Source: Deltaproteobacteria bacterium RIFCSPHIGHO2_02_FULL_40_28 (GTDB lineage: Bacteria; UBA10199; 2-12-FULL-40-28). Taken from it: a stretch of DNA of 49,689 nt. The stretch covers positions 1-49,689 of the forward strand of contig MGRJ01000026.1 in assembly GCA_001798135.1 (NCBI GenBank), in the 5' to 3' direction. The translations under genes were made by a program, and so were the position numbers. Shown here one piece after another: positions 1 to 49,689 of the stretch; position 1 is the stretch's first letter; every line of letters starts with the position of its first letter. The notes beneath the pieces were generated by a model. It was given only the letters and a program-made list of their open reading frames with translations, had not been told where the DNA came from and did no database searches.

Positions 1-22
1 ATAATCATACACCTCGTAAGTG

Positions 23-67
23 CCTCGGTTATTTAACACCTGCCGAGGTCTTTATTAACCAGGTGTT
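23..67. repeat. Two overlapping, mutually exclusive inverted repeats
   Basis: CCTCGG at 23-28 can pair with CCGAGG at 43-48. AACACCTG at 35-42 can pair with CAGGTGTT at 60-67. The second arm of each pair lies inside or beside the other, so both stems cannot nest at once. This lies downstream of the minus-strand bcp gene. It could be terminator or attenuator-like structure for a transcript crossing the left edge; there is no clear T-run. Confidence 0.45.
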
Positions 68-91
68 GCACTTCAAATGTGAATCCACCCA

Positions 92-113
92 CCCGCTTTC
101 GCGGGGATGACAA
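92..113. repeat. Partial copy of a dispersed REP-like palindrome
   Basis: The stem CCCGC-TTTC-GCGGG (92-105) is followed by a GATGACA tail. It is the same family as the paired palindromes inside narJ at 36259-36321. Only one arm of the unit is recognisable here. It lies just 3' of the bcp stop codon, where such repeats commonly sit. Confidence 0.6.
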
Positions 114-123
114 AGTCAGACAA

Positions 124-588
124 TCAAGTTTTTTGTATTTTAATTGCCTTTAATGCCTCTTGGATGTGTTTTGTGACATTAAGTTGAGAAGAAAAAATAT
201 GACGCACCACTCCATTTTTATCAACTACATAGGTTACCCGCCCAGGCAGTAATCCCATGGTTTTGGGGACTCCAAATAATTTTCTAACGCCTCCTTCAAC
301 ATCCGCTAAAATAGGAAAGGGAAGTTTATGGTGTGACGCAAAGTTTTGGTGAGAGCTAACCGAATCGGAGCTAATCCCTAAAATTTCTACTCCCTCGTTT
401 TGAAAATCTTCGTAGTGATCACGAAAACTACAAGCTTGTTTGGTACAACCAGGAGTTTCATCCTTAGGATAAAAATAAATAACAAGCGCCTTTTTTCCAC
501 GATAATCCTGGGGTGAAATGTTTTTCCCTAATTGAGAGGGAAGTGAAAAGTCAGGGACTAAATTACCCACTTTTATTGTTTCGGTCAT
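124..588 (-). CDS. bcp: Thioredoxin-dependent peroxiredoxin, BCP/PrxQ type
   Basis: A 154-residue AhpC/TSA-fold protein of normal length for the BCP subfamily, with no signal peptide, so cytoplasmic. The motif PGCTKQACSFRD carries the peroxidatic Cys48 and the resolving Cys53 five residues later, which is the atypical 2-Cys BCP signature. The family reduces hydrogen peroxide and organic peroxides using thioredoxin. The next minus-strand gene upstream, the DUF4438 protein, ends at 595 and leaves only a 6-bp gap, so the two probably share a transcript. A REP-like repeat follows the stop codon. Confidence 0.93.
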   Translation of the reverse strand: MTETIKVGNLVPDFSLPSQLGKNISPQDYRGKKALVIYFYPKDETPGCTKQACSFRDHYEDFQNEGVEILGISSDSVSSHQNFASHHKLPFPILADVEGGVRKLFGVPKTMGLLPGRVTYVVDKNGVVRHIFSSQLNVTKHIQEALKAIKIQKT

Positions 589-594
589 AAGATT

Positions 595-1494
595 CTATCT
601 TTTTTTTCCTTCAAATCTTCCAATTTTTAAATAATATCCGATGTTGGCATTTTTATTGATAACGGGATCAATAAGACCTTTTTGTGAGGTAAGAATAGTT
701 TGTACACCAGGGCCATGACCAGCTAACGTTGAATCTCCATGAACAACTACAGCAATCGAAACAGCTCCTTTTTTGTAAGACCAACCATAAGTTGATTGAT
801 GGTCGATAATGGCTACCAAATCTCCATAACGCAGTTTTTCTAATTGAAGTTTTTTCACCACACCAGGGTCACTGGTTTGAATATCGTAATCTCCTTTGAA
901 AGAATCGTTATGCCCTAACCCAGAGCCCATGAGTTCTGCAGGAACACAGGCTACAACCGGAACTTTTAACTGGGAACCAGAAGTTTTTGTGGGAATTTTA
1001 TGAAGAAGTTTGGGGTCTAGTCCAGATGCAAAAATATCCGGATAATCCAGTAATTTAAGCCCTTGGCCAACACCTGTAATCATGATTTTATCATCGTAGG
1101 AAAGTTTTTCTAAAACATTTTGAGGGAAATCGATAATCACATGTTCTACTCCCCCATGATGTCCAGTCACAATTCCTTTCTTGCCCTTAGCTAAACCAGA
1201 AAGAATGGTGGCTTGGTTTCCAATGCAGCTGTAAATATTAAAACCCGAATTAGGATTACCAGTTCGTTTATCCGAAAAACTGCCTGCGATGCAAGAAACA
1301 CCTGGCTCTAAATGGTCTCCAACAAATTTGTAGACTGAATCTCCAACGCGGATATTTAATGTAATGCCCCCCACGCATGGGAGCATCATACCCCGGCCAG
1401 TGCGATCAACCTCCCAGCCAAAGGCCAAGGGTGGAATAACACTTCCTTGAAGTTTTAATTGAGCAAGTTGATTTTGATTTGTTTTAAGAGCCAT
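595..1494 (-). CDS. DUF4438 family protein of unknown function
   Basis: About 299 residues from the preferred ATG at 1494; an in-frame ATG at 1530 would add 12 residues that look unlike the family start. I recognise the DUF4438 fold family (Thermotoga TM1086-like) from the N-terminal stretch with VGGITLNIRVGDSVY, the central GHHGGVEHVIIDFP motif and the later GLGHNDSFKGDYDIQT segment. There is no signal peptide or membrane segment, so it is probably cytoplasmic. No biochemical role is established. It lies six bases before bcp on the same strand, which suggests co-transcription but does not show a function. Confidence 0.75.
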   Translation of the reverse strand: MALKTNQNQLAQLKLQGSVIPPLAFGWEVDRTGRGMMLPCVGGITLNIRVGDSVYKFVGDHLEPGVSCIAGSFSDKRTGNPNSGFNIYSCIGNQATILSGLAKGKKGIVTGHHGGVEHVIIDFPQNVLEKLSYDDKIMITGVGQGLKLLDYPDIFASGLDPKLLHKIPTKTSGSQLKVPVVACVPAELMGSGLGHNDSFKGDYDIQTSDPGVVKKLQLEKLRYGDLVAIIDHQSTYGWSYKKGAVSIAVVVHGDSTLAGHGPGVQTILTSQKGLIDPVINKNANIGYYLKIGRFEGKKR

Positions 1495-1586
1495 TATTTT
1501 TTTATAAGGATAACTATCATACCTAAACAAAAATCTTGCAAGCCCGTTTTAGAATGGTTAATTACGGCGTGATAGTTATATTTAAT

Positions 1587-1660
1587 GCGCCCGTAGCTCA
1601 GCTGGATAGAGTACCTGACTACGAATCAGGTGGTCGCGTGTTCGAATCACGCCGGGCGCA
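1587..1660 (+). tRNA. tRNA-Arg (anticodon ACG)
   Basis: A 74-nt cloverleaf. The acceptor stem GCGCCCG pairs with CGGGCGC before discriminator A1660. The D-arm is GCTC/GAGT. The anticodon stem CCTGA/TCAGG holds the loop CTACGAA, and the T-arm GCGTG/CACGC has the loop TTCGAAT. The anticodon is ACG, so A34 is expected to be deaminated to inosine by TadA to read CGN codons. CCA is not encoded. An inverted-repeat tract begins exactly at its 3' end. Confidence 0.96.
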
Positions 1661-1782
1661 CAAATTTTGTCCCTTCGGTCCAAAATTTCGTTTATCGTGT
1701 ATCGAGTATCGTATATCGGGCAGGCAATAAACCTCGTTTTGAGGGGACAAAATTTGTTCCGATACACGATATACGATACACG
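1660..1782. repeat. Compound inverted repeat with 7-bp tandem units, abutting tRNA-Arg
   Basis: The 14-bp arm at 1660-1673 is a perfect reverse complement of 1744-1757. A second pair, 1696-1719 and 1759-1782, matches at about 21 of 24 positions. Each of these arms is built from a heptamer of the form TATCGNN repeated three to four times. The two pairs interleave rather than nest. An extra AAATTTTG/CAAAATTT pair (1662-1669 and 1681-1688) forms a hairpin directly after the tRNA. There is no transposase. It precedes a broken four-helix-bundle gene and may be the end of a mobile or repetitive unit. Confidence 0.7.
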
Positions 1783-1790
1783 GGGTTGTT

Positions 1791-1892
1791 ATGTTTGATT
1801 TTGAAAATCTAGATGTTTATAAACTCGCTATTATCGCCAAGGTGCTCACGAATTTGGTGAAATCGGTGGAAGGGTTGAATCAAGAAAAATGA
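1791..1892 (+). pseudogene. 5' fragment of a four-helix-bundle (S23/IVS-type) protein gene
   Basis: The frame encodes 33 residues beginning MFDFENLDVYKLA, which matches the conserved opening of the four-helix-bundle proteins first seen in 23S rRNA intervening sequences. Intact members are about 115-125 residues. Here TGA follows EGLNQEK, and the next gene begins at once, so roughly the last three-quarters are missing. The fragment lies directly after the heptamer inverted repeat. It is most likely a deletion remnant and unlikely to fold alone. Confidence 0.65.
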
Positions 1893-1916
1893 ATGAAAAA
1901 CAGAAGATTGATTTTT

Positions 1917-2615
1917 ATGAAACTTCACATTGTCATGCATGAAAGTTTCGAAACCCCTGCAGCCATTGAGGTTTGGGCGCACAAAAATAAATACGTACTT
2001 ACATACACACGTCTTTACCAGGGTGATCAATTTCCGCAACATTGTGATTTTGACTTTCTCATTGTAATGGGAGGTCCACAGTCTCCAGTGACAACTATTG
2101 ATCAATGTGCCCACTTTAATGTTCAACAAGAAATTCGTTTTATCCAAATGGCTATTGAACAAAATAAAATTCTCCTCGGAGTTTGTCTTGGTGCCCAGTT
2201 GATAGGAGAAGCTTTGGGAGCCAAATTTGCTCATAGCCCAAACAGAGAAATCGGCGTTTTTGAAATCACATTAACAGAAGCAGGTAAACGTGATCCGATT
2301 TTTTCAACTTTTCCATCAAAATTTCCTGTGGGGCATTGGCATGGTGATATGCCTGGATTAACAGCAGAATCCAAGGTTTTAGCTACAAGTGAAGGATGTT
2401 CACGACAGATTATTAAATATCAACCACATATTTATGGGTTTCAGTGTCACTTTGAATTTACGTTGAAAGCCATGGAAGGCATGATTTACAATTGTGCCCC
2501 TGAATTAGAAGAATATAAACATTTACCTTATGTACAAAATACGCAGCAGCTTAGAAAACATGATTATTCGGATATGAATAAATTGTTGTTTAAGTTTCTA
2601 GACTCTATGGTGTAG
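1917..2615 (+). CDS. Class I glutamine amidotransferase domain protein
   Basis: About 232 residues from ATG 1917; an in-frame ATG at 1893 adds eight residues and touches the upstream stop codon. The GATase fold is shown by the oxyanion strand VMGGPQSP, the nucleophile elbow GVCLGAQL (Cys about residue 90) and the His/Glu pair in GFQCHFEF (about residues 178 and 180). These form the Cys-His-Glu triad that releases ammonia from glutamine. It is a stand-alone domain like GuaA-N-related amidotransferases, with no synthetase domain attached. The substrate that receives the ammonia cannot be told from the neighbours, and some stand-alone members act as gamma-glutamyl hydrolases. Confidence 0.85.
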   Translation: MKLHIVMHESFETPAAIEVWAHKNKYVLTYTRLYQGDQFPQHCDFDFLIVMGGPQSPVTTIDQCAHFNVQQEIRFIQMAIEQNKILLGVCLGAQLIGEALGAKFAHSPNREIGVFEITLTEAGKRDPIFSTFPSKFPVGHWHGDMPGLTAESKVLATSEGCSRQIIKYQPHIYGFQCHFEFTLKAMEGMIYNCAPELEEYKHLPYVQNTQQLRKHDYSDMNKLLFKFLDSMV

Positions 2616-2666
2616 TGGATTATATGCAGGAAAGTATGGGAACATCATGAAGCAACCCTACATCAC

Positions 2667-2680
2667 ATGATAAAAATCAT
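2667..2680. promoter_or_regulatory. FNR-type palindrome overlapping the copper ATPase start codon
   Basis: ATGATAAAAATCAT is a perfect TGAT-N4-ATCA palindrome and is identical, including the spacer, to the site at 24131-24144. It covers the ATG of the copper ATPase, where the coding triplets happen to spell M-I-K-I. No other in-frame start codon exists between the upstream stop and the YHS domain. A protein bound here would block transcription or translation initiation rather than activate from -41. Chance identity remains possible. Confidence 0.45.
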
Positions 2681-4823
2681 AGAAAAAGATTTTTCCCAAA
2701 CAGCCAAGGATCCCATTTGTGGTATGGTTGTTCAAAAAAACTCTGCATTAAAAACAGAGCAGGCAGGGAGAATTTATTATTTTTGCAGTCAAAACTGCCA
2801 AAAAACTTTTGAATCTCCAGAGCAAGAACTAAAATCCATGAAAAAAAGGGTGGCTCTTGTTCTTACAGGAGTTTTAGCCCTAGCTCTTTTGCGGGCCAGT
2901 GCCTTTTTATTTTTAGCTACAGGGGCCATGGTGATGAGCTGGGCTCCCATTCCACAACTTCCTTGGTTTACCTGGGGCATTTGGCTTTTTATTTTGGTAA
3001 CTCCCGTGCAATTTATTGGAGGTTGGGGTTTTTATCAGGGAGCATGGAATGCTCTTAAAAAAAAATCTGTCAACATGGATTTACTTATCGCCTTGGGAAC
3101 CAGTGTTGCCTACATTTATAGCGTGATTGTTATTTTTGTTCCTGATATTTTACCTGTTAAAGTTGAAGAACGGGATGTTTATTTTGAAGTATCTGCCGTT
3201 ATTATTGCCTTTGTTCTTTTGGGTAAGTACATGGAAGAACTGATCAAGAAAAAATCTTCAGCCGCTATCAGGCGTTTGATGGATTTAAAACCTGCCATGG
3301 CTCGTGTGATCAGAAATGGCATTGAAATGGAAATTTCTGCCGAACAAGTTATGGTTGGTGAAATTTTAATCATTAAGCCTGGAGAAAAAATTCCAACAGA
3401 TGGAATTGTTATCGAAGGATCATCCCTGGTGAATGAGTCGATGTTAACAGGTGAATCCATGCCTGTTGAAAAAAAGAAAGACGCCACAGTGATTGGAGCT
3501 ACAATCAATCAAAATGGTTTGCTTAAAATGAAAGCAACTCGTGTGGGATCAGAAACCACTTTGGCTCAAATTATTAAGCTTGTAGAACAGGCACAAACAA
3601 CCAGCGCTCCCATTCAACGTTTGGCAGATCAAGTTACTGGTTATTTTGTTCCCATTGTTGTCATCACAGCTTTTTTATCATTTGGGTTATGGTGGGTTTT
3701 TGGAAATTTTCCCCAAGGACTTCTCTCTTTTATTGCGGTTCTTATCATCGCTTGCCCTTGTGCTCTTGGGATTGCAACCCCAGCTGCATTGATGGTGGGT
3801 GTTGGTAAGGGTGCAGAAGTGGGAATTTTAATTCGTGGTGGAGATGTTTTAGAACGAGCTCAGAAATTAACTACTATTGTTTTTGATAAAACGGGCACAC
3901 TCACAGTAGGAAAACCAACTCTTACCGACCTTATTTCTTTTTCTTCTTTTACCGATACACACATTCTTGAATTAGCTGCTGTTTTGGAGTCTGGCTCTGA
4001 ACACCCCATAGCATTGGCTATTGTAAAAGAAGCTTTGAGTAGGGGCGTATTGCAATCTGCCCCTACTTTAGAAAAATTTGAAGCTGTTCCAGGGCATGGA
4101 ATTCGAGGTGATGTTGGAGGAAAAAAAGTCCTCATGGGCAATCGACGTTTGTTTCAGCAGGAAGGAATTTTATCAACACAAGCCGAAGAAGTGATGCAAA
4201 AACTTGAATCGATGGGTAAAACAGTTCTCTTAGTGGGAGTACATGGAGCTTTAGTAGGGATTATTGCAGTAGCCGACACTTTAAAACCAGAAGCCAAGGA
4301 AGCAATTGCCCTTCTTAAGAAAGAAAAAGTTGAAGTGATTCTTTTAAGCGGGGACAACAAACGGTGTGCCAAACATGTTGGCCATGAGCTTGGAATCGAA
4401 AAAATCATGGCCGAAGTTTTGCCAGGGGATAAGGCCAGCATCATTCAAAATTTGCAAAATGCAGGTCAGGTTGTAGCCATGGTAGGAGATGGTGTTAATG
4501 ATGCCCCAGCCTTGGCCACAGCAGATATTGGAATTGCTATTGGTTCTGGTTCTGATGTGGCTAAAGAGACGGGGGGAATTATTCTCATTAAGAGTGATGT
4601 AAGAGACGTGGTAACGAGTATTCTTTTATCTCGAGCAACCATGAAAAAAATCAGGCAAAATCTTTTCTGGGCTTTTATTTATAATTCTGTTGGGGTGCCC
4701 GTAGCCGCTGTAGGTTTTTTAAATCCCATGATTGCTGCAGCTGCCATGGCGTTGAGTTCACTTTCAGTGATTATCAATTCGGCTTTACTCAAACGTTTTA
4801 AGGTGAAAACAATCATGGTATGA
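2667..4823 (+). CDS. copA: Copper-translocating P1B-type ATPase with N-terminal YHS domain
   Basis: 718 residues. A YHS metal-binding domain at about 15-52 (DPICGM with Cys18, then Cys40 and Cys44) replaces the usual HMA domains. It is followed by paired membrane helices, actuator motif TGES (261-264), the CPC transport motif (363-365), DKTGT with phosphorylated Asp407, SEHP (444-447) and GDGVND (607-612). This is the Cu+ P1B-1 pattern. It either exports copper or loads it onto exported enzymes. In this window NirK needs copper, so a delivery role in the CtpA/FixI sense is plausible but inferred. The start ATG has a poor ribosome site and lies within an FNR-type palindrome. A kinase gene follows after 21 bases. 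Confidence 0.92.
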   Translation: MIKIIEKDFSQTAKDPICGMVVQKNSALKTEQAGRIYYFCSQNCQKTFESPEQELKSMKKRVALVLTGVLALALLRASAFLFLATGAMVMSWAPIPQLPWFTWGIWLFILVTPVQFIGGWGFYQGAWNALKKKSVNMDLLIALGTSVAYIYSVIVIFVPDILPVKVEERDVYFEVSAVIIAFVLLGKYMEELIKKKSSAAIRRLMDLKPAMARVIRNGIEMEISAEQVMVGEILIIKPGEKIPTDGIVIEGSSLVNESMLTGESMPVEKKKDATVIGATINQNGLLKMKATRVGSETTLAQIIKLVEQAQTTSAPIQRLADQVTGYFVPIVVITAFLSFGLWWVFGNFPQGLLSFIAVLIIACPCALGIATPAALMVGVGKGAEVGILIRGGDVLERAQKLTTIVFDKTGTLTVGKPTLTDLISFSSFTDTHILELAAVLESGSEHPIALAIVKEALSRGVLQSAPTLEKFEAVPGHGIRGDVGGKKVLMGNRRLFQQEGILSTQAEEVMQKLESMGKTVLLVGVHGALVGIIAVADTLKPEAKEAIALLKKEKVEVILLSGDNKRCAKHVGHELGIEKIMAEVLPGDKASIIQNLQNAGQVVAMVGDGVNDAPALATADIGIAIGSGSDVAKETGGIILIKSDVRDVVTSILLSRATMKKIRQNLFWAFIYNSVGVPVAAVGFLNPMIAAAAMALSSLSVIINSALLKRFKVKTIMV

Positions 4824-4844
4824 TAAAAGGAAAAACAAGATTTT

Positions 4845-6086
4845 ATGCAATCACAAGATGATTATGAAGCCTACCGGGCCCTTTTTCGATATTCAAGTCT
4901 CGGTATTATTATTTCTAATAGTGAGGGAGTTATTGAGCAAATTAATCCCTTTGCAAATGATTTGTTTGGATATGAAGATAACGAACTTATAGGCCAGAAA
5001 ATTGAAGTACTTCTTCCCCAAAGATTTAAAGGGGGGCATGTTCAACGTAGATCTGATTATAACGCAAATCCAAAAGCAAGAGCCATAGGTATTGGAATGG
5101 ATCTTTTGGCTTTAAAAAAGAATGGAACTGAATTTCCTGTTGAAATCAGTTTGGCTCATTATGAAGCCAATGGCAAAACACAGATTATGAGTTTTATTAC
5201 TGATATTACAGAGCGTAAAAAAACAATGGAAGAATTGAAAAAATTGAATGTTGAACTCGAAAAGAAAGTAAGTGAACGAACCATCGAGTTGTCCGAGGCC
5301 ATTATGGAATTACAACATACTAACGAGCATTTAAACTATGAAATGGAACAAAGAAAAAAAGCAGAAGAAGAACTGTGGGCTGCTTTTGAGAAAGAAAAAG
5401 AATTAAGTGAACTTAAATCCCGGTTTGTTTCTATGGCCTCACATGAATTTCGTACTCCACTTTCTGGAATTTTAAGCTCAGTTTCTTTGATTGCGAAGTA
5501 TCAGAGTGCGTCTGATGAAGACAAACGAAATCGCCATATTCAAACCATTAAAACATCGGTTCAACATCTCACCAATATTTTAAACGATTTTCTTTCGCTT
5601 GATAAATTAGAAGAAGGGAAAATCAAATGCTATCCTAGTGTTTTTTCAATTGTTGATTTTACCAAGGAATTAGTGGATGAAATGCATGCTCTTTTCAACC
5701 AAGATAATCGTATTGTCTATGAACATCAAGGAGATGTGGTTTTGATAAGCTTAGATAAAGATATGCTTCGAAATGTATTGATTAACCTTTTGTCTAATGC
5801 CATGAAATATTCAAAGGCGACCACGAAGATTAATTTTATCACAGAGGTAAGAAATGAAAAATTAACAATAACCATTCAGGATTATGGTATTGGAATCCCA
5901 GAAGCAGAGCAAAAACATCTTTTTGAAAGATTTTTTCGCGCTCAAAATGTCTTAAATGTTCCGGGAACAGGACTGGGACTTAATATTGTTAAAAGATATC
6001 TGGATTTAATGGAAGGCTCTATGGATTTTAAAAGCCGAGAAAATGAGGGAACCACCTTTACCATTGTCTTTCCTCAACGGAGTTAA
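4845..6086 (+). CDS. Soluble PAS-domain sensor histidine kinase
   Basis: 413 residues with no membrane segment, so it senses a cytoplasmic signal. A PAS domain (about 8-124) ends in DITERKK. A coiled coil (about 125-190) leads to a HisKA domain with phospho-acceptor His200 in MASHEFRTP. The HATPase domain has the N-box NLLSNAMKYS, the G1 box DYGIGIP, an F-box LFERFFRAQ and the G2 box GTGLGLNIV. No cofactor ligand can be assigned in the PAS domain. It is followed four bases later by the receiver-CRP regulator, which is its probable partner, and preceded by the copper ATPase in the same direction. Confidence 0.93.
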   Translation: MQSQDDYEAYRALFRYSSLGIIISNSEGVIEQINPFANDLFGYEDNELIGQKIEVLLPQRFKGGHVQRRSDYNANPKARAIGIGMDLLALKKNGTEFPVEISLAHYEANGKTQIMSFITDITERKKTMEELKKLNVELEKKVSERTIELSEAIMELQHTNEHLNYEMEQRKKAEEELWAAFEKEKELSELKSRFVSMASHEFRTPLSGILSSVSLIAKYQSASDEDKRNRHIQTIKTSVQHLTNILNDFLSLDKLEEGKIKCYPSVFSIVDFTKELVDEMHALFNQDNRIVYEHQGDVVLISLDKDMLRNVLINLLSNAMKYSKATTKINFITEVRNEKLTITIQDYGIGIPEAEQKHLFERFFRAQNVLNVPGTGLGLNIVKRYLDLMEGSMDFKSRENEGTTFTIVFPQRS

Positions 6087-6090
6087 AAAT

Positions 6091-7146
6091 ATGAAAAAGA
6101 TTTTACTGATTGAAGATGATACTGTAATGCGGGAAAACACAGCAGAAATTTTGGAACTTGCTCAGTATCAGGTAACCACTGCCATCAATGGGAAAAAAGG
6201 TGTTCAAATTGCAAAAGAACTCCATCCAGATCTTATTATTTGTGACATCATGATGCCAGAACTTGATGGCTATGGGGTTTTGCATGTTTTATCTAAAGAT
6301 CCTGCCTTAGCTTCTATTCCTTTTATTTTTCTAACTGCGAAAGTAGAAAAAAGCGAGCTTAGAAAAGGGATGGATTTAGGTGCTGATGATTATCTCACCA
6401 AACCTTTTGAAGAAACCGAACTTTTAAATGCCATTGAAGCCAGGTTTAAAAAAAATACCCTGCTTAAAAAAGAATTTGCTCGCAATATAAAAGGATTAAA
6501 CCAGTTTTTAAATGAAGCAAGTGGATTAAAAGTATTGGATAGTCTTACTCATGATAGGCCAATTGTTCATTATAAGAAAAAAGAAATCATTTTTCATGAA
6601 GGAGATGTTCCCCAACATCTCTTTTTTTTAAATGCAGGAAAGGTTAAAACCTATAAATCTCATGATGATGATGGAAAAGAATACGTAACCCATGTTTACA
6701 AACAGGGCGAGTTTTTTGGATATATTCCCTTGCTTGAGCAAGCTAACTACTCTCATTCTGCCATTGTTTTAGAAGAATGTGAAATTTGTCACATCCCCAA
6801 AGGAGATTTTTTATCCCTCGTTACTAAAAATCGGGATGTAGCCGTTAAATTTATTAAAATGCTTTCTAATAATGTCACTGAAAGAGAGAAACAACTTTTA
6901 AGTTTAGCCTATGATACAGTTCACAAGAGAGTGGCAGAAGCTCTTTTACTTTTAATGCAGCGTTATCAGGAACCAGGAAGAAAGCGCGTGTGTATACCCA
7001 TCAGTCGTGAAAGTTTAGCAGGAATGGTAGGCACTGCCACCGAGACGGTGATTCGCAGTTTAAGCGAATTTAAACTAGATAAGTTCATTGAGATTGAAGG
7101 TCGTGATATTGTTATTTTGAATGCCGAAGGACTCAAAGAAGTTTAA
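6091..7146 (+). CDS. Response regulator: receiver domain fused to CRP/FNR-type DNA-binding module
   Basis: 352 residues from ATG 6091, preceded by ACGGAGT; an upstream in-frame ATG at 6043 lies inside the kinase gene. The receiver (1-125) has Asp52 in ICDIMMPELDG, Thr82 and Lys104. A cyclic-nucleotide-binding-fold domain follows (about 160-275) and then a CRP winged helix with recognition core ETVIR. Receiver plus CRP is an uncommon output for a two-component regulator. Phosphorylation by the adjacent kinase would replace or add to small-ligand control. The recognition helix matches that of the stand-alone CRP protein at 23403-24101, so both may read the same TGAT-N4-ATCA sites. Confidence 0.92.
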   Translation: MKKILLIEDDTVMRENTAEILELAQYQVTTAINGKKGVQIAKELHPDLIICDIMMPELDGYGVLHVLSKDPALASIPFIFLTAKVEKSELRKGMDLGADDYLTKPFEETELLNAIEARFKKNTLLKKEFARNIKGLNQFLNEASGLKVLDSLTHDRPIVHYKKKEIIFHEGDVPQHLFFLNAGKVKTYKSHDDDGKEYVTHVYKQGEFFGYIPLLEQANYSHSAIVLEECEICHIPKGDFLSLVTKNRDVAVKFIKMLSNNVTEREKQLLSLAYDTVHKRVAEALLLLMQRYQEPGRKRVCIPISRESLAGMVGTATETVIRSLSEFKLDKFIEIEGRDIVILNAEGLKEV

Positions 7147-7156
7147 TTAACCAAAA

Positions 7157-7170
7157 CTGATTTAAATCAG
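7157..7170. promoter_or_regulatory. FNR-type operator upstream of the universal stress protein
   Basis: CTGAT-TTAA-ATCAG is a perfect palindrome with FNR-type half-sites. Its centre lies 64 bases before the ATG at 7228, so a class II promoter (site near -41) would give a leader of about 23 bases. FNR-family control of Usp genes is known in denitrifiers. It is followed by GTTTTTT, so a weak terminator for the regulator gene is the alternative reading. Confidence 0.6.
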
Positions 7171-7227
7171 GTTTTTTCCTTACTTTTGTCATTTTTTGTT
7201 TTATCTCATTCTTTTATCCTGAAAATT

Positions 7228-7656
7228 ATGCAAATTATATTGATTCCTACAGATTTTTCTGTAGTGTCGCAGAATGCCATCGAATGGGCCTTAACTTTTT
7301 TCAAAAATCAAGAAGGGGGTTACCGAGTTTTATTGCTTAATACCTATCTTGTTCCTTCCTTGCCGGCTCATCAGCTTATTACTATGCATGATGAACTCAG
7401 AAAAAAATCAATAGAAGGGCTTGAGCATCAACTACAGCTGGTTACAGAAGCAAATAGACAAAAAAAAGCCTCATTTGAAATTCTTTCTCATATGGGGGCA
7501 TTAGAAAATGTAATGGCACACATTGTGCAAACCCAACATGTTGATTGTATTGTGATGGGAATGAGCCACACTCAAAACAAGAAGGAAATATTAGAAAAAA
7601 ACTGTGTTTGTGTTTTAAATCGCCTGCAATGCCCCATCCTCATAGTGCCCGCCTAG
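7228..7656 (+). CDS. Universal stress protein, UspA family
   Basis: 142 residues from ATG 7228, where the family's first strand begins (MQIILIPTDFS); an upstream TTG start at 7186 would add 14 residues overlapping the likely promoter. The ending VLNRLQCPILIVPA is the typical Usp C-terminal strand. The ATP-binding G-x2-G-x9-G-S/T loop is degraded here to GMSHTQNKKEILEKN, so nucleotide binding may be lost as in UspA proper. It is likely cytoplasmic and dimeric. The FNR-type palindrome upstream suggests induction by low oxygen or nitrogen oxides. Confidence 0.85.
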   Translation: MQIILIPTDFSVVSQNAIEWALTFFKNQEGGYRVLLLNTYLVPSLPAHQLITMHDELRKKSIEGLEHQLQLVTEANRQKKASFEILSHMGALENVMAHIVQTQHVDCIVMGMSHTQNKKEILEKNCVCVLNRLQCPILIVPA

Positions 7657-7708
7657 TGTTTGTTACCCATTTCTTTACAGAAAGCTTGTTTTCACTTATT
7701 GTTTTAAA

Positions 7709-9328
7709 ATGTCTTCTTTTCGGAAGCATTCTATTCTAGCCAGTATTGCTGTTTTTGGATCTCGACTTGCCGGGCTTGTGAGAGAAGTAATTTTTGCTTT
7801 TCTTTTTGGGGCACAGCCCGCTCTTGATGCTTTTATTACTGCTTTTCGCATTCCCAACCTTTTACGTGATCTTTTCGCAGAAGGGGCTTTGTCTCAGGCC
7901 TTTGTCACTGTTTTTTCCCAAAAGATGCAAACAGAAAATGATGCAAAAGCCTGGGATTTAGCCAATCGAATTTTTGGAGTTTTAATTTTAGTTCTCACTA
8001 TTTTTGTGGCTTTGGGAATTATTTTTTCACCTTTTATTGTCAGTGGCATTGCCACTGGTTTTGAAGGTGAAAAATTGCAACTCACCATACTACTCAATCG
8101 AATTTTATTTCCCTTTATTTTGGTTGTATCCATGGCGGCCTTAGCCATGGGGATGCTCAATGCCAGGGGAAGGTTTGGTCTTCCTCAATCAGCTTCTACT
8201 TTTTTTAACATAAGCTCAATCATTACAGGAGTAGGTTTAGCCTATTGTTTTGCACCTCATTTTATAGGAGGAATGGCCAAGTATCTTTTTGGAATGAGTT
8301 CAAAACCAGTGGTTACTTGGGAAGAAGCTAGGTTAGCCATTGTGGGAATGGCTTGTGGCGCCCTCATTGGAGGGTTTGTTCAGTGGTTTGTTTTAATGCC
8401 TTCCTTGAAAAAAATGGGGTTTCATTTTCACCCCAGCCTCGATTGGAAAAATCCAGATGTAAAAAAAGTTTTTAAATTAATGGTGCCTGCTATTATTGGA
8501 GGAGCTGCAGTTCAAATTAATGTGCTCATCAATACTAATTTTGCCAGTTTTTTGAGTGATGGTTCTATTTCTTGGCTTAATTATGCTTTTCGTTTGATGC
8601 AATTTCCATTGGGTTTATTTGGTGTTTCTGTTGCCTTGGCTATGACTCCTGCTTATTCAAGAGAGCATGCTAAAAATGATGATGACGCAAAAAATAAAAT
8701 TTTGTCTGATTCGATCCGGATGATTATTTACCTTTGCGTTCCTGCAACCCTGGGATTAATTCTTTTTGCAAAACCCATTATGGCTCTTATTTATCAATAT
8801 GGGCAGTTTAGCGCATTTGATACAGAGCAATCAGCTTATGCCCTTCAGGCCTATGCGGTAGGGCTTACCTTTTATTCATTAATTAAAGTGTATCAGCCAG
8901 CTTTTTTAGCTTTAGGACGGGCCAAGATTTTGATGGGTGTGTCTTTATTTTCAATTGCAAGTAATATTATTTTAAATTCTTTTTTTGTTTTTTATTTTCA
9001 TTTGGGTCATTGGGGCCTGGCTTTGGGAACATCAATTGTTGCCGGAATTAATTGGATTTTATTGGCACGTAAATATCGTCATGTAACTTTAGTAAGTTCA
9101 AAAGGTATGTTTTCTTTTTTATTTAAGGTTTTTTTCTCTGCTTCTTTTGCTATTGGGGGCATTTATTTTTTATTGAATGACTTTATCACTCGGGCCCCGA
9201 TGGTTCTTTTTCCTATTGTATTTGCGGGGGTTATTTATATTTTAATAACCATGAAGTTAAATATCGAGGAAGCACTTCTTTTGAAAAAATTTATTCTCAG
9301 GAAGAAGGCTGGACTGTTCCAGAAATAA
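7709..9328 (+). CDS. murJ: Lipid II flippase MurJ
   Basis: 539 residues, very hydrophobic, with the expected fourteen or so membrane helices. The N-terminal signature SRLAGLVREVIFAFLFG followed by DAFITAFRIPNLLRDLFAEG is diagnostic of MurJ/MviN. The protein moves lipid-linked peptidoglycan precursor across the inner membrane. Length is normal and no key segment is missing. It follows the stress-protein gene after 52 bases and may have its own promoter. Two strong hairpins follow the stop codon. Confidence 0.95.
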   Translation: MSSFRKHSILASIAVFGSRLAGLVREVIFAFLFGAQPALDAFITAFRIPNLLRDLFAEGALSQAFVTVFSQKMQTENDAKAWDLANRIFGVLILVLTIFVALGIIFSPFIVSGIATGFEGEKLQLTILLNRILFPFILVVSMAALAMGMLNARGRFGLPQSASTFFNISSIITGVGLAYCFAPHFIGGMAKYLFGMSSKPVVTWEEARLAIVGMACGALIGGFVQWFVLMPSLKKMGFHFHPSLDWKNPDVKKVFKLMVPAIIGGAAVQINVLINTNFASFLSDGSISWLNYAFRLMQFPLGLFGVSVALAMTPAYSREHAKNDDDAKNKILSDSIRMIIYLCVPATLGLILFAKPIMALIYQYGQFSAFDTEQSAYALQAYAVGLTFYSLIKVYQPAFLALGRAKILMGVSLFSIASNIILNSFFVFYFHLGHWGLALGTSIVAGINWILLARKYRHVTLVSSKGMFSFLFKVFFSASFAIGGIYFLLNDFITRAPMVLFPIVFAGVIYILITMKLNIEEALLLKKFILRKKAGLFQK

Positions 9329-9386
9329 TAGTTGGTAATTGGGGTTTAAGATTTTTATCTATCAGCGGATTATAAATGCCATCATG

Positions 9387-9440
9387 ATTTTCCGTGATTG
9401 AGCGGAAAATGAAATTTCGGTAGTCAAATCCGAAATTTCA
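9387..9440. repeat. Two adjacent perfect hairpins before the DUF4143 ATPase
   Basis: ATTTTCCG (9387-9394) pairs with CGGAAAAT (9403-9410). TGAAATTTCGG (9410-9420) pairs with CCGAAATTTCA (9430-9440). The loops are eight and nine bases. There is no long T-run after either, so they are poor terminators. Their position 18 bases before the preferred ATG suggests an operator or translational control element. Confidence 0.65.
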
Positions 9441-9457
9441 TGCTATCTTTAATCCTT

Positions 9458-10609
9458 ATGAAAAGGAGTAATTTTTTTAAGTTCATTCAGAAGGGGTTTT
9501 CGGTTCACCCCATGGTTGCTCTTTTGGGGCCTCGTCAGTGTGGTAAAACCACAATGGCACGACATTATATTGCAGAAAATAAAAAACAATATAAAGACAT
9601 CCATTTTTTTGATTTAGAAGACCCATTTAGTTTTGACCAACTTACCAAAAACCCAAAGCTTATTCTAGAATCACTTTCAGGATTAGTTGTGTTAGATGAA
9701 ATTCAGAGGGTTCCAGAACTTTTTCCTGTTTTACGAGTGCTGGTCGATCGACCGAAAAGTAGGACTAAATTTTTGATTTTGGGAAGTGCTTCACGGGATT
9801 TAATTGAAAAAAGTTCCGAGACACTTGCTGGCCGGATTACATATGTGGAAGTTACCCCTTTTAGTATGAGTGAAACGGGTATCAAAAATTGGGAAACTTT
9901 GTGGATACGAGGTGGTTTCCCGCGTTCGTATTTGGCAAAGAACCAAGAAACAAGTTGTCATTGGCGGGAAGAATATATACGTACTTTTTTAGAGAGAGAT
10001 ATACCTCAATTGGGCATACAAGTGCCTGCCAATACCATTCGCCGTTTTTGGATGATGCTAGCCCACTATCACGGTCAAATTGCCAATTTGTCTGAAATAG
10101 GAAAGTCACTTGATTTGTCGGATAAAACGGTTCGTCGCTATCTCGATATTCTTAATGGAACATTTATGGTTCGTATTCTTTCCCCTTGGTTTGAAAATAT
10201 TGGGAAAAGACAGGTAAAACGTCCAAAAATTTTTTTTCGGGACTCGGGCCTTTTTCATCAACTCATGGGGTTCAAAAACAAAAAAGACCTCTTTTATCAC
10301 CCAAAACTTGGCGCTTCATGGGAAGGATTTGTATTGGAAGAAGTAATTCGTTTTAAGAAAGCCAGGCCCGAAGAATGTTTTTTTTGGAATGTACACGAAC
10401 AAATGGAACTAGATCTTGTAGTTATTAAAAATGGAAAGCGATTTGGCTACGAGGTAAAATATACACAAACACCACAAATAAAACCTTCGCATCAAAAAAT
10501 TATCGAGCGTTTAAAGCTAGAAGAACTTGTTTTTATTTGCCCAATCGAAAAACAAATTGATATAAGTAAAAAAATAAAAATAAGAAGTCTTTTAAATTTT
10601 TTCGATTAG
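9458..10609 (+). CDS. AAA-family ATPase with DUF4143 domain
   Basis: 383 residues from ATG 9458. An N-terminal P-loop GPRQCGKTT and Walker B segment LVVLDEIQRVPELF are followed by the AAA_14 arrangement and a DUF4143 C-terminal domain. Near the end, MELDLVV and GYEVKYT give an acidic residue plus E-V-K, resembling the PD-(D/E)XK nuclease-like core often seen in this family. Function is not established; such genes are abundant and mobile in environmental bacteria and are sometimes proposed to act like toxin-antitoxin or defence factors. It is a lone gene between murJ and convergent clpB. A second member lies at 46664. Confidence 0.88.
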   Translation: MKRSNFFKFIQKGFSVHPMVALLGPRQCGKTTMARHYIAENKKQYKDIHFFDLEDPFSFDQLTKNPKLILESLSGLVVLDEIQRVPELFPVLRVLVDRPKSRTKFLILGSASRDLIEKSSETLAGRITYVEVTPFSMSETGIKNWETLWIRGGFPRSYLAKNQETSCHWREEYIRTFLERDIPQLGIQVPANTIRRFWMMLAHYHGQIANLSEIGKSLDLSDKTVRRYLDILNGTFMVRILSPWFENIGKRQVKRPKIFFRDSGLFHQLMGFKNKKDLFYHPKLGASWEGFVLEEVIRFKKARPEECFFWNVHEQMELDLVVIKNGKRFGYEVKYTQTPQIKPSHQKIIERLKLEELVFICPIEKQIDISKKIKIRSLLNFFD

Positions 10610-10635
10610 CACTTCTGGCTGCTTCTTTTTTTATT

Positions 10636-13209
10636 TTAACTAAATTCAATTTCTTTTTTAGAATTAAGTTTGGTGTGAATGGTACTCCCTTCACCAAACT
10701 TTCCAGCTAAAATTTGGGTTGCCAGAGGATCTTGAATGAGTTTTTGAATGGTGCGCTTTAAGGGCCTTGCACCATAGAGAGGATCAAAGCCCATCGTTCC
10801 AAGATAATCGAGGACACTCTTATCTAATTCAATTTTCATATTTCTTTTTTCTAAAATTTTTCTTAAAACCCCCACTTGGATATCTACAATTTTTCGAATT
10901 TGAGTTTCATCAAGGGCATTAAAAAATATCACATCATCAATGCGATTTAAAAATTCTGGCTTAAAATGATTTTTGAGAATTTGAAATACTTGTTCTTCGG
11001 CTTTTTTTATGTTTTTTTCTTCCAAAATAATCTGTGAACCAACATTGCTTGTCATGATGATAACCGTGTTTTTAAAATCGACGGTTCTTCCCTGGCCATC
11101 GGTTAATCTACCATCATCTAAGATTTGAAGAAGAATATTAAAAACATCATGATGAGCTTTTTCAATTTCATCCAACAGGAGAACCGCATAGGGCCTACGT
11201 CGTACGGCTTCGGTTAAGGTGCCCCCTTCTTCATATCCTACATAGCCAGGAGGGGCACCAATAAGGCGAGCAACGCTATGTTTTTCCATAAATTCCGACA
11301 TATCAAGACGCACCATGGCTTGCTCGTTGTCAAAAAGAAACTCTGCTAGGGCTTTGGCGGTTTCGGTTTTTCCAACGCCTGTTGGGCCTAAAAATAAAAA
11401 GGAACCAATCGGTTTGTTAATATCTTGCAAACCCGCACGTGATCTGCGTACGGCATTGGATACCTTTTGAATGGCATGATCTTGGCCTACCACTCGTTTT
11501 TCTAAACGCTTTTCCATGTGGAGTAATTTTTGGGTTTCAGCCTCCAGCATGCGCGAAACAGGAATGCCAGTCCACCTGGCCACAATTTCTGCTATGTCTT
11601 CGTCGCCTACTTCTTCACATAAAAGTTTGGTATCTTTTTGAACTTCAGCCAGTTTTTTGTTTTCTATGGTCAGTTTTTGAGAGAGCTCATGAAGCTTCCC
11701 GTATTTAAGTTCTGCTGCTTTATTGAGATCACCATTTCGTTCGGCTTTTTCAGCAGCTATTTTTGTAGATTCAATTTCTTCCTTGATTTTTCGAATGGTT
11801 TGAATGGCTCCTTTTTCATTTTGCCATTGAAGTTTAAGTTTATTTATTTTTTCACCAAGTTCAGATAATTCTTTTTTAATTTTAGAAAGACGCTCAGAAG
11901 CTTTGGAGGTCTCTTCTTTGCTTAAAGCTTGTTTTTCAATTTCAAGTTGGATTTTTCGTCTTTCGAGTTCGTCTAACTCTTGAGGCATGGAAGCAATTTC
12001 AATCCGGAGTTTAGAAGCTGCTTCGTCTACCAAATCAATGGCTTTATCGGGAAGAAAACGATCGGTAATATACCGGTGCGAAAGAGTGGCTGCTGCAACC
12101 AATGCAGAATCCTGAATGCGAACCCCATGATGAATTTCGTATCGTTCTTTTAATCCACGTAAAATGGCGATAGTATCTTCTACAGTTGGTTCCTTTACAA
12201 ACACGGGCTGAAAGCGACGTTCTAAAGCTGCGTCTTTTTCGATGTATTTTCGATATTCATCAAGTGTTGTAGCTCCCACGCAACGCAGCTCGCCGCGGGC
12301 GAGAGCGGGCTTGAGCATATTGGAAGCATCCATGCTGCCCTCGGCACTACCAGCACCCACTAAGGTGTGTAGCTCATCAATAAAAAGAATCACTTCACCC
12401 GCAGATTCTTGAATTTCTTTAAGGACGGCTTTAAGCCTGTCTTCAAATTCTCCCCGATACTTGGTTCCTGCAATTAAAGCTCCCAAATCCAGGGCCACAA
12501 CTTTTTTGCCTTTTAAAGTTTCGGGAATGTCTCCATTTACAATGCGGCCAGCTAGTCCTTCAACAATGGCAGTTTTCCCAACTCCTGGTTCTCCAATAAG
12601 CACCGGATTATTTTTTGTACGTCTGGAGAGAACTTGCACTACACGTCTTACTTCTTCATCGCGTCCAATCACAGGATCTAATTTGCCACGTGTGGCAAGC
12701 CCAGTTAAATCTCTGGCATAGCGTTCCAGGGCTTGATATTTATTTTCTGGATTTTGATCTGTAATGCGTTGATTTCCCCGAATAGAAACCAATACAGAAA
12801 AAATAACATCCTTGGTGAGGCCATGGTTTTGTAAGATCTTAGAGGCAGCTAAATCTTTTTGTTCGGCAATGGCAATAAGCAGATGCTCTGTTGAAATAAA
12901 ATCATCCTTTAAGCGGTTGGCTTCTTTTCCTGCTTCATTCATGATGATGCGAATTTGAGGTGAGAGGTATTCGCCCGCAGCTCCTTTAACAGTGGGGATT
13001 TTATCTAATAATACTTCTAAATCAGAAATTATTTGGGAGGGGTTTTTACCCAGCTTTTGAATGATGGGAATAATAATGCCTTCTTTTTGATGAAGCAAAG
13101 TCCAAAGAAGGTGCTCGGGCTCAACTTGTTGATGTGTGCGTTCGAGTGCTAAATTTTGTGCATCAGCTAAAGCTTCGCCCGCTTTGGTTGTAAGTTTGTC
13201 AGTACGCAT
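10636..13209 (-). CDS. clpB: Disaggregating chaperone ClpB
   Basis: 857 residues, the normal ClpB length. The order is an N-terminal Clp repeat domain (1-150), AAA-1 with GEPGVGKT and [13 protein letters not shown], a long coiled-coil middle domain (about 410-530, which separates ClpB from ClpA/ClpC), and AAA-2 with GPTGVGKT and [13 protein letters not shown], then the D2-small domain. There is no IGL/F loop for ClpP docking that I can recognise, in keeping with ClpB. It works with DnaK to recover aggregated proteins in the cytoplasm. The 34-base gap to the upstream htrA-type gene suggests a shared stress operon. Confidence 0.97.
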
Positions 13210-13243
13210 AGAGATTTTTCATTTTATTCAGAATGACAAAAAA

Positions 13244-14719
13244 TTATTCTTTACGGAATGCAAAATAATACATGCTTGGGCCTCTGGCTAATCCCACCCT
13301 CACGACTTGCCCGGTTTGAAGAAGGCCCCATTTAGCCTGAAAATCGTTGAGACTACGAATGGGTTGCCCATTCATTTCTAACAAAAGATCTTGGGGTCTA
13401 ATGCCAATAGAAGCTGCTAGCCCTTGCGGATTAATAGCGTGAACTACCACTCCAAATCGAAGGGTGGCTTTTTCTTGTGGAGTTAAATCCCTTAAACTCA
13501 TCCCCAGAAAATCCTTGGTGGAACTACTCTGGGCTTGTTCTGCATTTTCCAAAGAACTTAAAGTAAGCTTTTCTTGATAGCGATCTTTGCCACGTAAAAA
13601 CTCAACTGTAACCTCTGTGCCAGGAGACGTCTTAGCTACTAAGTTAGGAAGGGAATGAGAATTGTCAACCTTCTCTCCATTGAATTTTACAATCAAATCT
13701 CCTTCTTGCATTCCAACTTTGGCAGCAGGGCTATTTGGAACAATTTCACCAACTAAGGCCCCTGTAGGTTTATCTAGCCCTAACTTAAGAGCCTCATCTG
13801 AAGTCATTTCACGAATAGAAACCCCCAACCAGCCACGGGATACTTTGCCCGTAGAAATAAGTTGGGGTACAACTTCCTTAGCTAAATTAATGGGGATTGC
13901 AAAACCAAGGCCTTGGCCAGAGGCAATGATGGCAGAATTAATTCCTACCACTTCACCATCTGTGTTAAAAAGAGGACCACCACTATTGCCAGGGTTAATC
14001 GAGGCATCGGTTTGAATAAAATCATCATAAGGTCCGGCTCCTAAAACACGGGCCTTGGCTGAAACAATACCCGCAGTAACGGTTTGCCCCAAGCCAAAGG
14101 GGTTTCCAACGGCTACCACCCAATCGCCCACTTCGAGAGCGTCAGAATCACCCAGGGTGGCAAATGGAAATTTTTCTTTTGCAAGCAGTTGAATCACAGC
14201 TAAATCCATTTTGGTATCACGTCCTAAAATTTTAGCTTTAAGTTCTCGTCCATCTTCCAAATTAACAACAATTTCATCGGCTCCCTCAATCACATGATTA
14301 TTGGTTAAAATAACTCCATCTTGGTTAATAATAAAACCAGTGCCTAAACTATTTTGAAGTTTTTTCTTGGCAGGGGCGCGGTCTTGCGGAAATTGTCTGA
14401 AGAAAGGGCTAAAACCTTCCCAAGGATTGTTTTTGACTGCAATCTCTTTTAAAGTGGCAATGTTCACCACAGATGATTTTACGTTTTTAACCAACTCTGC
14501 AAAGCTTGTTGGTCTTGCAATGCTTAAGGCACTTGGAATTTTAAAAGATTCTGTGAGAGTTGTGTTTTGAGTTGGTGAAGATGGAGGTGTTTGAGACCCC
14601 GTTTGGTTTTGATTGTCATGACGATTAAACCAATCATCAAAACAAGAAACAAGAACTCCAAGAGATAAAAAGCCAAACAAAAATAGAGGAAGAATTTTAA
14701 AAAAACGTCCCATGTTCAT
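13244..14719 (-). CDS. Periplasmic serine protease, HtrA/DegP-DegQ family lipoprotein
   Basis: 491 residues. The N-terminal hydrophobic segment ends in a lipobox-like GVLVSC (Cys26), so it is probably membrane-anchored as a lipoprotein. The trypsin-like domain carries the triad in NNHVIEG (His), MDLAVI (Asp) and NPGNSGGPLF (Ser). Two PDZ domains follow, the first around KVGMQEGDLIVKFNGE and the second around SIGIRPQDLLLEMNG. The family degrades or refolds damaged envelope proteins. It overlaps the DUF1844 gene by four bases and is followed by clpB, giving a protein-quality-control cluster. Which Deg paralogue name fits cannot be decided. Confidence 0.93.
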   Translation of the reverse strand: MNMGRFFKILPLFLFGFLSLGVLVSCFDDWFNRHDNQNQTGSQTPPSSPTQNTTLTESFKIPSALSIARPTSFAELVKNVKSSVVNIATLKEIAVKNNPWEGFSPFFRQFPQDRAPAKKKLQNSLGTGFIINQDGVILTNNHVIEGADEIVVNLEDGRELKAKILGRDTKMDLAVIQLLAKEKFPFATLGDSDALEVGDWVVAVGNPFGLGQTVTAGIVSAKARVLGAGPYDDFIQTDASINPGNSGGPLFNTDGEVVGINSAIIASGQGLGFAIPINLAKEVVPQLISTGKVSRGWLGVSIREMTSDEALKLGLDKPTGALVGEIVPNSPAAKVGMQEGDLIVKFNGEKVDNSHSLPNLVAKTSPGTEVTVEFLRGKDRYQEKLTLSSLENAEQAQSSSTKDFLGMSLRDLTPQEKATLRFGVVVHAINPQGLAASIGIRPQDLLLEMNGQPIRSLNDFQAKWGLLQTGQVVRVGLARGPSMYYFAFRKE

Positions 14720-15009
14720 GATTGTTTCCTTTCACTGACCTCAACATATTGGATACGAAGTTCATAAAGGATTTGTGTTAAAAGTTTTTTTTCATCATCG
14801 CTTAAATTGCCTTTTGTTTTTTCTTCAAGCATTCCTAAAATATCGATGGTTTGTTTAGCTGAAGTTAAATTAACTTGGGGCTTATTATTAGCTGGATGAG
14901 GGATCATGCCAAGGCTAATTTGTATAGAGGAAGCCAGTGAAAGGATGAAGGTAGGAAAGTTGATTTCAAATGGGGCTTGAGAAGCTTGCGTTTTTTCATT
15001 GTCTGTCAT
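14716..15009 (-). CDS. DUF1844 domain protein
   Basis: 97 residues with the DUF1844 pattern: a short charged N-terminus, then INFPTFILSLASSIQISLG, NLTSAKQTIDILGMLEEKTKGNL and a helical end. The family is small, cytoplasmic and uncharacterised, and common in deltaproteobacteria and relatives. A good ribosome site (GAGGTGA) precedes the ATG. The stop codon overlaps the start of the HtrA-type gene, so the two are translationally linked. Only 16 bases separate its start from the divergent phosphatase gene. Confidence 0.85.
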   Translation of the reverse strand: MTDNEKTQASQAPFEINFPTFILSLASSIQISLGMIPHPANNKPQVNLTSAKQTIDILGMLEEKTKGNLSDDEKKLLTQILYELRIQYVEVSERKQS

Positions 15010-15025
15010 AGTTCACCTCTAGCCT

Positions 15026-15805
15026 ATGCATGCCACGTTTGATGCAGAATATCAAGTTGCCCTCCATGCTGCTTTAAAAGCCGGGGAAGTTGTTGAAAAA
15101 TATTTTCATCAAACTGTTGCCGTTCGCCATAAATCCAAAAATCAACCTGTAACCGTTGCCGATGATGAAGCTAACGCAATCATCCATCAGTTAGTTTTTA
15201 ATTCTTTTCCAAAGGATGGATGGCTTTCCGAAGAAACCAAGGATAATCATTTGAGGCTAAGTTGCAACCGTGTTTGGATTGTAGATCCGCTGGATGGTAC
15301 TAAGGAATTTATTAATTCTATCCCGGAGTTTGCCATCTCCATTGCCTTAGTTGTAAAGGGGCGGCCCGTTGTGGGAGTAGTTTATAATCCCATCACCAAG
15401 GAAATGTTTTCAGCTCAAGTAGGGAAGGGGGCTTTTTTAAATCAATTGTCCATTCATGTTTCATCCCAAAGTGATCTTGTACAGGCTAAAATTTTAGCAA
15501 GCCGTTCTGAGCTTGCGCGTGATGAATGGAAATCCTTTGAAGGTGTTTTTCATATAGTGCCTGCCGGGGGCATGGCCTATAAAATGGTTTTAGTAGCGTG
15601 TGGTAAATGTGATGGAAGTTTTAGCCTGCAACCTAAAAGTGAGTGGGATATTTGTGCAGGGCACTTAATTGTAGAAGAAGCTGGAGGAATGGTAACCCAA
15701 TTGGATGGATCTGCTTTTGTTTATAATCAAAAAAATGTGAGAGTTATGGGGATTGTTCATTCTAATAGTTTATTGCATTCACAAATTTTGAAAAAAATAT
15801 CCTAG
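15026..15805 (+). CDS. cysQ: Inositol-monophosphatase family phosphatase, CysQ-like
   Basis: 259 residues. The metal-binding motifs of the family are present: WIVDPLDGTKEF (two catalytic aspartates) and WDICAGHLIVEEAGG near the C-terminus. GTKEFI after the DPLDGT motif is typical of CysQ, the 3'(2'),5'-bisphosphate nucleotidase that removes PAP made in sulfate assimilation. Length is normal. A general inositol monophosphatase is the alternative. The start has no visible ribosome site and lies 16 bases from the divergent DUF1844 start, which suggests overlapping promoters or leaderless translation. Confidence 0.82.
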   Translation: MHATFDAEYQVALHAALKAGEVVEKYFHQTVAVRHKSKNQPVTVADDEANAIIHQLVFNSFPKDGWLSEETKDNHLRLSCNRVWIVDPLDGTKEFINSIPEFAISIALVVKGRPVVGVVYNPITKEMFSAQVGKGAFLNQLSIHVSSQSDLVQAKILASRSELARDEWKSFEGVFHIVPAGGMAYKMVLVACGKCDGSFSLQPKSEWDICAGHLIVEEAGGMVTQLDGSAFVYNQKNVRVMGIVHSNSLLHSQILKKIS

Positions 15806-15864
15806 ATTTCCTTTGATTTCCAAGGTTATTAGGACTAGTGCTGCATTCCTCACAAGGAGCTTCT

Positions 15865-16434
15865 ATGAATATTGCAGGCAATGAATTGCGCAAAGGAATG
15901 GTGATTCAATACGAAAATAAATTATGGGTGGTGATGGTTGTTACCCACCGCACCCCTGGTAACCTGCGTGCTTTTGTACAAGCTAAATTTAGAAATATTC
16001 GTGATGGATCTCAAAAAGATTTTCGTTTTTCATCCACCGAAAAACTAGAGCGTCTTTCCATGGTCGAGCGCAAAATGCAGTATCTTTATGGTGAGGGAGA
16101 TTCTTTTCATTTCATGGACACTGAAAATTTTGAACAATTAGAAATTTCTCGTGATGTGATGGGGGATGCTGCACGTTATGTGTATCCAGAACTTGTGATT
16201 GTCATTGGTCTTGTAGAAGGGGTGCCTGTTACTATTAATCTTCCACAAACCATGGAGTTTCAAGTGGTAGAGACCGATCCAGAAATTAAATCAGCAACGG
16301 CTTCAGCTTCTTATAAATCTGCCAAGTTATCCAATGGACTTACTGTTCAAGTTCCTCAATTTATTCGCCAGGGGGATACGCTTAAAATTAATACCGAAAC
16401 AGGCGAGTATCAAGAACGCGTTAATAAAAAGTAA
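15865..16434 (+). CDS. efp: Translation elongation factor P, with atypical tip residue
   Basis: 189 residues from ATG 15865, preceded by AAGGAGC; an upstream start at 15838 would be non-family sequence. All three EF-P domains are present, ending with GLTVQVPQFIRQGDTLKINTETG. EF-P relieves ribosome stalling at polyprolines. The tip loop of domain I reads TPGNLRAF: the residue that is normally a modified Lys or Arg after PG is Asn33, with Arg35 two places on. No modification enzyme is encoded nearby. The last 29 bases of this gene are duplicated at 17356-17384. Confidence 0.93.
   Translation: MNIAGNELRKGMVIQYENKLWVVMVVTHRTPGNLRAFVQAKFRNIRDGSQKDFRFSSTEKLERLSMVERKMQYLYGEGDSFHFMDTENFEQLEISRDVMGDAARYVYPELVIVIGLVEGVPVTINLPQTMEFQVVETDPEIKSATASASYKSAKLSNGLTVQVPQFIRQGDTLKINTETGEYQERVNKK
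16406..16434 (+). repeat. 29-bp direct repeat, copy 1 (3' end of efp)
   Basis: These 29 bases, the last codons and stop of efp beginning AGTATCAAGAACGCG, are identical to 17356-17384 in the same orientation. The repeat period is 950 bp. The copies bracket the ribbon-helix-helix gene and the carbonic anhydrase. The arrangement resembles an integration that regenerates the 3' end of its target gene. Confidence 0.9.
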
Positions 16435-16506
16435 TCATTCACAATTTTTTGCACTTGGATTTTTGATGCAGGTTGCCCATTGCTTGGCCATTTATTTTGG
16501 CCAGAC

Positions 16507-16689
16507 ATGGAAAGGAATACAAAAAAGGGTATTTCTATTCCAGAACCCGTTTCCATTAAAAAGTGGTCGGGAACATTTACCACTCGTATTGATTCCCAAA
16601 CTCATCGTTTGCTGGCTGTAAAAGCAAAACAAAAAGGGAAGCTTTTAAGTAAATTTATCCAAGAAATATTGCAACAAGCTGTGGCGTAA
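16507..16689 (+). CDS. Small ribbon-helix-helix protein, HicB C-terminal-like
   Basis: 60 residues from ATG 16507; a TTG at 16480 would extend it by nine residues. The segment SGTFTTRIDSQTHRLLAVKA followed by KQKGKLLSKFIQEIL matches the ribbon-helix-helix DNA-binding tail of HicB-type antitoxins: a beta strand, then two helices. The usual HicB N-terminal RNase-H-like domain is absent and no HicA toxin lies beside it. It may be a remnant or a short free-standing regulator. It ends one base before the convergent carbonic anhydrase and lies inside the 29-bp repeats. Confidence 0.6.
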   Translation: MERNTKKGISIPEPVSIKKWSGTFTTRIDSQTHRLLAVKAKQKGKLLSKFIQEILQQAVA

Positions 16690-16690
16690 A

Positions 16691-17311
16691 TTAAGAAATG
16701 CGTTTTACATCTTCTGGGGAAGAAATACACAAATCGAGTTTTTTGATAAGGCCATTGTGTAGTTTGTAGACTACTCCGTGTACCGATAGTGGCTGGCCCG
16801 CTTTCCAAGCTTCTTGCACACTGTTGGTACCGCACACGTTTAAAACTTGCTGGTGGATATTAAGTTCGCACAACCGGTTGATGCGTTGATCAAAATCGGA
16901 GATTTTTTCAAGTTCAACTTTGTTGCGCAGAGATAAATCTTTGATGTGTTTAAGCCAATGATCAATGAGTCCCAGTTTTTTGTTTTCAAGTGCACCTTTC
17001 ACTCCACCACATCCATAATGCCCGCAAACAATAATGTCTTTGACGTGAAGAAATTCTACGGCAAATTGAATAACCGAAAGACAGTTTAAATCAGAGGGAA
17101 TGATTTGGTTGGCAATATTACGATGAACAAAAACTTCGCCTGGATTTAAGCCCACAATGGTATTGGCTGGTACCCGTGCATCCGAGCAGCCAATCCACAA
17201 ATATTGAGGATTTTGAATCCCCACCAAATTTTGAAAATAGTGGGGGTTATCGATGATGCATTGTTTGGCCCATGCTTTATTGTTGGCTAAAAGTCGATCA
17301 ATGGAGTTCAT
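16691..17311 (-). CDS. can: Beta-class carbonic anhydrase
   Basis: 206 residues from ATG 17311, preceded by AAAGGAG. The zinc site is clear: IGCSDARVP (Cys, with the Asp-Arg dyad) and later GHYGCGG (His and Cys). The enzyme interconverts carbon dioxide and bicarbonate in the cytoplasm. It has the Can/CynT-like layout and normal length. It is convergent with the ribbon-helix-helix gene and is flanked by the duplicated efp end, so it may have arrived as part of that segment. Confidence 0.94.
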   Translation of the reverse strand: MNSIDRLLANNKAWAKQCIIDNPHYFQNLVGIQNPQYLWIGCSDARVPANTIVGLNPGEVFVHRNIANQIIPSDLNCLSVIQFAVEFLHVKDIIVCGHYGCGGVKGALENKKLGLIDHWLKHIKDLSLRNKVELEKISDFDQRINRLCELNIHQQVLNVCGTNSVQEAWKAGQPLSVHGVVYKLHNGLIKKLDLCISSPEDVKRIS

Positions 17312-17355
17312 CAAATCTCCTTTAAGTAAAGTTGTTATCAAATGTACATTCTGGC

Positions 17356-17384
17356 AGTATCAAGAACGCGTTAATAAAAAGTAA
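17356..17384 (+). repeat. 29-bp direct repeat, copy 2 (orphan efp end)
   Basis: An exact second copy of 16406-16434, here without the rest of efp. It lies one base before the stop codon (17386-17388) of the last nirK-operon gene and 44 bases upstream of the carbonic anhydrase start. It marks one boundary of a rearranged or inserted segment. Confidence 0.9.
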
Positions 17385-17385
17385 A

Positions 17386-18534
17386 TTAACAATTGTCTTC
17401 ACTTGGTTTGTTTCGATAGAAAACTTTTTTCAAAAAATGAACACTCCAAATAATAACACCCACAATCCATAAAGTAGAGGCCCCAGCCAAATGGGGAAAA
17501 TAACTTTTAACGAGAGGAGCTGCAAGCCGGCTTACAAGAGCCAAAATAAAAAAGATGATTAAAAACAAAAGACCTCTTGAACGCACCTCTAAGGAAAGAT
17601 CATAACCCCCATGCGAAAGAGTAACCCGTGTAGCCACTGTAAAAATCATCAACGATACAGAGCCAATAAATAAAATGTGAGCCCCATGAATGGCATAATA
17701 AGGCCAAAAAACACCAGGCCATAGTCCAATAACAAACATCCAGGCAGAAATCCATAAGCACCAACTGAAGATGCCCGCAGTTTTAGGAATGTGATGGATT
17801 CTCCATTGATTGATGACAATCACAAGAATGAGAAAAGCTCGTAAAAAACGTCCTGCTTGAAAAAACCCTTTTGCTTCTATCAAGAAAGAAAACAAAAGGA
17901 GAAAACCTAAAACAATAAAAGTAGTAATTTTTTTCCCATCAAATTTATTTTTTTGCCCCTCTTGAATATTTGATAAGCCTGTTTTTTTAAGCCCTAAAAG
18001 GGCTGGAATGAGTTGGGTGCCAACTCCTAGGACTAAGCATGAAACAAGCCCATAATTTAAAAATAAACGGGCTAAGGCTAAGTGTGTGCCCATCAATAAA
18101 CACACATGAGCTAAAAGAGATCCGATAAATCCAAAAGCAATCAGTACAAAAGAAGGGGGAGGATAAAATTTGCATTCAAGAAGGCGTGTTCCCATGAAGT
18201 AAATAATGAAAAAGATTTCAAGAACTGAGGTAAGGTGAAAAAGCGTCCGCTGTGTTAAAAATGCACTTAAAAAAATTGTTAAAACAAGAAAAAGCAGAAT
18301 GCTTTTTTCTAAAAAAGTAGCAGAATGGGTTCCTGTAAAACGGGGAATGGCTGTCATCAAAAAACCAAGAGCCACAGTCATGACAAAACCAGTGGTCATC
18401 AATTCTGTATGAATAAGTCCTGGATAGAAATGAATGAAATGAAAATGAAAGGCAATCCATAAGCCTGTGCCTATAATGCCAAAAAAAATGCCAATAGGAA
18501 AAAACCATTGATAGGGATCAGAGTGTTGCTTCAT
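17386..18534 (-). CDS. nnrS: NnrS family haem-copper membrane protein
   Basis: 382 residues with about twelve hydrophobic helices. The opening DPYQWFFPIGIFFGIIG, the His-bearing HTELMTTGFVMTVALGFL segment and the later TVATRVTLSHGG are NnrS features. NnrS proteins are made with denitrification genes and help cells withstand nitric oxide. The gene overlaps the upstream porin gene by one base and is the last of the six-gene nirK operon. The conserved histidines needed to hold metal are present in the membrane segments. It ends next to the duplicated efp fragment. Confidence 0.87.
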   Translation of the reverse strand: MKQHSDPYQWFFPIGIFFGIIGTGLWIAFHFHFIHFYPGLIHTELMTTGFVMTVALGFLMTAIPRFTGTHSATFLEKSILLFLVLTIFLSAFLTQRTLFHLTSVLEIFFIIYFMGTRLLECKFYPPPSFVLIAFGFIGSLLAHVCLLMGTHLALARLFLNYGLVSCLVLGVGTQLIPALLGLKKTGLSNIQEGQKNKFDGKKITTFIVLGFLLLFSFLIEAKGFFQAGRFLRAFLILVIVINQWRIHHIPKTAGIFSWCLWISAWMFVIGLWPGVFWPYYAIHGAHILFIGSVSLMIFTVATRVTLSHGGYDLSLEVRSRGLLFLIIFFILALVSRLAAPLVKSYFPHLAGASTLWIVGVIIWSVHFLKKVFYRNKPSEDNC

Positions 18535-19979
18535 TAAAATTGTGCCTGGGTTGATACATACAAGAAATCGGAATGCTCTGTTATGCCTTGATCAGTGAGA
18601 AAGGGCCCAGGAATAAAATGTCCATATCCAGCTCCTACCTCAAAATATTCATTCATAATCCATTTTCCCTGAATATCAATTTCGTGGCCTGCAATTTTAC
18701 CTAAACCAGCGCCACCTGCATAAAAGCCCGCAAAGGTATCACCTGCTGAGTCATTTTTATCTACTGCCAAGAGATGGTATCCAGTTGATGCATTAAATTT
18801 ACCTGGCTTAATACTGAAAATAAAAGCTCCATCATGCATATTGCTCCAAGGAGTTAAGTCCATCATGCCATACTTGTTATGATTGGTAGGAAAAAGGTTG
18901 TTAAACTTGGTATAACGGGCTGTTGTTGAGTTATCTCCTGTGGCATAGTTATATTCAAATCCAAGACGTGGTTTCCAATTGGCATCAAAAGTGTAACCCA
19001 AGGCTCCATGCCCAGCAAAAGCTAAAACACTGTTCGAACCAAATTTTCCTAGCTGTGCCGCACCTTCTACACCAACATCAATTCCATTTTTAAACTTGGA
19101 AGCAATTCGGGTACCCAATGTATGAACACTTAAAGTATCTCCAGTGCCAGCTGCGGCTCCAGTTGCTCCATTATTGTCTTGCAGCACAAAGTAATATCCA
19201 TCAAGAACTCCACTTGGAAATTTTTTCCAGGTTCCGTAAATTCCTCCAAAGTATTGCCCATCACCTGTGTTGGTAGGGGTTTTGTTGGTAACAAAAGCTA
19301 ATGCTGTTAATCCCCAGTTTTCAGGTTGATAAGAAATAAGAGCTCCATCAAGTGAACGGCCTACGTTACTCCAATCAACAGCTCCCACTAATCGTTCTTC
19401 GCCCAGTTTTACTTCCTGACGACCAGCACGAATCATCAGAGGATTTCTGCCGATCTCAGTTATATCGATGTACCCCTGGTGTAAATCGATACCTTCATCA
19501 TCTCCAACAGCCAGGGGAGAGGCAGCTGTTTCTTCGCCAAAGTCGCGAGAATCTTGCCCTTGCACAAGAAAGCTCACATGATCGGTTGGTTTAAAAAATA
19601 ATCCAAAACGATTGCGCAACAAAACTGATAAATCTTCTTCTGTACTTGCAACAACATTGGGAATTGATTGTGTGAGGTTTCGTCTCACTTCGGGACGTAC
19701 CCGGGCTTGCCCTGTAAACTTCACTTTATCTCCAACCCATAATCCATCTTTTTTCATCACAACTTCTTTTGCCTTAACGGTTTCTACTCCTTTTTGTTGA
19801 TCTTTAAGCATATCAGCTTTGAGTTCAGCTTTAATTTCTTCACGAAACTGGGTTGCTAATTCTTTTTTAAGTTCAGCTTTAATTTCGGCCTTCAGTTTTT
19901 CTTTATCAATGCCCTCGGCATGACTTATTAAAGGAAATAACAAAACAAGACTGATAAGAATGATAGAGTATTTTTTCAT
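18534..19979 (-). CDS. Outer-membrane porin, alginate-export family, with N-terminal coiled coil
   Basis: 481 residues. A signal peptide ending near SHAEG is followed by a charged coiled coil of repeated KAELK units (about 25-65), then a beta-barrel: strand-turn pattern with the alginate_exp-type stretch RAGRQEVKLGEERLVG and WSNVGRSLDGA. It probably forms an outer-membrane channel. In this operon, nitrite or nitrate passage is a reasonable but unproved role. It overlaps the SCO gene by four bases and the nnrS gene by one. Confidence 0.82.
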   Translation of the reverse strand: MKKYSIILISLVLLFPLISHAEGIDKEKLKAEIKAELKKELATQFREEIKAELKADMLKDQQKGVETVKAKEVVMKKDGLWVGDKVKFTGQARVRPEVRRNLTQSIPNVVASTEEDLSVLLRNRFGLFFKPTDHVSFLVQGQDSRDFGEETAASPLAVGDDEGIDLHQGYIDITEIGRNPLMIRAGRQEVKLGEERLVGAVDWSNVGRSLDGALISYQPENWGLTALAFVTNKTPTNTGDGQYFGGIYGTWKKFPSGVLDGYYFVLQDNNGATGAAAGTGDTLSVHTLGTRIASKFKNGIDVGVEGAAQLGKFGSNSVLAFAGHGALGYTFDANWKPRLGFEYNYATGDNSTTARYTKFNNLFPTNHNKYGMMDLTPWSNMHDGAFIFSIKPGKFNASTGYHLLAVDKNDSAGDTFAGFYAGGAGLGKIAGHEIDIQGKWIMNEYFEVGAGYGHFIPGPFLTDQGITEHSDFLYVSTQAQF

Positions 19980-20557
19980 AAAGTTCCTTTCATGAAGGGA
20001 AAATTTTGTTTTTTAAGAATTTCTACAATTGAATTTGCAGCATTTTGTAATCCTTCTTCAGAATGAAGAATAACACCTCTTTCATCCAGCAAGGTAATGG
20101 CAGAGGTATGATTAAAACCACCATCTGGAAGTGGTCTGTAAGTATAGTTAAGTAATGCAGCTAAATCTCGTACATGATTTTTTGATGGAAAAACTAATTT
20201 CCATCGGGAAAGATCTAAATGATGTTGTTTTGCCAGCTTGTATAAAACAACAGAAGTGTCATGTGCAGGATCAAAGCTAATCAGCAAAATTCTAATTTTG
20301 TCGCGGATTTTTGAATCTAGTTTGGAATCCATTTTTTTCAGGACATCAATAAAAAGAGGGCAGCTATAGTCACAAGAAGCGTAAAACATGCTGACAACAA
20401 CGGGATGTCCTTGAAAAACATTAAAGTCCATTTGTTTGCCATCTTGATCAGTTAAAATGGTTTGGTAGTCATAAAGAGAATTTCCTTGGACAGTTTGTGC
20501 CCAAGATAATGAGAAAGGGGTTATTAAAATAATTAAAATAAGAAAAATTATTTTCAT
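19976..20557 (-). CDS. SCO1/SenC family copper chaperone
   Basis: 193 residues with an N-terminal signal sequence and a thioredoxin-like fold. The copper site is visible as CDYSC (Cys-x3-Cys) with the distant His in FNHTSAI. SCO proteins deliver copper to, or reduce thiols in, exported copper enzymes. Here the likely client is the copper nitrite reductase in the same operon rather than cytochrome oxidase, which is inference from position. Its start follows the nirV-like stop directly and its end overlaps the porin gene. Confidence 0.9.
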   Translation of the reverse strand: MKIIFLILIILITPFSLSWAQTVQGNSLYDYQTILTDQDGKQMDFNVFQGHPVVVSMFYASCDYSCPLFIDVLKKMDSKLDSKIRDKIRILLISFDPAHDTSVVLYKLAKQHHLDLSRWKLVFPSKNHVRDLAALLNYTYRPLPDGGFNHTSAITLLDERGVILHSEEGLQNAANSIVEILKKQNFPFMKGTL

Positions 20558-21349
20558 TTATGATTTTTTTTCATCTTGAGCACATCGAAAACCCAAGCTG
20601 GATGTTGTGTAATGGGCTTTCAATGAAGTTCTAAAGGCTATACGCATAAAGCTGGCATAATCATCTTTTTCTGTAGCAACCAGTGCCCCCGCTCCACAAA
20701 ACCTGTTTTTATCGGGGCTTGTGGCATTTTCGCGATTATCACTGGAAACAAGGCTGCTATTGAAATCGAGAACCCATTCCCATACAAGGCCATGTAAATA
20801 ATAAACACCCCAGTAATTGGGTGGGCTTTGCCCCACCTTGGGAAAAACAGAAGGTGTTGGCTTTGTATACCAATCGAGGATGCGATTTCTCCACTCTAAA
20901 TCTTTACGGGCATCTGGTTTTTTATCGCTAGCACCAGCAACATATTCCCATTCATTTTCTGTGGGCAGTCTTTTACCTTCTGATTCGCAATAAGCTTTGG
21001 CTGCAAACCAGCTTACTTGGGTTACTGGTTGTTCCCCATTTATTTTATTGCCCAGACTTATTGGTGTGACCCAGTGAGACAGATATTGTTTATCAGCAAA
21101 AATTCTTTTGATGTGATCACGTCTCCATTGGGGATTTTTTTTTACAAACTGGAGAAACTGGGCTTCCGTAACAGGAAATTTATTCATCCAAAAAGTATGA
21201 ACAGGAATTTCTCGTTCTTTGGGGGAAGGAGGGTAGAAGGGTTTTAAAATCCCTCCTACCACATAAGCCATCCCTTTTTCAGCCGATTGGGCAGCCAGGA
21301 TCAACCCAAACTGCCCAATACAAATAGCGGCTAGAAGGAGAAGACGCAT
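20558..21349 (-). CDS. nirV: Formylglycine-generating-enzyme-fold protein, NirV-like
   Basis: 263 residues with a signal peptide (ends near AAQSAE). The FGE-sulfatase/SUMF1 fold is shown by FWMNKFPVTEAQFLQF, QPVTQVSWFAAKAYCESEGK, RLPTENEWEYVAGAS and the closing SLGFRCAQ. Genes of this fold directly after nirK are called nirV in denitrifiers; their role is unclear. The two active-site cysteines of true FGE are not obvious, so it is probably not a formylglycine synthase. It overlaps nirK by one base (TAATG), so translation is coupled. Confidence 0.83.
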   Translation of the reverse strand: MRLLLLAAICIGQFGLILAAQSAEKGMAYVVGGILKPFYPPSPKEREIPVHTFWMNKFPVTEAQFLQFVKKNPQWRRDHIKRIFADKQYLSHWVTPISLGNKINGEQPVTQVSWFAAKAYCESEGKRLPTENEWEYVAGASDKKPDARKDLEWRNRILDWYTKPTPSVFPKVGQSPPNYWGVYYLHGLVWEWVLDFNSSLVSSDNRENATSPDKNRFCGAGALVATEKDDYASFMRIAFRTSLKAHYTTSSLGFRCAQDEKKS

Positions 21350-22773
21350 TATTTTGCAGCTCCCGGGGGACGGAGTGTTGCTTCACGTACCACTTTTACT
21401 TCTTCTGTATCTACTACTCCCCCTTTGTTTTCCCATGAATTCAAAACAAAGGTAAGAATATGTGCCACTTCATCATCATTTAACTGACTCATGGGAGGCA
21501 TGGTTGAATTATAATCCCGACCGTTTACTTTAATGGGGCCACTTAAACCGTTAAGAATGGCAGCAATGAGTTTTTGTTTATCCCAACCATTAACAATATC
21601 GGAGTTGGCCAATGGAGGAAAAACTCCTGGAATGCCAATGCCATTATTTTGATGGCAAGTAGAGCAAGTTCCCATAAACAGATTTTTTCCAGCTTCAATT
21701 TGCATTTCTTTGGTGAGAGTTCCTTTTTTTGAAGCTGCTGCAGCTTGTGCAATAGCTTGGGTTTGTTCTGCTTTGTCTGCTAAATAAACGGAATCAACTT
21801 CTTTTCCAGAATACATTGCCTTGTTTTCATCACCCTCAACTTTCATCATGCCTAGGGCTCCTTTGTTGAAGGCGCGAAAAATTGAGTGATCAACAAGAAT
21901 ATAGGTTCCAGGAATTTCAGCTTTATATTCTACAATGGCTGAGCCCCCTGCGGGGACAAGAGTTGTTTGTACATTTTCTTGATAACGGGTGCCGCCTTCG
22001 GTGAAAACTTTATCAAAAACTTCACCAATGACATGGAAAGAACTTATAAGATTTGGACCCCCATTTCCTATAAAGAGACGCACCGTTTCTCCAACCTTGG
22101 CTTTAATGGCTTTATCTCCAACCAAAGCTCCTTCAGAACCATTAAAAAGAACATAAGTGGCATTTTCTTCGATGGCTTTTTGCATATCGAAAGGTTGAAG
22201 TCCTTTTTCGCGGTACTTGCCCACGGTGTAAAAATCGCCCTGGACAATGTAGTATTCTTTATCAACGGGTGGAAGACCTTCAGGGGGTTCTACAAGAATT
22301 AGTCCATACATTCCATTAGCTACATGCATGCCTACAGGTGCTGTTGCGCAATGGTAAATATATAATCCCTTGTTTAAGGCTTTAAATGTAAATTGAGACT
22401 CGTGCCCTGGAGCTGTGAAAGAACTTGTAGCCCCACCACCTGGTCCTGTTACTGCATGGAGATCAATATTGTGTGGCATTTTATTATCGGGATGGTTTTG
22501 GAGATGAAATTCAACAGTATCACCTTGCCTGACACGAATAAATTTTCCAGGAACATGACCACCAAAGGTCCAAAAAGTATAATCCACACCATCGGCAATG
22601 GGCCTGGTTACTTCTTTTACTTCAAGATGTGCGATGATTTTTGCTGGATAATTTCTTTTGATAGGTGGAGGTACATTGGGGGCATCTGTTAGAATGGCCT
22701 CAATAGGATCTCCGGAGTGACAATTCATCATGGTGAGTGATAATCCAAGCATGATCATGAGAAACTGATTCAT
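21349..22773 (-). CDS. nirK: Copper nitrite reductase fused to a C-terminal cytochrome c domain
   Basis: 474 residues. Two cupredoxin domains (about 40-320) carry type 1 copper ligands His101, Cys142, His150 and Met155, type 2 ligands His106, His141 and His296, and catalytic Asp104 and His247. A linker leads to a cytochrome c domain with CSTCH (370-374) and Met425 in STMPPM as the sixth haem ligand. The enzyme reduces nitrite to nitric oxide in the periplasm, and the tethered haem brings in electrons. An N-terminal signal is present, ending near a Cys in a poor lipobox. It is the second gene of the operon, 12 bases after the hemerythrin gene. Confidence 0.96.
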
Positions 22774-22785
22774 AAAGGATCCTTT

Positions 22786-23316
22786 TTAACAACTGGGTTG
22801 TGGCAGCACATAAATTTTTTCTAATTGATCAATGATATTACAAAGTTTTTCAATTTGTTTTTTATCATTTTCAGTTTCGCTTGTAATCAATTTTTTGCAC
22901 AGTTCTTCTTGTTGTTCACCAGTAAAAGATTGATCTGCATCTGGGAGAAAAAAATTATCCTCTTTTAAAATATGTTCATTGAGTAAACCAATAAGATTTC
23001 TGGCTTGTATCATGAATTTTGGAGAAGGGATTGCATCAGTTGATTCGGCCAAAGCTTGGCCCATGGCTTCTACATAACCTGTTTGTAAAAGATGTTCCTC
23101 CATAATTTCTTTGGTATCAATGTAGTGAAGTAAAATATTTGCTTCCTTTCCGTGATGATAGTGGTTTGCATACACAGTCATAAAATTTGTGATTTGTTCT
23201 AAATGGATCAGAGGTACTTTCTGTTTTTTTTCTAGGGCAGTACAGAGAGTATCTAAAATTTTAAGTCCTCTTAAAATAACCTGATGTTCTTTTTTTAACA
23301 AGTCGGTGCCTTTCAT
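22786..23316 (-). CDS. Hemerythrin-domain protein, first gene of the nirK operon
   Basis: 176 residues from ATG 23316, preceded by GAGGGA; a GTG at 23331 would add five residues. The four-helix hemerythrin pattern has metal-ligand candidates in KKEHQ, NHYHHGKE, EEHLLQ and NEHILKED. Such proteins bind a di-iron site and can carry oxygen or react with nitric oxide. No signal peptide is present, so it is cytoplasmic. Heading the nitrite-reduction operon, it may protect against or sense NO, which is inference. A TGAT-N4-GTCA site lies about 50 bases upstream. Confidence 0.88.
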   Translation of the reverse strand: MKGTDLLKKEHQVILRGLKILDTLCTALEKKQKVPLIHLEQITNFMTVYANHYHHGKEANILLHYIDTKEIMEEHLLQTGYVEAMGQALAESTDAIPSPKFMIQARNLIGLLNEHILKEDNFFLPDADQSFTGEQQEELCKKLITSETENDKKQIEKLCNIIDQLEKIYVLPQPSC

Positions 23317-23365
23317 AGTTTTTTCCCTCACTTGTACTTTGAATCAGATGAGAAAAAGAGAAGTA

Positions 23366-23377
23366 TGATTTATGTCA
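23366..23377. promoter_or_regulatory. Candidate CRP/FNR-family operator of the nirK operon
   Basis: TGAT-TTAT-GTCA combines an FNR-type half-site with a DNR/NNR-type half-site. Its centre is about 55 bases before the hemerythrin ATG on the minus strand, so placement at -41 gives a leader of about 14 bases. It is less symmetric than the other four sites. Confidence 0.45.
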
Positions 23378-23402
23378 TAAAAGCTTGTTTTTTTTGAATA
23401 TT

Positions 23403-24101
23403 TTATGGGTTAAGGGTTAACCCTACAACTTGACGAAGAGTAGACATGTTAGGAATTTCGATGTATTTATCCTGAGTATCAATGAGTTTTTGTTTTGACC
23501 AAGTACTTAAAATGCGGATCACTGTTTCGACAGTTGATCCTACCCTATCAGCAATATCCTGACGAGTGAGGGGAATAGTAATGCGGCTTGTGGAACCATA
23601 GGTGTTTTGAATACGCTCCAAAAGATCTAACAAAAAAATGGCAATACGTTTTTCGGTAGAATCAAAAGACATAACACGATCACTATGGGCTTGTCTGATG
23701 CGTTCTCCAAGTTGTGCAATTAAAATTTGTCCTACTTTGGGATGAAGAAGAAAAAAATCCTGAAATGTTTTTGCCTCAATTTTCATGACTGTACTTTGTT
23801 CTAAGGCAATGGCATTTACTGGATAAAATCCTCCTTGCATGACTACTGCTGCTCCAAACATTTCTCCACGCATGAGGAGATGAACAATCCTTTCTTTTCC
23901 ATCAGGATGAGAGCGAACCAGTTTTGCGCTTCCTGAGAGAATAATATACACATGGGTTGCCTGGTACCCCGCAGAAAAGGCATGTTCACCACGTTTGAGA
24001 TGACAGATGGTACATTTTTCAGATAAGACGACCATTTCGCTTTGGTTGAGTTGCGAGAAAATAGAAATATTTTTCATGTAAGAGGAAATTTTTTTATCCA
24101 T
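23403..24101 (-). CDS. CRP/FNR-family transcriptional regulator
   Basis: 232 residues: a cyclic-nucleotide-binding-fold sensor domain (about 15-135), a dimerisation helix and a CRP winged helix with TRQDIADRVGSTVETVIRIL. Only two cysteines (30 and 33) occur near the N-terminus, too few for an FNR-type iron-sulfur cluster, so it is more like DNR/NNR/Crp types that sense NO through haem or another ligand. It lies between the nirK operon and the nitrate-respiration genes and is divergent from the latter, so it is their best candidate regulator. The FNR-type palindrome at 24131 is 30-43 bases before its own ATG, which suits autoregulation. Confidence 0.92.
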   Translation of the reverse strand: MDKKISSYMKNISIFSQLNQSEMVVLSEKCTICHLKRGEHAFSAGYQATHVYIILSGSAKLVRSHPDGKERIVHLLMRGEMFGAAVVMQGGFYPVNAIALEQSTVMKIEAKTFQDFFLLHPKVGQILIAQLGERIRQAHSDRVMSFDSTEKRIAIFLLDLLERIQNTYGSTSRITIPLTRQDIADRVGSTVETVIRILSTWSKQKLIDTQDKYIEIPNMSTLRQVVGLTLNP

Positions 24102-24130
24102 AAGTGCCTTAGCTCTCCTTAATTATTTTT

Positions 24131-24144
24131 ATGATAAAAATCAT
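24131..24144. promoter_or_regulatory. FNR-type operator in the regulator/porin divergent promoter
   Basis: ATGAT-AAAA-ATCAT, a perfect palindrome identical to 2667-2680. For the porin, placing it at -41 predicts a start near 24179, with CATAAT (24164-24169) as the -10 box and AAAGGAGG before the ATG at 24219. The same site could repress or activate the regulator gene on the other strand. Confidence 0.75.
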
Positions 24145-24218
24145 ATTGAAAACCAATTGAAGTCATAATTACTTATTTTGCTTATTGGTACATTAAGCAC
24201 ATCAAAGGAGGCAACGTT

Positions 24219-25412
24219 ATGCATCATATCTTAACTCAAAAGGTCATACCAGTTGTTTTGTTTTTTGCGGTTGTTTCAATGCTTCTGTCGTTTTCTGTAA
24301 CAGCAAGCGCAAAATCATCAACAGTCTTGACTCAACAAGAAGTCGAAAAAATTGTCGATAATAAAATAGCAGCACAACAAAAAGAGGACAGCTGGATTAA
24401 AAAATACAATGTTAAACCTATACTCAAAACATTTGTTCAGTACAGCCTTGATTTAGACACCAGTGCCCATCAGAGACGAACAACCACACAGTGGGATAAC
24501 GCTTTTGATCTAACACGGTTCTATTTTGGTTTTGATGCTGATCTCACAAAACATATCATGGTGGAAGTGAAGGCGGATATTAACGCCAAGGCAGCTGCGG
24601 GCGCCCAAGACTCCGATTTTGATATTTTTCTTAAAACAGGTTTTCTTGAATTTGGGAATTTCGAATCTGCACCCGGACTCAAATTTGTTGTGGGTCAAGC
24701 GGATCTTCCATGGATTGGCTATGTGGAAGGGGTATGGGGTTATCGAATGCAAGGGCAGATTTTAACCGACTATGAGCGCTATCTTGCTTCCACAGACGTG
24801 GGGGTTGGCGTCAAATACGAATTCCCAGAAAAATGGGGCGATCTGCACTTTTCGTTTGTTAACGGAACAGGATTTAATACCGGTCCAGAAAACGATAATT
24901 ATAAGGATTTTCACCTACGTGCAACCGTTAAACCCCTTGCTAACAAGAACTTCTTTGTTTCCGCCCTTGGGGTTGTTGGTTTTACAGGAAGTAGTTCCAA
25001 CGATCATGAACGATTTGCCGGATTGATTGGATATAAAGACAAAGAACACGGAACCATCGCTGGTGAGGTTTTATATGCTATTGATCCCGCAGCTAACCTT
25101 GCCGCTCGTCATCCAAGCTTAGCTGCTTTAACCGGTAACGCGAAAGGGCTTGGTTTTTCTGGGTTTGGCGAACTCAAATTCTTTTGGTGGGAAGATCCCT
25201 GGGATCGTTTTTCTATCATCGGACGGGTTGATTTTCTTGATCCCGACGGAAGCACAGACAATAATTACCATTATCACGGTATTAGTGGCCTGGCTTACAC
25301 ACTCAACGACCATTTTAAATTTCTCATCGACCATGACTGGAGCAGTTATCAGGCGGGTGCCGGTCAACGGGGAAATAATACCTTATTCTTTCAAATGGAA
25401 GCAAAGTTATGA
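24219..25412 (+). CDS. Outer-membrane porin, phosphate-selective porin (OprO/P)-like
   Basis: 397 residues with a long signal peptide (cleavage near TASAKS), a short coiled segment (LTQQEVEKIVDNKIAAQQ) and a beta-barrel rich in alternating aromatic strands, ending in FFQMEAKL. The strand containing GQADLPWIGYVEG and the DLTRFYFGFDADL segment resemble OprO/P-type barrels. The substrate is unknown; nitrate, or the oxyanion used by the following molybdoenzyme, would fit the context. Its last codons overlap the next gene by four bases (ATGA), so it is the first gene of the B-C-A operon. Confidence 0.72.
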   Translation: MHHILTQKVIPVVLFFAVVSMLLSFSVTASAKSSTVLTQQEVEKIVDNKIAAQQKEDSWIKKYNVKPILKTFVQYSLDLDTSAHQRRTTTQWDNAFDLTRFYFGFDADLTKHIMVEVKADINAKAAAGAQDSDFDIFLKTGFLEFGNFESAPGLKFVVGQADLPWIGYVEGVWGYRMQGQILTDYERYLASTDVGVGVKYEFPEKWGDLHFSFVNGTGFNTGPENDNYKDFHLRATVKPLANKNFFVSALGVVGFTGSSSNDHERFAGLIGYKDKEHGTIAGEVLYAIDPAANLAARHPSLAALTGNAKGLGFSGFGELKFFWWEDPWDRFSIIGRVDFLDPDGSTDNNYHYHGISGLAYTLNDHFKFLIDHDWSSYQAGAGQRGNNTLFFQMEAKL

Positions 25413-26278
25413 CGCAACAGAAGAAAAAGGATCATCAAGAAACAGAAATATCGGATAGCGTTGCTATTAAAACGCGCCGAGATTTTTTGAAAAATCTCAA
25501 AGATGTGGGCGCGTGTGCTCTTGTTACCGCCATTGCCAGTGGGGGTATCATGAGTTCCTTTTTATCCATGACAGATGCCGTTGCTTCTGCCCCAGGTGGA
25601 AGCCGTGCTCTCACAAAGAGAAAATACCGATACGGAATGGTTATCGATACGCGCCGATGTGTTGGTTGTAAGGCATGTATGGTTGCATGCAAAGTAGAAA
25701 ACAAAACGCCACCCGGAGTTTCTTACACCATTGTATCTAGTCATGCTCTAGATCGTCCTGATGAGAAACCTGTTTTTACAACCAAACCCTGTTTTCATTG
25801 CGAACACCCTCCGTGTGTTGATGTTTGTCCAGTGAGTGCCACCTTTAAGCGTGATCAAGATGGTATTGTGGTGGTTGACTACGACCGCTGCATTGGCTGT
25901 CGCTATTGTATTACCGCATGTCCATACGGAGCCCGGTATTTTGACTTTGGCGAAAACTATACCATGACTGAGTCGGGTCCTTTCAAAAAAATTCCTTCAC
26001 CAGAATACAATCAATTTCGCAAGCGGGAGGAGGGATCTTCACCAATTGGCAATGTAAGAAAATGTACTTTTTGTCTCCATTTTCAAGATGCCGAAGGTCG
26101 CTATGACAAGGAGAGCGGTCGTTGGCCGTCCTGCGCCAAAACTTGCACGGGGCACGCAATTTTCTTTGGTGACTTCAACGATCCAGAAAACGAGGTTGCT
26201 CGTCTTATCAGAGAAAGACAGCCGATTCGTCTGAAAGAAGAGTTGGGAACACAGCCCAATGTTTATTACTTATTGTAG
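25409..26278 (+). CDS. Tat-exported 4x[4Fe-4S] electron-transfer subunit (PsrB/TtrB/DmsB type)
   Basis: 289 residues. The twin-arginine motif TRRDFLKNL and a hydrophobic stretch indicate Tat export. Four cysteine groups follow: CVGCKACMVACK, CFHCEHPPCVDVCP, CIGCRYCITACP and CTFC with CAKTC. This is the four-cluster ferredoxin subunit of complex iron-sulfur molybdoenzymes, which passes electrons from the membrane quinol subunit to the catalytic subunit. The gene order B-C-A is like ttrBCA and srdBCA. The ten-base gap to the NrfD-type gene supports one operon. Confidence 0.92.
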   Translation: MTQQKKKDHQETEISDSVAIKTRRDFLKNLKDVGACALVTAIASGGIMSSFLSMTDAVASAPGGSRALTKRKYRYGMVIDTRRCVGCKACMVACKVENKTPPGVSYTIVSSHALDRPDEKPVFTTKPCFHCEHPPCVDVCPVSATFKRDQDGIVVVDYDRCIGCRYCITACPYGARYFDFGENYTMTESGPFKKIPSPEYNQFRKREEGSSPIGNVRKCTFCLHFQDAEGRYDKESGRWPSCAKTCTGHAIFFGDFNDPENEVARLIRERQPIRLKEELGTQPNVYYLL

Positions 26279-26287
26279 GAGTTTAAA

Positions 26288-27553
26288 ATGAAGCAAGTTA
26301 CTTGTTGTGAAAATCAAACAGCGTGTGGATTAAAAAAGATTTTTTGGTATCTTGGAGGATTTCTTTTTCTGATCGGTTTATATGGTTGGATTGACCGTTT
26401 GTGGTATGGCCATCTGCACGCAAATTATGGAAATGTTGTAACTTGGGGACTTTGGGTGTCTCTTTATATTTATTTTATCGGTTTATCTGCGGGCTCTTTT
26501 TTAATTTCATCGCTGGTCTACGTATTTAATTTTAAGCAGTTTGAGCGAATTGGCTGGGTGGCCCTTTTAACCGCTATTATCACTCTGCTGATGGCTTTGT
26601 TTTCCATTTGGGTTGATCTTGGCCACATGGAGCGTGCGTGGAAGGTGATGATCTTTGCCAATTTTAAGTCCCCTATGGCCTGGATGATCTGGCTCTATTC
26701 AGCCTACTTTCTTTTGTTACTGGTGGAAACATGGTTTCTTTTACGAGGAGATTTGGTGCGTCAAGCCAGCCTCTCTGGGTTACCTGGAAGGGTGTTTCAT
26801 TTTCTCTCTTTTGGATCGCCAGCTCCCTCCGAAATAACACAGAAACGTGACCTCAAAATTGTGCGTATTTTAGCTACAATTGGTGTTCCTGTGGCTGTGA
26901 TGTTTCATGGAGGGGTTGGCGCTCTCTTTGGCGTGGTTGCAGCCAGGCCCCACTGGCATAGCGGACTTTTTCCCATTTTGTTTCTTCTTTCCGCCCTTGT
27001 GAGTGGTGGTGCTCTCCTTATAGTGGTTACCTCCATTTTTCAAAAAGGGTTTGAAGCAAATCGTGATACCATATTTGCTCTTGGCAAACTTGTTCTTGGA
27101 TTGCTGCTTCTTGATCTTTTATTTCAATTCTCGGAAATACTTGTTGCCTTTTATGGCGGTATTCCAAGTCATGTGGAGGGACTTAAGCTTGCTCTTTTTG
27201 GTCCCTATGCGTGGGTTTTTTGGGTTTGGCAAATCGGTATTGGTACTGTTATTCCTGTTATTTTGCTTACCACTAAAACACGGCATCAGGTTGGTTGGGT
27301 TGCATTGGCGGGCCTTCTTTTGGTGATTGGTTTTATTGGCATGCGGCTTAACATTGTGATTCCAGGTTTAGCAGTAGAAGAAATCAAGGGATTAACAACA
27401 GCCTATGTATCAACACGTGTGGCAACCAATTATTTTCCTAGTGTGAGCGAATGGCTGCTATCGGCTGGTATTGTAGGTTTTGGGTTGCTCCTTTTTGGTT
27501 TGGGTGAACTTTTTCTCTCAAAAGAAAATAAGCTGACGGAAGATGAGGTGTAG
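26288..27553 (+). CDS. NrfD/PsrC-type quinol-interacting membrane subunit
   Basis: 421 residues with about nine to ten membrane helices. The first helix region GLYGWIDRLWYG and YIYFIGLSAGSFLISS fit the NrfD/PsrC family, which has no haem and oxidises quinol at the membrane. It anchors the iron-sulfur and molybdenum subunits on the periplasmic face. It has a three-base gap to the catalytic subunit gene. A cysteine-rich N-terminus (TCCENQTACG) precedes the first helix and is not a standard feature. Confidence 0.9.
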   Translation: MKQVTCCENQTACGLKKIFWYLGGFLFLIGLYGWIDRLWYGHLHANYGNVVTWGLWVSLYIYFIGLSAGSFLISSLVYVFNFKQFERIGWVALLTAIITLLMALFSIWVDLGHMERAWKVMIFANFKSPMAWMIWLYSAYFLLLLVETWFLLRGDLVRQASLSGLPGRVFHFLSFGSPAPSEITQKRDLKIVRILATIGVPVAVMFHGGVGALFGVVAARPHWHSGLFPILFLLSALVSGGALLIVVTSIFQKGFEANRDTIFALGKLVLGLLLLDLLFQFSEILVAFYGGIPSHVEGLKLALFGPYAWVFWVWQIGIGTVIPVILLTTKTRHQVGWVALAGLLLVIGFIGMRLNIVIPGLAVEEIKGLTTAYVSTRVATNYFPSVSEWLLSAGIVGFGLLLFGLGELFLSKENKLTEDEV

Positions 27554-27556
27554 ATT

Positions 27557-30070
27557 ATGTACGTGTTTGATAAGAAAATGGGCCGAAGAAAATTTATCAA
27601 AGTAATGGGCGCCTCTGTGGCTGGAGCCGTTGCAAGTAGCGCTTTAACGGGATGTGTTAGTTTAGGATCCAAGGAACATTCAATTCCGACCAATGAGTTG
27701 GGGATAAAAGAATGGGGACGTGAGGCAGGCGAATGGATTCCTTCCTGTTGTAATATGTGTGGCGGACAATCGGGGATTTTGTGCCATGTGGTAGATGGTG
27801 TGGTGGCCAAAATTGAGCCTAATCACTGGAACCCAAACAACTATTCCAATATTTCTTCTGATTTTTTTGATGGCTATACGGAAGAGTATGGTTGTAAGGA
27901 CGGGGGAGCCCTCTGTCCCAAGGGAAATGCCGGTATCGCCCAGCTTTATGATTCTGATCGAATTAAAACACCACTTAAACGAACCAATCCCGATCGTTCA
28001 CCAGGTGCTGATCCAAAGTGGCAGGAGATTAGCTGGGATACGGCACTGAATGAAATTGCCGATAAATTAAAAACACTTTACGATGCGGGTGAGGCCCACA
28101 AACTTTTATGGATAAGTGAAGATCATAGTTTTACCCATATTCAGGGTGATTTTTGTGAACTCTTTGGCACTCCTAATTATTCCATGCACTCAAATTTGTG
28201 TGATGTTGCCAGGAAGGCCTCATTTAAGACGGTATTGGGGCATGATCGGCCATTGCTGGATGCTCTTCATTCAAAATATATCCTCCTTTTTGGATGGAAC
28301 CCCACCTCGGCTATCAAGTGGGTTCATCTGCCACGTATTATCACACAGGGGATCGAGCGGGGAGCTAAGCTTGTGGTGGTTGATCCCTATCTCTCAGATA
28401 CGGCTGCCAAGGCACAAGAATGGATTTCGTTGCGTCCTGGAACTGATGGGGCGTTGGCATTAGCAATGGGTCATGTGATTGTCAAAGAAAAATTATATGA
28501 TGAGGAGTTTGTTAACACTTGGGTTTCTGGTTTTGAGGAATACAGTCAGTACGTTGCTGATAAAACCCCTCAATGGGCCGAACAAATTACAACTGTGCCA
28601 GCAAAGACGATTGAGCGTATCGCGCGAGAACTGGCAACCACCAAGCCAGCTTTGGTGGATGTTTGGAGCGGCCCTGGCCAGCATACCAACGGGGTGCAGG
28701 GAGGAAGAGCAATTGTCGCCTTGAATGCCCTTATTGGCACTATTGACCGCCCCGGTGGCATGGTAATTCCCAACAAAAGTGGCAATAAACATGGGCATGT
28801 AGATGCCAATGAACAAGCAGCTCTCACAGGGGAGAATCCACGATTTGATGAGTTAAAAAAATATCCTTTGGGGCATAAATCGGGCGTTTATACACGAACG
28901 TTTAGCAATTTGGAGCAGGGGGCTGGTCCATATTCTCCAAAAATGGCCGTCATTGTGTTTCAAAATCCAGCCATGTCGGTTCCTGGAAATTTGGTTCCAA
29001 AGGCACTGGCCAAACTTGAGACAGTTGTTGTTATTGATACGATGCTGAGTGAAACAGCCATGCTGGCCGACTATGTTTTGCCAGGTACTACTTATCTTGA
29101 ACGATACGATCTCAATACTCACTGGGTAACCTGGCCGGTTTTAGCTCTGAGACAACCGGTGATTAAACCTCTGTTTGGTCAACCAACAGAATATGAAGTG
29201 GTGGCAGCATTGGGAAGGCGTTTGAAGTTAACAACAAAAGACGGTGTTGAATTTTTTTATCGCGGGCCCTTGTCAGGAGAATCAATTGAGCACCTCACAC
29301 AATGGTATGAGGATTATCTTTCCAATGAACTGGTACATGGTGCTCCCAAAATCACATTGAAGGAACTGAAAACCCTCCCAGGAGCCGTATGGGTAGATCG
29401 CAAAGGGACGGAGTATGAAAAATATGCTAAAGAGGTTTCTGCACCAAAGTTAGTTGGTGCTTTTTATGATGGTTCTTCGATGCAAGATGGCACAGGGGTT
29501 TATGATAAACCAAAAGATCAAAAAGGGAAACGGCTTGGAACAGTGTTTGGGGGCAAGGTATTGAAGAGTTTTGATACCCCTAGCGGAAAGGTAGAACTTT
29601 TTGCACCATCACTGGCAAAAAAAAATGACGCTGATGGGCAACCGGTTAACCCGCTCCCTGTTTATGAACCGCGTCAGTGGCAGCCAAATAAGGAATTTCC
29701 CCTCTATTTAATCAACTGGAAAGAGGCTAGCCACACTCATACACGGAGCCAAAATAATCCGCTACTTCTAGAACTCAAATCGGATAATCGGCTGGTTATT
29801 CATCCCGATACTGCACAATCACTTGGTATTGGGCCGGAAGATGACGTCTGGGTAGAATCATCACAGGGCAAGGTTAAAGCTCGTGTACAAATTACACGGC
29901 GGATTCATCCAGAAGTGGTTGGAGCTCAGCATGGATTTGGCCACACCGCTTTAGGCAAAAATGCCAAGGGTCGTGGATCAGCTTTTGGCATATTAAACCG
30001 TTGTCTTTCTGATCCTCTCTCGGGTCAGGCGGTTCATAAGGAAATTTGCGTGCGGGTAGTTCCAGTATAG
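27557..30070 (+). CDS. Exported molybdopterin oxidoreductase of the complex iron-sulfur (Psr/Phs/Ttr/Srd-like) group
   Basis: 837 residues. A Tat motif GRRKFIKVMG is followed by ALTGC (Cys33), so it may be a Tat-exported lipoprotein. The N-terminal cluster region reads CCNMCGGQSGILC and, later, GALCPKG; the position of the third ligand Cys is Ser72. Cys215 in HSNLCDVA is the probable molybdenum ligand, as in Psr/Ttr-type enzymes. The C-terminal molybdopterin-binding domain starts near NPLLLELKSDNR. Its substrate is probably an oxyanion or sulfur compound (polysulfide, thiosulfate, tetrathionate, selenate) and cannot be set from sequence alone. It is shorter than TtrA (about 1000). It pairs with the B and C subunits upstream. 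Confidence 0.85.
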   Translation: MYVFDKKMGRRKFIKVMGASVAGAVASSALTGCVSLGSKEHSIPTNELGIKEWGREAGEWIPSCCNMCGGQSGILCHVVDGVVAKIEPNHWNPNNYSNISSDFFDGYTEEYGCKDGGALCPKGNAGIAQLYDSDRIKTPLKRTNPDRSPGADPKWQEISWDTALNEIADKLKTLYDAGEAHKLLWISEDHSFTHIQGDFCELFGTPNYSMHSNLCDVARKASFKTVLGHDRPLLDALHSKYILLFGWNPTSAIKWVHLPRIITQGIERGAKLVVVDPYLSDTAAKAQEWISLRPGTDGALALAMGHVIVKEKLYDEEFVNTWVSGFEEYSQYVADKTPQWAEQITTVPAKTIERIARELATTKPALVDVWSGPGQHTNGVQGGRAIVALNALIGTIDRPGGMVIPNKSGNKHGHVDANEQAALTGENPRFDELKKYPLGHKSGVYTRTFSNLEQGAGPYSPKMAVIVFQNPAMSVPGNLVPKALAKLETVVVIDTMLSETAMLADYVLPGTTYLERYDLNTHWVTWPVLALRQPVIKPLFGQPTEYEVVAALGRRLKLTTKDGVEFFYRGPLSGESIEHLTQWYEDYLSNELVHGAPKITLKELKTLPGAVWVDRKGTEYEKYAKEVSAPKLVGAFYDGSSMQDGTGVYDKPKDQKGKRLGTVFGGKVLKSFDTPSGKVELFAPSLAKKNDADGQPVNPLPVYEPRQWQPNKEFPLYLINWKEASHTHTRSQNNPLLLELKSDNRLVIHPDTAQSLGIGPEDDVWVESSQGKVKARVQITRRIHPEVVGAQHGFGHTALGKNAKGRGSAFGILNRCLSDPLSGQAVHKEICVRVVPV

Positions 30071-30106
30071 TAAATCAATCACAGATTTCACAACAAATTC
30101 AATCTT

Positions 30107-30120
30107 ATGATTTGTATCAT
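30107..30120. promoter_or_regulatory. FNR-type operator of the nar operon
   Basis: ATGAT-TTGT-ATCAT has perfect half-sites. Placing it at -41 predicts a start near 30155, with CTAAAT (30143-30148) near -10 and GAGG before the ATG at 30171. It is the only recognisable promoter element in the 100 bases between the molybdoenzyme gene and the cytochrome gene. Confidence 0.75.
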
Positions 30121-30170
30121 ATCTGCTCTTATTGAGTTTTGTCTAAATTGAATTGCCAATGAGGTTTTTT

Positions 30171-31028
30171 ATGATGTATCAATGTTTTATTGTGCATAAA
30201 AATATTGTTGGATTTTTTGTTGCTGCGGGACTGTTTCTTTTTGTTCCAACCGGATTCACCCAAGAATTAGGTAAAGAAATTTTTACACAAAAATGTAGCG
30301 CTTGCCATAGCATTGGCAAGGGGCGACTTGTGGGACCCGACCTGGCGGGTGTAAACGATCGTCGGTCCGAAGGTTGGCTGCTGAAATTTATCAAGTCTCC
30401 GCAAGCTGTAATCAATTCTGGTGATCCAGTGGCCAAAGCCCTTTTTGAAGAATTTAAGATGGTGATGCCGGATCAGGCATTGTCGGATAAACAGATCAGG
30501 GACATTTTATCTTTCATCAAAAAAAATGGGATTTCTTCCAGCGCTTCTACTCCACCAGTAGCGTTGGCAGGGCCGGTGCCACAACATGAAATCGAGCTGG
30601 GGAGAAATCTTTTTCAGGGCAAAGTGCGTTTTGCCAATGGTGGTCCATCCTGTACCTCATGTCATCACGTAAAAAATGACGCTGTGATCGGCGGAGGAAT
30701 CCTGGCCAGAGAATTAACCACGGTTTTTTCACGAATGGGGGGAGAGGGAGTGCGCGCAATTTTGGGAGGACCTCCTTTCCCGGTTATGCAGGCTGCTTAT
30801 CAAGGGATGCCTTTCACGGATGACGAAATCCGCGCTCTTGTTGGATTTTTGCAGCATGCCGACCAGGAACATGCTTATCAACAACCAAGAGATTACGGGT
30901 GGGGGCTTTTTGGTGCGGGTGTTGGAGGCGTTGCTGTTTTGATGGGATTTTATTGCATGATTGGCCGGCGCCGAAAAAAACAATCTGTCAATCAGGATAT
31001 CTACGACCGACAAATTAAATCTGAATAA
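30171..31028 (+). CDS. Membrane-anchored diheme cytochrome c heading the nar operon (NarC-like)
   Basis: 285 residues from ATG 30171, where GAGG sits six bases upstream; an in-frame TTG at 30153 is less likely. A signal or anchor helix (about 10-30) precedes haem motif one, CSACH (42-46), with Met99 in MVMPDQ as likely ligand. Haem motif two is CTSCH (161-165). A C-terminal helix ([18 protein letters not shown]) and RRRKK tail anchor it facing the periplasm. Thermus nar operons also begin with a diheme cytochrome (NarC) needed for the enzyme. It may pass electrons to or from NarI, or to NirK. Confidence 0.87.
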
Positions 31029-31041
31029 AGGAAGGAGTGTC

Positions 31042-34000
31042 ATGGGTTGGATTAAGGACATTATTTCTCCGGAAACACGACAGTGGGAAGAATTTTACCG
31101 CAATCGCTTTCAGCACGATCGAATCGTGAGAAGCACTCATGGAGTTAACTGTACTGGCGGTTGTTCCTGGCAAATCCATGTTAAGGATGGCATCGTTGTT
31201 TGGGAAACACAGCAGTTGGATTATCCGCTTCTCGAGGATAAACTTCCACCTTATGAGCCACGCGGATGCCAGAGAGGCATTTCCTATTCATGGTATTTGT
31301 ACAGCCCCCTTCGGATTAAATATCCCTTAATCCGTGGCGCGTTGATTGATGCCTATCGAGCCGAAAAAGAAAAAACTGGCGATCCACTTAAAGCTTGGGA
31401 AGCTCTTCAAAAAGATGTGGCAAAACGCAAAACCTACCAGAATGCTCGCGGCAAGGGAGGATTTAGAAGGGTAAGCTGGGATGAGGTTTTGGAACTCATG
31501 GCCGCTGCCAATATTTATACAGCAAAAAAATATGGCCCAGACCGCGTGATTGGTTTTTCGCCAATTCCAGCGATGTCCATGCTAAGCTACGCAGCCGGTG
31601 GCCGGTTTCTTCAACTTTTTGGTGGTGTCAATTTAAGCTTCTACGATTGGTATTGTGATCTTCCAACTGCTTTTCCAGAAATCTGGGGCGAGCAAACCGA
31701 TGTGTGTGAGAGTGCCGACTGGTACAACTCCAAAATGATCGCCGACATGGGAGCCTGTCTCAACATGACCAGAACGCCCGACTGTCATTTTTTTGCAGAA
31801 TCGCGACATAACGGCACCAAGGCAGTAGTTTTTTCGCCCGACTTCAGCCAAGTGTGTAAATATGCCGATCAATGGGTGCCCCTTCACGCGGGAAGCGACG
31901 GTGCGTTTTGGATGGCGGTTTCTCACGTTATTCTAAAAGAATTTCATCACGAAAAACAAACTCCTTACTTTTTAAAATATGCCAAACAGTACACCGATAG
32001 CCCTTATCTTGTTGTACTTAACAAGGAGGGGGATCATTACAAACCAGGACGTCTTTTGCGTGCCAATGAACTTACCCAATACAAGGATATCGAAAATGGC
32101 GAATGGAAATTTGTTAATATTGACGGACAATCGGGAAACTTCGTTGTACCAAAAGGAGCCATGGGGCATCGTTGGGGCGCAAAGCAAGGCCAGTGGAACA
32201 CAAAACTAGAAAATTCCACGGATGATCATCCGTATGACCCCTTTCTCACCTTGCTTAATCATCATGATGAGGTGGTTGTTACCGAGTTTACGGAATTTGG
32301 TTTGGATAAAAAAACCTTGCGCGGGGTTCCAGTCAAACATGTTCCAACACTTCATGGGAAAGTTGTTGTAGCCACGGTTTACGATTTAATTATGGCGCAA
32401 TATGGAGTGGGACGCGGACTTCCAGGGGATTATCCGAAGGATTATACCGAGCCAGATGCTGCTTATACGCCCGCCTGGCAGGAAATTTTCACAGGGGTCG
32501 ATTCTAAAACTGTGCTGCAGTTTGCCAGGGAGTGGGCCAATACAGCAAACATAACTGAAGGCAAGTGCATGATCATTATTGGTGCCGGTATCAACCACTG
32601 GTACCATGCAAATTTGATGTACCGTGCGGGTGCCATGGCGCTGATGCTCTCTGGTTGTGTTGGTAAAAATGGTGGTGGATTAAACCACTATGTGGGGCAG
32701 GAAAAATTAGCCCCGGTGGATTCGTGGGGATCAATTGCTTTTGCCAAGGACTGGCACGCTGCTAGCCGCCTACAACAGGCGCCGTTGTGGCATTATATCA
32801 ACACCTGTCAGTATCGTTATGATGGGGAATATTCCCGTTACAACACAGTGCCCAAAAATGACATGACGGCCAAACACACTGCCGACACCATTGTGCAGTC
32901 TGTGCGTAATGGCTGGATGCCGTTTTATCCACAATTCAAACAAAATACACTGGAGCTTGGAAAAGAAGCCATAGCCAATGGAGCCAAAAATGACGAGGAA
33001 ATCACGCAGTATGTGTTTGAAAAATTAAAATCAAAAAAGGGTGGTTCACCCAAGTTGGAATATTCTGTTGCAGATCCAGAAGCAGAAGAAAATCACCCGC
33101 GGGTTTGGTATATTTGGCGTGGCAATGCAATTACCGGAAGCATGAAAGGTCACGAATATGCTTTTGAGCATTATCTGGGCACACATTCTAATCTTATCGC
33201 CAAAGATTCCCTGGAACATACAAAAGAATTGAAATGGCATGATATTGCGCCAAAAGGAAAAATGGACCTCGTAGTAGATTTGAACTTCCGCATGGATTCG
33301 TCGGCACTATATTCGGATATCGTTTTGCCTGCAGCCTCGTGGTACGAGAAGGCCGATTTAAATAGCACCGACCTGCATTCGTTTATTCATCCATTGTCTG
33401 CCGCTATCGCTCCCGTTTGGGAATCCAAAACCGATTGGAACATCTTTAAAGAATTGGCAAAGGCAACAAGTGAAGCTGCCAAAAAATACCTACCAGACAC
33501 TCAGGTTGATATTGTTAGTTCCCCTCTATCGCACGATACGGCGGATGAAATTACCCAACCATCCGTTAAAGATTGGAGCAAAGGGGAATGCGAGCCCGTT
33601 TTGGGTAAAACCATGCACAAACTAGCCGTGGTAAGGCGCGATTATACAAAACTGTACGAGAAATTTATTTCTCTCGGTGAAAACGTAAAAACAAAAGGGT
33701 TGGGCGCGCACGGAAACCATTACATGTGCGCGGATGAGTATGATGAAATGATTACCTCCAACCATTTTCCTGTCGAAAAACTGGATGGAAAAATTTATCC
33801 GTCGCTGAAAGAGGACGAATCGGCGGCTAACGCCATTTTGCATCTCTCCACCTTGACAAACGGTGCACTCACGGTACGTGCTTACGAGAACATGGAGAAA
33901 AAAACAGGGTTGAAGCTCGCTGATTTGGCAGAAGGAAGTAAAGATGTTCGAATCCGCTACGCGGATCTTCAGGCTCAACCACGAAGGTATAACACGTCGC

Positions 34001-34671
34001 CACTCTGGTCTGGCCTGATGAACAATGGCCGAGCTTACTGTGCCTACACTTATAATGTGGACCGTCTGGTTCCGTGGCGAACACTCACAGGACGCCAGCA
34101 TTTTTATCTCGATCACGAGATGTATATCGCTTATGGCGAGAACTTGCCAACTTACAAACCCTCACCAAAACCTGAAGTTTATGGTGATCTGAAAGAAACA
34201 CTTAAGGACGGTAAGTCCAAGGTACTCAACTGCCTTACCCCACATGGCAAGTGGCACATCCATTCGACCTACATGGAAAATCTTCGCATGTTAACCCTTT
34301 CCCGTGGCTGTGAGCCTTGCTGGATGAGTGAAAAAGATGCAGAAGACTTGGGTATCAAGGATAACGATTGGGTTGAGGTTTACAATGACCACGGAGTTTA
34401 TTGCACCAGAGCATGCGTGAGTTCTCGTATTCCCAAGGGAGTGTGTATTGTTTATCACGTGCCAGAACGCACGGTAGGAATCCCTAAGTCGCAGGTTCGT
34501 GGAAACAAAAGAGCCGGTGGGCATAACAGCTTTACCCGCATTCATCTGAAACCAAATTATCTTTGCGGTGGCTATGGGCAATTTTCGTATCACTTCAACT
34601 ACTGGGGACCCATTGCCCCTAACCGTGATACTCACGTAACAATCAAAAAAATGGACAAGGTTGTATTTTAA
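31042..34671 (+). CDS. narG: Respiratory nitrate reductase alpha subunit
   Basis: 1209 residues from ATG 31042, behind GGAAGGAG; 27 codons of open frame upstream overlap the cytochrome gene. The FS0 cluster uses His and three Cys in [13 protein letters not shown] and RGCQRG. The molybdenum ligand Asp lies in [11 protein letters not shown], and [15 protein letters not shown] follows, closely like E. coli NarG. It reduces nitrate to nitrite with bis-MGD. There is no Tat motif, so the active site faces the cytoplasm. It is flanked by narH, narJ and narI in one operon; the next gene starts nine bases after the stop. Confidence 0.98.
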
Positions 34672-34680
34672 GGAGCAAAC

Positions 34681-36234
34681 ATGGATATTCGTTCACAAAT
34701 TTCGATGGTGTTTCACTTGGACAAATGCATCGGTTGCCATACCTGCTCGGTGGCCTGCAAAAATATTTGGACCGACCGGAAGGGAGCCGAATACATGTGG
34801 TGGAACAATGTGGAAACCAAGCCTGGTACTGGTTATCCAACAAAGTGGGAAGACCAAAGTATTTACAAGGGTGGTTGGGAAAAAACCGATGACGGGATTG
34901 CACTGAAGGGAGCCGGCAAACAGAAGGGATTGCTCAATATCTTCCACAACCCCAACATGCCCATGATTGATGACTATTACGAACCTTTCACTTACAAGTA
35001 TCTCGATTTGATCGAGGCGCCCGCAGGGGACGATCAGCCAACGGCCCGCCCTGTTTCGCTTATTACAGGCAAACCAATTGATATCAAGATGGGACCAAAC
35101 TGGGACGACGATCTCTCCGGAACCCAGGATTATGCCAGAAACGATCCCAATTTAAAAAATTTATCTCTGGCTGAGCAGGAGGCTATGTTTCAGTTGGAAC
35201 GGATGGCGTTTTTTTATCTCCCCCGGATATGCAATCACTGTCTTAATCCAGCTTGTGTTGCCTCTTGCCCGTCAGGGGCCATCTATAAAAGAGGCGAGGA
35301 TGGCGTGGTTCTCATCAACCAAAACGTCTGCAGAGCCTGGAGAATGTGTGTTACGGCTTGCCCCTACAAAAAGAGTTATTACAACTGGAACACCGGAAAA
35401 TCCGAAAAGTGCATTCTTTGTTATCCGCGCATTGAGGCGGGTTTAGCTCCGGCTTGCATGCACTCATGCGTTGGACGCATTCGCTACTTGGGAGTGATCC
35501 TCTACGATGCTGATCGTATTCACGAAGTAGCATCGGCGTCCGATAAAGATCTGATCGACAAGCACATGAACATCCTGATGAATCCGTTCGATCCAGAGGT
35601 TATCGCTAGTGCCAAGAAAAATGGGATTGCCGATTCCACGATTCATGCAGCCCAAAATTCTCCCACTTACAAGTTTGTAAAAAAATGGAAATTAGCTTTG
35701 CCTCTTCACGCAGAGTTTAGAACGCTTCCCATGCTTTTCTACGTACCACCACTTTTGCCAGTGATGGCTTCTTTAAAAGAAGTTAATCAGAGCAAACAAA
35801 ATGAGAAACTTAACCCCATTGCTAAAGTTTGGGATGACAATTGGCTTTATGACACCAGTACCGAAGAACTGTGGGGAACCATTGCACAGGCCCGTTTTCC
35901 ACTAAAATATCTTGCAAGTCTGTTTAGTGCTGGGGACGAGGAGAAGGTGAAAGAGAGGTTGAAAAAATTGATGGCCGTTAGAATTTATCGTCGTTTTAAA
36001 ACGGTTGGGGATATTCCGGAAAAGAAAGCACATGATGTGCTGAAGGATGTTGGTTACACGCCAGAAATGGCTGATGAGGTTTATTGTCTGACATCGCTTG
36101 CCAAATTTGATGACCGATTTGTAATCCCAGCGGCTCACAGAGAACAGGCCATTGAAATGTTGGAGTTTACCGGGGATAAAAAAGGAAGCACCGGTTTTGG
36201 TTTTAAGGAAGAAACCATGGAGAGGGGATTATAA
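34681..36234 (+). CDS. narH: Respiratory nitrate reductase beta subunit
   Basis: 517 residues. Cluster motifs are CIGCHTCSVACK, CNHCLNPACVASCP, CRAWRMCVTACP (Trp in place of a Cys marks the 3Fe-4S cluster) and CILCYPRIEAG with CMHSC. This is the standard set of three 4Fe-4S and one 3Fe-4S cluster in NarH, carrying electrons from NarI haems to NarG in the cytoplasm. Length is normal. The stop codon lies three bases before the narJ start. Confidence 0.98.
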   Translation: MDIRSQISMVFHLDKCIGCHTCSVACKNIWTDRKGAEYMWWNNVETKPGTGYPTKWEDQSIYKGGWEKTDDGIALKGAGKQKGLLNIFHNPNMPMIDDYYEPFTYKYLDLIEAPAGDDQPTARPVSLITGKPIDIKMGPNWDDDLSGTQDYARNDPNLKNLSLAEQEAMFQLERMAFFYLPRICNHCLNPACVASCPSGAIYKRGEDGVVLINQNVCRAWRMCVTACPYKKSYYNWNTGKSEKCILCYPRIEAGLAPACMHSCVGRIRYLGVILYDADRIHEVASASDKDLIDKHMNILMNPFDPEVIASAKKNGIADSTIHAAQNSPTYKFVKKWKLALPLHAEFRTLPMLFYVPPLLPVMASLKEVNQSKQNEKLNPIAKVWDDNWLYDTSTEELWGTIAQARFPLKYLASLFSAGDEEKVKERLKKLMAVRIYRRFKTVGDIPEKKAHDVLKDVGYTPEMADEVYCLTSLAKFDDRFVIPAAHREQAIEMLEFTGDKKGSTGFGFKEETMERGL

Positions 36235-36237
36235 TTT

Positions 36238-37038
36238 ATGGATACCTCTGATAATGTTATCCCCGCGAAAGCGGGGATCCATCAAAATCAGGAAAAACTG
36301 GATTCCCGCCTTCGCGGGAATGACAAGATGAAACTCGCACATTATTCCCAATTGGCCGACTTGTTTGATTTTCCGGGACCAGAGTTTATTGCCCGAGGAC
36401 AAAACTTATTAAACTGTCTGCGCGATCATTATCCCGATGCCGCGGATGAGATAAAGTGTTTTCTCGACGGGATTCCTTCTGGGCTTAAGGATCAGCAAGA
36501 ACTCTATACCCGTACCTTCGATGTTCAATCGATCACAACATTGGATATTGGATATGTTTTGTTTGGGGATGACTACAAACGTGCCGAGTTGTTGTCCAAT
36601 TTAACTCGCGAACACAAACAAGCTGGAAATGAATGTGGGAGTGAGTTAGCTGATCATTTGCCAAACATATTGCGTTTGATCCCAAAACTTTTGGATTCAG
36701 AATTGGTTGCCGAACTAGTTAGTGAAATTTTGGTTCCGGCACTTATCCTCATGATTCGGGAATTTGATTTAGAGCGGATCGAAAAGAAAAACACGAACTA
36801 TCAAAAACATTACAAAACGTTGATCGAAGCGGCTCCTGGAAGCGCACGTGTAATCTATAGTCGCGGGCTTTGTGCCCTTCAATGTGTGTTGAAAAAGGAT
36901 TTTCAGGTGGCAGAGATGATAGACAAACTTAAAAGTTGGTCCCAAAACCATCCACCCGCGGATTTTCTGGGATTGATTGAAAAGGAAATGGACATTGAAG
37001 ACAATGCAAACCCGGTCAATAGCGGTTTTGATGTTTGA
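36238..37038 (+). CDS. narJ: Nitrate reductase assembly chaperone NarJ, with a repeat-encoded N-terminal insert
   Basis: 266 residues from ATG 36238, which has AGAGGGG ten bases upstream. The family domain begins only at MKLAHYSQLADLF (ATG 36328), so residues 7-29 (NVIPAKAG... SRLRGND) are encoded by a REP-like repeat that entered in frame. Translation could start at either ATG; the second has only GGGA inside the repeat hairpin as a ribosome site. NarJ belongs to the TorD/NarJ helical chaperones and helps load molybdenum cofactor into NarG. The rest of the protein looks intact, including GYVLFGDDYKRAELLSNL. Confidence 0.9.
   Translation: MDTSDNVIPAKAGIHQNQEKLDSRLRGNDKMKLAHYSQLADLFDFPGPEFIARGQNLLNCLRDHYPDAADEIKCFLDGIPSGLKDQQELYTRTFDVQSITTLDIGYVLFGDDYKRAELLSNLTREHKQAGNECGSELADHLPNILRLIPKLLDSELVAELVSEILVPALILMIREFDLERIEKKNTNYQKHYKTLIEAAPGSARVIYSRGLCALQCVLKKDFQVAEMIDKLKSWSQNHPPADFLGLIEKEMDIEDNANPVNSGFDV
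36256..36326. repeat. Paired REP-like palindromes inside narJ
   Basis: ATCCCCGC-GAAA-GCGGGGAT (36259-36278) and ATTCCCGC-CTTC-GCGGGAAT (36302-36321) are two 8-bp-stem hairpins 23 bases apart, ended by GACA. In this frame they read IPAKAGI and SRLRGND, the peptide signature of this widespread intergenic repeat. A half copy lies at 92-113. It has inserted between the narJ start and its family domain without breaking the frame. Confidence 0.9.
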
Positions 37039-37056
37039 ATATAACGGAGATCACTT

Positions 37057-37782
37057 ATGACATTTAACAATTTTTTATTTGTTGCCCTGCCTTATATTGC
37101 GATCATCACTTTTGTGATTGGTTCTATTCAACGGTATCGGGCAACCGGGTTTAAGGTTTCATCCCTCTCCTCCCAGTTTTTGGAAGGGCGTAAACTTTAC
37201 TTCGGTTCCATGGCATTTCACTGGGGAATCCTGGCAGTTTTTATGGGTCATCTTATCACCTTTCTTTTTCCAACAGCTACTTTGGCGTGGAACAGTAACC
37301 CGGTACGTTTAATTGTTCTTGAGGTTATGGCTTTTACATTTGGTTTAAGCATTTTGATCGGATTGACCGGGCTCTTTCTTCGACGGCTTTCGACTCCACG
37401 CATTAAAATGGTTACCAATCGGATGGATCTTATTATCGAACTTCTTCTTTTGTCGCAAGTTGTCTTGGGATGTTGGATTGCTTTGGGATATCGGTGGGGA
37501 GCTTCTTGGTTTGCATCGGATCTTTCCCCCTATCTTTGGTCGATTGTAAAACTAAATCCGCAGATCGAAGCCGTGAGTGCCATGCCTCCGGTAATTAGGA
37601 CTCATATCGTTGGGGCTTTTGTTATCATTGGGATGATTCCCTTTACCAGATTAATGCACTTTTTGGTGGCCCCCTTCCACTATATTTTTAGGCCCTTGCA
37701 ACTGGTGATGTGGACTTGGGACCGCAGACGGGTTCGTGACCCAAAAACAGTTTGGACGGTACATCGTCCAAAAAACAACTAG
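37057..37782 (+). CDS. narI: Respiratory nitrate reductase gamma subunit (cytochrome b)
   Basis: 241 residues with five hydrophobic helices. Histidines placed for the two b haems are in MAFHWGIL and MGHLITF (helix 2) and in RTHIVGAF and LMHFLVAP (helix 5). The subunit oxidises quinol on the periplasmic side and passes electrons to NarH. It lies 18 bases after narJ with ACGGAGAT before the ATG. Length matches the family. Confidence 0.96.
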   Translation: MTFNNFLFVALPYIAIITFVIGSIQRYRATGFKVSSLSSQFLEGRKLYFGSMAFHWGILAVFMGHLITFLFPTATLAWNSNPVRLIVLEVMAFTFGLSILIGLTGLFLRRLSTPRIKMVTNRMDLIIELLLLSQVVLGCWIALGYRWGASWFASDLSPYLWSIVKLNPQIEAVSAMPPVIRTHIVGAFVIIGMIPFTRLMHFLVAPFHYIFRPLQLVMWTWDRRRVRDPKTVWTVHRPKNN

Positions 37783-37797
37783 AGCCTGTTAAAAATT

Positions 37798-38475
37798 ATG
37801 AACACTCAAGCATTAAATCAAATTGATCCTCTTGCAAAACAACCAGAACAGGGAGTGAACGGGAATGATATGTCCCCGATGGATCCACCGGATGCTTACG
37901 CTCCTCCCGCCATCAATCAAGTACTTCCATCAAACATGCATCCTTTTCTGCGTCAGTTTTGTGATGAGCATACAGCTTTCATGGAAGAATTAAAAAATTT
38001 TGAAGAAGCCATCCTTTTGGTTCAAAAAACCGGTTTCACCAAAGAGCTGGATAAAAGTGTAAGACATTTTTTTCATTTTTTTGATGCTGACTTCGCCCCT
38101 CATAGCCACAGGGAAGAGGTGACTTTCTTTCCTCTTCTTAAACAGCGGCTAATGGCTAAGGGGGAACACGCTCCGATTACCGGAATAAATCCCCTTGGGA
38201 TTAATAAAACTACAGGGCCTGTAACTCCAATAGACATTCTGGAGGACGACCACCTGAAGGCCGTGCAATTGGCGGCGGTCGTCTTAAATTTTCTAGGGCT
38301 TGCCTTTCGTCTTCCTGACGAAAAATCCCGTTTGATTGTTCTTGATGCCGCGCTTGAGCAGGGCAAAAACTTGGTTGAACTGTTGCGTCTCCATATTTTT
38401 CGCGAAGACAACATCGTTTTTGCATTGGCTCATCAGTTAATCTCTGGAGCCGAGTTTGACCGGATGCATGCATAA
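37798..38475 (+). CDS. Hemerythrin-domain protein in the nar operon
   Basis: 225 residues. A low-complexity, Pro-rich N-terminus (1-45) precedes a hemerythrin four-helix bundle with ligand candidates in DEHTAFM, PHSHREE, EDDHLKAV and LHIFREDN. There is no signal peptide. It is unlike the shorter protein at 22786 in length and N-terminus, so the two nitrogen-oxide operons each carry a hemerythrin. Oxygen or NO binding is the likely activity. It lies 15 bases after narI and 15 before the first narK. Confidence 0.87.
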   Translation: MNTQALNQIDPLAKQPEQGVNGNDMSPMDPPDAYAPPAINQVLPSNMHPFLRQFCDEHTAFMEELKNFEEAILLVQKTGFTKELDKSVRHFFHFFDADFAPHSHREEVTFFPLLKQRLMAKGEHAPITGINPLGINKTTGPVTPIDILEDDHLKAVQLAAVVLNFLGLAFRLPDEKSRLIVLDAALEQGKNLVELLRLHIFREDNIVFALAHQLISGAEFDRMHA

Positions 38476-38490
38476 AAATGGAGATTCACC

Positions 38491-39990
38491 ATGGAAACAG
38501 AAGCTAGCGGAAAATCCCACCAGATGCTTTTCTTTAACACGCTGGCCTTTACCGTCTGTTTTGCAGTGTGGATGTTCAACGGCGTGTTGGTCACTTTTCT
38601 TGTAGAAAATCAGCTCTACCAATGGTCCATGGTTGAAATTGCCTGGCTGATGGCGATTCCGCCTCTCAGTGGTTCTATCTTTCGTCTGCATACCGGCATA
38701 TGGACCGATAAATATGGCGGCAAGGTAACGTTTAGTGTTCTGCTTTTTCTCTGTGCTCTCCCAATGTATTGGCTGAGTTATGCCGATAGTTTTTTTGCAT
38801 TTGCATTGTGTAGTTTTGGTTTTGGATTGGCGGGGCAGGGATTCTCTATAGGCATTGCCTATACTTCTGTCTGGTACCCAAAATCATGGCAAGGAAGAGC
38901 GTTGGGCATTTTTGGAGTGGGCAATGCAGGTGCTGCTGTTACTACAATGTTGGCTCCTTCTTTGCTGAAACACTTAACCAACAATGGAATCAATCTGGAA
39001 GGGTGGCGCTTGCTTCCCCAAATCTACGCGGCAGCATTGGTTGTCATGGGAATTCTTTTTCTTCTTTTTACGGTCAATAAAAAATCAAAAGCAGCTGCTG
39101 GAAGAACATTTGTTCAGATGCTTGCTCCGCTTAAACAAGTGCGAGTATGGCGTTTTGGCTTGTATTATTATCTGGTTTTTGGATGTTTTGTTGCGCTTTC
39201 TCAATGGCTTGTTCCTTATTTTCTCAATATGTATGCCGTTTCCTTGGTTACTGCCGGTATATTTGCATCCATATTCAGTTTGCCGGCGGGAGTTTTGCGT
39301 GCGCTGGGCGGATGGCTGTCAGATAAACTTGGAGCCCGAACTGTGATGTACTGGGTACTTGGTTTATCCATCGTTTTTTGCCTGATGCTCATTGTTCCAA
39401 AAATGGAAATTGATTCTCCGGGCAAAGGAATCATGGCAAAACGAGCAGGTACGGCAACGTATATCTCCAATAATTTGATCAAAATAGATGATATGAATTA
39501 CCCACTGATTGAAAAACCAGATGAAGTTACTCCAGATGAAGCATCATTTTCTGTTTTTCCAAGTAAAAAAATCTGGCAGGTGCCGGCGGTAAAGCAAGGT
39601 GACAGAGTGCAAAAGAAACAACTCATAGCCAAGGGAACAACTCATATTTATTTCCAGGCAAATATCTGGATCGTGGCTGTGCTTGTTTTTATCATTGGTA
39701 CTTTATGGGGAGTTGGCAAGGCAGCCGTGTACAGACATATCCCGGATTATTTTCCAAATGATGTGGGAGCTGTTGGTGGCATGGTGGGATTGCTGGGCGG
39801 GCTGGGTGGATTTGTTTCTCCCATCATTTTTGGTTATTTGTTGAAATGGACCGGCCTCTGGACAAGCATGTGGATATTTCTTTTCTTCATTTCCGCGATT
39901 TGTCTGTGGTGGATGCATGCAACCATCACCAAGATGAGAGACAAAGCAGCGCCACAAACAAAAGGCAAGTTTGAATTGCAAAATGGTTGA
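38491..39990 (+). CDS. narK: NarK-type nitrate/nitrite transporter with a central insert domain
   Basis: 499 residues, a major-facilitator protein. NarK motifs are FRLHTGIWTDKYGG after helix 2 and FGVGNAGAAVTTMLAP in helix 5. Between two of the C-terminal helices, about residues 305-390, is a soluble insert with VKQGDRVQKKQLIAKG, which resembles a barrel-sandwich (lipoyl-like) fold, then returns to THIYFQANIW. It is likely a proton-nitrate symporter or nitrate-nitrite antiporter; which one cannot be decided. It is followed 22 bases later by a second narK of a different subtype. Confidence 0.92.
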   Translation: METEASGKSHQMLFFNTLAFTVCFAVWMFNGVLVTFLVENQLYQWSMVEIAWLMAIPPLSGSIFRLHTGIWTDKYGGKVTFSVLLFLCALPMYWLSYADSFFAFALCSFGFGLAGQGFSIGIAYTSVWYPKSWQGRALGIFGVGNAGAAVTTMLAPSLLKHLTNNGINLEGWRLLPQIYAAALVVMGILFLLFTVNKKSKAAAGRTFVQMLAPLKQVRVWRFGLYYYLVFGCFVALSQWLVPYFLNMYAVSLVTAGIFASIFSLPAGVLRALGGWLSDKLGARTVMYWVLGLSIVFCLMLIVPKMEIDSPGKGIMAKRAGTATYISNNLIKIDDMNYPLIEKPDEVTPDEASFSVFPSKKIWQVPAVKQGDRVQKKQLIAKGTTHIYFQANIWIVAVLVFIIGTLWGVGKAAVYRHIPDYFPNDVGAVGGMVGLLGGLGGFVSPIIFGYLLKWTGLWTSMWIFLFFISAICLWWMHATITKMRDKAAPQTKGKFELQNG

Positions 39991-40012
39991 AAAACCTTAG
40001 ATGAGGACAATC

Positions 40013-41401
40013 ATGTCAACCTGGTTGAAAAAATGGGAACCAGAAAATGAACTTTTTTGGAAAACAGAAGGGGCACGCACCGCATGGCGCGTTCTTTGGA
40101 TAAGCACTTGGTCGTTGATTTTTTCTTTTGCTACCTGGTTTGTTATTTCGGCAGTGGTTGTGCGGCTTCCCTTCATCGGATTTAAGTTTGATACCATGCA
40201 ACTTTTCTGGCTGGCGGCTATGCCTGGCCTTGCTGGCGGCACATTGCGTATTATTCATGCCTTTTTGATTCCTATTTACGGTACAAGAAAAGTGATTACG
40301 ATTTCTGTCTGGATAAAGCTACTTCCAATGGTCTGGTTGGTATTTGCTGTTCTCAATCCAACCACGCCTTACTGGCAGTTTCTTTGCATTGCTTTTTTGT
40401 GTGGCATGGGCGGTGGTGATTTTTCTTCTTATATGCCCTCCACCAGTTTGTTTTTTCCGAAACGCCTGCAGGGGCTTGCTTTAGGCATTCAGGCGGGAAT
40501 CGGAAATTTCGGCGTATCGCTTACCCAGTTTGTTACCCCATGGATCATTGGTTTTGCTGCTTTTGGCACATTAGCTGGATCTGCGCAAATTTTTAAAAAG
40601 AACGATGTGGTGAAAGATATTTGGCTCCAAAATGCCGCCTTCTGGTATATTCCCATCCTTGTTGTTACCGGCATTCTTTGCTGGGTATGGCTTCGCAGCA
40701 TCCCTGTCAAAGCTTCCTTTAAAGAACAAACCGATATTTTTAAAAGTAAACACACCTGGTTTTGCACCATAACTTATGTGATGACCTTTGGTTCTTTTTC
40801 TGGATTTGCCGCGGCATTTCCGTTGATGATCAAGGAAGTGTATGGTGGCTTTGAAGGAGCACCCGACCCGCTTAAATATGCCTTTTATGGTCCACTCATT
40901 GGCTCGCTTATTCGTGTGGTGATGGGGGCTCCTAGCGACCGCTGGGGAGGGAGCATTTTTACACAGTTTTCGGGAATAGGGCTTATTGCTGGTTCTCTTG
41001 CGCTTATTTTTGGAGGATTTCTTGTTCCTGACAGTTTGGATAAATTTCCAGGTTTTGTGGCCATTATGTTATGGCTTTTTTTCTGTTCAGGTGTTGGAAA
41101 TGCTTCCACTTTTCGGCAATTTCCCATTGTTTTTGCCTTTAATCCTAGGCAAGGGGCGGGCGTTCTTGGCTGGACGGCGGCCATTGCCGCCTATGGTCCG
41201 TTTATCTTTGCTGCGCTCATTGGAGTTGCCATCTCAAATACCGGTTCTGCTGTGCCATTTTTTTGTGGCGTAATCCTGTTCTATGTCATTGCTTCGTTAA
41301 TTAACTGGTATTATTATCTGCGTAAAGGTGCCGAGCGGTATGACTGGGGAACCAAATGGGGCACGTGGTGGGACCAGGCAAAAGAAAGTTGGAACCCATG
41401 A
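40013..41401 (+). CDS. narK2: NarK-type nitrate/nitrite transporter, second paralogue
   Basis: 462 residues from ATG 40013, preceded by GAGGA; an ATG at 40001 would add four residues. A major-facilitator fold with GGTLRIIHAFLIPIYG and GGGDFSSYMPSTSLFFPKR, then GIQAGIGNFGVSL, the nitrate-signature helices. It lacks the insert of the first paralogue, so the pair likely divides symport (nitrate entry) and antiport (nitrate in, nitrite out), as in other tandem narK genes. It is the last gene of the nar operon. Confidence 0.92.
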   Translation: MSTWLKKWEPENELFWKTEGARTAWRVLWISTWSLIFSFATWFVISAVVVRLPFIGFKFDTMQLFWLAAMPGLAGGTLRIIHAFLIPIYGTRKVITISVWIKLLPMVWLVFAVLNPTTPYWQFLCIAFLCGMGGGDFSSYMPSTSLFFPKRLQGLALGIQAGIGNFGVSLTQFVTPWIIGFAAFGTLAGSAQIFKKNDVVKDIWLQNAAFWYIPILVVTGILCWVWLRSIPVKASFKEQTDIFKSKHTWFCTITYVMTFGSFSGFAAAFPLMIKEVYGGFEGAPDPLKYAFYGPLIGSLIRVVMGAPSDRWGGSIFTQFSGIGLIAGSLALIFGGFLVPDSLDKFPGFVAIMLWLFFCSGVGNASTFRQFPIVFAFNPRQGAGVLGWTAAIAAYGPFIFAALIGVAISNTGSAVPFFCGVILFYVIASLINWYYYLRKGAERYDWGTKWGTWWDQAKESWNP

Positions 41402-41529
41402 TTTTTTCTCTAATCTCTTTGTCCTAAGTCCGGATGGATATGGAAAAAGAGACGGGGTTTGGGCGGAAACACCCATGCCTACCGATTCCTAAGGAGTATT
41501 TTCCTGGGATGAATTGTAAAGGAGACTAG
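41402..41529 (+). promoter_or_regulatory. Structured leader of the MoCo operon, candidate molybdenum-cofactor riboswitch
   Basis: The 128 bases before moeA can fold. An outer pairing joins CGGATGG (41431-41437) and CCTACCG (41478-41484). Inside it is a seven-pair stem (41454-41460 with 41467-41474, one bulged A). A small AGGA/TCCT hairpin (41492-41505) follows, then AAAGGAG. A MoCo RNA motif commonly precedes such operons, but I cannot confirm its consensus by eye. No clear intrinsic terminator for narK2 is seen here. Confidence 0.4.
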
Positions 41530-42777
41530 ATGCTTACTCGTCCGTCAGATGCTTTAAAACTTATTCTGAATGAAGTATCCTTTTTATCCCAGGAAACCAT
41601 TTCTTTATCGAAGGCTCTAGGGCGTTATCTCTCACAGTCTCTAGTTGCTCCCATTTTTTTACCCCCTTTTGACAATTCAGCCATGGATGGTTTTGCCGTG
41701 CGGTGTGGTGATATCAATGTGGCCACATCCGATCGCCCAATTTCGCTCAAAGTTGTTGGTATGCTCAAAGCAGGGGATGATGTTGAAGGGATGCGGCGTG
41801 CCATGCCTCTCCAACAGGGATGCGCCGTGCGTATCATGACAGGTGCTCCAATTCCGGCCGGGACCGATGCCGTCATTCCATTTGAGGAAACTCTCACCCC
41901 TCAAGGGAGAGGGGGGCATGAAACTTGTACAATTCCAAAACCGGTGCGTATCGGTGAAAACATCCGCAAAGCCGGGGAGGATGTTCAAAAAGGCACTTGT
42001 GTGCTGGACAAAGGGGTGCGCCTTACCCCCCGAAATATGGCCTTGCTTGCCGCCTTGGGATTCTCGGAGGTTTCTGTGACACGCCTTCCTCAAGTGGCCT
42101 TGTTTTCAACGGGTAATGAACTAAAGGCTTTGGGATCTGTGTTAGAGCCTGGTCAAATTTATGATTCCAATGGTCCCACCTTAAGTCTTGCTCTCCAAGA
42201 GTTGGGTCTTAAATCCAAAATACTTTCTACTCCCCAAGATACCTTGCAAGATTTATTAAATACTTTTCAGGCAGCCTCCGAAGCCGAAGTGATTTTAACC
42301 ATGGGAGCTGTTTCGGCCGGAGATTTTGATCTTATTCCCCAAGCCCTCGAAAAATTGGGTGCCAAAGTTTTATTTCATAAATTGGCCATTAAACCAGGTA
42401 AGCCGTTGCTTTTTGCCAGGTGGGAGCATCGGTTTCTTTTTTGTTTGCCAGGCAATCCTGTTTCTTCGCTGATTGTTTTTGACCGTTTTGTGCGTCCTGC
42501 TTTACTCAAAATGATGGGGGCATCTTTACTTTTCAGGCAACACTATACGGCTTTAGCCTTGCATGACATCAAAGCAACAGTAGGCAAGGAAGATTATTTA
42601 AGGGCCAGGATCACATGGAAAGACGGAACTTTTTTTGCACAACTAGCAGGTAGCCAAGGTTCGGCACATCTTGCGCCATTGGCAGAATCTCATGCGTTGC
42701 TCGTGGTTCCTGAATCGATAAGCCAAATACGTGAGGGAGAAAAAGTTGAGTTCGAATTTTGGAGTGAAACTTTATGA
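41530..42777 (+). CDS. moeA: Molybdopterin molybdotransferase MoeA
   Basis: 415 residues with the MoeA layout. Key segments are PPFDNSAMDGFAV, IMTGAPIPAGTDAVIPFEE, LFSTGNEL, YDSNGPTL, MGAVSAGDFD and KPGKPLLFA. It inserts molybdate into adenylylated molybdopterin to make the cofactor. Length is normal. AAAGGAG lies upstream, and the stop overlaps moaD by four bases. It is the first gene of a seven-gene MoCo operon that sits directly after the nitrate reductase genes it serves. Confidence 0.96.
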   Translation: MLTRPSDALKLILNEVSFLSQETISLSKALGRYLSQSLVAPIFLPPFDNSAMDGFAVRCGDINVATSDRPISLKVVGMLKAGDDVEGMRRAMPLQQGCAVRIMTGAPIPAGTDAVIPFEETLTPQGRGGHETCTIPKPVRIGENIRKAGEDVQKGTCVLDKGVRLTPRNMALLAALGFSEVSVTRLPQVALFSTGNELKALGSVLEPGQIYDSNGPTLSLALQELGLKSKILSTPQDTLQDLLNTFQAASEAEVILTMGAVSAGDFDLIPQALEKLGAKVLFHKLAIKPGKPLLFARWEHRFLFCLPGNPVSSLIVFDRFVRPALLKMMGASLLFRQHYTALALHDIKATVGKEDYLRARITWKDGTFFAQLAGSQGSAHLAPLAESHALLVVPESISQIREGEKVEFEFWSETL

Positions 42778-43019
42778 AAATATTTCTCAAATATTTTTCG
42801 ATCTATCGGGATCGGTTTCAAAAAGAGGAAGCTACAAGGGATTACCCCAGTGCTTCATCCATAAAAGAAATTTTTCTTTCCCATTTTCAGGAGGGGGAAG
42901 ATGTAGAAAAATTTTTAAAGTACACTCGGTTTGCTGTGAATGCCGAGTTTGTGCCCATCGAAACTATTTTAAACGAGGGGGATGAATTGGTTTTTATCCC
43001 TCCTGTAAGTGGAGGGTGA
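42774..43019 (+). CDS. moaD: Molybdopterin synthase small subunit MoaD
   Basis: 81 residues of ubiquitin-like fold ending in the required Gly-Gly (PPVSGG), which is thiocarboxylated to carry sulfur. NAEFVPIETILNEGDELVFIPP is the usual MoaD C-terminal segment. Start codon overlaps moeA (ATGA). It is followed at once by moaE, its partner subunit. No moeB/sulfurtransferase is in the window, so activation must come from elsewhere. Confidence 0.93.
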   Translation: MKIFLKYFSIYRDRFQKEEATRDYPSASSIKEIFLSHFQEGEDVEKFLKYTRFAVNAEFVPIETILNEGDELVFIPPVSGG

Positions 43020-43023
43020 ACCC

Positions 43024-43416
43024 ATGATTAAGATCACAAAAGAACCCATTTCTATTGAAGCTGTTTTGGATTCCACGCAAGATAAAAACGCGGGCGGATA
43101 TGTTTATTTTATTGGCACGATTAGGCAAGAAAACGCCATCGAAGGAATCGAATATCAAAGTTATCTTCCCTTGGCACAAAAGCAGATGGAAAATGTTGTT
43201 GGGGAAGCAAAAAATAAATGGGCATTACAGAAGGTATCGGTGGTACACCGTGTTGGGTTGGTGCCTGTAGGGCATGCGGCTGTTGTGATTGCCGTTTGCA
43301 GTGTTCATCGCAAAGAAGCCTTTGCAGCCTGTGAGTTTATCATCGATCGAATCAAGGAAATTGTTCCTATCTGGAAAGAGGGAGGGGCCGCATGTTGCCA
43401 TCATCATCAGTCCTAG
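43024..43416 (+). CDS. moaE: Molybdopterin synthase large subunit MoaE
   Basis: 130 residues from ATG 43024 with GGAGGGTG ahead; a GTG at 43009 would overlap moaD. MoaE features are GGYVYFIGTIRQENAIEGIEY, VVHRVGLVPVGHAAVVIAV, SVHRKEAFAACEFIIDRIKE and VPIWKEG. It is the catalytic partner that turns precursor Z into molybdopterin. The C-terminus is Cys/His rich (AACCHHHQS), which is unusual but lies in the part overlapping mobA. Confidence 0.94.
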   Translation: MIKITKEPISIEAVLDSTQDKNAGGYVYFIGTIRQENAIEGIEYQSYLPLAQKQMENVVGEAKNKWALQKVSVVHRVGLVPVGHAAVVIAVCSVHRKEAFAACEFIIDRIKEIVPIWKEGGAACCHHHQS

Positions 43417-43964
43417 CTCTTCTTTGTGGAGGAAGATCGAGTCGTTTTGGTTCTAACAAGGCTTTAGCTTTTGTTGATGGTTCCACCATGATCGAACGGA
43501 TTGTGCAACAAGTTCAAAAAGTAGCGCAGAATCTGATCCTGGTTACCAATACTCCCCAAGAATATGCTTTTCTCAATTTACCTTGTTTGATCGACTCCAA
43601 GCCTTACGCAGGGCCTCTTGCTGCATTGCTTATGGTATTTGAAAAAACTTTTTATGAGCATGTTGTGTTGGTGGCCTGTGATATGCCGCAGGTGAATCAG
43701 GAAACAATTCATGCCTTGTGGAAACATGTTCCAACAGCAGATGCTTGTGTAATGCGGGATGCCGCTGGTCCTCAATATATTCTTGCTCGTTACTCACGTA
43801 GGCTTGCAAAGCCACTTAGTGAATTTGTTGTTGCGGGAGGAAAATCATTCAAGGATTTTTTTCAGTTTCATTCTTCTGGTTTGGTTTTCCTGGATTCGGA
43901 GAAAAAAATACCCAATGTCAATACAGAAAGGGAGTTAAAGGAGTATCAATGCTTTGTGATTTAA
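43392..43964 (+). CDS. mobA: Molybdenum cofactor guanylyltransferase MobA
   Basis: 190 residues. The nucleotide-binding start ALLCGGRSSRFGSNKAL is the MobA signature, and VLVACDMPQVN is the metal-binding aspartate strand. It adds GMP to MoCo to make the guanine dinucleotide form used by NarG and the Psr-type enzyme. Its start overlaps moaE by 25 bases and its end overlaps moaA by 16, so translation is tightly coupled. Confidence 0.93.
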   Translation: MLPSSSVLALLCGGRSSRFGSNKALAFVDGSTMIERIVQQVQKVAQNLILVTNTPQEYAFLNLPCLIDSKPYAGPLAALLMVFEKTFYEHVVLVACDMPQVNQETIHALWKHVPTADACVMRDAAGPQYILARYSRRLAKPLSEFVVAGGKSFKDFFQFHSSGLVFLDSEKKIPNVNTERELKEYQCFVI

Positions 43965-44932
43965 AAAATAGACGGGCAGAATATTTACGATTGTCGGTTA
44001 CCGATCTGTGCAATTTGCGTTGCCAGTATTGCATGCCGCTTGAAGGGGGTCCTCATTTTGGAAAAGAAAAAATCCTGAGTTTTGAAGAAATCACCCGGTT
44101 GATTGGTATTTTATCAGGATTAGGCATACGTCGCGTGCGTTTAACAGGAGGGGAACCTCTGGTACGAAAGAGTTTACCAATATTGGTAGAACAAATTTGC
44201 TCTGTTCCAGGCATTGAAGAAGTAGTGCTAACCACTAACGGACTTTTGTTAAAAGATCAGGTGCAAAACTTGAAAGCAGCGGGGCTTGCCCGCATCAACG
44301 TCCACCTGGATACACTGTCCCCTGAAAAATTTCATCACATCACTCGTTGGGGAAAAATAGAGCAGGTATTTGAGGGCATTAAAGCTGCCATCGATGCCGG
44401 TTTTGATTTCATCAAACTCAACATGGTTTTGCAGAAGGGAATCAACGATGACGAAGTACCCAACATGCTTCGCTTCGCAGCCTCGCAAGGCATGGTTCTC
44501 CGGGTGATCGAACTGATGCCAATTGGTGAGGCTCTTACACAGGAAGATCATTTTATATCTGTTAGCCAGGTGCGTGAAAAATTGAAGCAAGAATTTACTT
44601 TGCTTCCTTCACTTTCCAAGTGGGGGCATGGTCCGGCGGTGTATCAGCATGTTTCTGAACTGAAGACAGACATTGGTTTTATTAGCCCCATCAGTTCGCC
44701 CTTTTGTGACACCTGTAATCGTATTCGCATTTCTAGTGATGGACGTTTGCAAGATTGTTTAGCTTATGATGGCGATGTGTCTTTGCGTGATTGTTTGCGC
44801 AACTCGCGTATGAGCGATGATGAAATTTCCGCCATTATTCGTAGACGAATCCATTTTAAGGTGGAGGGGCATGGAGGCTTTTTGCAAAAAGAAGGAGAAC
44901 GAACACCCTGCATGTATGGGATTGGAGGATAA
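43949..44932 (+). CDS. moaA: GTP 3',8-cyclase MoaA
   Basis: 327 residues. The radical-SAM cluster motif CNLRCQYC (Cys21, 25, 28) is followed by RLTGGEPLVR, and the second cluster uses CDTC plus a Cys 13 residues on (CNRIRISSDGRLQDC). The protein ends in Gly-Gly (YGIGG), which is needed for catalysis. It converts GTP to the cyclised precursor, the first step of molybdopterin synthesis. Two bases separate its stop from the MoaC-MoaB fusion. Confidence 0.97.
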   Translation: MLCDLKNRRAEYLRLSVTDLCNLRCQYCMPLEGGPHFGKEKILSFEEITRLIGILSGLGIRRVRLTGGEPLVRKSLPILVEQICSVPGIEEVVLTTNGLLLKDQVQNLKAAGLARINVHLDTLSPEKFHHITRWGKIEQVFEGIKAAIDAGFDFIKLNMVLQKGINDDEVPNMLRFAASQGMVLRVIELMPIGEALTQEDHFISVSQVREKLKQEFTLLPSLSKWGHGPAVYQHVSELKTDIGFISPISSPFCDTCNRIRISSDGRLQDCLAYDGDVSLRDCLRNSRMSDDEISAIIRRRIHFKVEGHGGFLQKEGERTPCMYGIGG

Positions 44933-44934
44933 AC

Positions 44935-45840
44935 ATGATTGATATATCGGCAAAAATAGAAACCTTACGGACAGCCATTGCAGAAACTTCGGTTTTTGCA
45001 AAACGGGAAACACTAGAGCGTGCGTTAAAGGGTGACACCCCCAAGGGAGAAGTGTTGCCTGTGGCTCGTGTGGCGGCAGTGATGGCAGCAAAAAAAACAC
45101 CAGACCTTATTGCTTACTGCCATCCACTGGCCATCGATTCTGTTAAGGTGGATTTTGAGTTAAAAGAAGTTGCCCTGTTGATTCGGGTGGAGGTAAAAGC
45201 CATTGGTCGTACGGGGGTTGAGATGGAAGCCTTAACTGCCGCCTCCATGGCAGCATTAAATGTTTACGATATGCTTAAGGGGATTGACAAAGAAGTAGCT
45301 ATTGGAACTTTGAGTTTGCTTGAAAAACATGGTGGAAAAAGTGATTTTCAGGAGAAGATATCCAAACCTTACCTGGCTGCTGTTCTTGTTTCATCCAACA
45401 GTGTGTCTGCAGGGAAAAAAACCGACAAGTCCGGAAAACTGATTGTTGAAAACATGAAAAAATATCCAGTGGAGGTTTTGCATTATGAAATTGTTCCTGA
45501 TGAGCCTAAAGCTATACAAGAAAAAATTCTTTCTTGGTGTGGGCAAGGCATCCAGCTTATTTTAACAACTGGTGGAACTGGTTTGGGCCCGCAAGATATC
45601 ACAGTGGAAACGGTTAAGAAAATCATTGATCGGGAAATTCCCGGTATTGCCGAAGCCATGCGTGTTTTTGGTCAGCGGCGTACGCCTTATGCCATGCTTT
45701 CGAGGAGTGTGGTTGGGCTAAAGGGTGACACCTTAATTGTAACGTTGCCCGGATCTTCGCGCGGAGTAGAAGAAAGTTTAGCTGCGATTTTTCCCAATGT
45801 CTTGCACCTTTTTCCGATGATTAAGGGGGGAGGACATTAA
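44935..45840 (+). CDS. moaCB: MoaC-MoaB/MogA fusion protein
   Basis: 301 residues. Residues 1-142 are MoaC (cyclic pyranopterin monophosphate synthase): KGEVLPVARVAAVMAAKKT, IAYCHPLAID, GRTGVEMEALTAASMAALN. Residues 146-301 are MoaB/MogA (molybdopterin adenylyltransferase): VSSNSVSAGKKTDKSG, LTTGGTGLGPQDIT, VTLPGSSRGVEESL. The fusion joins the second step with the adenylation before MoeA. Such bifunctional proteins are known. The N-terminal MoaC region is slightly short but complete in its active-site segments. Confidence 0.95.
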   Translation: MIDISAKIETLRTAIAETSVFAKRETLERALKGDTPKGEVLPVARVAAVMAAKKTPDLIAYCHPLAIDSVKVDFELKEVALLIRVEVKAIGRTGVEMEALTAASMAALNVYDMLKGIDKEVAIGTLSLLEKHGGKSDFQEKISKPYLAAVLVSSNSVSAGKKTDKSGKLIVENMKKYPVEVLHYEIVPDEPKAIQEKILSWCGQGIQLILTTGGTGLGPQDITVETVKKIIDREIPGIAEAMRVFGQRRTPYAMLSRSVVGLKGDTLIVTLPGSSRGVEESLAAIFPNVLHLFPMIKGGGH

Positions 45841-45841
45841 A

Positions 45842-46597
45842 ATGGAACTTCACTTTTATTTTTTGATTCCACTTTTTTTTCTCACTGCTGCTCTTTATTC
45901 TTCAGCGGGCTTGGGTGGGGGTTCTGCTTATTTAGCTCTTTTGGTTCTTTTTGGATTTTCGCATACGAGTATCCCCTTATTTTCGCTTGGTTGTAATATC
46001 CTGGTTGTTAGCGTGGGGCTCTGGCATTTTTGCAGGGCCGGACATCTTCGTTTAAAGAATGTACTTCCTTTTTTGATCACATCCATCCCTTTTGCCTTTC
46101 TTGGAGGAAGTTTAAACCTTGGCAAAAAAGTATTTTCTTTCTTGCTGGCATTTTCTTTAGCTGCTGCCGCCTTGCGTCTTTTATTCAAAGATCAAGAAAG
46201 AAAACTACAAGTTGTTTCGTTGAAAAAATCTTTTATGTTTGGATTGCCAGTAGGAGCTGTGATTGGATTTTTGTCGGGCTTGGTTGGTATTGGTGGGGGT
46301 ATTTTTTTGAGTCCACTATTGCTTTTGTTGCGTTGGGCCGATGCCAAACAGGCTGCTGCTGCGGCCAGCCTGTTTATCTTGGTTAATTCACTTTCAGGTT
46401 TGATGGGACAATTTTCCAAGGGATTGCCCTTTGAACATGCTTATTTATTTTTACCGCTTTTAATTGCTGTTTTTTTAGGTTCTCAGCTTGGCGCACGTTT
46501 TGGGGCCCTTCGGTTTTCGGCATTGGTTTTACAAAGGGTGACAGTTGGGATTCTTTTTGTTGCCAGTGTGAGAATTTTAATGGGGTTGTGGGAGTGA
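45842..46597 (+). CDS. TSUP (TauE/SafE) family membrane permease
   Basis: 251 residues with about eight helices and the paired family motifs GLGGGSAYLALLVL and GLVGIGGGIFLSPLLLL. TSUP proteins move sulfite, thiosulfate, sulfoacetate or similar anions. It begins one base after moaCB, so it belongs to the MoCo operon. Molybdopterin needs sulfur, and molybdate is also an anion, but neither substrate can be assigned from sequence. No modABC molybdate transporter is in the window. Confidence 0.85.
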   Translation: MELHFYFLIPLFFLTAALYSSAGLGGGSAYLALLVLFGFSHTSIPLFSLGCNILVVSVGLWHFCRAGHLRLKNVLPFLITSIPFAFLGGSLNLGKKVFSFLLAFSLAAAALRLLFKDQERKLQVVSLKKSFMFGLPVGAVIGFLSGLVGIGGGIFLSPLLLLLRWADAKQAAAAASLFILVNSLSGLMGQFSKGLPFEHAYLFLPLLIAVFLGSQLGARFGALRFSALVLQRVTVGILFVASVRILMGLWE

Positions 46598-46632
46598 GGG
46601 CGGGTAATTAAAAAGGCAAAAAAATGTCTTTA

Positions 46633-46668
46633 TTCATATGAAAAAAAGCAGTAAAATGCTTTTATGAA
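46633..46668. repeat. Nested inverted repeat ending in the start codon of the second DUF4143 gene
   Basis: TTCAT (46633-46637) pairs with ATGAA (46664-46668), and inside it AAAAGCA (46644-46650) pairs with TGCTTTT (46657-46663). The start codon ATG is the first part of the outer arm. There is no ribosome site. Translation would be blocked when folded, or a protein could bind the DNA dyad. Confidence 0.6.
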
Positions 46669-48001
46669 GAGATGTTTTTACCAGGATTTGTTACGTTGGA
46701 AGTCCTCCGGTCAGCGTAAACCCCTTATTGTCAAGGGGGCCCGGCAGGTTGGCAAAACCTATCTGCTGACCCGGTTTGGTCAAAAAGAATTCAAAAATTA
46801 CCATCATTTTGATTTTACCAAAAATAGGAAGCTGGCCAGCGTTTTTGACGATGGTTTGGATGCTTTGGAAATAATCAAGCGTCTTGAAATTCAATATGAG
46901 CAAAAAATTAATGTGGCAGAGGATCTGATCATTTTTGACGAAATCCAGGAATGCCCACGCGCGATTACGGCCCTTAAATATTTCTGCGATGATCTGAAAA
47001 AATCATATGTTGTCGCATCGGGTTCATTTTTGGGTTTGAGTTTGTCTTTGGATCCCTACCCTGTTGGAAAGGTTAAAACTCTTACTCTCTATCCGATGAG
47101 TTTTTTCGAATTTCTGGAAGGCTTGGAAAAAACAAGATTGCTGGAAGAAATTATCCATGGAACTCCCAAAGGTGTTCTTTCCAAAACAGTTCATGAAAAG
47201 GCGTGGGAATACCTGAAATATTTTTTTATCACCGGCGGATTACCAGAAGTAGTTCAGACATTTAAGAATCACTCTCACAACATGCTGACGGCTTTAACCA
47301 TGGTACGTGAACTGCAATCAGAAATTTTGGACAACTATTTCAGTGATATGGCCAAGCACGCCGGAAAGACAAACGCAGTGAAGATCCAGGCCGTGTTTAA
47401 CAACGTGCCCATCCAGTTGGCCAGGGAAAACAGAACCAGCCAGAAATTTGTTTTCAAGGACGTGCTATCAACGCGTTCAAACTACGAACAACTGGAAGAT
47501 CCCATCGAATGGCTTGTCAAGGCAGGTTTTGTGTACAAGGTTTCTATCTGTAAGCGAGCAGAATCGCCGCTTAAGGCTTATACCGATCCCAACAAGTTCA
47601 AGCTTTTTTTGTTCGATGTGGGGCTGCTGGGCTTGATGGTTGGTCTTGCACCCAAAAACATTTTTAGTTATGATTATGGAAGTTATAAAGGATACTTTGC
47701 AGAGAATTACGTGCTGGGGGAATTGCTTCCCACATTGAATCAGGGCCTTACCTCCTGGCAAGAAGGCATGAGTGAAATCGAGTTTTTGATGGAGTGCGCC
47801 GGTCAGATCATCCCCATTGAAGTTAAGGCGGGCATCAATAAAAAGGCAAAGAGCCTGGGTGTTTTCACAAAGTGCTATCATCCCAAACAAGCGTTCCTGG
47901 TTTCGGGGAATCCTTTGTCACTGAACAAAAAGGGCCTGTCTTTTGTTCCTCTCTATTCTTCCTGTTTGTTGAAAAATCTGGCTTTTGGCAAGCTATCTTG
48001 A
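46664..48001 (+). CDS. AAA-family ATPase with DUF4143 domain, second copy
   Basis: 445 residues. P-loop GARQVGKTY, Walker B LIIFDEIQECPRAI and AAA_14 features are followed by a DUF4143 domain with DNYFSDMAKHAG and YFAENYVLGELLP, and an E-V-K motif (IPIEVKAGI) as in nuclease-like domains. It is only distantly similar to the one at 9458. Role unknown; genes of this kind often move between genomes. It begins directly after a dyad and has no obvious partner gene, and it ends the metabolic block. Confidence 0.88.
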   Translation: MKRCFYQDLLRWKSSGQRKPLIVKGARQVGKTYLLTRFGQKEFKNYHHFDFTKNRKLASVFDDGLDALEIIKRLEIQYEQKINVAEDLIIFDEIQECPRAITALKYFCDDLKKSYVVASGSFLGLSLSLDPYPVGKVKTLTLYPMSFFEFLEGLEKTRLLEEIIHGTPKGVLSKTVHEKAWEYLKYFFITGGLPEVVQTFKNHSHNMLTALTMVRELQSEILDNYFSDMAKHAGKTNAVKIQAVFNNVPIQLARENRTSQKFVFKDVLSTRSNYEQLEDPIEWLVKAGFVYKVSICKRAESPLKAYTDPNKFKLFLFDVGLLGLMVGLAPKNIFSYDYGSYKGYFAENYVLGELLPTLNQGLTSWQEGMSEIEFLMECAGQIIPIEVKAGINKKAKSLGVFTKCYHPKQAFLVSGNPLSLNKKGLSFVPLYSSCLLKNLAFGKLS

Positions 48002-48103
48002 ACTTTAATGCCCTCACAAAACAAGCAAACGTAAATTCCCAAAGTCCAAACGATGTATCTGCGCAATTGCAATATCCCCCAAAAGGGGACAGAATAGCAA
48101 GTT

Positions 48104-48484
48104 ATGAGAAAAAGGAATGTTATTCTTATTGTCGATGACGAATTAGAACTCTGCAAAGTCCTCCAAAAGACTTTAAAGAAAGAGGGCTATCATGTTCTTA
48201 TAGCCACAACAGGACAAAAAGCACTTTCCCTTTTAAAAAAAGAAAAGGTCGATCTCCTCCTTCTTGACCTGAAAATGCCCCTGATTTCCGGCCTTGAGCT
48301 TTTAAAGAAAATTCGGAAGACTGTTCCAGAAGGCAAAAAGAAATCAACTATCCCTGCCGTAATTTTAACAGCTTACGGAAGTCTGTCGTCCGCCCAGGAG
48401 GCAATGGCCTTAGGGGCAGTTGAGTATTTGACAAAACCATTTGATTTAAAAGAAGTGATCACTGTTGTAAAGGAGGCCCTTTAA
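48104..48484 (+). CDS. Single-domain response regulator
   Basis: 126 residues, only a receiver domain. The phospho-acceptor Asp is in LLLLDLKMP, with LTAYGS and YLTKPF giving the switch Thr and Lys, and the acidic pair in VDDELE. There is no output domain, so it may act in a phosphorelay or by protein contact, like CheY or Spo0F. The next gene begins at the following base and a PAS sensor follows, so the three likely form one signalling unit. Confidence 0.93.
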   Translation: MRKRNVILIVDDELELCKVLQKTLKKEGYHVLIATTGQKALSLLKKEKVDLLLLDLKMPLISGLELLKKIRKTVPEGKKKSTIPAVILTAYGSLSSAQEAMALGAVEYLTKPFDLKEVITVVKEAL

Positions 48485-49120
48485 GTGAACGATGAAAGGA
48501 GGCTCATTTATATCCCTATCCTCCACACCTCCTTTGACATGGGAACATTGGCTTCTTCGATGAAAAAGAGTTATGTAAAAAAGTTTGGAGAGAAGCAGTG
48601 GAAACAACATGTAAAAGTTATTGATGAAATGTGGGATGGAATCTGGCAAAAGATTCGGCAAATGAATATCCCCTATGGAAACATTAAGGTGTATCAGGAT
48701 GGTCTTCCTGTTTGTGGCATGGAAAAACGGATCGTTGCCGATTTGGCAAAAAAAGGATCTCCAAACCACAAACTGGTTTTATGGATGATGCGCCGGGGAG
48801 CAACCCTTGTAGGTACCGAGGATCCCAAGCTCCTGCTGGAGGAGTATCATCACTTAAAAAGGATCACTCAGGCCAAGACCCACCAGGAACATGAAAAACT
48901 GGTTTGCAAATTCGAAAAGCAGAGTGCAAAACTTTTGCAAAAAAGGGATAAAAAGATTAGTAACCAAATCAGCTCAACACTCAAAAAAGGAGAAACAGGG
49001 GTCCTCTTTATCGGCCTCCTTCATCAAGTGGATAAGTTGTTAGCCAAAGATATCCATACTAGCTATCTGATCCATCGTCTTTCGTTTCGGCGGAGTTTAG
49101 AAATGGAAAAGAGGGCTTAA
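48485..49120 (+). CDS. Protein of unknown function between receiver and sensor genes
   Basis: 211 residues from GTG 48485, adjoining the receiver gene stop. I do not recognise the family. Notable segments are IYIPILHTSFDMGTLASSMK near the start, WMMRRGATLVGTEDPKLLLEEY in the middle and GVLFIGLLHQVDKLLAKDIH near the end. It is mixed alpha/beta, Lys-rich, with no signal peptide or long hydrophobic helix, so cytoplasmic. The conserved-looking His and Asp residues (HTSFD, LLHQVD) could be functional. Its position between two signalling genes suggests an input or output role, not an enzyme of metabolism. Confidence 0.7.
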   Translation: MNDERRLIYIPILHTSFDMGTLASSMKKSYVKKFGEKQWKQHVKVIDEMWDGIWQKIRQMNIPYGNIKVYQDGLPVCGMEKRIVADLAKKGSPNHKLVLWMMRRGATLVGTEDPKLLLEEYHHLKRITQAKTHQEHEKLVCKFEKQSAKLLQKRDKKISNQISSTLKKGETGVLFIGLLHQVDKLLAKDIHTSYLIHRLSFRRSLEMEKRA

Positions 49121-49133
49121 AGGGTAAACTCCT

Positions 49134-49689
49134 ATGATTTTGATTGATAATATCTTGAAATTGCTTCTGGGACGGGAGGAAGAATCGCTTGGTGAAGACT
49201 ATCTGATCGCCAAAGGGGAAAAAATTTTCTCAGCATGTTCCCTTCCATACGTCGTCTGTGACAAAAATTTTTTAATCAGGGCGGCCAATCCCGCTTTTGC
49301 CCGTTTTTTTAAAATCCCCCTTAAAAAACTCGAAGAGAAAACCCTTTTTCAGATCTTGGGAAACAGCAAGATAACCCTCACTGCCAACGGAAAAAAATAT
49401 TCGCAAATCACCAGCCTTTTATCCGTTGTCAAAGAGCGAAATCCAAAAATTCTCCAGGGAGAATTTCCAAAGATAGGCCAACGAGTTTTTCATATTTTTA
49501 TGCGGATGCTCCCGCCAAATATTCTTGTCCTTTTTGCCGACATGACGGAAGTCAAAGAGCTGGAAGATAAAATTTCAAAGAGCCGCACCGAACTCCTTTC
49601 TGTATTTGATGGGATTGAGGACCCGATGGTGACAATCGGTAAAGATTTCAAAATCAAGCGGATCAATGAGGCGATGTTGAAGGCAGTGG
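49134..49689 (+). CDS. PAS-domain sensor protein, probably histidine kinase (cut by window end)
   Basis: The frame is open from ATG 49134 to the end of the window (185 complete codons). A first PAS-like domain covers about 31-140 (ACSLPYVVCDKNFLIRAANP) and closes with LFADMTEVKELEDKISKS; a second begins at LLSVFDGIEDPMVTIGKDFK. No membrane segment is visible so far. By the family pattern the missing C-terminus would be a HisKA-HATPase kinase pairing with the receiver at 48104, which cannot be checked here. Confidence 0.75.
   Translation, partial: MILIDNILKLLLGREEESLGEDYLIAKGEKIFSACSLPYVVCDKNFLIRAANPAFARFFKIPLKKLEEKTLFQILGNSKITLTANGKKYSQITSLLSVVKERNPKILQGEFPKIGQRVFHIFMRMLPPNILVLFADMTEVKELEDKISKSRTELLSVFDGIEDPMVTIGKDFKIKRINEAMLKAV

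Follow-up and report, generated by a model that had tools for sequence, protein, structure and literature searches.

Candidate (A/C)TGAT-N4-ATCA(T/G) operators at respiratory genes of an uncultured bacterial class, and their association with isoleucine at the place of FNR Ser 212

The outer T of the FNR site is contacted by Ser 212 of the protein, a residue which we take to be number 184 in CRP numbering. As regards the described systems closest to the locus considered here, the FNR consensus has this leading T (PMC8465061), the DNR consensus is CTTGAT-N4-ATCAAG, and DNR and FNR-like sites are given with TTGAT (PMC1274295); in the same work, Rodionov et al. (2005) found that residues 180 and 181 of the Crp/FNR proteins (CRP numbering) co-vary with two bases of the site (PMC1274295).

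In the stretch of DNA analysed here (the window, 49,689 nucleotides, part of contig C26 of a genome of 2.16 Mb in 31 contigs), perfect TGAT-N4-ATCA occurs in seven copies. One 14-mer, ATGATAAAAATCAT, is present twice in identical form, at 2667–2680 and 24131–24144, and a scan of the window sequence places CTGATTTAAATCAG at 7157–7170 and ATGATTTGTATCAT at 30107–30120; a variant site at 23366–23377, taken as the 14-mer ATGATTTATGTCAT (23365–23378), has one mismatch. All of these had been listed in a preliminary description of the window and are where it put them. Its remark that the perfect sites are without the leading T holds for the sites that it listed and fails for the copies at 17811 and 18509, both T-led, which together with a copy at 43025 lie within genes or at gene starts. 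The palindromes are real, and most of them are probably regulatory.

A search with the HTH_Crp_2 model returned two proteins in the genome, both of them encoded in the window: a stand-alone Crp/FNR-family regulator (23403–24101, minus strand; helix VETVIR) and a fusion of a response regulator with a Crp-type protein, RR-CRP (6043–7146, plus strand; helix TETVIR). Both score above the Pfam cut-offs for a cNMP-binding-like domain and a Crp-type HTH, as members of the Crp/FNR superfamily do, and in both the recognition helix reads E-T-V-I-R, which confirms the isoleucine noted earlier in the two candidates. The fusion has a Response_reg domain (DIMMP at 68), and its probable partner is a PAS histidine kinase (4845–6086, plus strand) with a HisKA domain (SHEFRTP at 199), the pair possessing the receiver Asp and the kinase H-box of a two-component system. 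When an FNR chain taken from the Protein Data Bank is aligned with the stand-alone regulator, TVETISR stands against TVETVIR without a gap, in such a way that Val 208 and Glu 209 are common to both and Ser is set against Ile at 212.

The likeness to FNR and its TTGAT-N4-ATCAA operator extends to the frame of the Crp-type helix, the spacer of 4 bases, the TGAT core, and the genes of anaerobic respiration that adjoin the sites. Unlike those of FNR, the intergenic sites of the window are led by A or C and not by T (ATGAT or CTGAT-N4-ATCAT or ATCAG), Ile takes the place of Ser, and the stand-alone regulator has cysteines at 30 and 33 only, not the four of the FNR 4Fe-4S set, and scores 84.3 bits against the NCBIfam FNR model, whose cut-off is 228. 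Given the two cysteines and a score so far under the cut-off, this protein is not FNR proper. Its orthologue in the relative G004 has Cys 30 only, and the FNR-like cysteine pattern is present in many other proteins of the class with this isoleucine (Ile-type). With DNR it shares the character of a Crp-type regulator that adjoins nirK and is without the FNR cysteine set, but the candidate site is without the leading T of DNR, and the DNR chain matches it less well (E 1.4e-11) than the FNR chains do (about 1e-18). A short open reading frame of about 110–130 amino acids, which matches the sensor domain and has no HTH, often adjoins the FNR-type gene (L030, L033, L035, L043, L044 and others).

The copy at 24131–24144, a candidate operator, is found between the divergent gene of the stand-alone regulator and a series of porin-like, FeS, NrfD-type and molybdopterin oxidoreductase genes (24219–30070, plus strand), its centre being 81 bases from the porin start at 24219 and 36 from the regulator start at 24101. 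The candidate with one mismatch, 23365–23378, is upstream of the gene for a hemerythrin-type protein (22786–23331, minus strand), the first of the nirK set, with about 40–55 bases from its centre to the start (23331 or 23316), and the set includes the gene for a copper nitrite reductase–cytochrome c fusion (nirK; 21349–22773, minus strand). The candidate at 30107–30120 lies about 40–60 bases (centre to a start between 30153 and 30174) before a cytochrome c gene (30153–31028, plus strand), itself 5′ of narGHJI-type nitrate reductase genes (30961–37782, plus strand; G and H assigned by family search, J and I by eye). Finally, the candidate at 7157–7170 is 3′ of the RR-CRP gene and 5′ of that for a universal stress protein (7186–7656, plus strand), with about 22–65 bases between its centre and the start (7186 or 7228). 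Allowing for the latitude in the choice of starts, the spacing of some 40–80 bases that had been proposed fits these distances.

The second copy of ATGATAAAAATCAT, at 2667–2680, is a doubtful site that overlaps the first codons of a copper-type ATPase gene. The copper part of the regulon that had been proposed rests on this copy, and since it overlaps the ATPase start codon the link to copper is unproven; a copper regulon is for this reason rejected, no other copper gene with a site having been among those examined. The copy could serve in repression of the ATPase gene, or could result by coincidence from the ATG at which that gene starts.

Several other features of the region may be recorded here. 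Between 19976 and 22773, the nirK-cytochrome c gene is followed by a gene of FGE-sulfatase type (formylglycine-enzyme-like) and a SCO gene, and the order NirK-FGE-SCO is found again in many relatives. AAA ATPase genes lie at 9440–10609 (match to AAA_14 and DUF4143) and at 46664–48001 (alike by eye). On the same contig, beyond the window, a gas-vesicle cluster (L268; G000:C26:47001-65248) has matches to Gas_vesicle PF00741 and GvpL_GvpF PF06386, and one of its GvpL/F-type proteins has a DnaJ domain match.

At the quantitative level, the loose 12-mer with at most one mismatch, 46 in the window against a mean of 28.5 by chance, is a weak signal on its own. The 14-mer (A/C)TGAT-N4-ATCA(T/G), a refinement set after the sites had been seen, so that the class-wide tests given below are the more independent ones, occurs 3 times in the 1,570 noncoding bases of the window against 0.014 expected, and this number of intergenic copies was reached in none of 2000 shuffles. 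Over the whole genome, TGAT-N4-ATCA has 124 copies: 106 are intragenic, 7 at gene starts, 10 intergenic and upstream of a gene, and 1 elsewhere. These placements depend on gene calls from a simple codon-usage script and not on a standard gene finder, and a few calls are wrong, as at L040, where an antisense frame was picked over the RR-CRP gene. The window holds three of the 10 intergenic copies that precede genes, namely 7157, 24131 and 30107 (binomial P 0.0013, post hoc). Of the 27 copies whose two outer bases are each A or C, 5 precede a gene, against 5 of the remaining 97 (Fisher P 0.039). As for the two symmetrical forms, ATGAT-N4-ATCAT has 15 copies in this genome (8 intragenic, 4 before genes, 3 at starts), and TTGAT-N4-ATCAA 20, of which 19 are intragenic. 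The genome scan thus went against the loose motif, mostly intragenic as it is, and the signal is carried by the refined intergenic 14-mer. When raw counts of ATGAT-N4-ATCAT and TTGAT-N4-ATCAA were compared over 60 genomes, the two forms were not separated; since intragenic copies swamp such counts, the comparison was restricted to intergenic copies.

Outside the window, the copies of ATGAT-N4-ATCAT that are not intragenic lie on contig C23, at 106195 and 106232, between a multihaem cytochrome/FeS set and a set of cytochrome c, porin-like and multihaem genes, and at 119634, upstream of the gene for a protein with 17 haem motifs; another copy, on contig C20 at 43574, sits where an unrelated gene begins. 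The regulon had been described as local, a description that does not survive the recurrence at a respiratory cluster on C23: given the cytochrome and FeS genes beside these copies, the set is respiratory, but not local. This second respiratory cluster (L266, L267), which the three C23 copies flank, encodes proteins with 17, 9 and 7 CxxCH motifs as well as porin-like proteins.

The places of the sites are conserved in relatives. G004, which has the closest orthologue of the stand-alone regulator (69%), carries ATGATGTGAATCAT between this orthologue and hemerythrin-nirK, in the same place as ATGATTTATGTCAT in the window. Two sites are upstream of hemerythrin-nirK in G003, where another precedes a pair formed by cytochrome c and a COX1-family protein (norCB-like), and in G012 there are sites upstream of cytochrome c, moaA and a NarG-like gene. 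The intergenic placement of the motif before respiration genes, as proposed for the window, stands and is the same in these three relatives. Their 29 copies of ATGAT-N4-ATCAT comprise 18 that are intergenic or near the end of an open reading frame, some of them before genes with no clear respiratory role, and 11 well inside genes. What bears on a possible DNR-like control of nir and nor genes is the placement of the sites before the nirK sets and the norCB-like pair.

The gap between the RR-CRP and stress-protein genes contains a site or near-site at seven of seven loci (the window, L249, L026, L040, L045, L222 and L242), and at L212 and L224, where no stress-protein gene is next to RR-CRP, there is no site directly 3′ of the RR-CRP gene. 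It is here that the palindromes might be taken for transcription terminators or chance hairpins, as the 7157 copy lies 11 bases past the stop codon of RR-CRP, with a run of T after it. Such an origin is very improbable: the interval 6900–7400 has no terminator-like match, the folding energy is −3.9 kcal/mol (z −0.69), the 24131 copy is between divergent starts, and the relatives keep the letters TGA...TCA beyond what mere pairing would ask. At L040 and L045, two sites or near-sites 3′ of the RR-CRP gene are spaced by 22 bases, or two turns of the helix, a spacing that would suit two dimers bound next to each other.

The residue at the place of FNR 212 was compared with the leading base of the intergenic perfect-core sites, in a search for Crp-type loci that covered 46 genomes of the class. 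From 73 loci, 13 were excluded (the genome's own, 10 of other lineages, and 2 without a suitable regulator gene), as were 5 overlapping duplicates, which leaves 55: 38 with Ile, 7 with Ser, 6 with Val, 2 with Met and 2 unassigned. L046, a contig of G007 from the same order as the window, shares sequence with L216 and is counted inside the class. Intergenic perfect-core sites are present at 28 of the 38 Ile-type loci (the other 10 have none), at 3 of the 7 with Ser, at 1 of the 6 with Val, and at none of the rest. Over the 86 half-sites of Ile type the leading base is A in 58, C in 26, T in 1 and G in 1, that is, A or C in 84, and over the 18 of Ser type, four loci of other lineages included, it is T in 12, C in 4 and A in 2. 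The Fisher P, which ignores relatedness, is 1.3e-10 over half-sites and 1.1e-4 within the class; counted by locus, T occurs at 1 of 28 with Ile against 6 of 7 with Ser (P 2.9e-5, relatedness again ignored). Of 14 Ile-type loci whose lineage is another or unassigned, none has a perfect-core intergenic site, for which reason the claim is confined to the class.

In the 19,201 noncoding bases of the 38 Ile-type loci, where all palindromes of 5-mers with spacers of 2–10 were counted, ATGAT with a spacer of 4 comes first (17; the next has 5), and (A/C)TGAT-N4-ATCA(T/G) occurs 35 times where 300 shuffles lead one to expect 0.13. Chance, in the sense of a loose motif chosen by eye in an AT-rich window, would agree with the many intragenic copies of the 12-mer and with a pattern refined once seen; against this class-wide excess and the conserved places, it is hardly credible. 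It could also be argued that the sites are FNR/DNR boxes of the usual kind, their outer T gone by happenstance and the specificity unchanged, as both the core and the spacer match the FNR box and the targets are typical of FNR and DNR. However, random loss would have left far more T than the single Ile-type half-site, and TTGAT-N4-ATCAA is absent from the same 19,201 bases. The cleanest contrast comes from the window's own order, in which two Ser-type PETLSR genes, at L217 and L230, are directly 5′ of TTGATTTGGATCAA and TTGATTTGAATCAA, both of them full TTGAT-N4-ATCAA; a loss by happenstance is unlikely.

There is one exception, the Ser-type regulator of L222 (TETLSR), which has CTGATATAGATCAG 3′ of its gene. 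It bears on another possibility, that the sites are real and the base preference is set by residue 208, or by the whole helix, and not by Ile. In the two Ser-type genes of the same order that go with T sites, residue 208 is Pro, so that 212 is not isolated from 208 within this set of loci, and TETLSR, with Thr 208 and Ser 212, goes with a C site; moreover, one known determinant is residue 180 (CRP numbering; PMC1274295). Yet FNR, identical to the window regulator at Val 208 and Glu 209 and different from it at 212, reads T (PMC8465061), and this comparison, with Val 208 in both proteins, speaks for 212. The possibility is a serious one, if somewhat doubtful. Within the class, the fit proposed earlier between Ile for Ser and the lost T is supported, apart from L222, but residue 212 and those around it are not told apart by these data.

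What is observed is the position of the sites, their excess over chance, their conservation and the co-variation of helix and site; binding, the pairing of protein with site, the signal, and a positive rather than a negative effect on the genes are inferred. We consider it probable that 23365, 24131, 30107 and 7157 are (A/C)TGAT operators of the genome's two Crp/FNR proteins, to be bound by the stand-alone regulator and the kinase-linked fusion. Most likely, the nirK genes, those of the molybdoenzyme, the cytochrome c and nar genes, and the cluster on C23 would in this way respond to anaerobic conditions or nitrogen oxides, chiefly by being activated. Compared with the classic FNR TTGAT, the half-site is without the leading T, a loss that in the class goes with Ile for the FNR Ser. 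The stand-alone regulator, whose gene adjoins nirK here and in G004, would most likely read 23365, 24131 and 30107 and turn on the respiration of nitrite, that of the molybdoenzyme, and that of nitrate, and 24131 is close enough to the regulator's own start for self-control to be conceivable. The kinase/fusion pair would read one site or more, the 7157 copy 3′ of its own gene among them; the helices of both regulators being nearly the same, shared sites are possible. A TATAAT-like −10 element at class-II FNR spacing gave no peak among 71 site-gene pairs, with at least 4 matches in 10 of the 71 at −12 and in 12 of the 71 at two other offsets.

More widely, the change from Ser to Ile at FNR 212 could have moved the whole uncultured class to (A/C)TGAT-N4-ATCA(T/G), read in parallel by three branches of one family, one FNR-like (with Fe-S-type cysteines), one DNR-like and one of kinase-driven response regulators, a tentative proposal to which we give a little less than even credence. 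The residue at issue would be 184, on the numbering assumed for FNR 212. HcpR and the other co-evolving Crp/FNR sites are alike in that residues of the recognition helix co-vary with bases of the site, and unlike in that these residues are 180 and 181 (PMC1274295); an outer-base change with the residue discussed here extends that principle. The (A/C)TGAT form, ATGATNNNNATCAT included, was not found in print among the open-licence literature, from which its absence does not follow.

In summary, a scan for the classic TTGAT box would overlook the (A/C)TGAT sites. The operator may be used to predict which genes make up the anaerobic-respiration regulon in an uncultured class, and the association offers a one-residue hypothesis, open to test in E. 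coli, for the reading of the outer base by FNR-type proteins.

Follow-up and report, generated by a model that had tools for sequence, protein, structure and literature searches.

Which substrate does a molybdoenzyme complex act on when its catalytic subunit carries an altered iron-sulfur motif, and where does such an enzyme stand among the known families? These questions are raised by an operon in the window, the whole 49,689-nucleotide stretch of Deltaproteobacteria bacterium RIFCSPHIGHO2_02_FULL_40_28 analysed here. A porin gene and the genes for subunits B, C and A span positions 24219–30070, all on the plus strand according to an ORF check. The first-pass annotation had described a B-C-A set of ferredoxin, NrfD protein and Tat-exported catalytic subunit of 837 residues, co-located with nitrate genes. 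We recovered these ORFs, which sit between a divergent CRP/FNR-type regulator and an adjoining cytochrome c–narGHJI–narK–Moco stretch. The features of the locus are given below; counts refer to the clade alignment of subunit A described further on.

23403–24101, minus strand: CRP/FNR-family regulator, divergent from the porin operon (Pfam cNMP_binding and HTH_Crp_2)
24131–24144, no strand: FNR-type palindrome ATGATAAAAATCAT, between the CRP/FNR regulator and the porin operon
24219–25412, plus strand: outer-membrane porin, distant Porin_O_P relative with iterative homology to clade porins
25409–26278, plus strand: subunit B, Tat-exported ferredoxin with four [4Fe-4S] cluster motifs and 17 Cys
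26288–27553, plus strand: subunit C, NrfD/PsrC-type membrane quinol module (PF03916, E 2e-47)
27557–30070, plus strand: subunit A, MopB catalytic subunit of 837 aa with a Tat signal
27584–27589, plus strand: twin arginines R10-R11 of A
27653–27655, plus strand: Cys33 of A in the lipobox LTG-C, candidate lipid anchor
27746–27784, plus strand: FS0 motif, residues 64–76 of A (CCNMCGGQSGILC); C65, C68 and Ser72 are ligand positions 1–3, C64 and C76 are extra
27914–27916, plus strand: Cys120, fourth FS0 ligand position (27 of 27 sequences)
28199–28201, plus strand: Cys215, probable Mo ligand, in the motif HSNLC-x4-K (27 of 27 sequences)
30107–30120, no strand: FNR-type palindrome ATGATTTGTATCAT, before cytochrome c/narGHJI

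Subunit A contains the Pfam domains Molybdopterin (PF00384), Molydop_binding (PF01568) and Molybdop_Fe4S4 (PF04879), all above cut-off, as are the Fer4 families and NrfD in the same operon. With MopB catalytic and dinucleotide-binding domains, a four-cluster ferredoxin and a membrane quinol subunit, the set belongs to the CISM/MopB superfamily. The Tat motif of A reads RRKFIK and that of B RRDFLK. Subunit B has four 4-Cys cluster motifs, and its top NCBIfam model, DsrO, scored under the cut-off. Position 33 of A is Cys in 10 of the 27 aligned clade sequences. No TorD gene lies beside the window operon, which has NrfD. The porin had been called OprO/P-like; it has no direct Pfam match, but an iterative search links it to the clade porins. 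As one of these is a clear Porin_O_P, a distant tie stands.

The operon and the nitrate genes were also said to share an operator type, and the sites at 24131 and 30107 are indeed both exact ATGAT-N4-ATCAT palindromes. A third exact palindrome, at 2667, shares bases with a start codon and could be a chance occurrence. The genome holds 15 exact palindromes, three of them in the window (the one at 2667 included), and sites with at most one mismatch numbered eight, against 2.7 expected.

Membership of subunit A in Phs, Arr, Ttr or Dms was rejected by the thresholds of the curated models. The best single NCBIfam model, PhsA, reached 386 of 694 bits, and ArrA (234 of 1600), TtrA (98 of 1750) and the DmsA/YnfE subfamily TIGR02166 (256 of 778) likewise stayed below threshold. 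A scan of one genome per species yielded a discrete set of relatives at 55–70% identity, followed by a gap to about 31% over the full length. In two trees, both built by quick searches with SH-aLRT as the sole support measure, this clade is monophyletic with a support of 100, and a long stem separates it from PhsA/Psr, ArrA, TtrA and DmsA. It includes no characterised enzyme, and a tree of the kind suggested by the first-pass annotation gives A no place in a characterised clade. A common clade with Phs/Psr was rejected (p-AU 0.019). One with Ttr was not the best tree and was not rejected (p-AU 0.286), nor was one with Arr (p-AU 0.082). The AF2 model of A (pLDDT 90) gave ArrA 6cz7 as its top fold match, with a TM score of 0.78–0.80, followed by PsrA. 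Ttr clusters are recognised by a B-C-A order together with a Tat-bearing B (PMC2500031), and both traits are found here. In these respects the set resembles a Ttr cluster; by its catalytic subunit it belongs to none of the named families.

Clade members are mostly groundwater MAGs, from about 15 phyla. Their hosts are Nitrospirota, Spirochaetota, Sumerlaeota, Bdellovibrionota, Planctomycetota, Kapabacteria, Verrucomicrobiota, Acidimicrobiia, Chloroflexota, Omnitrophota, Latescibacterota, Armatimonadota, Elusimicrobiota, Myxococcales and the cultured Stygiobacter electus; the whole-genome searches added Melioribacteraceae, Desulfobacterota and further Planctomycetota and Omnitrophota. The B-C-A order is retained across the clade. 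A sister group at 48–52% identity, from Nitrospirota and Planctomycetota and likewise brought in by the whole-genome searches, has another layout, with a small c7-like multihaem cytochrome c, A, B and TorD, and without NrfD. No homologue at clade-level identity was found in 59 relatives of the host, same-order genomes included, so vertical inheritance in the host lineage was rejected and acquisition of A by horizontal transfer is likely. In a plasmid collection nothing exceeded about 30% identity across the greater part of A, and the top annotated family was PhsA.

Cysteine occurs in A at positions 33, 64, 65, 68, 76, 113, 120, 200, 215, 816 and 831. This map bears out the proposal that the third FS0 Cys is replaced by Ser72, with Cys64 and Cys76 as extras. 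Aligned with other MopB proteins, residues 65, 68 and 120 take ligand positions 1, 2 and 4 and Ser72 takes position 3. The motif of the window protein, C65-x2-C68-x3-S72-x47-C120, thus departs from the C-x2-C-x3-C-x27-C pattern of Arr, Psr, Ttr and Unk. The clade alignment comprises 27 sequences including the window protein, and motif counts refer to 26 of them, since one (L014) is frameshifted there. C64, C65, C68, C120 and C215 are invariant in these 26, and residue 72 is Ser in 14, Thr in nine and Cys in three, a clade-wide pattern which shows that Ser72 is not a sequencing error. The alteration is therefore real but not peculiar to the window protein, and Cys76, which is not conserved in the clade alignment, is incidental. 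The earlier assignment of Cys215 as the probable Mo ligand also holds, as the residue is invariant and aligns with HSSIC-x4-K of ArrA.

Across the family, residue 72 is mostly Ser or Thr and is Cys in five members, with six changes between Cys and an oxygen donor over the whole tree. Such variation between Ser, Thr and Cys, with C65, C68, C120 and C215 fixed, is expected if position 72 stays a ligand or corner of the cluster. In a separate lineage, comprising Azoarcus KH32C (L141) and L217, the same FS0 position is Asp. Judged from these sequences, FS0 would most simply be held by three Cys and an oxygen donor, or be of the [3Fe-4S] type. A cluster that keeps four Cys ligands, with C64 standing in for the lost third Cys, appears unlikely. 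The window's clade has C64 throughout, and none of the characterised families compared has it, but positions 64 and 72 do not trade off. Most of the sister group (L182–L185 and L187–L190) combines Ser or Thr at 72 with Asn or Thr at 64, the latter in Nitrospirota members, and five family members carry Cys at both positions. We thus rejected C64 as a general replacement ligand; in sequence terms it is a clade-specific extra. Taken together, the enzyme group is real, conserved and uncharacterised, and its altered FS0 motif is family-wide.

The flanking genes of the relatives were clustered and compared with those of 42 further MopB loci that the one-genome-per-species scan had yielded. Several gene types other than A, B and C adjoined the relatives more often than these controls: TorD (22 vs 0), histidine kinases (16 vs 3), sigma-54 regulators (14 vs 2), PhnD-type sensors of two groups (13 vs 1) and ACR3 (6 vs 0). 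Porins of three groups occurred in 19 clade or sister loci and in none of the 42 controls, and Moco genes also recur. The trio of PhnD sensor, kinase and regulator is the known ArrTSR/ArxXSR design (PMC5492636, PMC6683785). ACR3, ArsA, ArsC or ArsD flank eight of 52 relatives and none of the 42 other MopB loci (Fisher p 0.007), in a test framed after the first examples had been seen and run on the data that suggested it. Among the 27 initially fetched clade loci the count was three (p = 0.056), and 44 of the 52 relatives have no arsenic gene nearby. The neighbouring ACR3, ArsA and ArsD pass curated cut-offs, and in one Melioribacteraceae genome arsR-arsC-acr3 lies directly upstream of a PhnD-kinase-regulator-porin-B-C-A array. 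TtrS has a related sensor domain, and tetrathionate systems too make use of this trio design and of a B-C-A order; the trios therefore indicate only an oxyanion.

We tentatively favour a quinol-linked periplasmic oxyanion reductase complex, with arsenate, not separable here from antimonate, as the likeliest substrate of the family. We are confident of the architecture of the complex. The enzyme is most likely a reductase, and the assignment of arsenate or antimonate as its substrate is doubtful enough to be put forward as a suggestion. The best fold match to ArrA and the resemblance of HSNLC-x4-K to the HSSIC-x4-K of ArrA support arsenate. Arr enzymes share with the window protein the MopB fold, the Cys ligand in H-S-x-x-C-x4-K and a four-cluster B subunit, and with its relatives the regulatory trio at many clade loci and the arsenic genes beside some. 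They differ in their identity of about 25% to A, which has its own long-stem clade, has lost the third FS0 Cys and is encoded in B-C-A order. ACR3 is absent from the window genome, which is rated 100% complete, and neither ArsC nor ArsD was found in the half of it that was searched. The post hoc nature of the neighbour test and the missing ACR3 make arsenate a leading candidate and not a finding. The genome's own setting is denitrification, which counts against an arsenate reading. We also considered the Melioribacter roseus 'TtrA' MROS_1076 (PMC5492636) as an orthologue and rejected it: the presumed M. roseus genome has no clade member, so the arsenate induction of MROS_1076 (PMC5492636) is not directly transferable.

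In the mechanism we propose, the complex would be periplasmic and probably lipid-anchored, and the porin would pass a soluble oxyanion across the outer membrane. The NrfD-type subunit C would oxidise menaquinol or ubiquinol, and electrons would run through the four [4Fe-4S] clusters of B and the unusual FS0 cluster of A and reduce the oxyanion at a Mo-bis-pyranopterin ligated by Cys215. FS0 would be retained through Cys 65, 68 and 120 and an oxygen donor at residue 72 (Ser in the window protein), or as a [3Fe-4S] cluster open at that corner. The enzyme would thus resemble a respiratory arsenate reductase while standing outside the Arr family.

The first-pass annotation had listed tetrathionate, selenate, thiosulfate or an undescribed acceptor. 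This list has narrowed slightly, with the Phs/Psr grouping rejected and arsenic genes the sole recurrent substrate-specific neighbours in relatives. A divergent branch near Ttr that reduces a sulfur oxyanion (tetrathionate, thiosulfate or polysulfide) retains a modest chance of being correct. The Ttr-like gene order with Tat on B (PMC2500031), the p-AU of 0.286 for grouping with Ttr, the PhsA model as top hit and a TauE/SafE-type exporter encoded within the Moco cluster, in the window as in four relatives, all favour it. The TtrA and PhsA scores and the p-AU for Phs/Psr speak against it, and TauE is the sole sulfur-metabolism family to recur in the relatives' flanks. The family of Ttr, SrdA and alternative arsenate reductases shares the B-C-A order, Tat on B and NrfD anchor, whereas its catalytic subunits are longer (about 1020–1060 aa, against 837) and FS0 is altered in the window protein. 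Psr and Phs share the CISM architecture and differ in their canonical FS0. A MopB lineage known from MAGs, sister to TtrA/SrdA, was left unnamed and undescribed in the text of an earlier study (PMC10100899). Like the window's clade it is MAG-derived, has a Cys ligand and lies near Ttr in the tree, and it may be the same clade.

There is a small probability that the ion reduced is selenate, selenite, antimonate alone, chromate or some further minor oxyanion. At one locus (L008) the operon is directly followed by a B-C-A operon of the TtrA/SrdA family, which includes the selenate reductase SrdA (PMC10100899), and chromate-transporter-like genes adjoin three relatives. The L008 pair is a single case, however, SrdA proteins differ in size and family (934–1222 aa, Ttr family; PMC6662431, PMC10100899), and no selenium-specific neighbour recurs in the relatives' flanks.

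It is improbable that the complex works in the oxidative direction, as an Arx-like or Soe-like dehydrogenase passing electrons from an inorganic donor through the quinone pool to the neighbouring nitrate reductase. A high potential like that in AioA is conceivable for an O-ligated or [3Fe-4S] FS0 and would suit this direction. The operon adjoins narGHJI and shares an FNR-type operator with it, and ArxA sets the precedent of coupling arsenite oxidation to nitrate (PMC6683785). Against this, many hosts are Omnitrophota or Elusimicrobia MAGs, presumably of anaerobes, in which the operon was seen to have no nar genes as neighbours, and the c7-like multihaem cytochrome that replaces NrfD in the sister group is a usual donor to reductases.

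That A is MolyA of the sulfur-disproportionation MOLY cluster, or a direct derivative, is very improbable: the Nitrospirota sister group does have the anchorless A-B-TorD layout of MolyABC (PMC12998232), but the window operon includes NrfD and lacks an adjacent TorD, MOLY was compared by layout only, and the Desulfobacterota A/B/TorD clusters considered as candidates (L203, L204, L206, L213) have a canonical C-x2-C-x3-C and fall on the Phs/Psr side of the tree, so that this identity was not established.

In its broadest and rather unlikely form, the arsenate reading would make the clade a third, horizontally spread family of respiratory arsenate/antimonate reductases, separate from both Arr and the Ttr-like alternatives, with an FS0 bound by three Cys and the oxygen of Ser/Thr (or of [3Fe-4S] type), used by groundwater bacteria of more than 12 phyla and missed by arrA surveys. 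If the arsenic link is true, aquifer surveys based on arrA alone would overlook a reductase that many groundwater lineages possess, with a bearing on arsenic release to wells. Whatever the substrate, the FS0 ligand series, with Ser/Thr in this clade and Asp in an unrelated lineage, offers a natural set for testing how a cluster is tuned by ligand type, and bears on whether electron transfer to molybdenum requires the full set of four Cys.

The sister group of the clade that holds the catalytic subunit A, at about 50% identity, includes Nitrospirota loci (L182-L190, L200) that encode a small multihaem cytochrome c, A, the ferredoxin subunit B and TorD, without NrfD. ModE, FmdE and MoeA-like genes are frequent nearby, and the layout resembles that of the MOLY cluster (MolyA-MolyB-TorD). 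A distinct and likewise uncharacterised MopB lineage carries Asp at the third ligand position of FS0, the first iron-sulfur cluster (C-x2-C-x3-D; L141:5902-8541, on a plasmid of Azoarcus sp. KH32C, and L217:993-3497). The Azoarcus copy lies in a B-C-A-TorD operon, from which PhnD, kinase and sigma-54 regulator genes diverge.

In a Spirochaete MAG (L008:6810-18730), a clade-type B-C-A operon lies directly upstream of another B-C-A operon, this one of the TtrA/SrdA family, and of a TorD gene. An Acidimicrobiia homologue of A (L014:9920-12513) is frameshifted in the FS0 region despite its 1.6 Mb contig, reflecting either a pseudogene or a sequencing error.

Within the window, the Moco gene cluster ends with a TauE/SafE (TSUP) transporter (45842-46597), a gene also found within Moco clusters adjoining clade operons at four loci (L022, L023, L026 and L195). 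An exact ATGAT-N4-ATCAT palindrome contains the start codon of a copper P-type ATPase (2667-4823); this placement is probably due to chance, though it perhaps marks a leaderless promoter or a repressor site. A NirK-like copper-oxidase protein with a cytochrome c fused at its C-terminal end (21349-22773) is encoded beside SCO1-like, porin and NnrS-like genes; all of these, together with nar, form a compact denitrification island.
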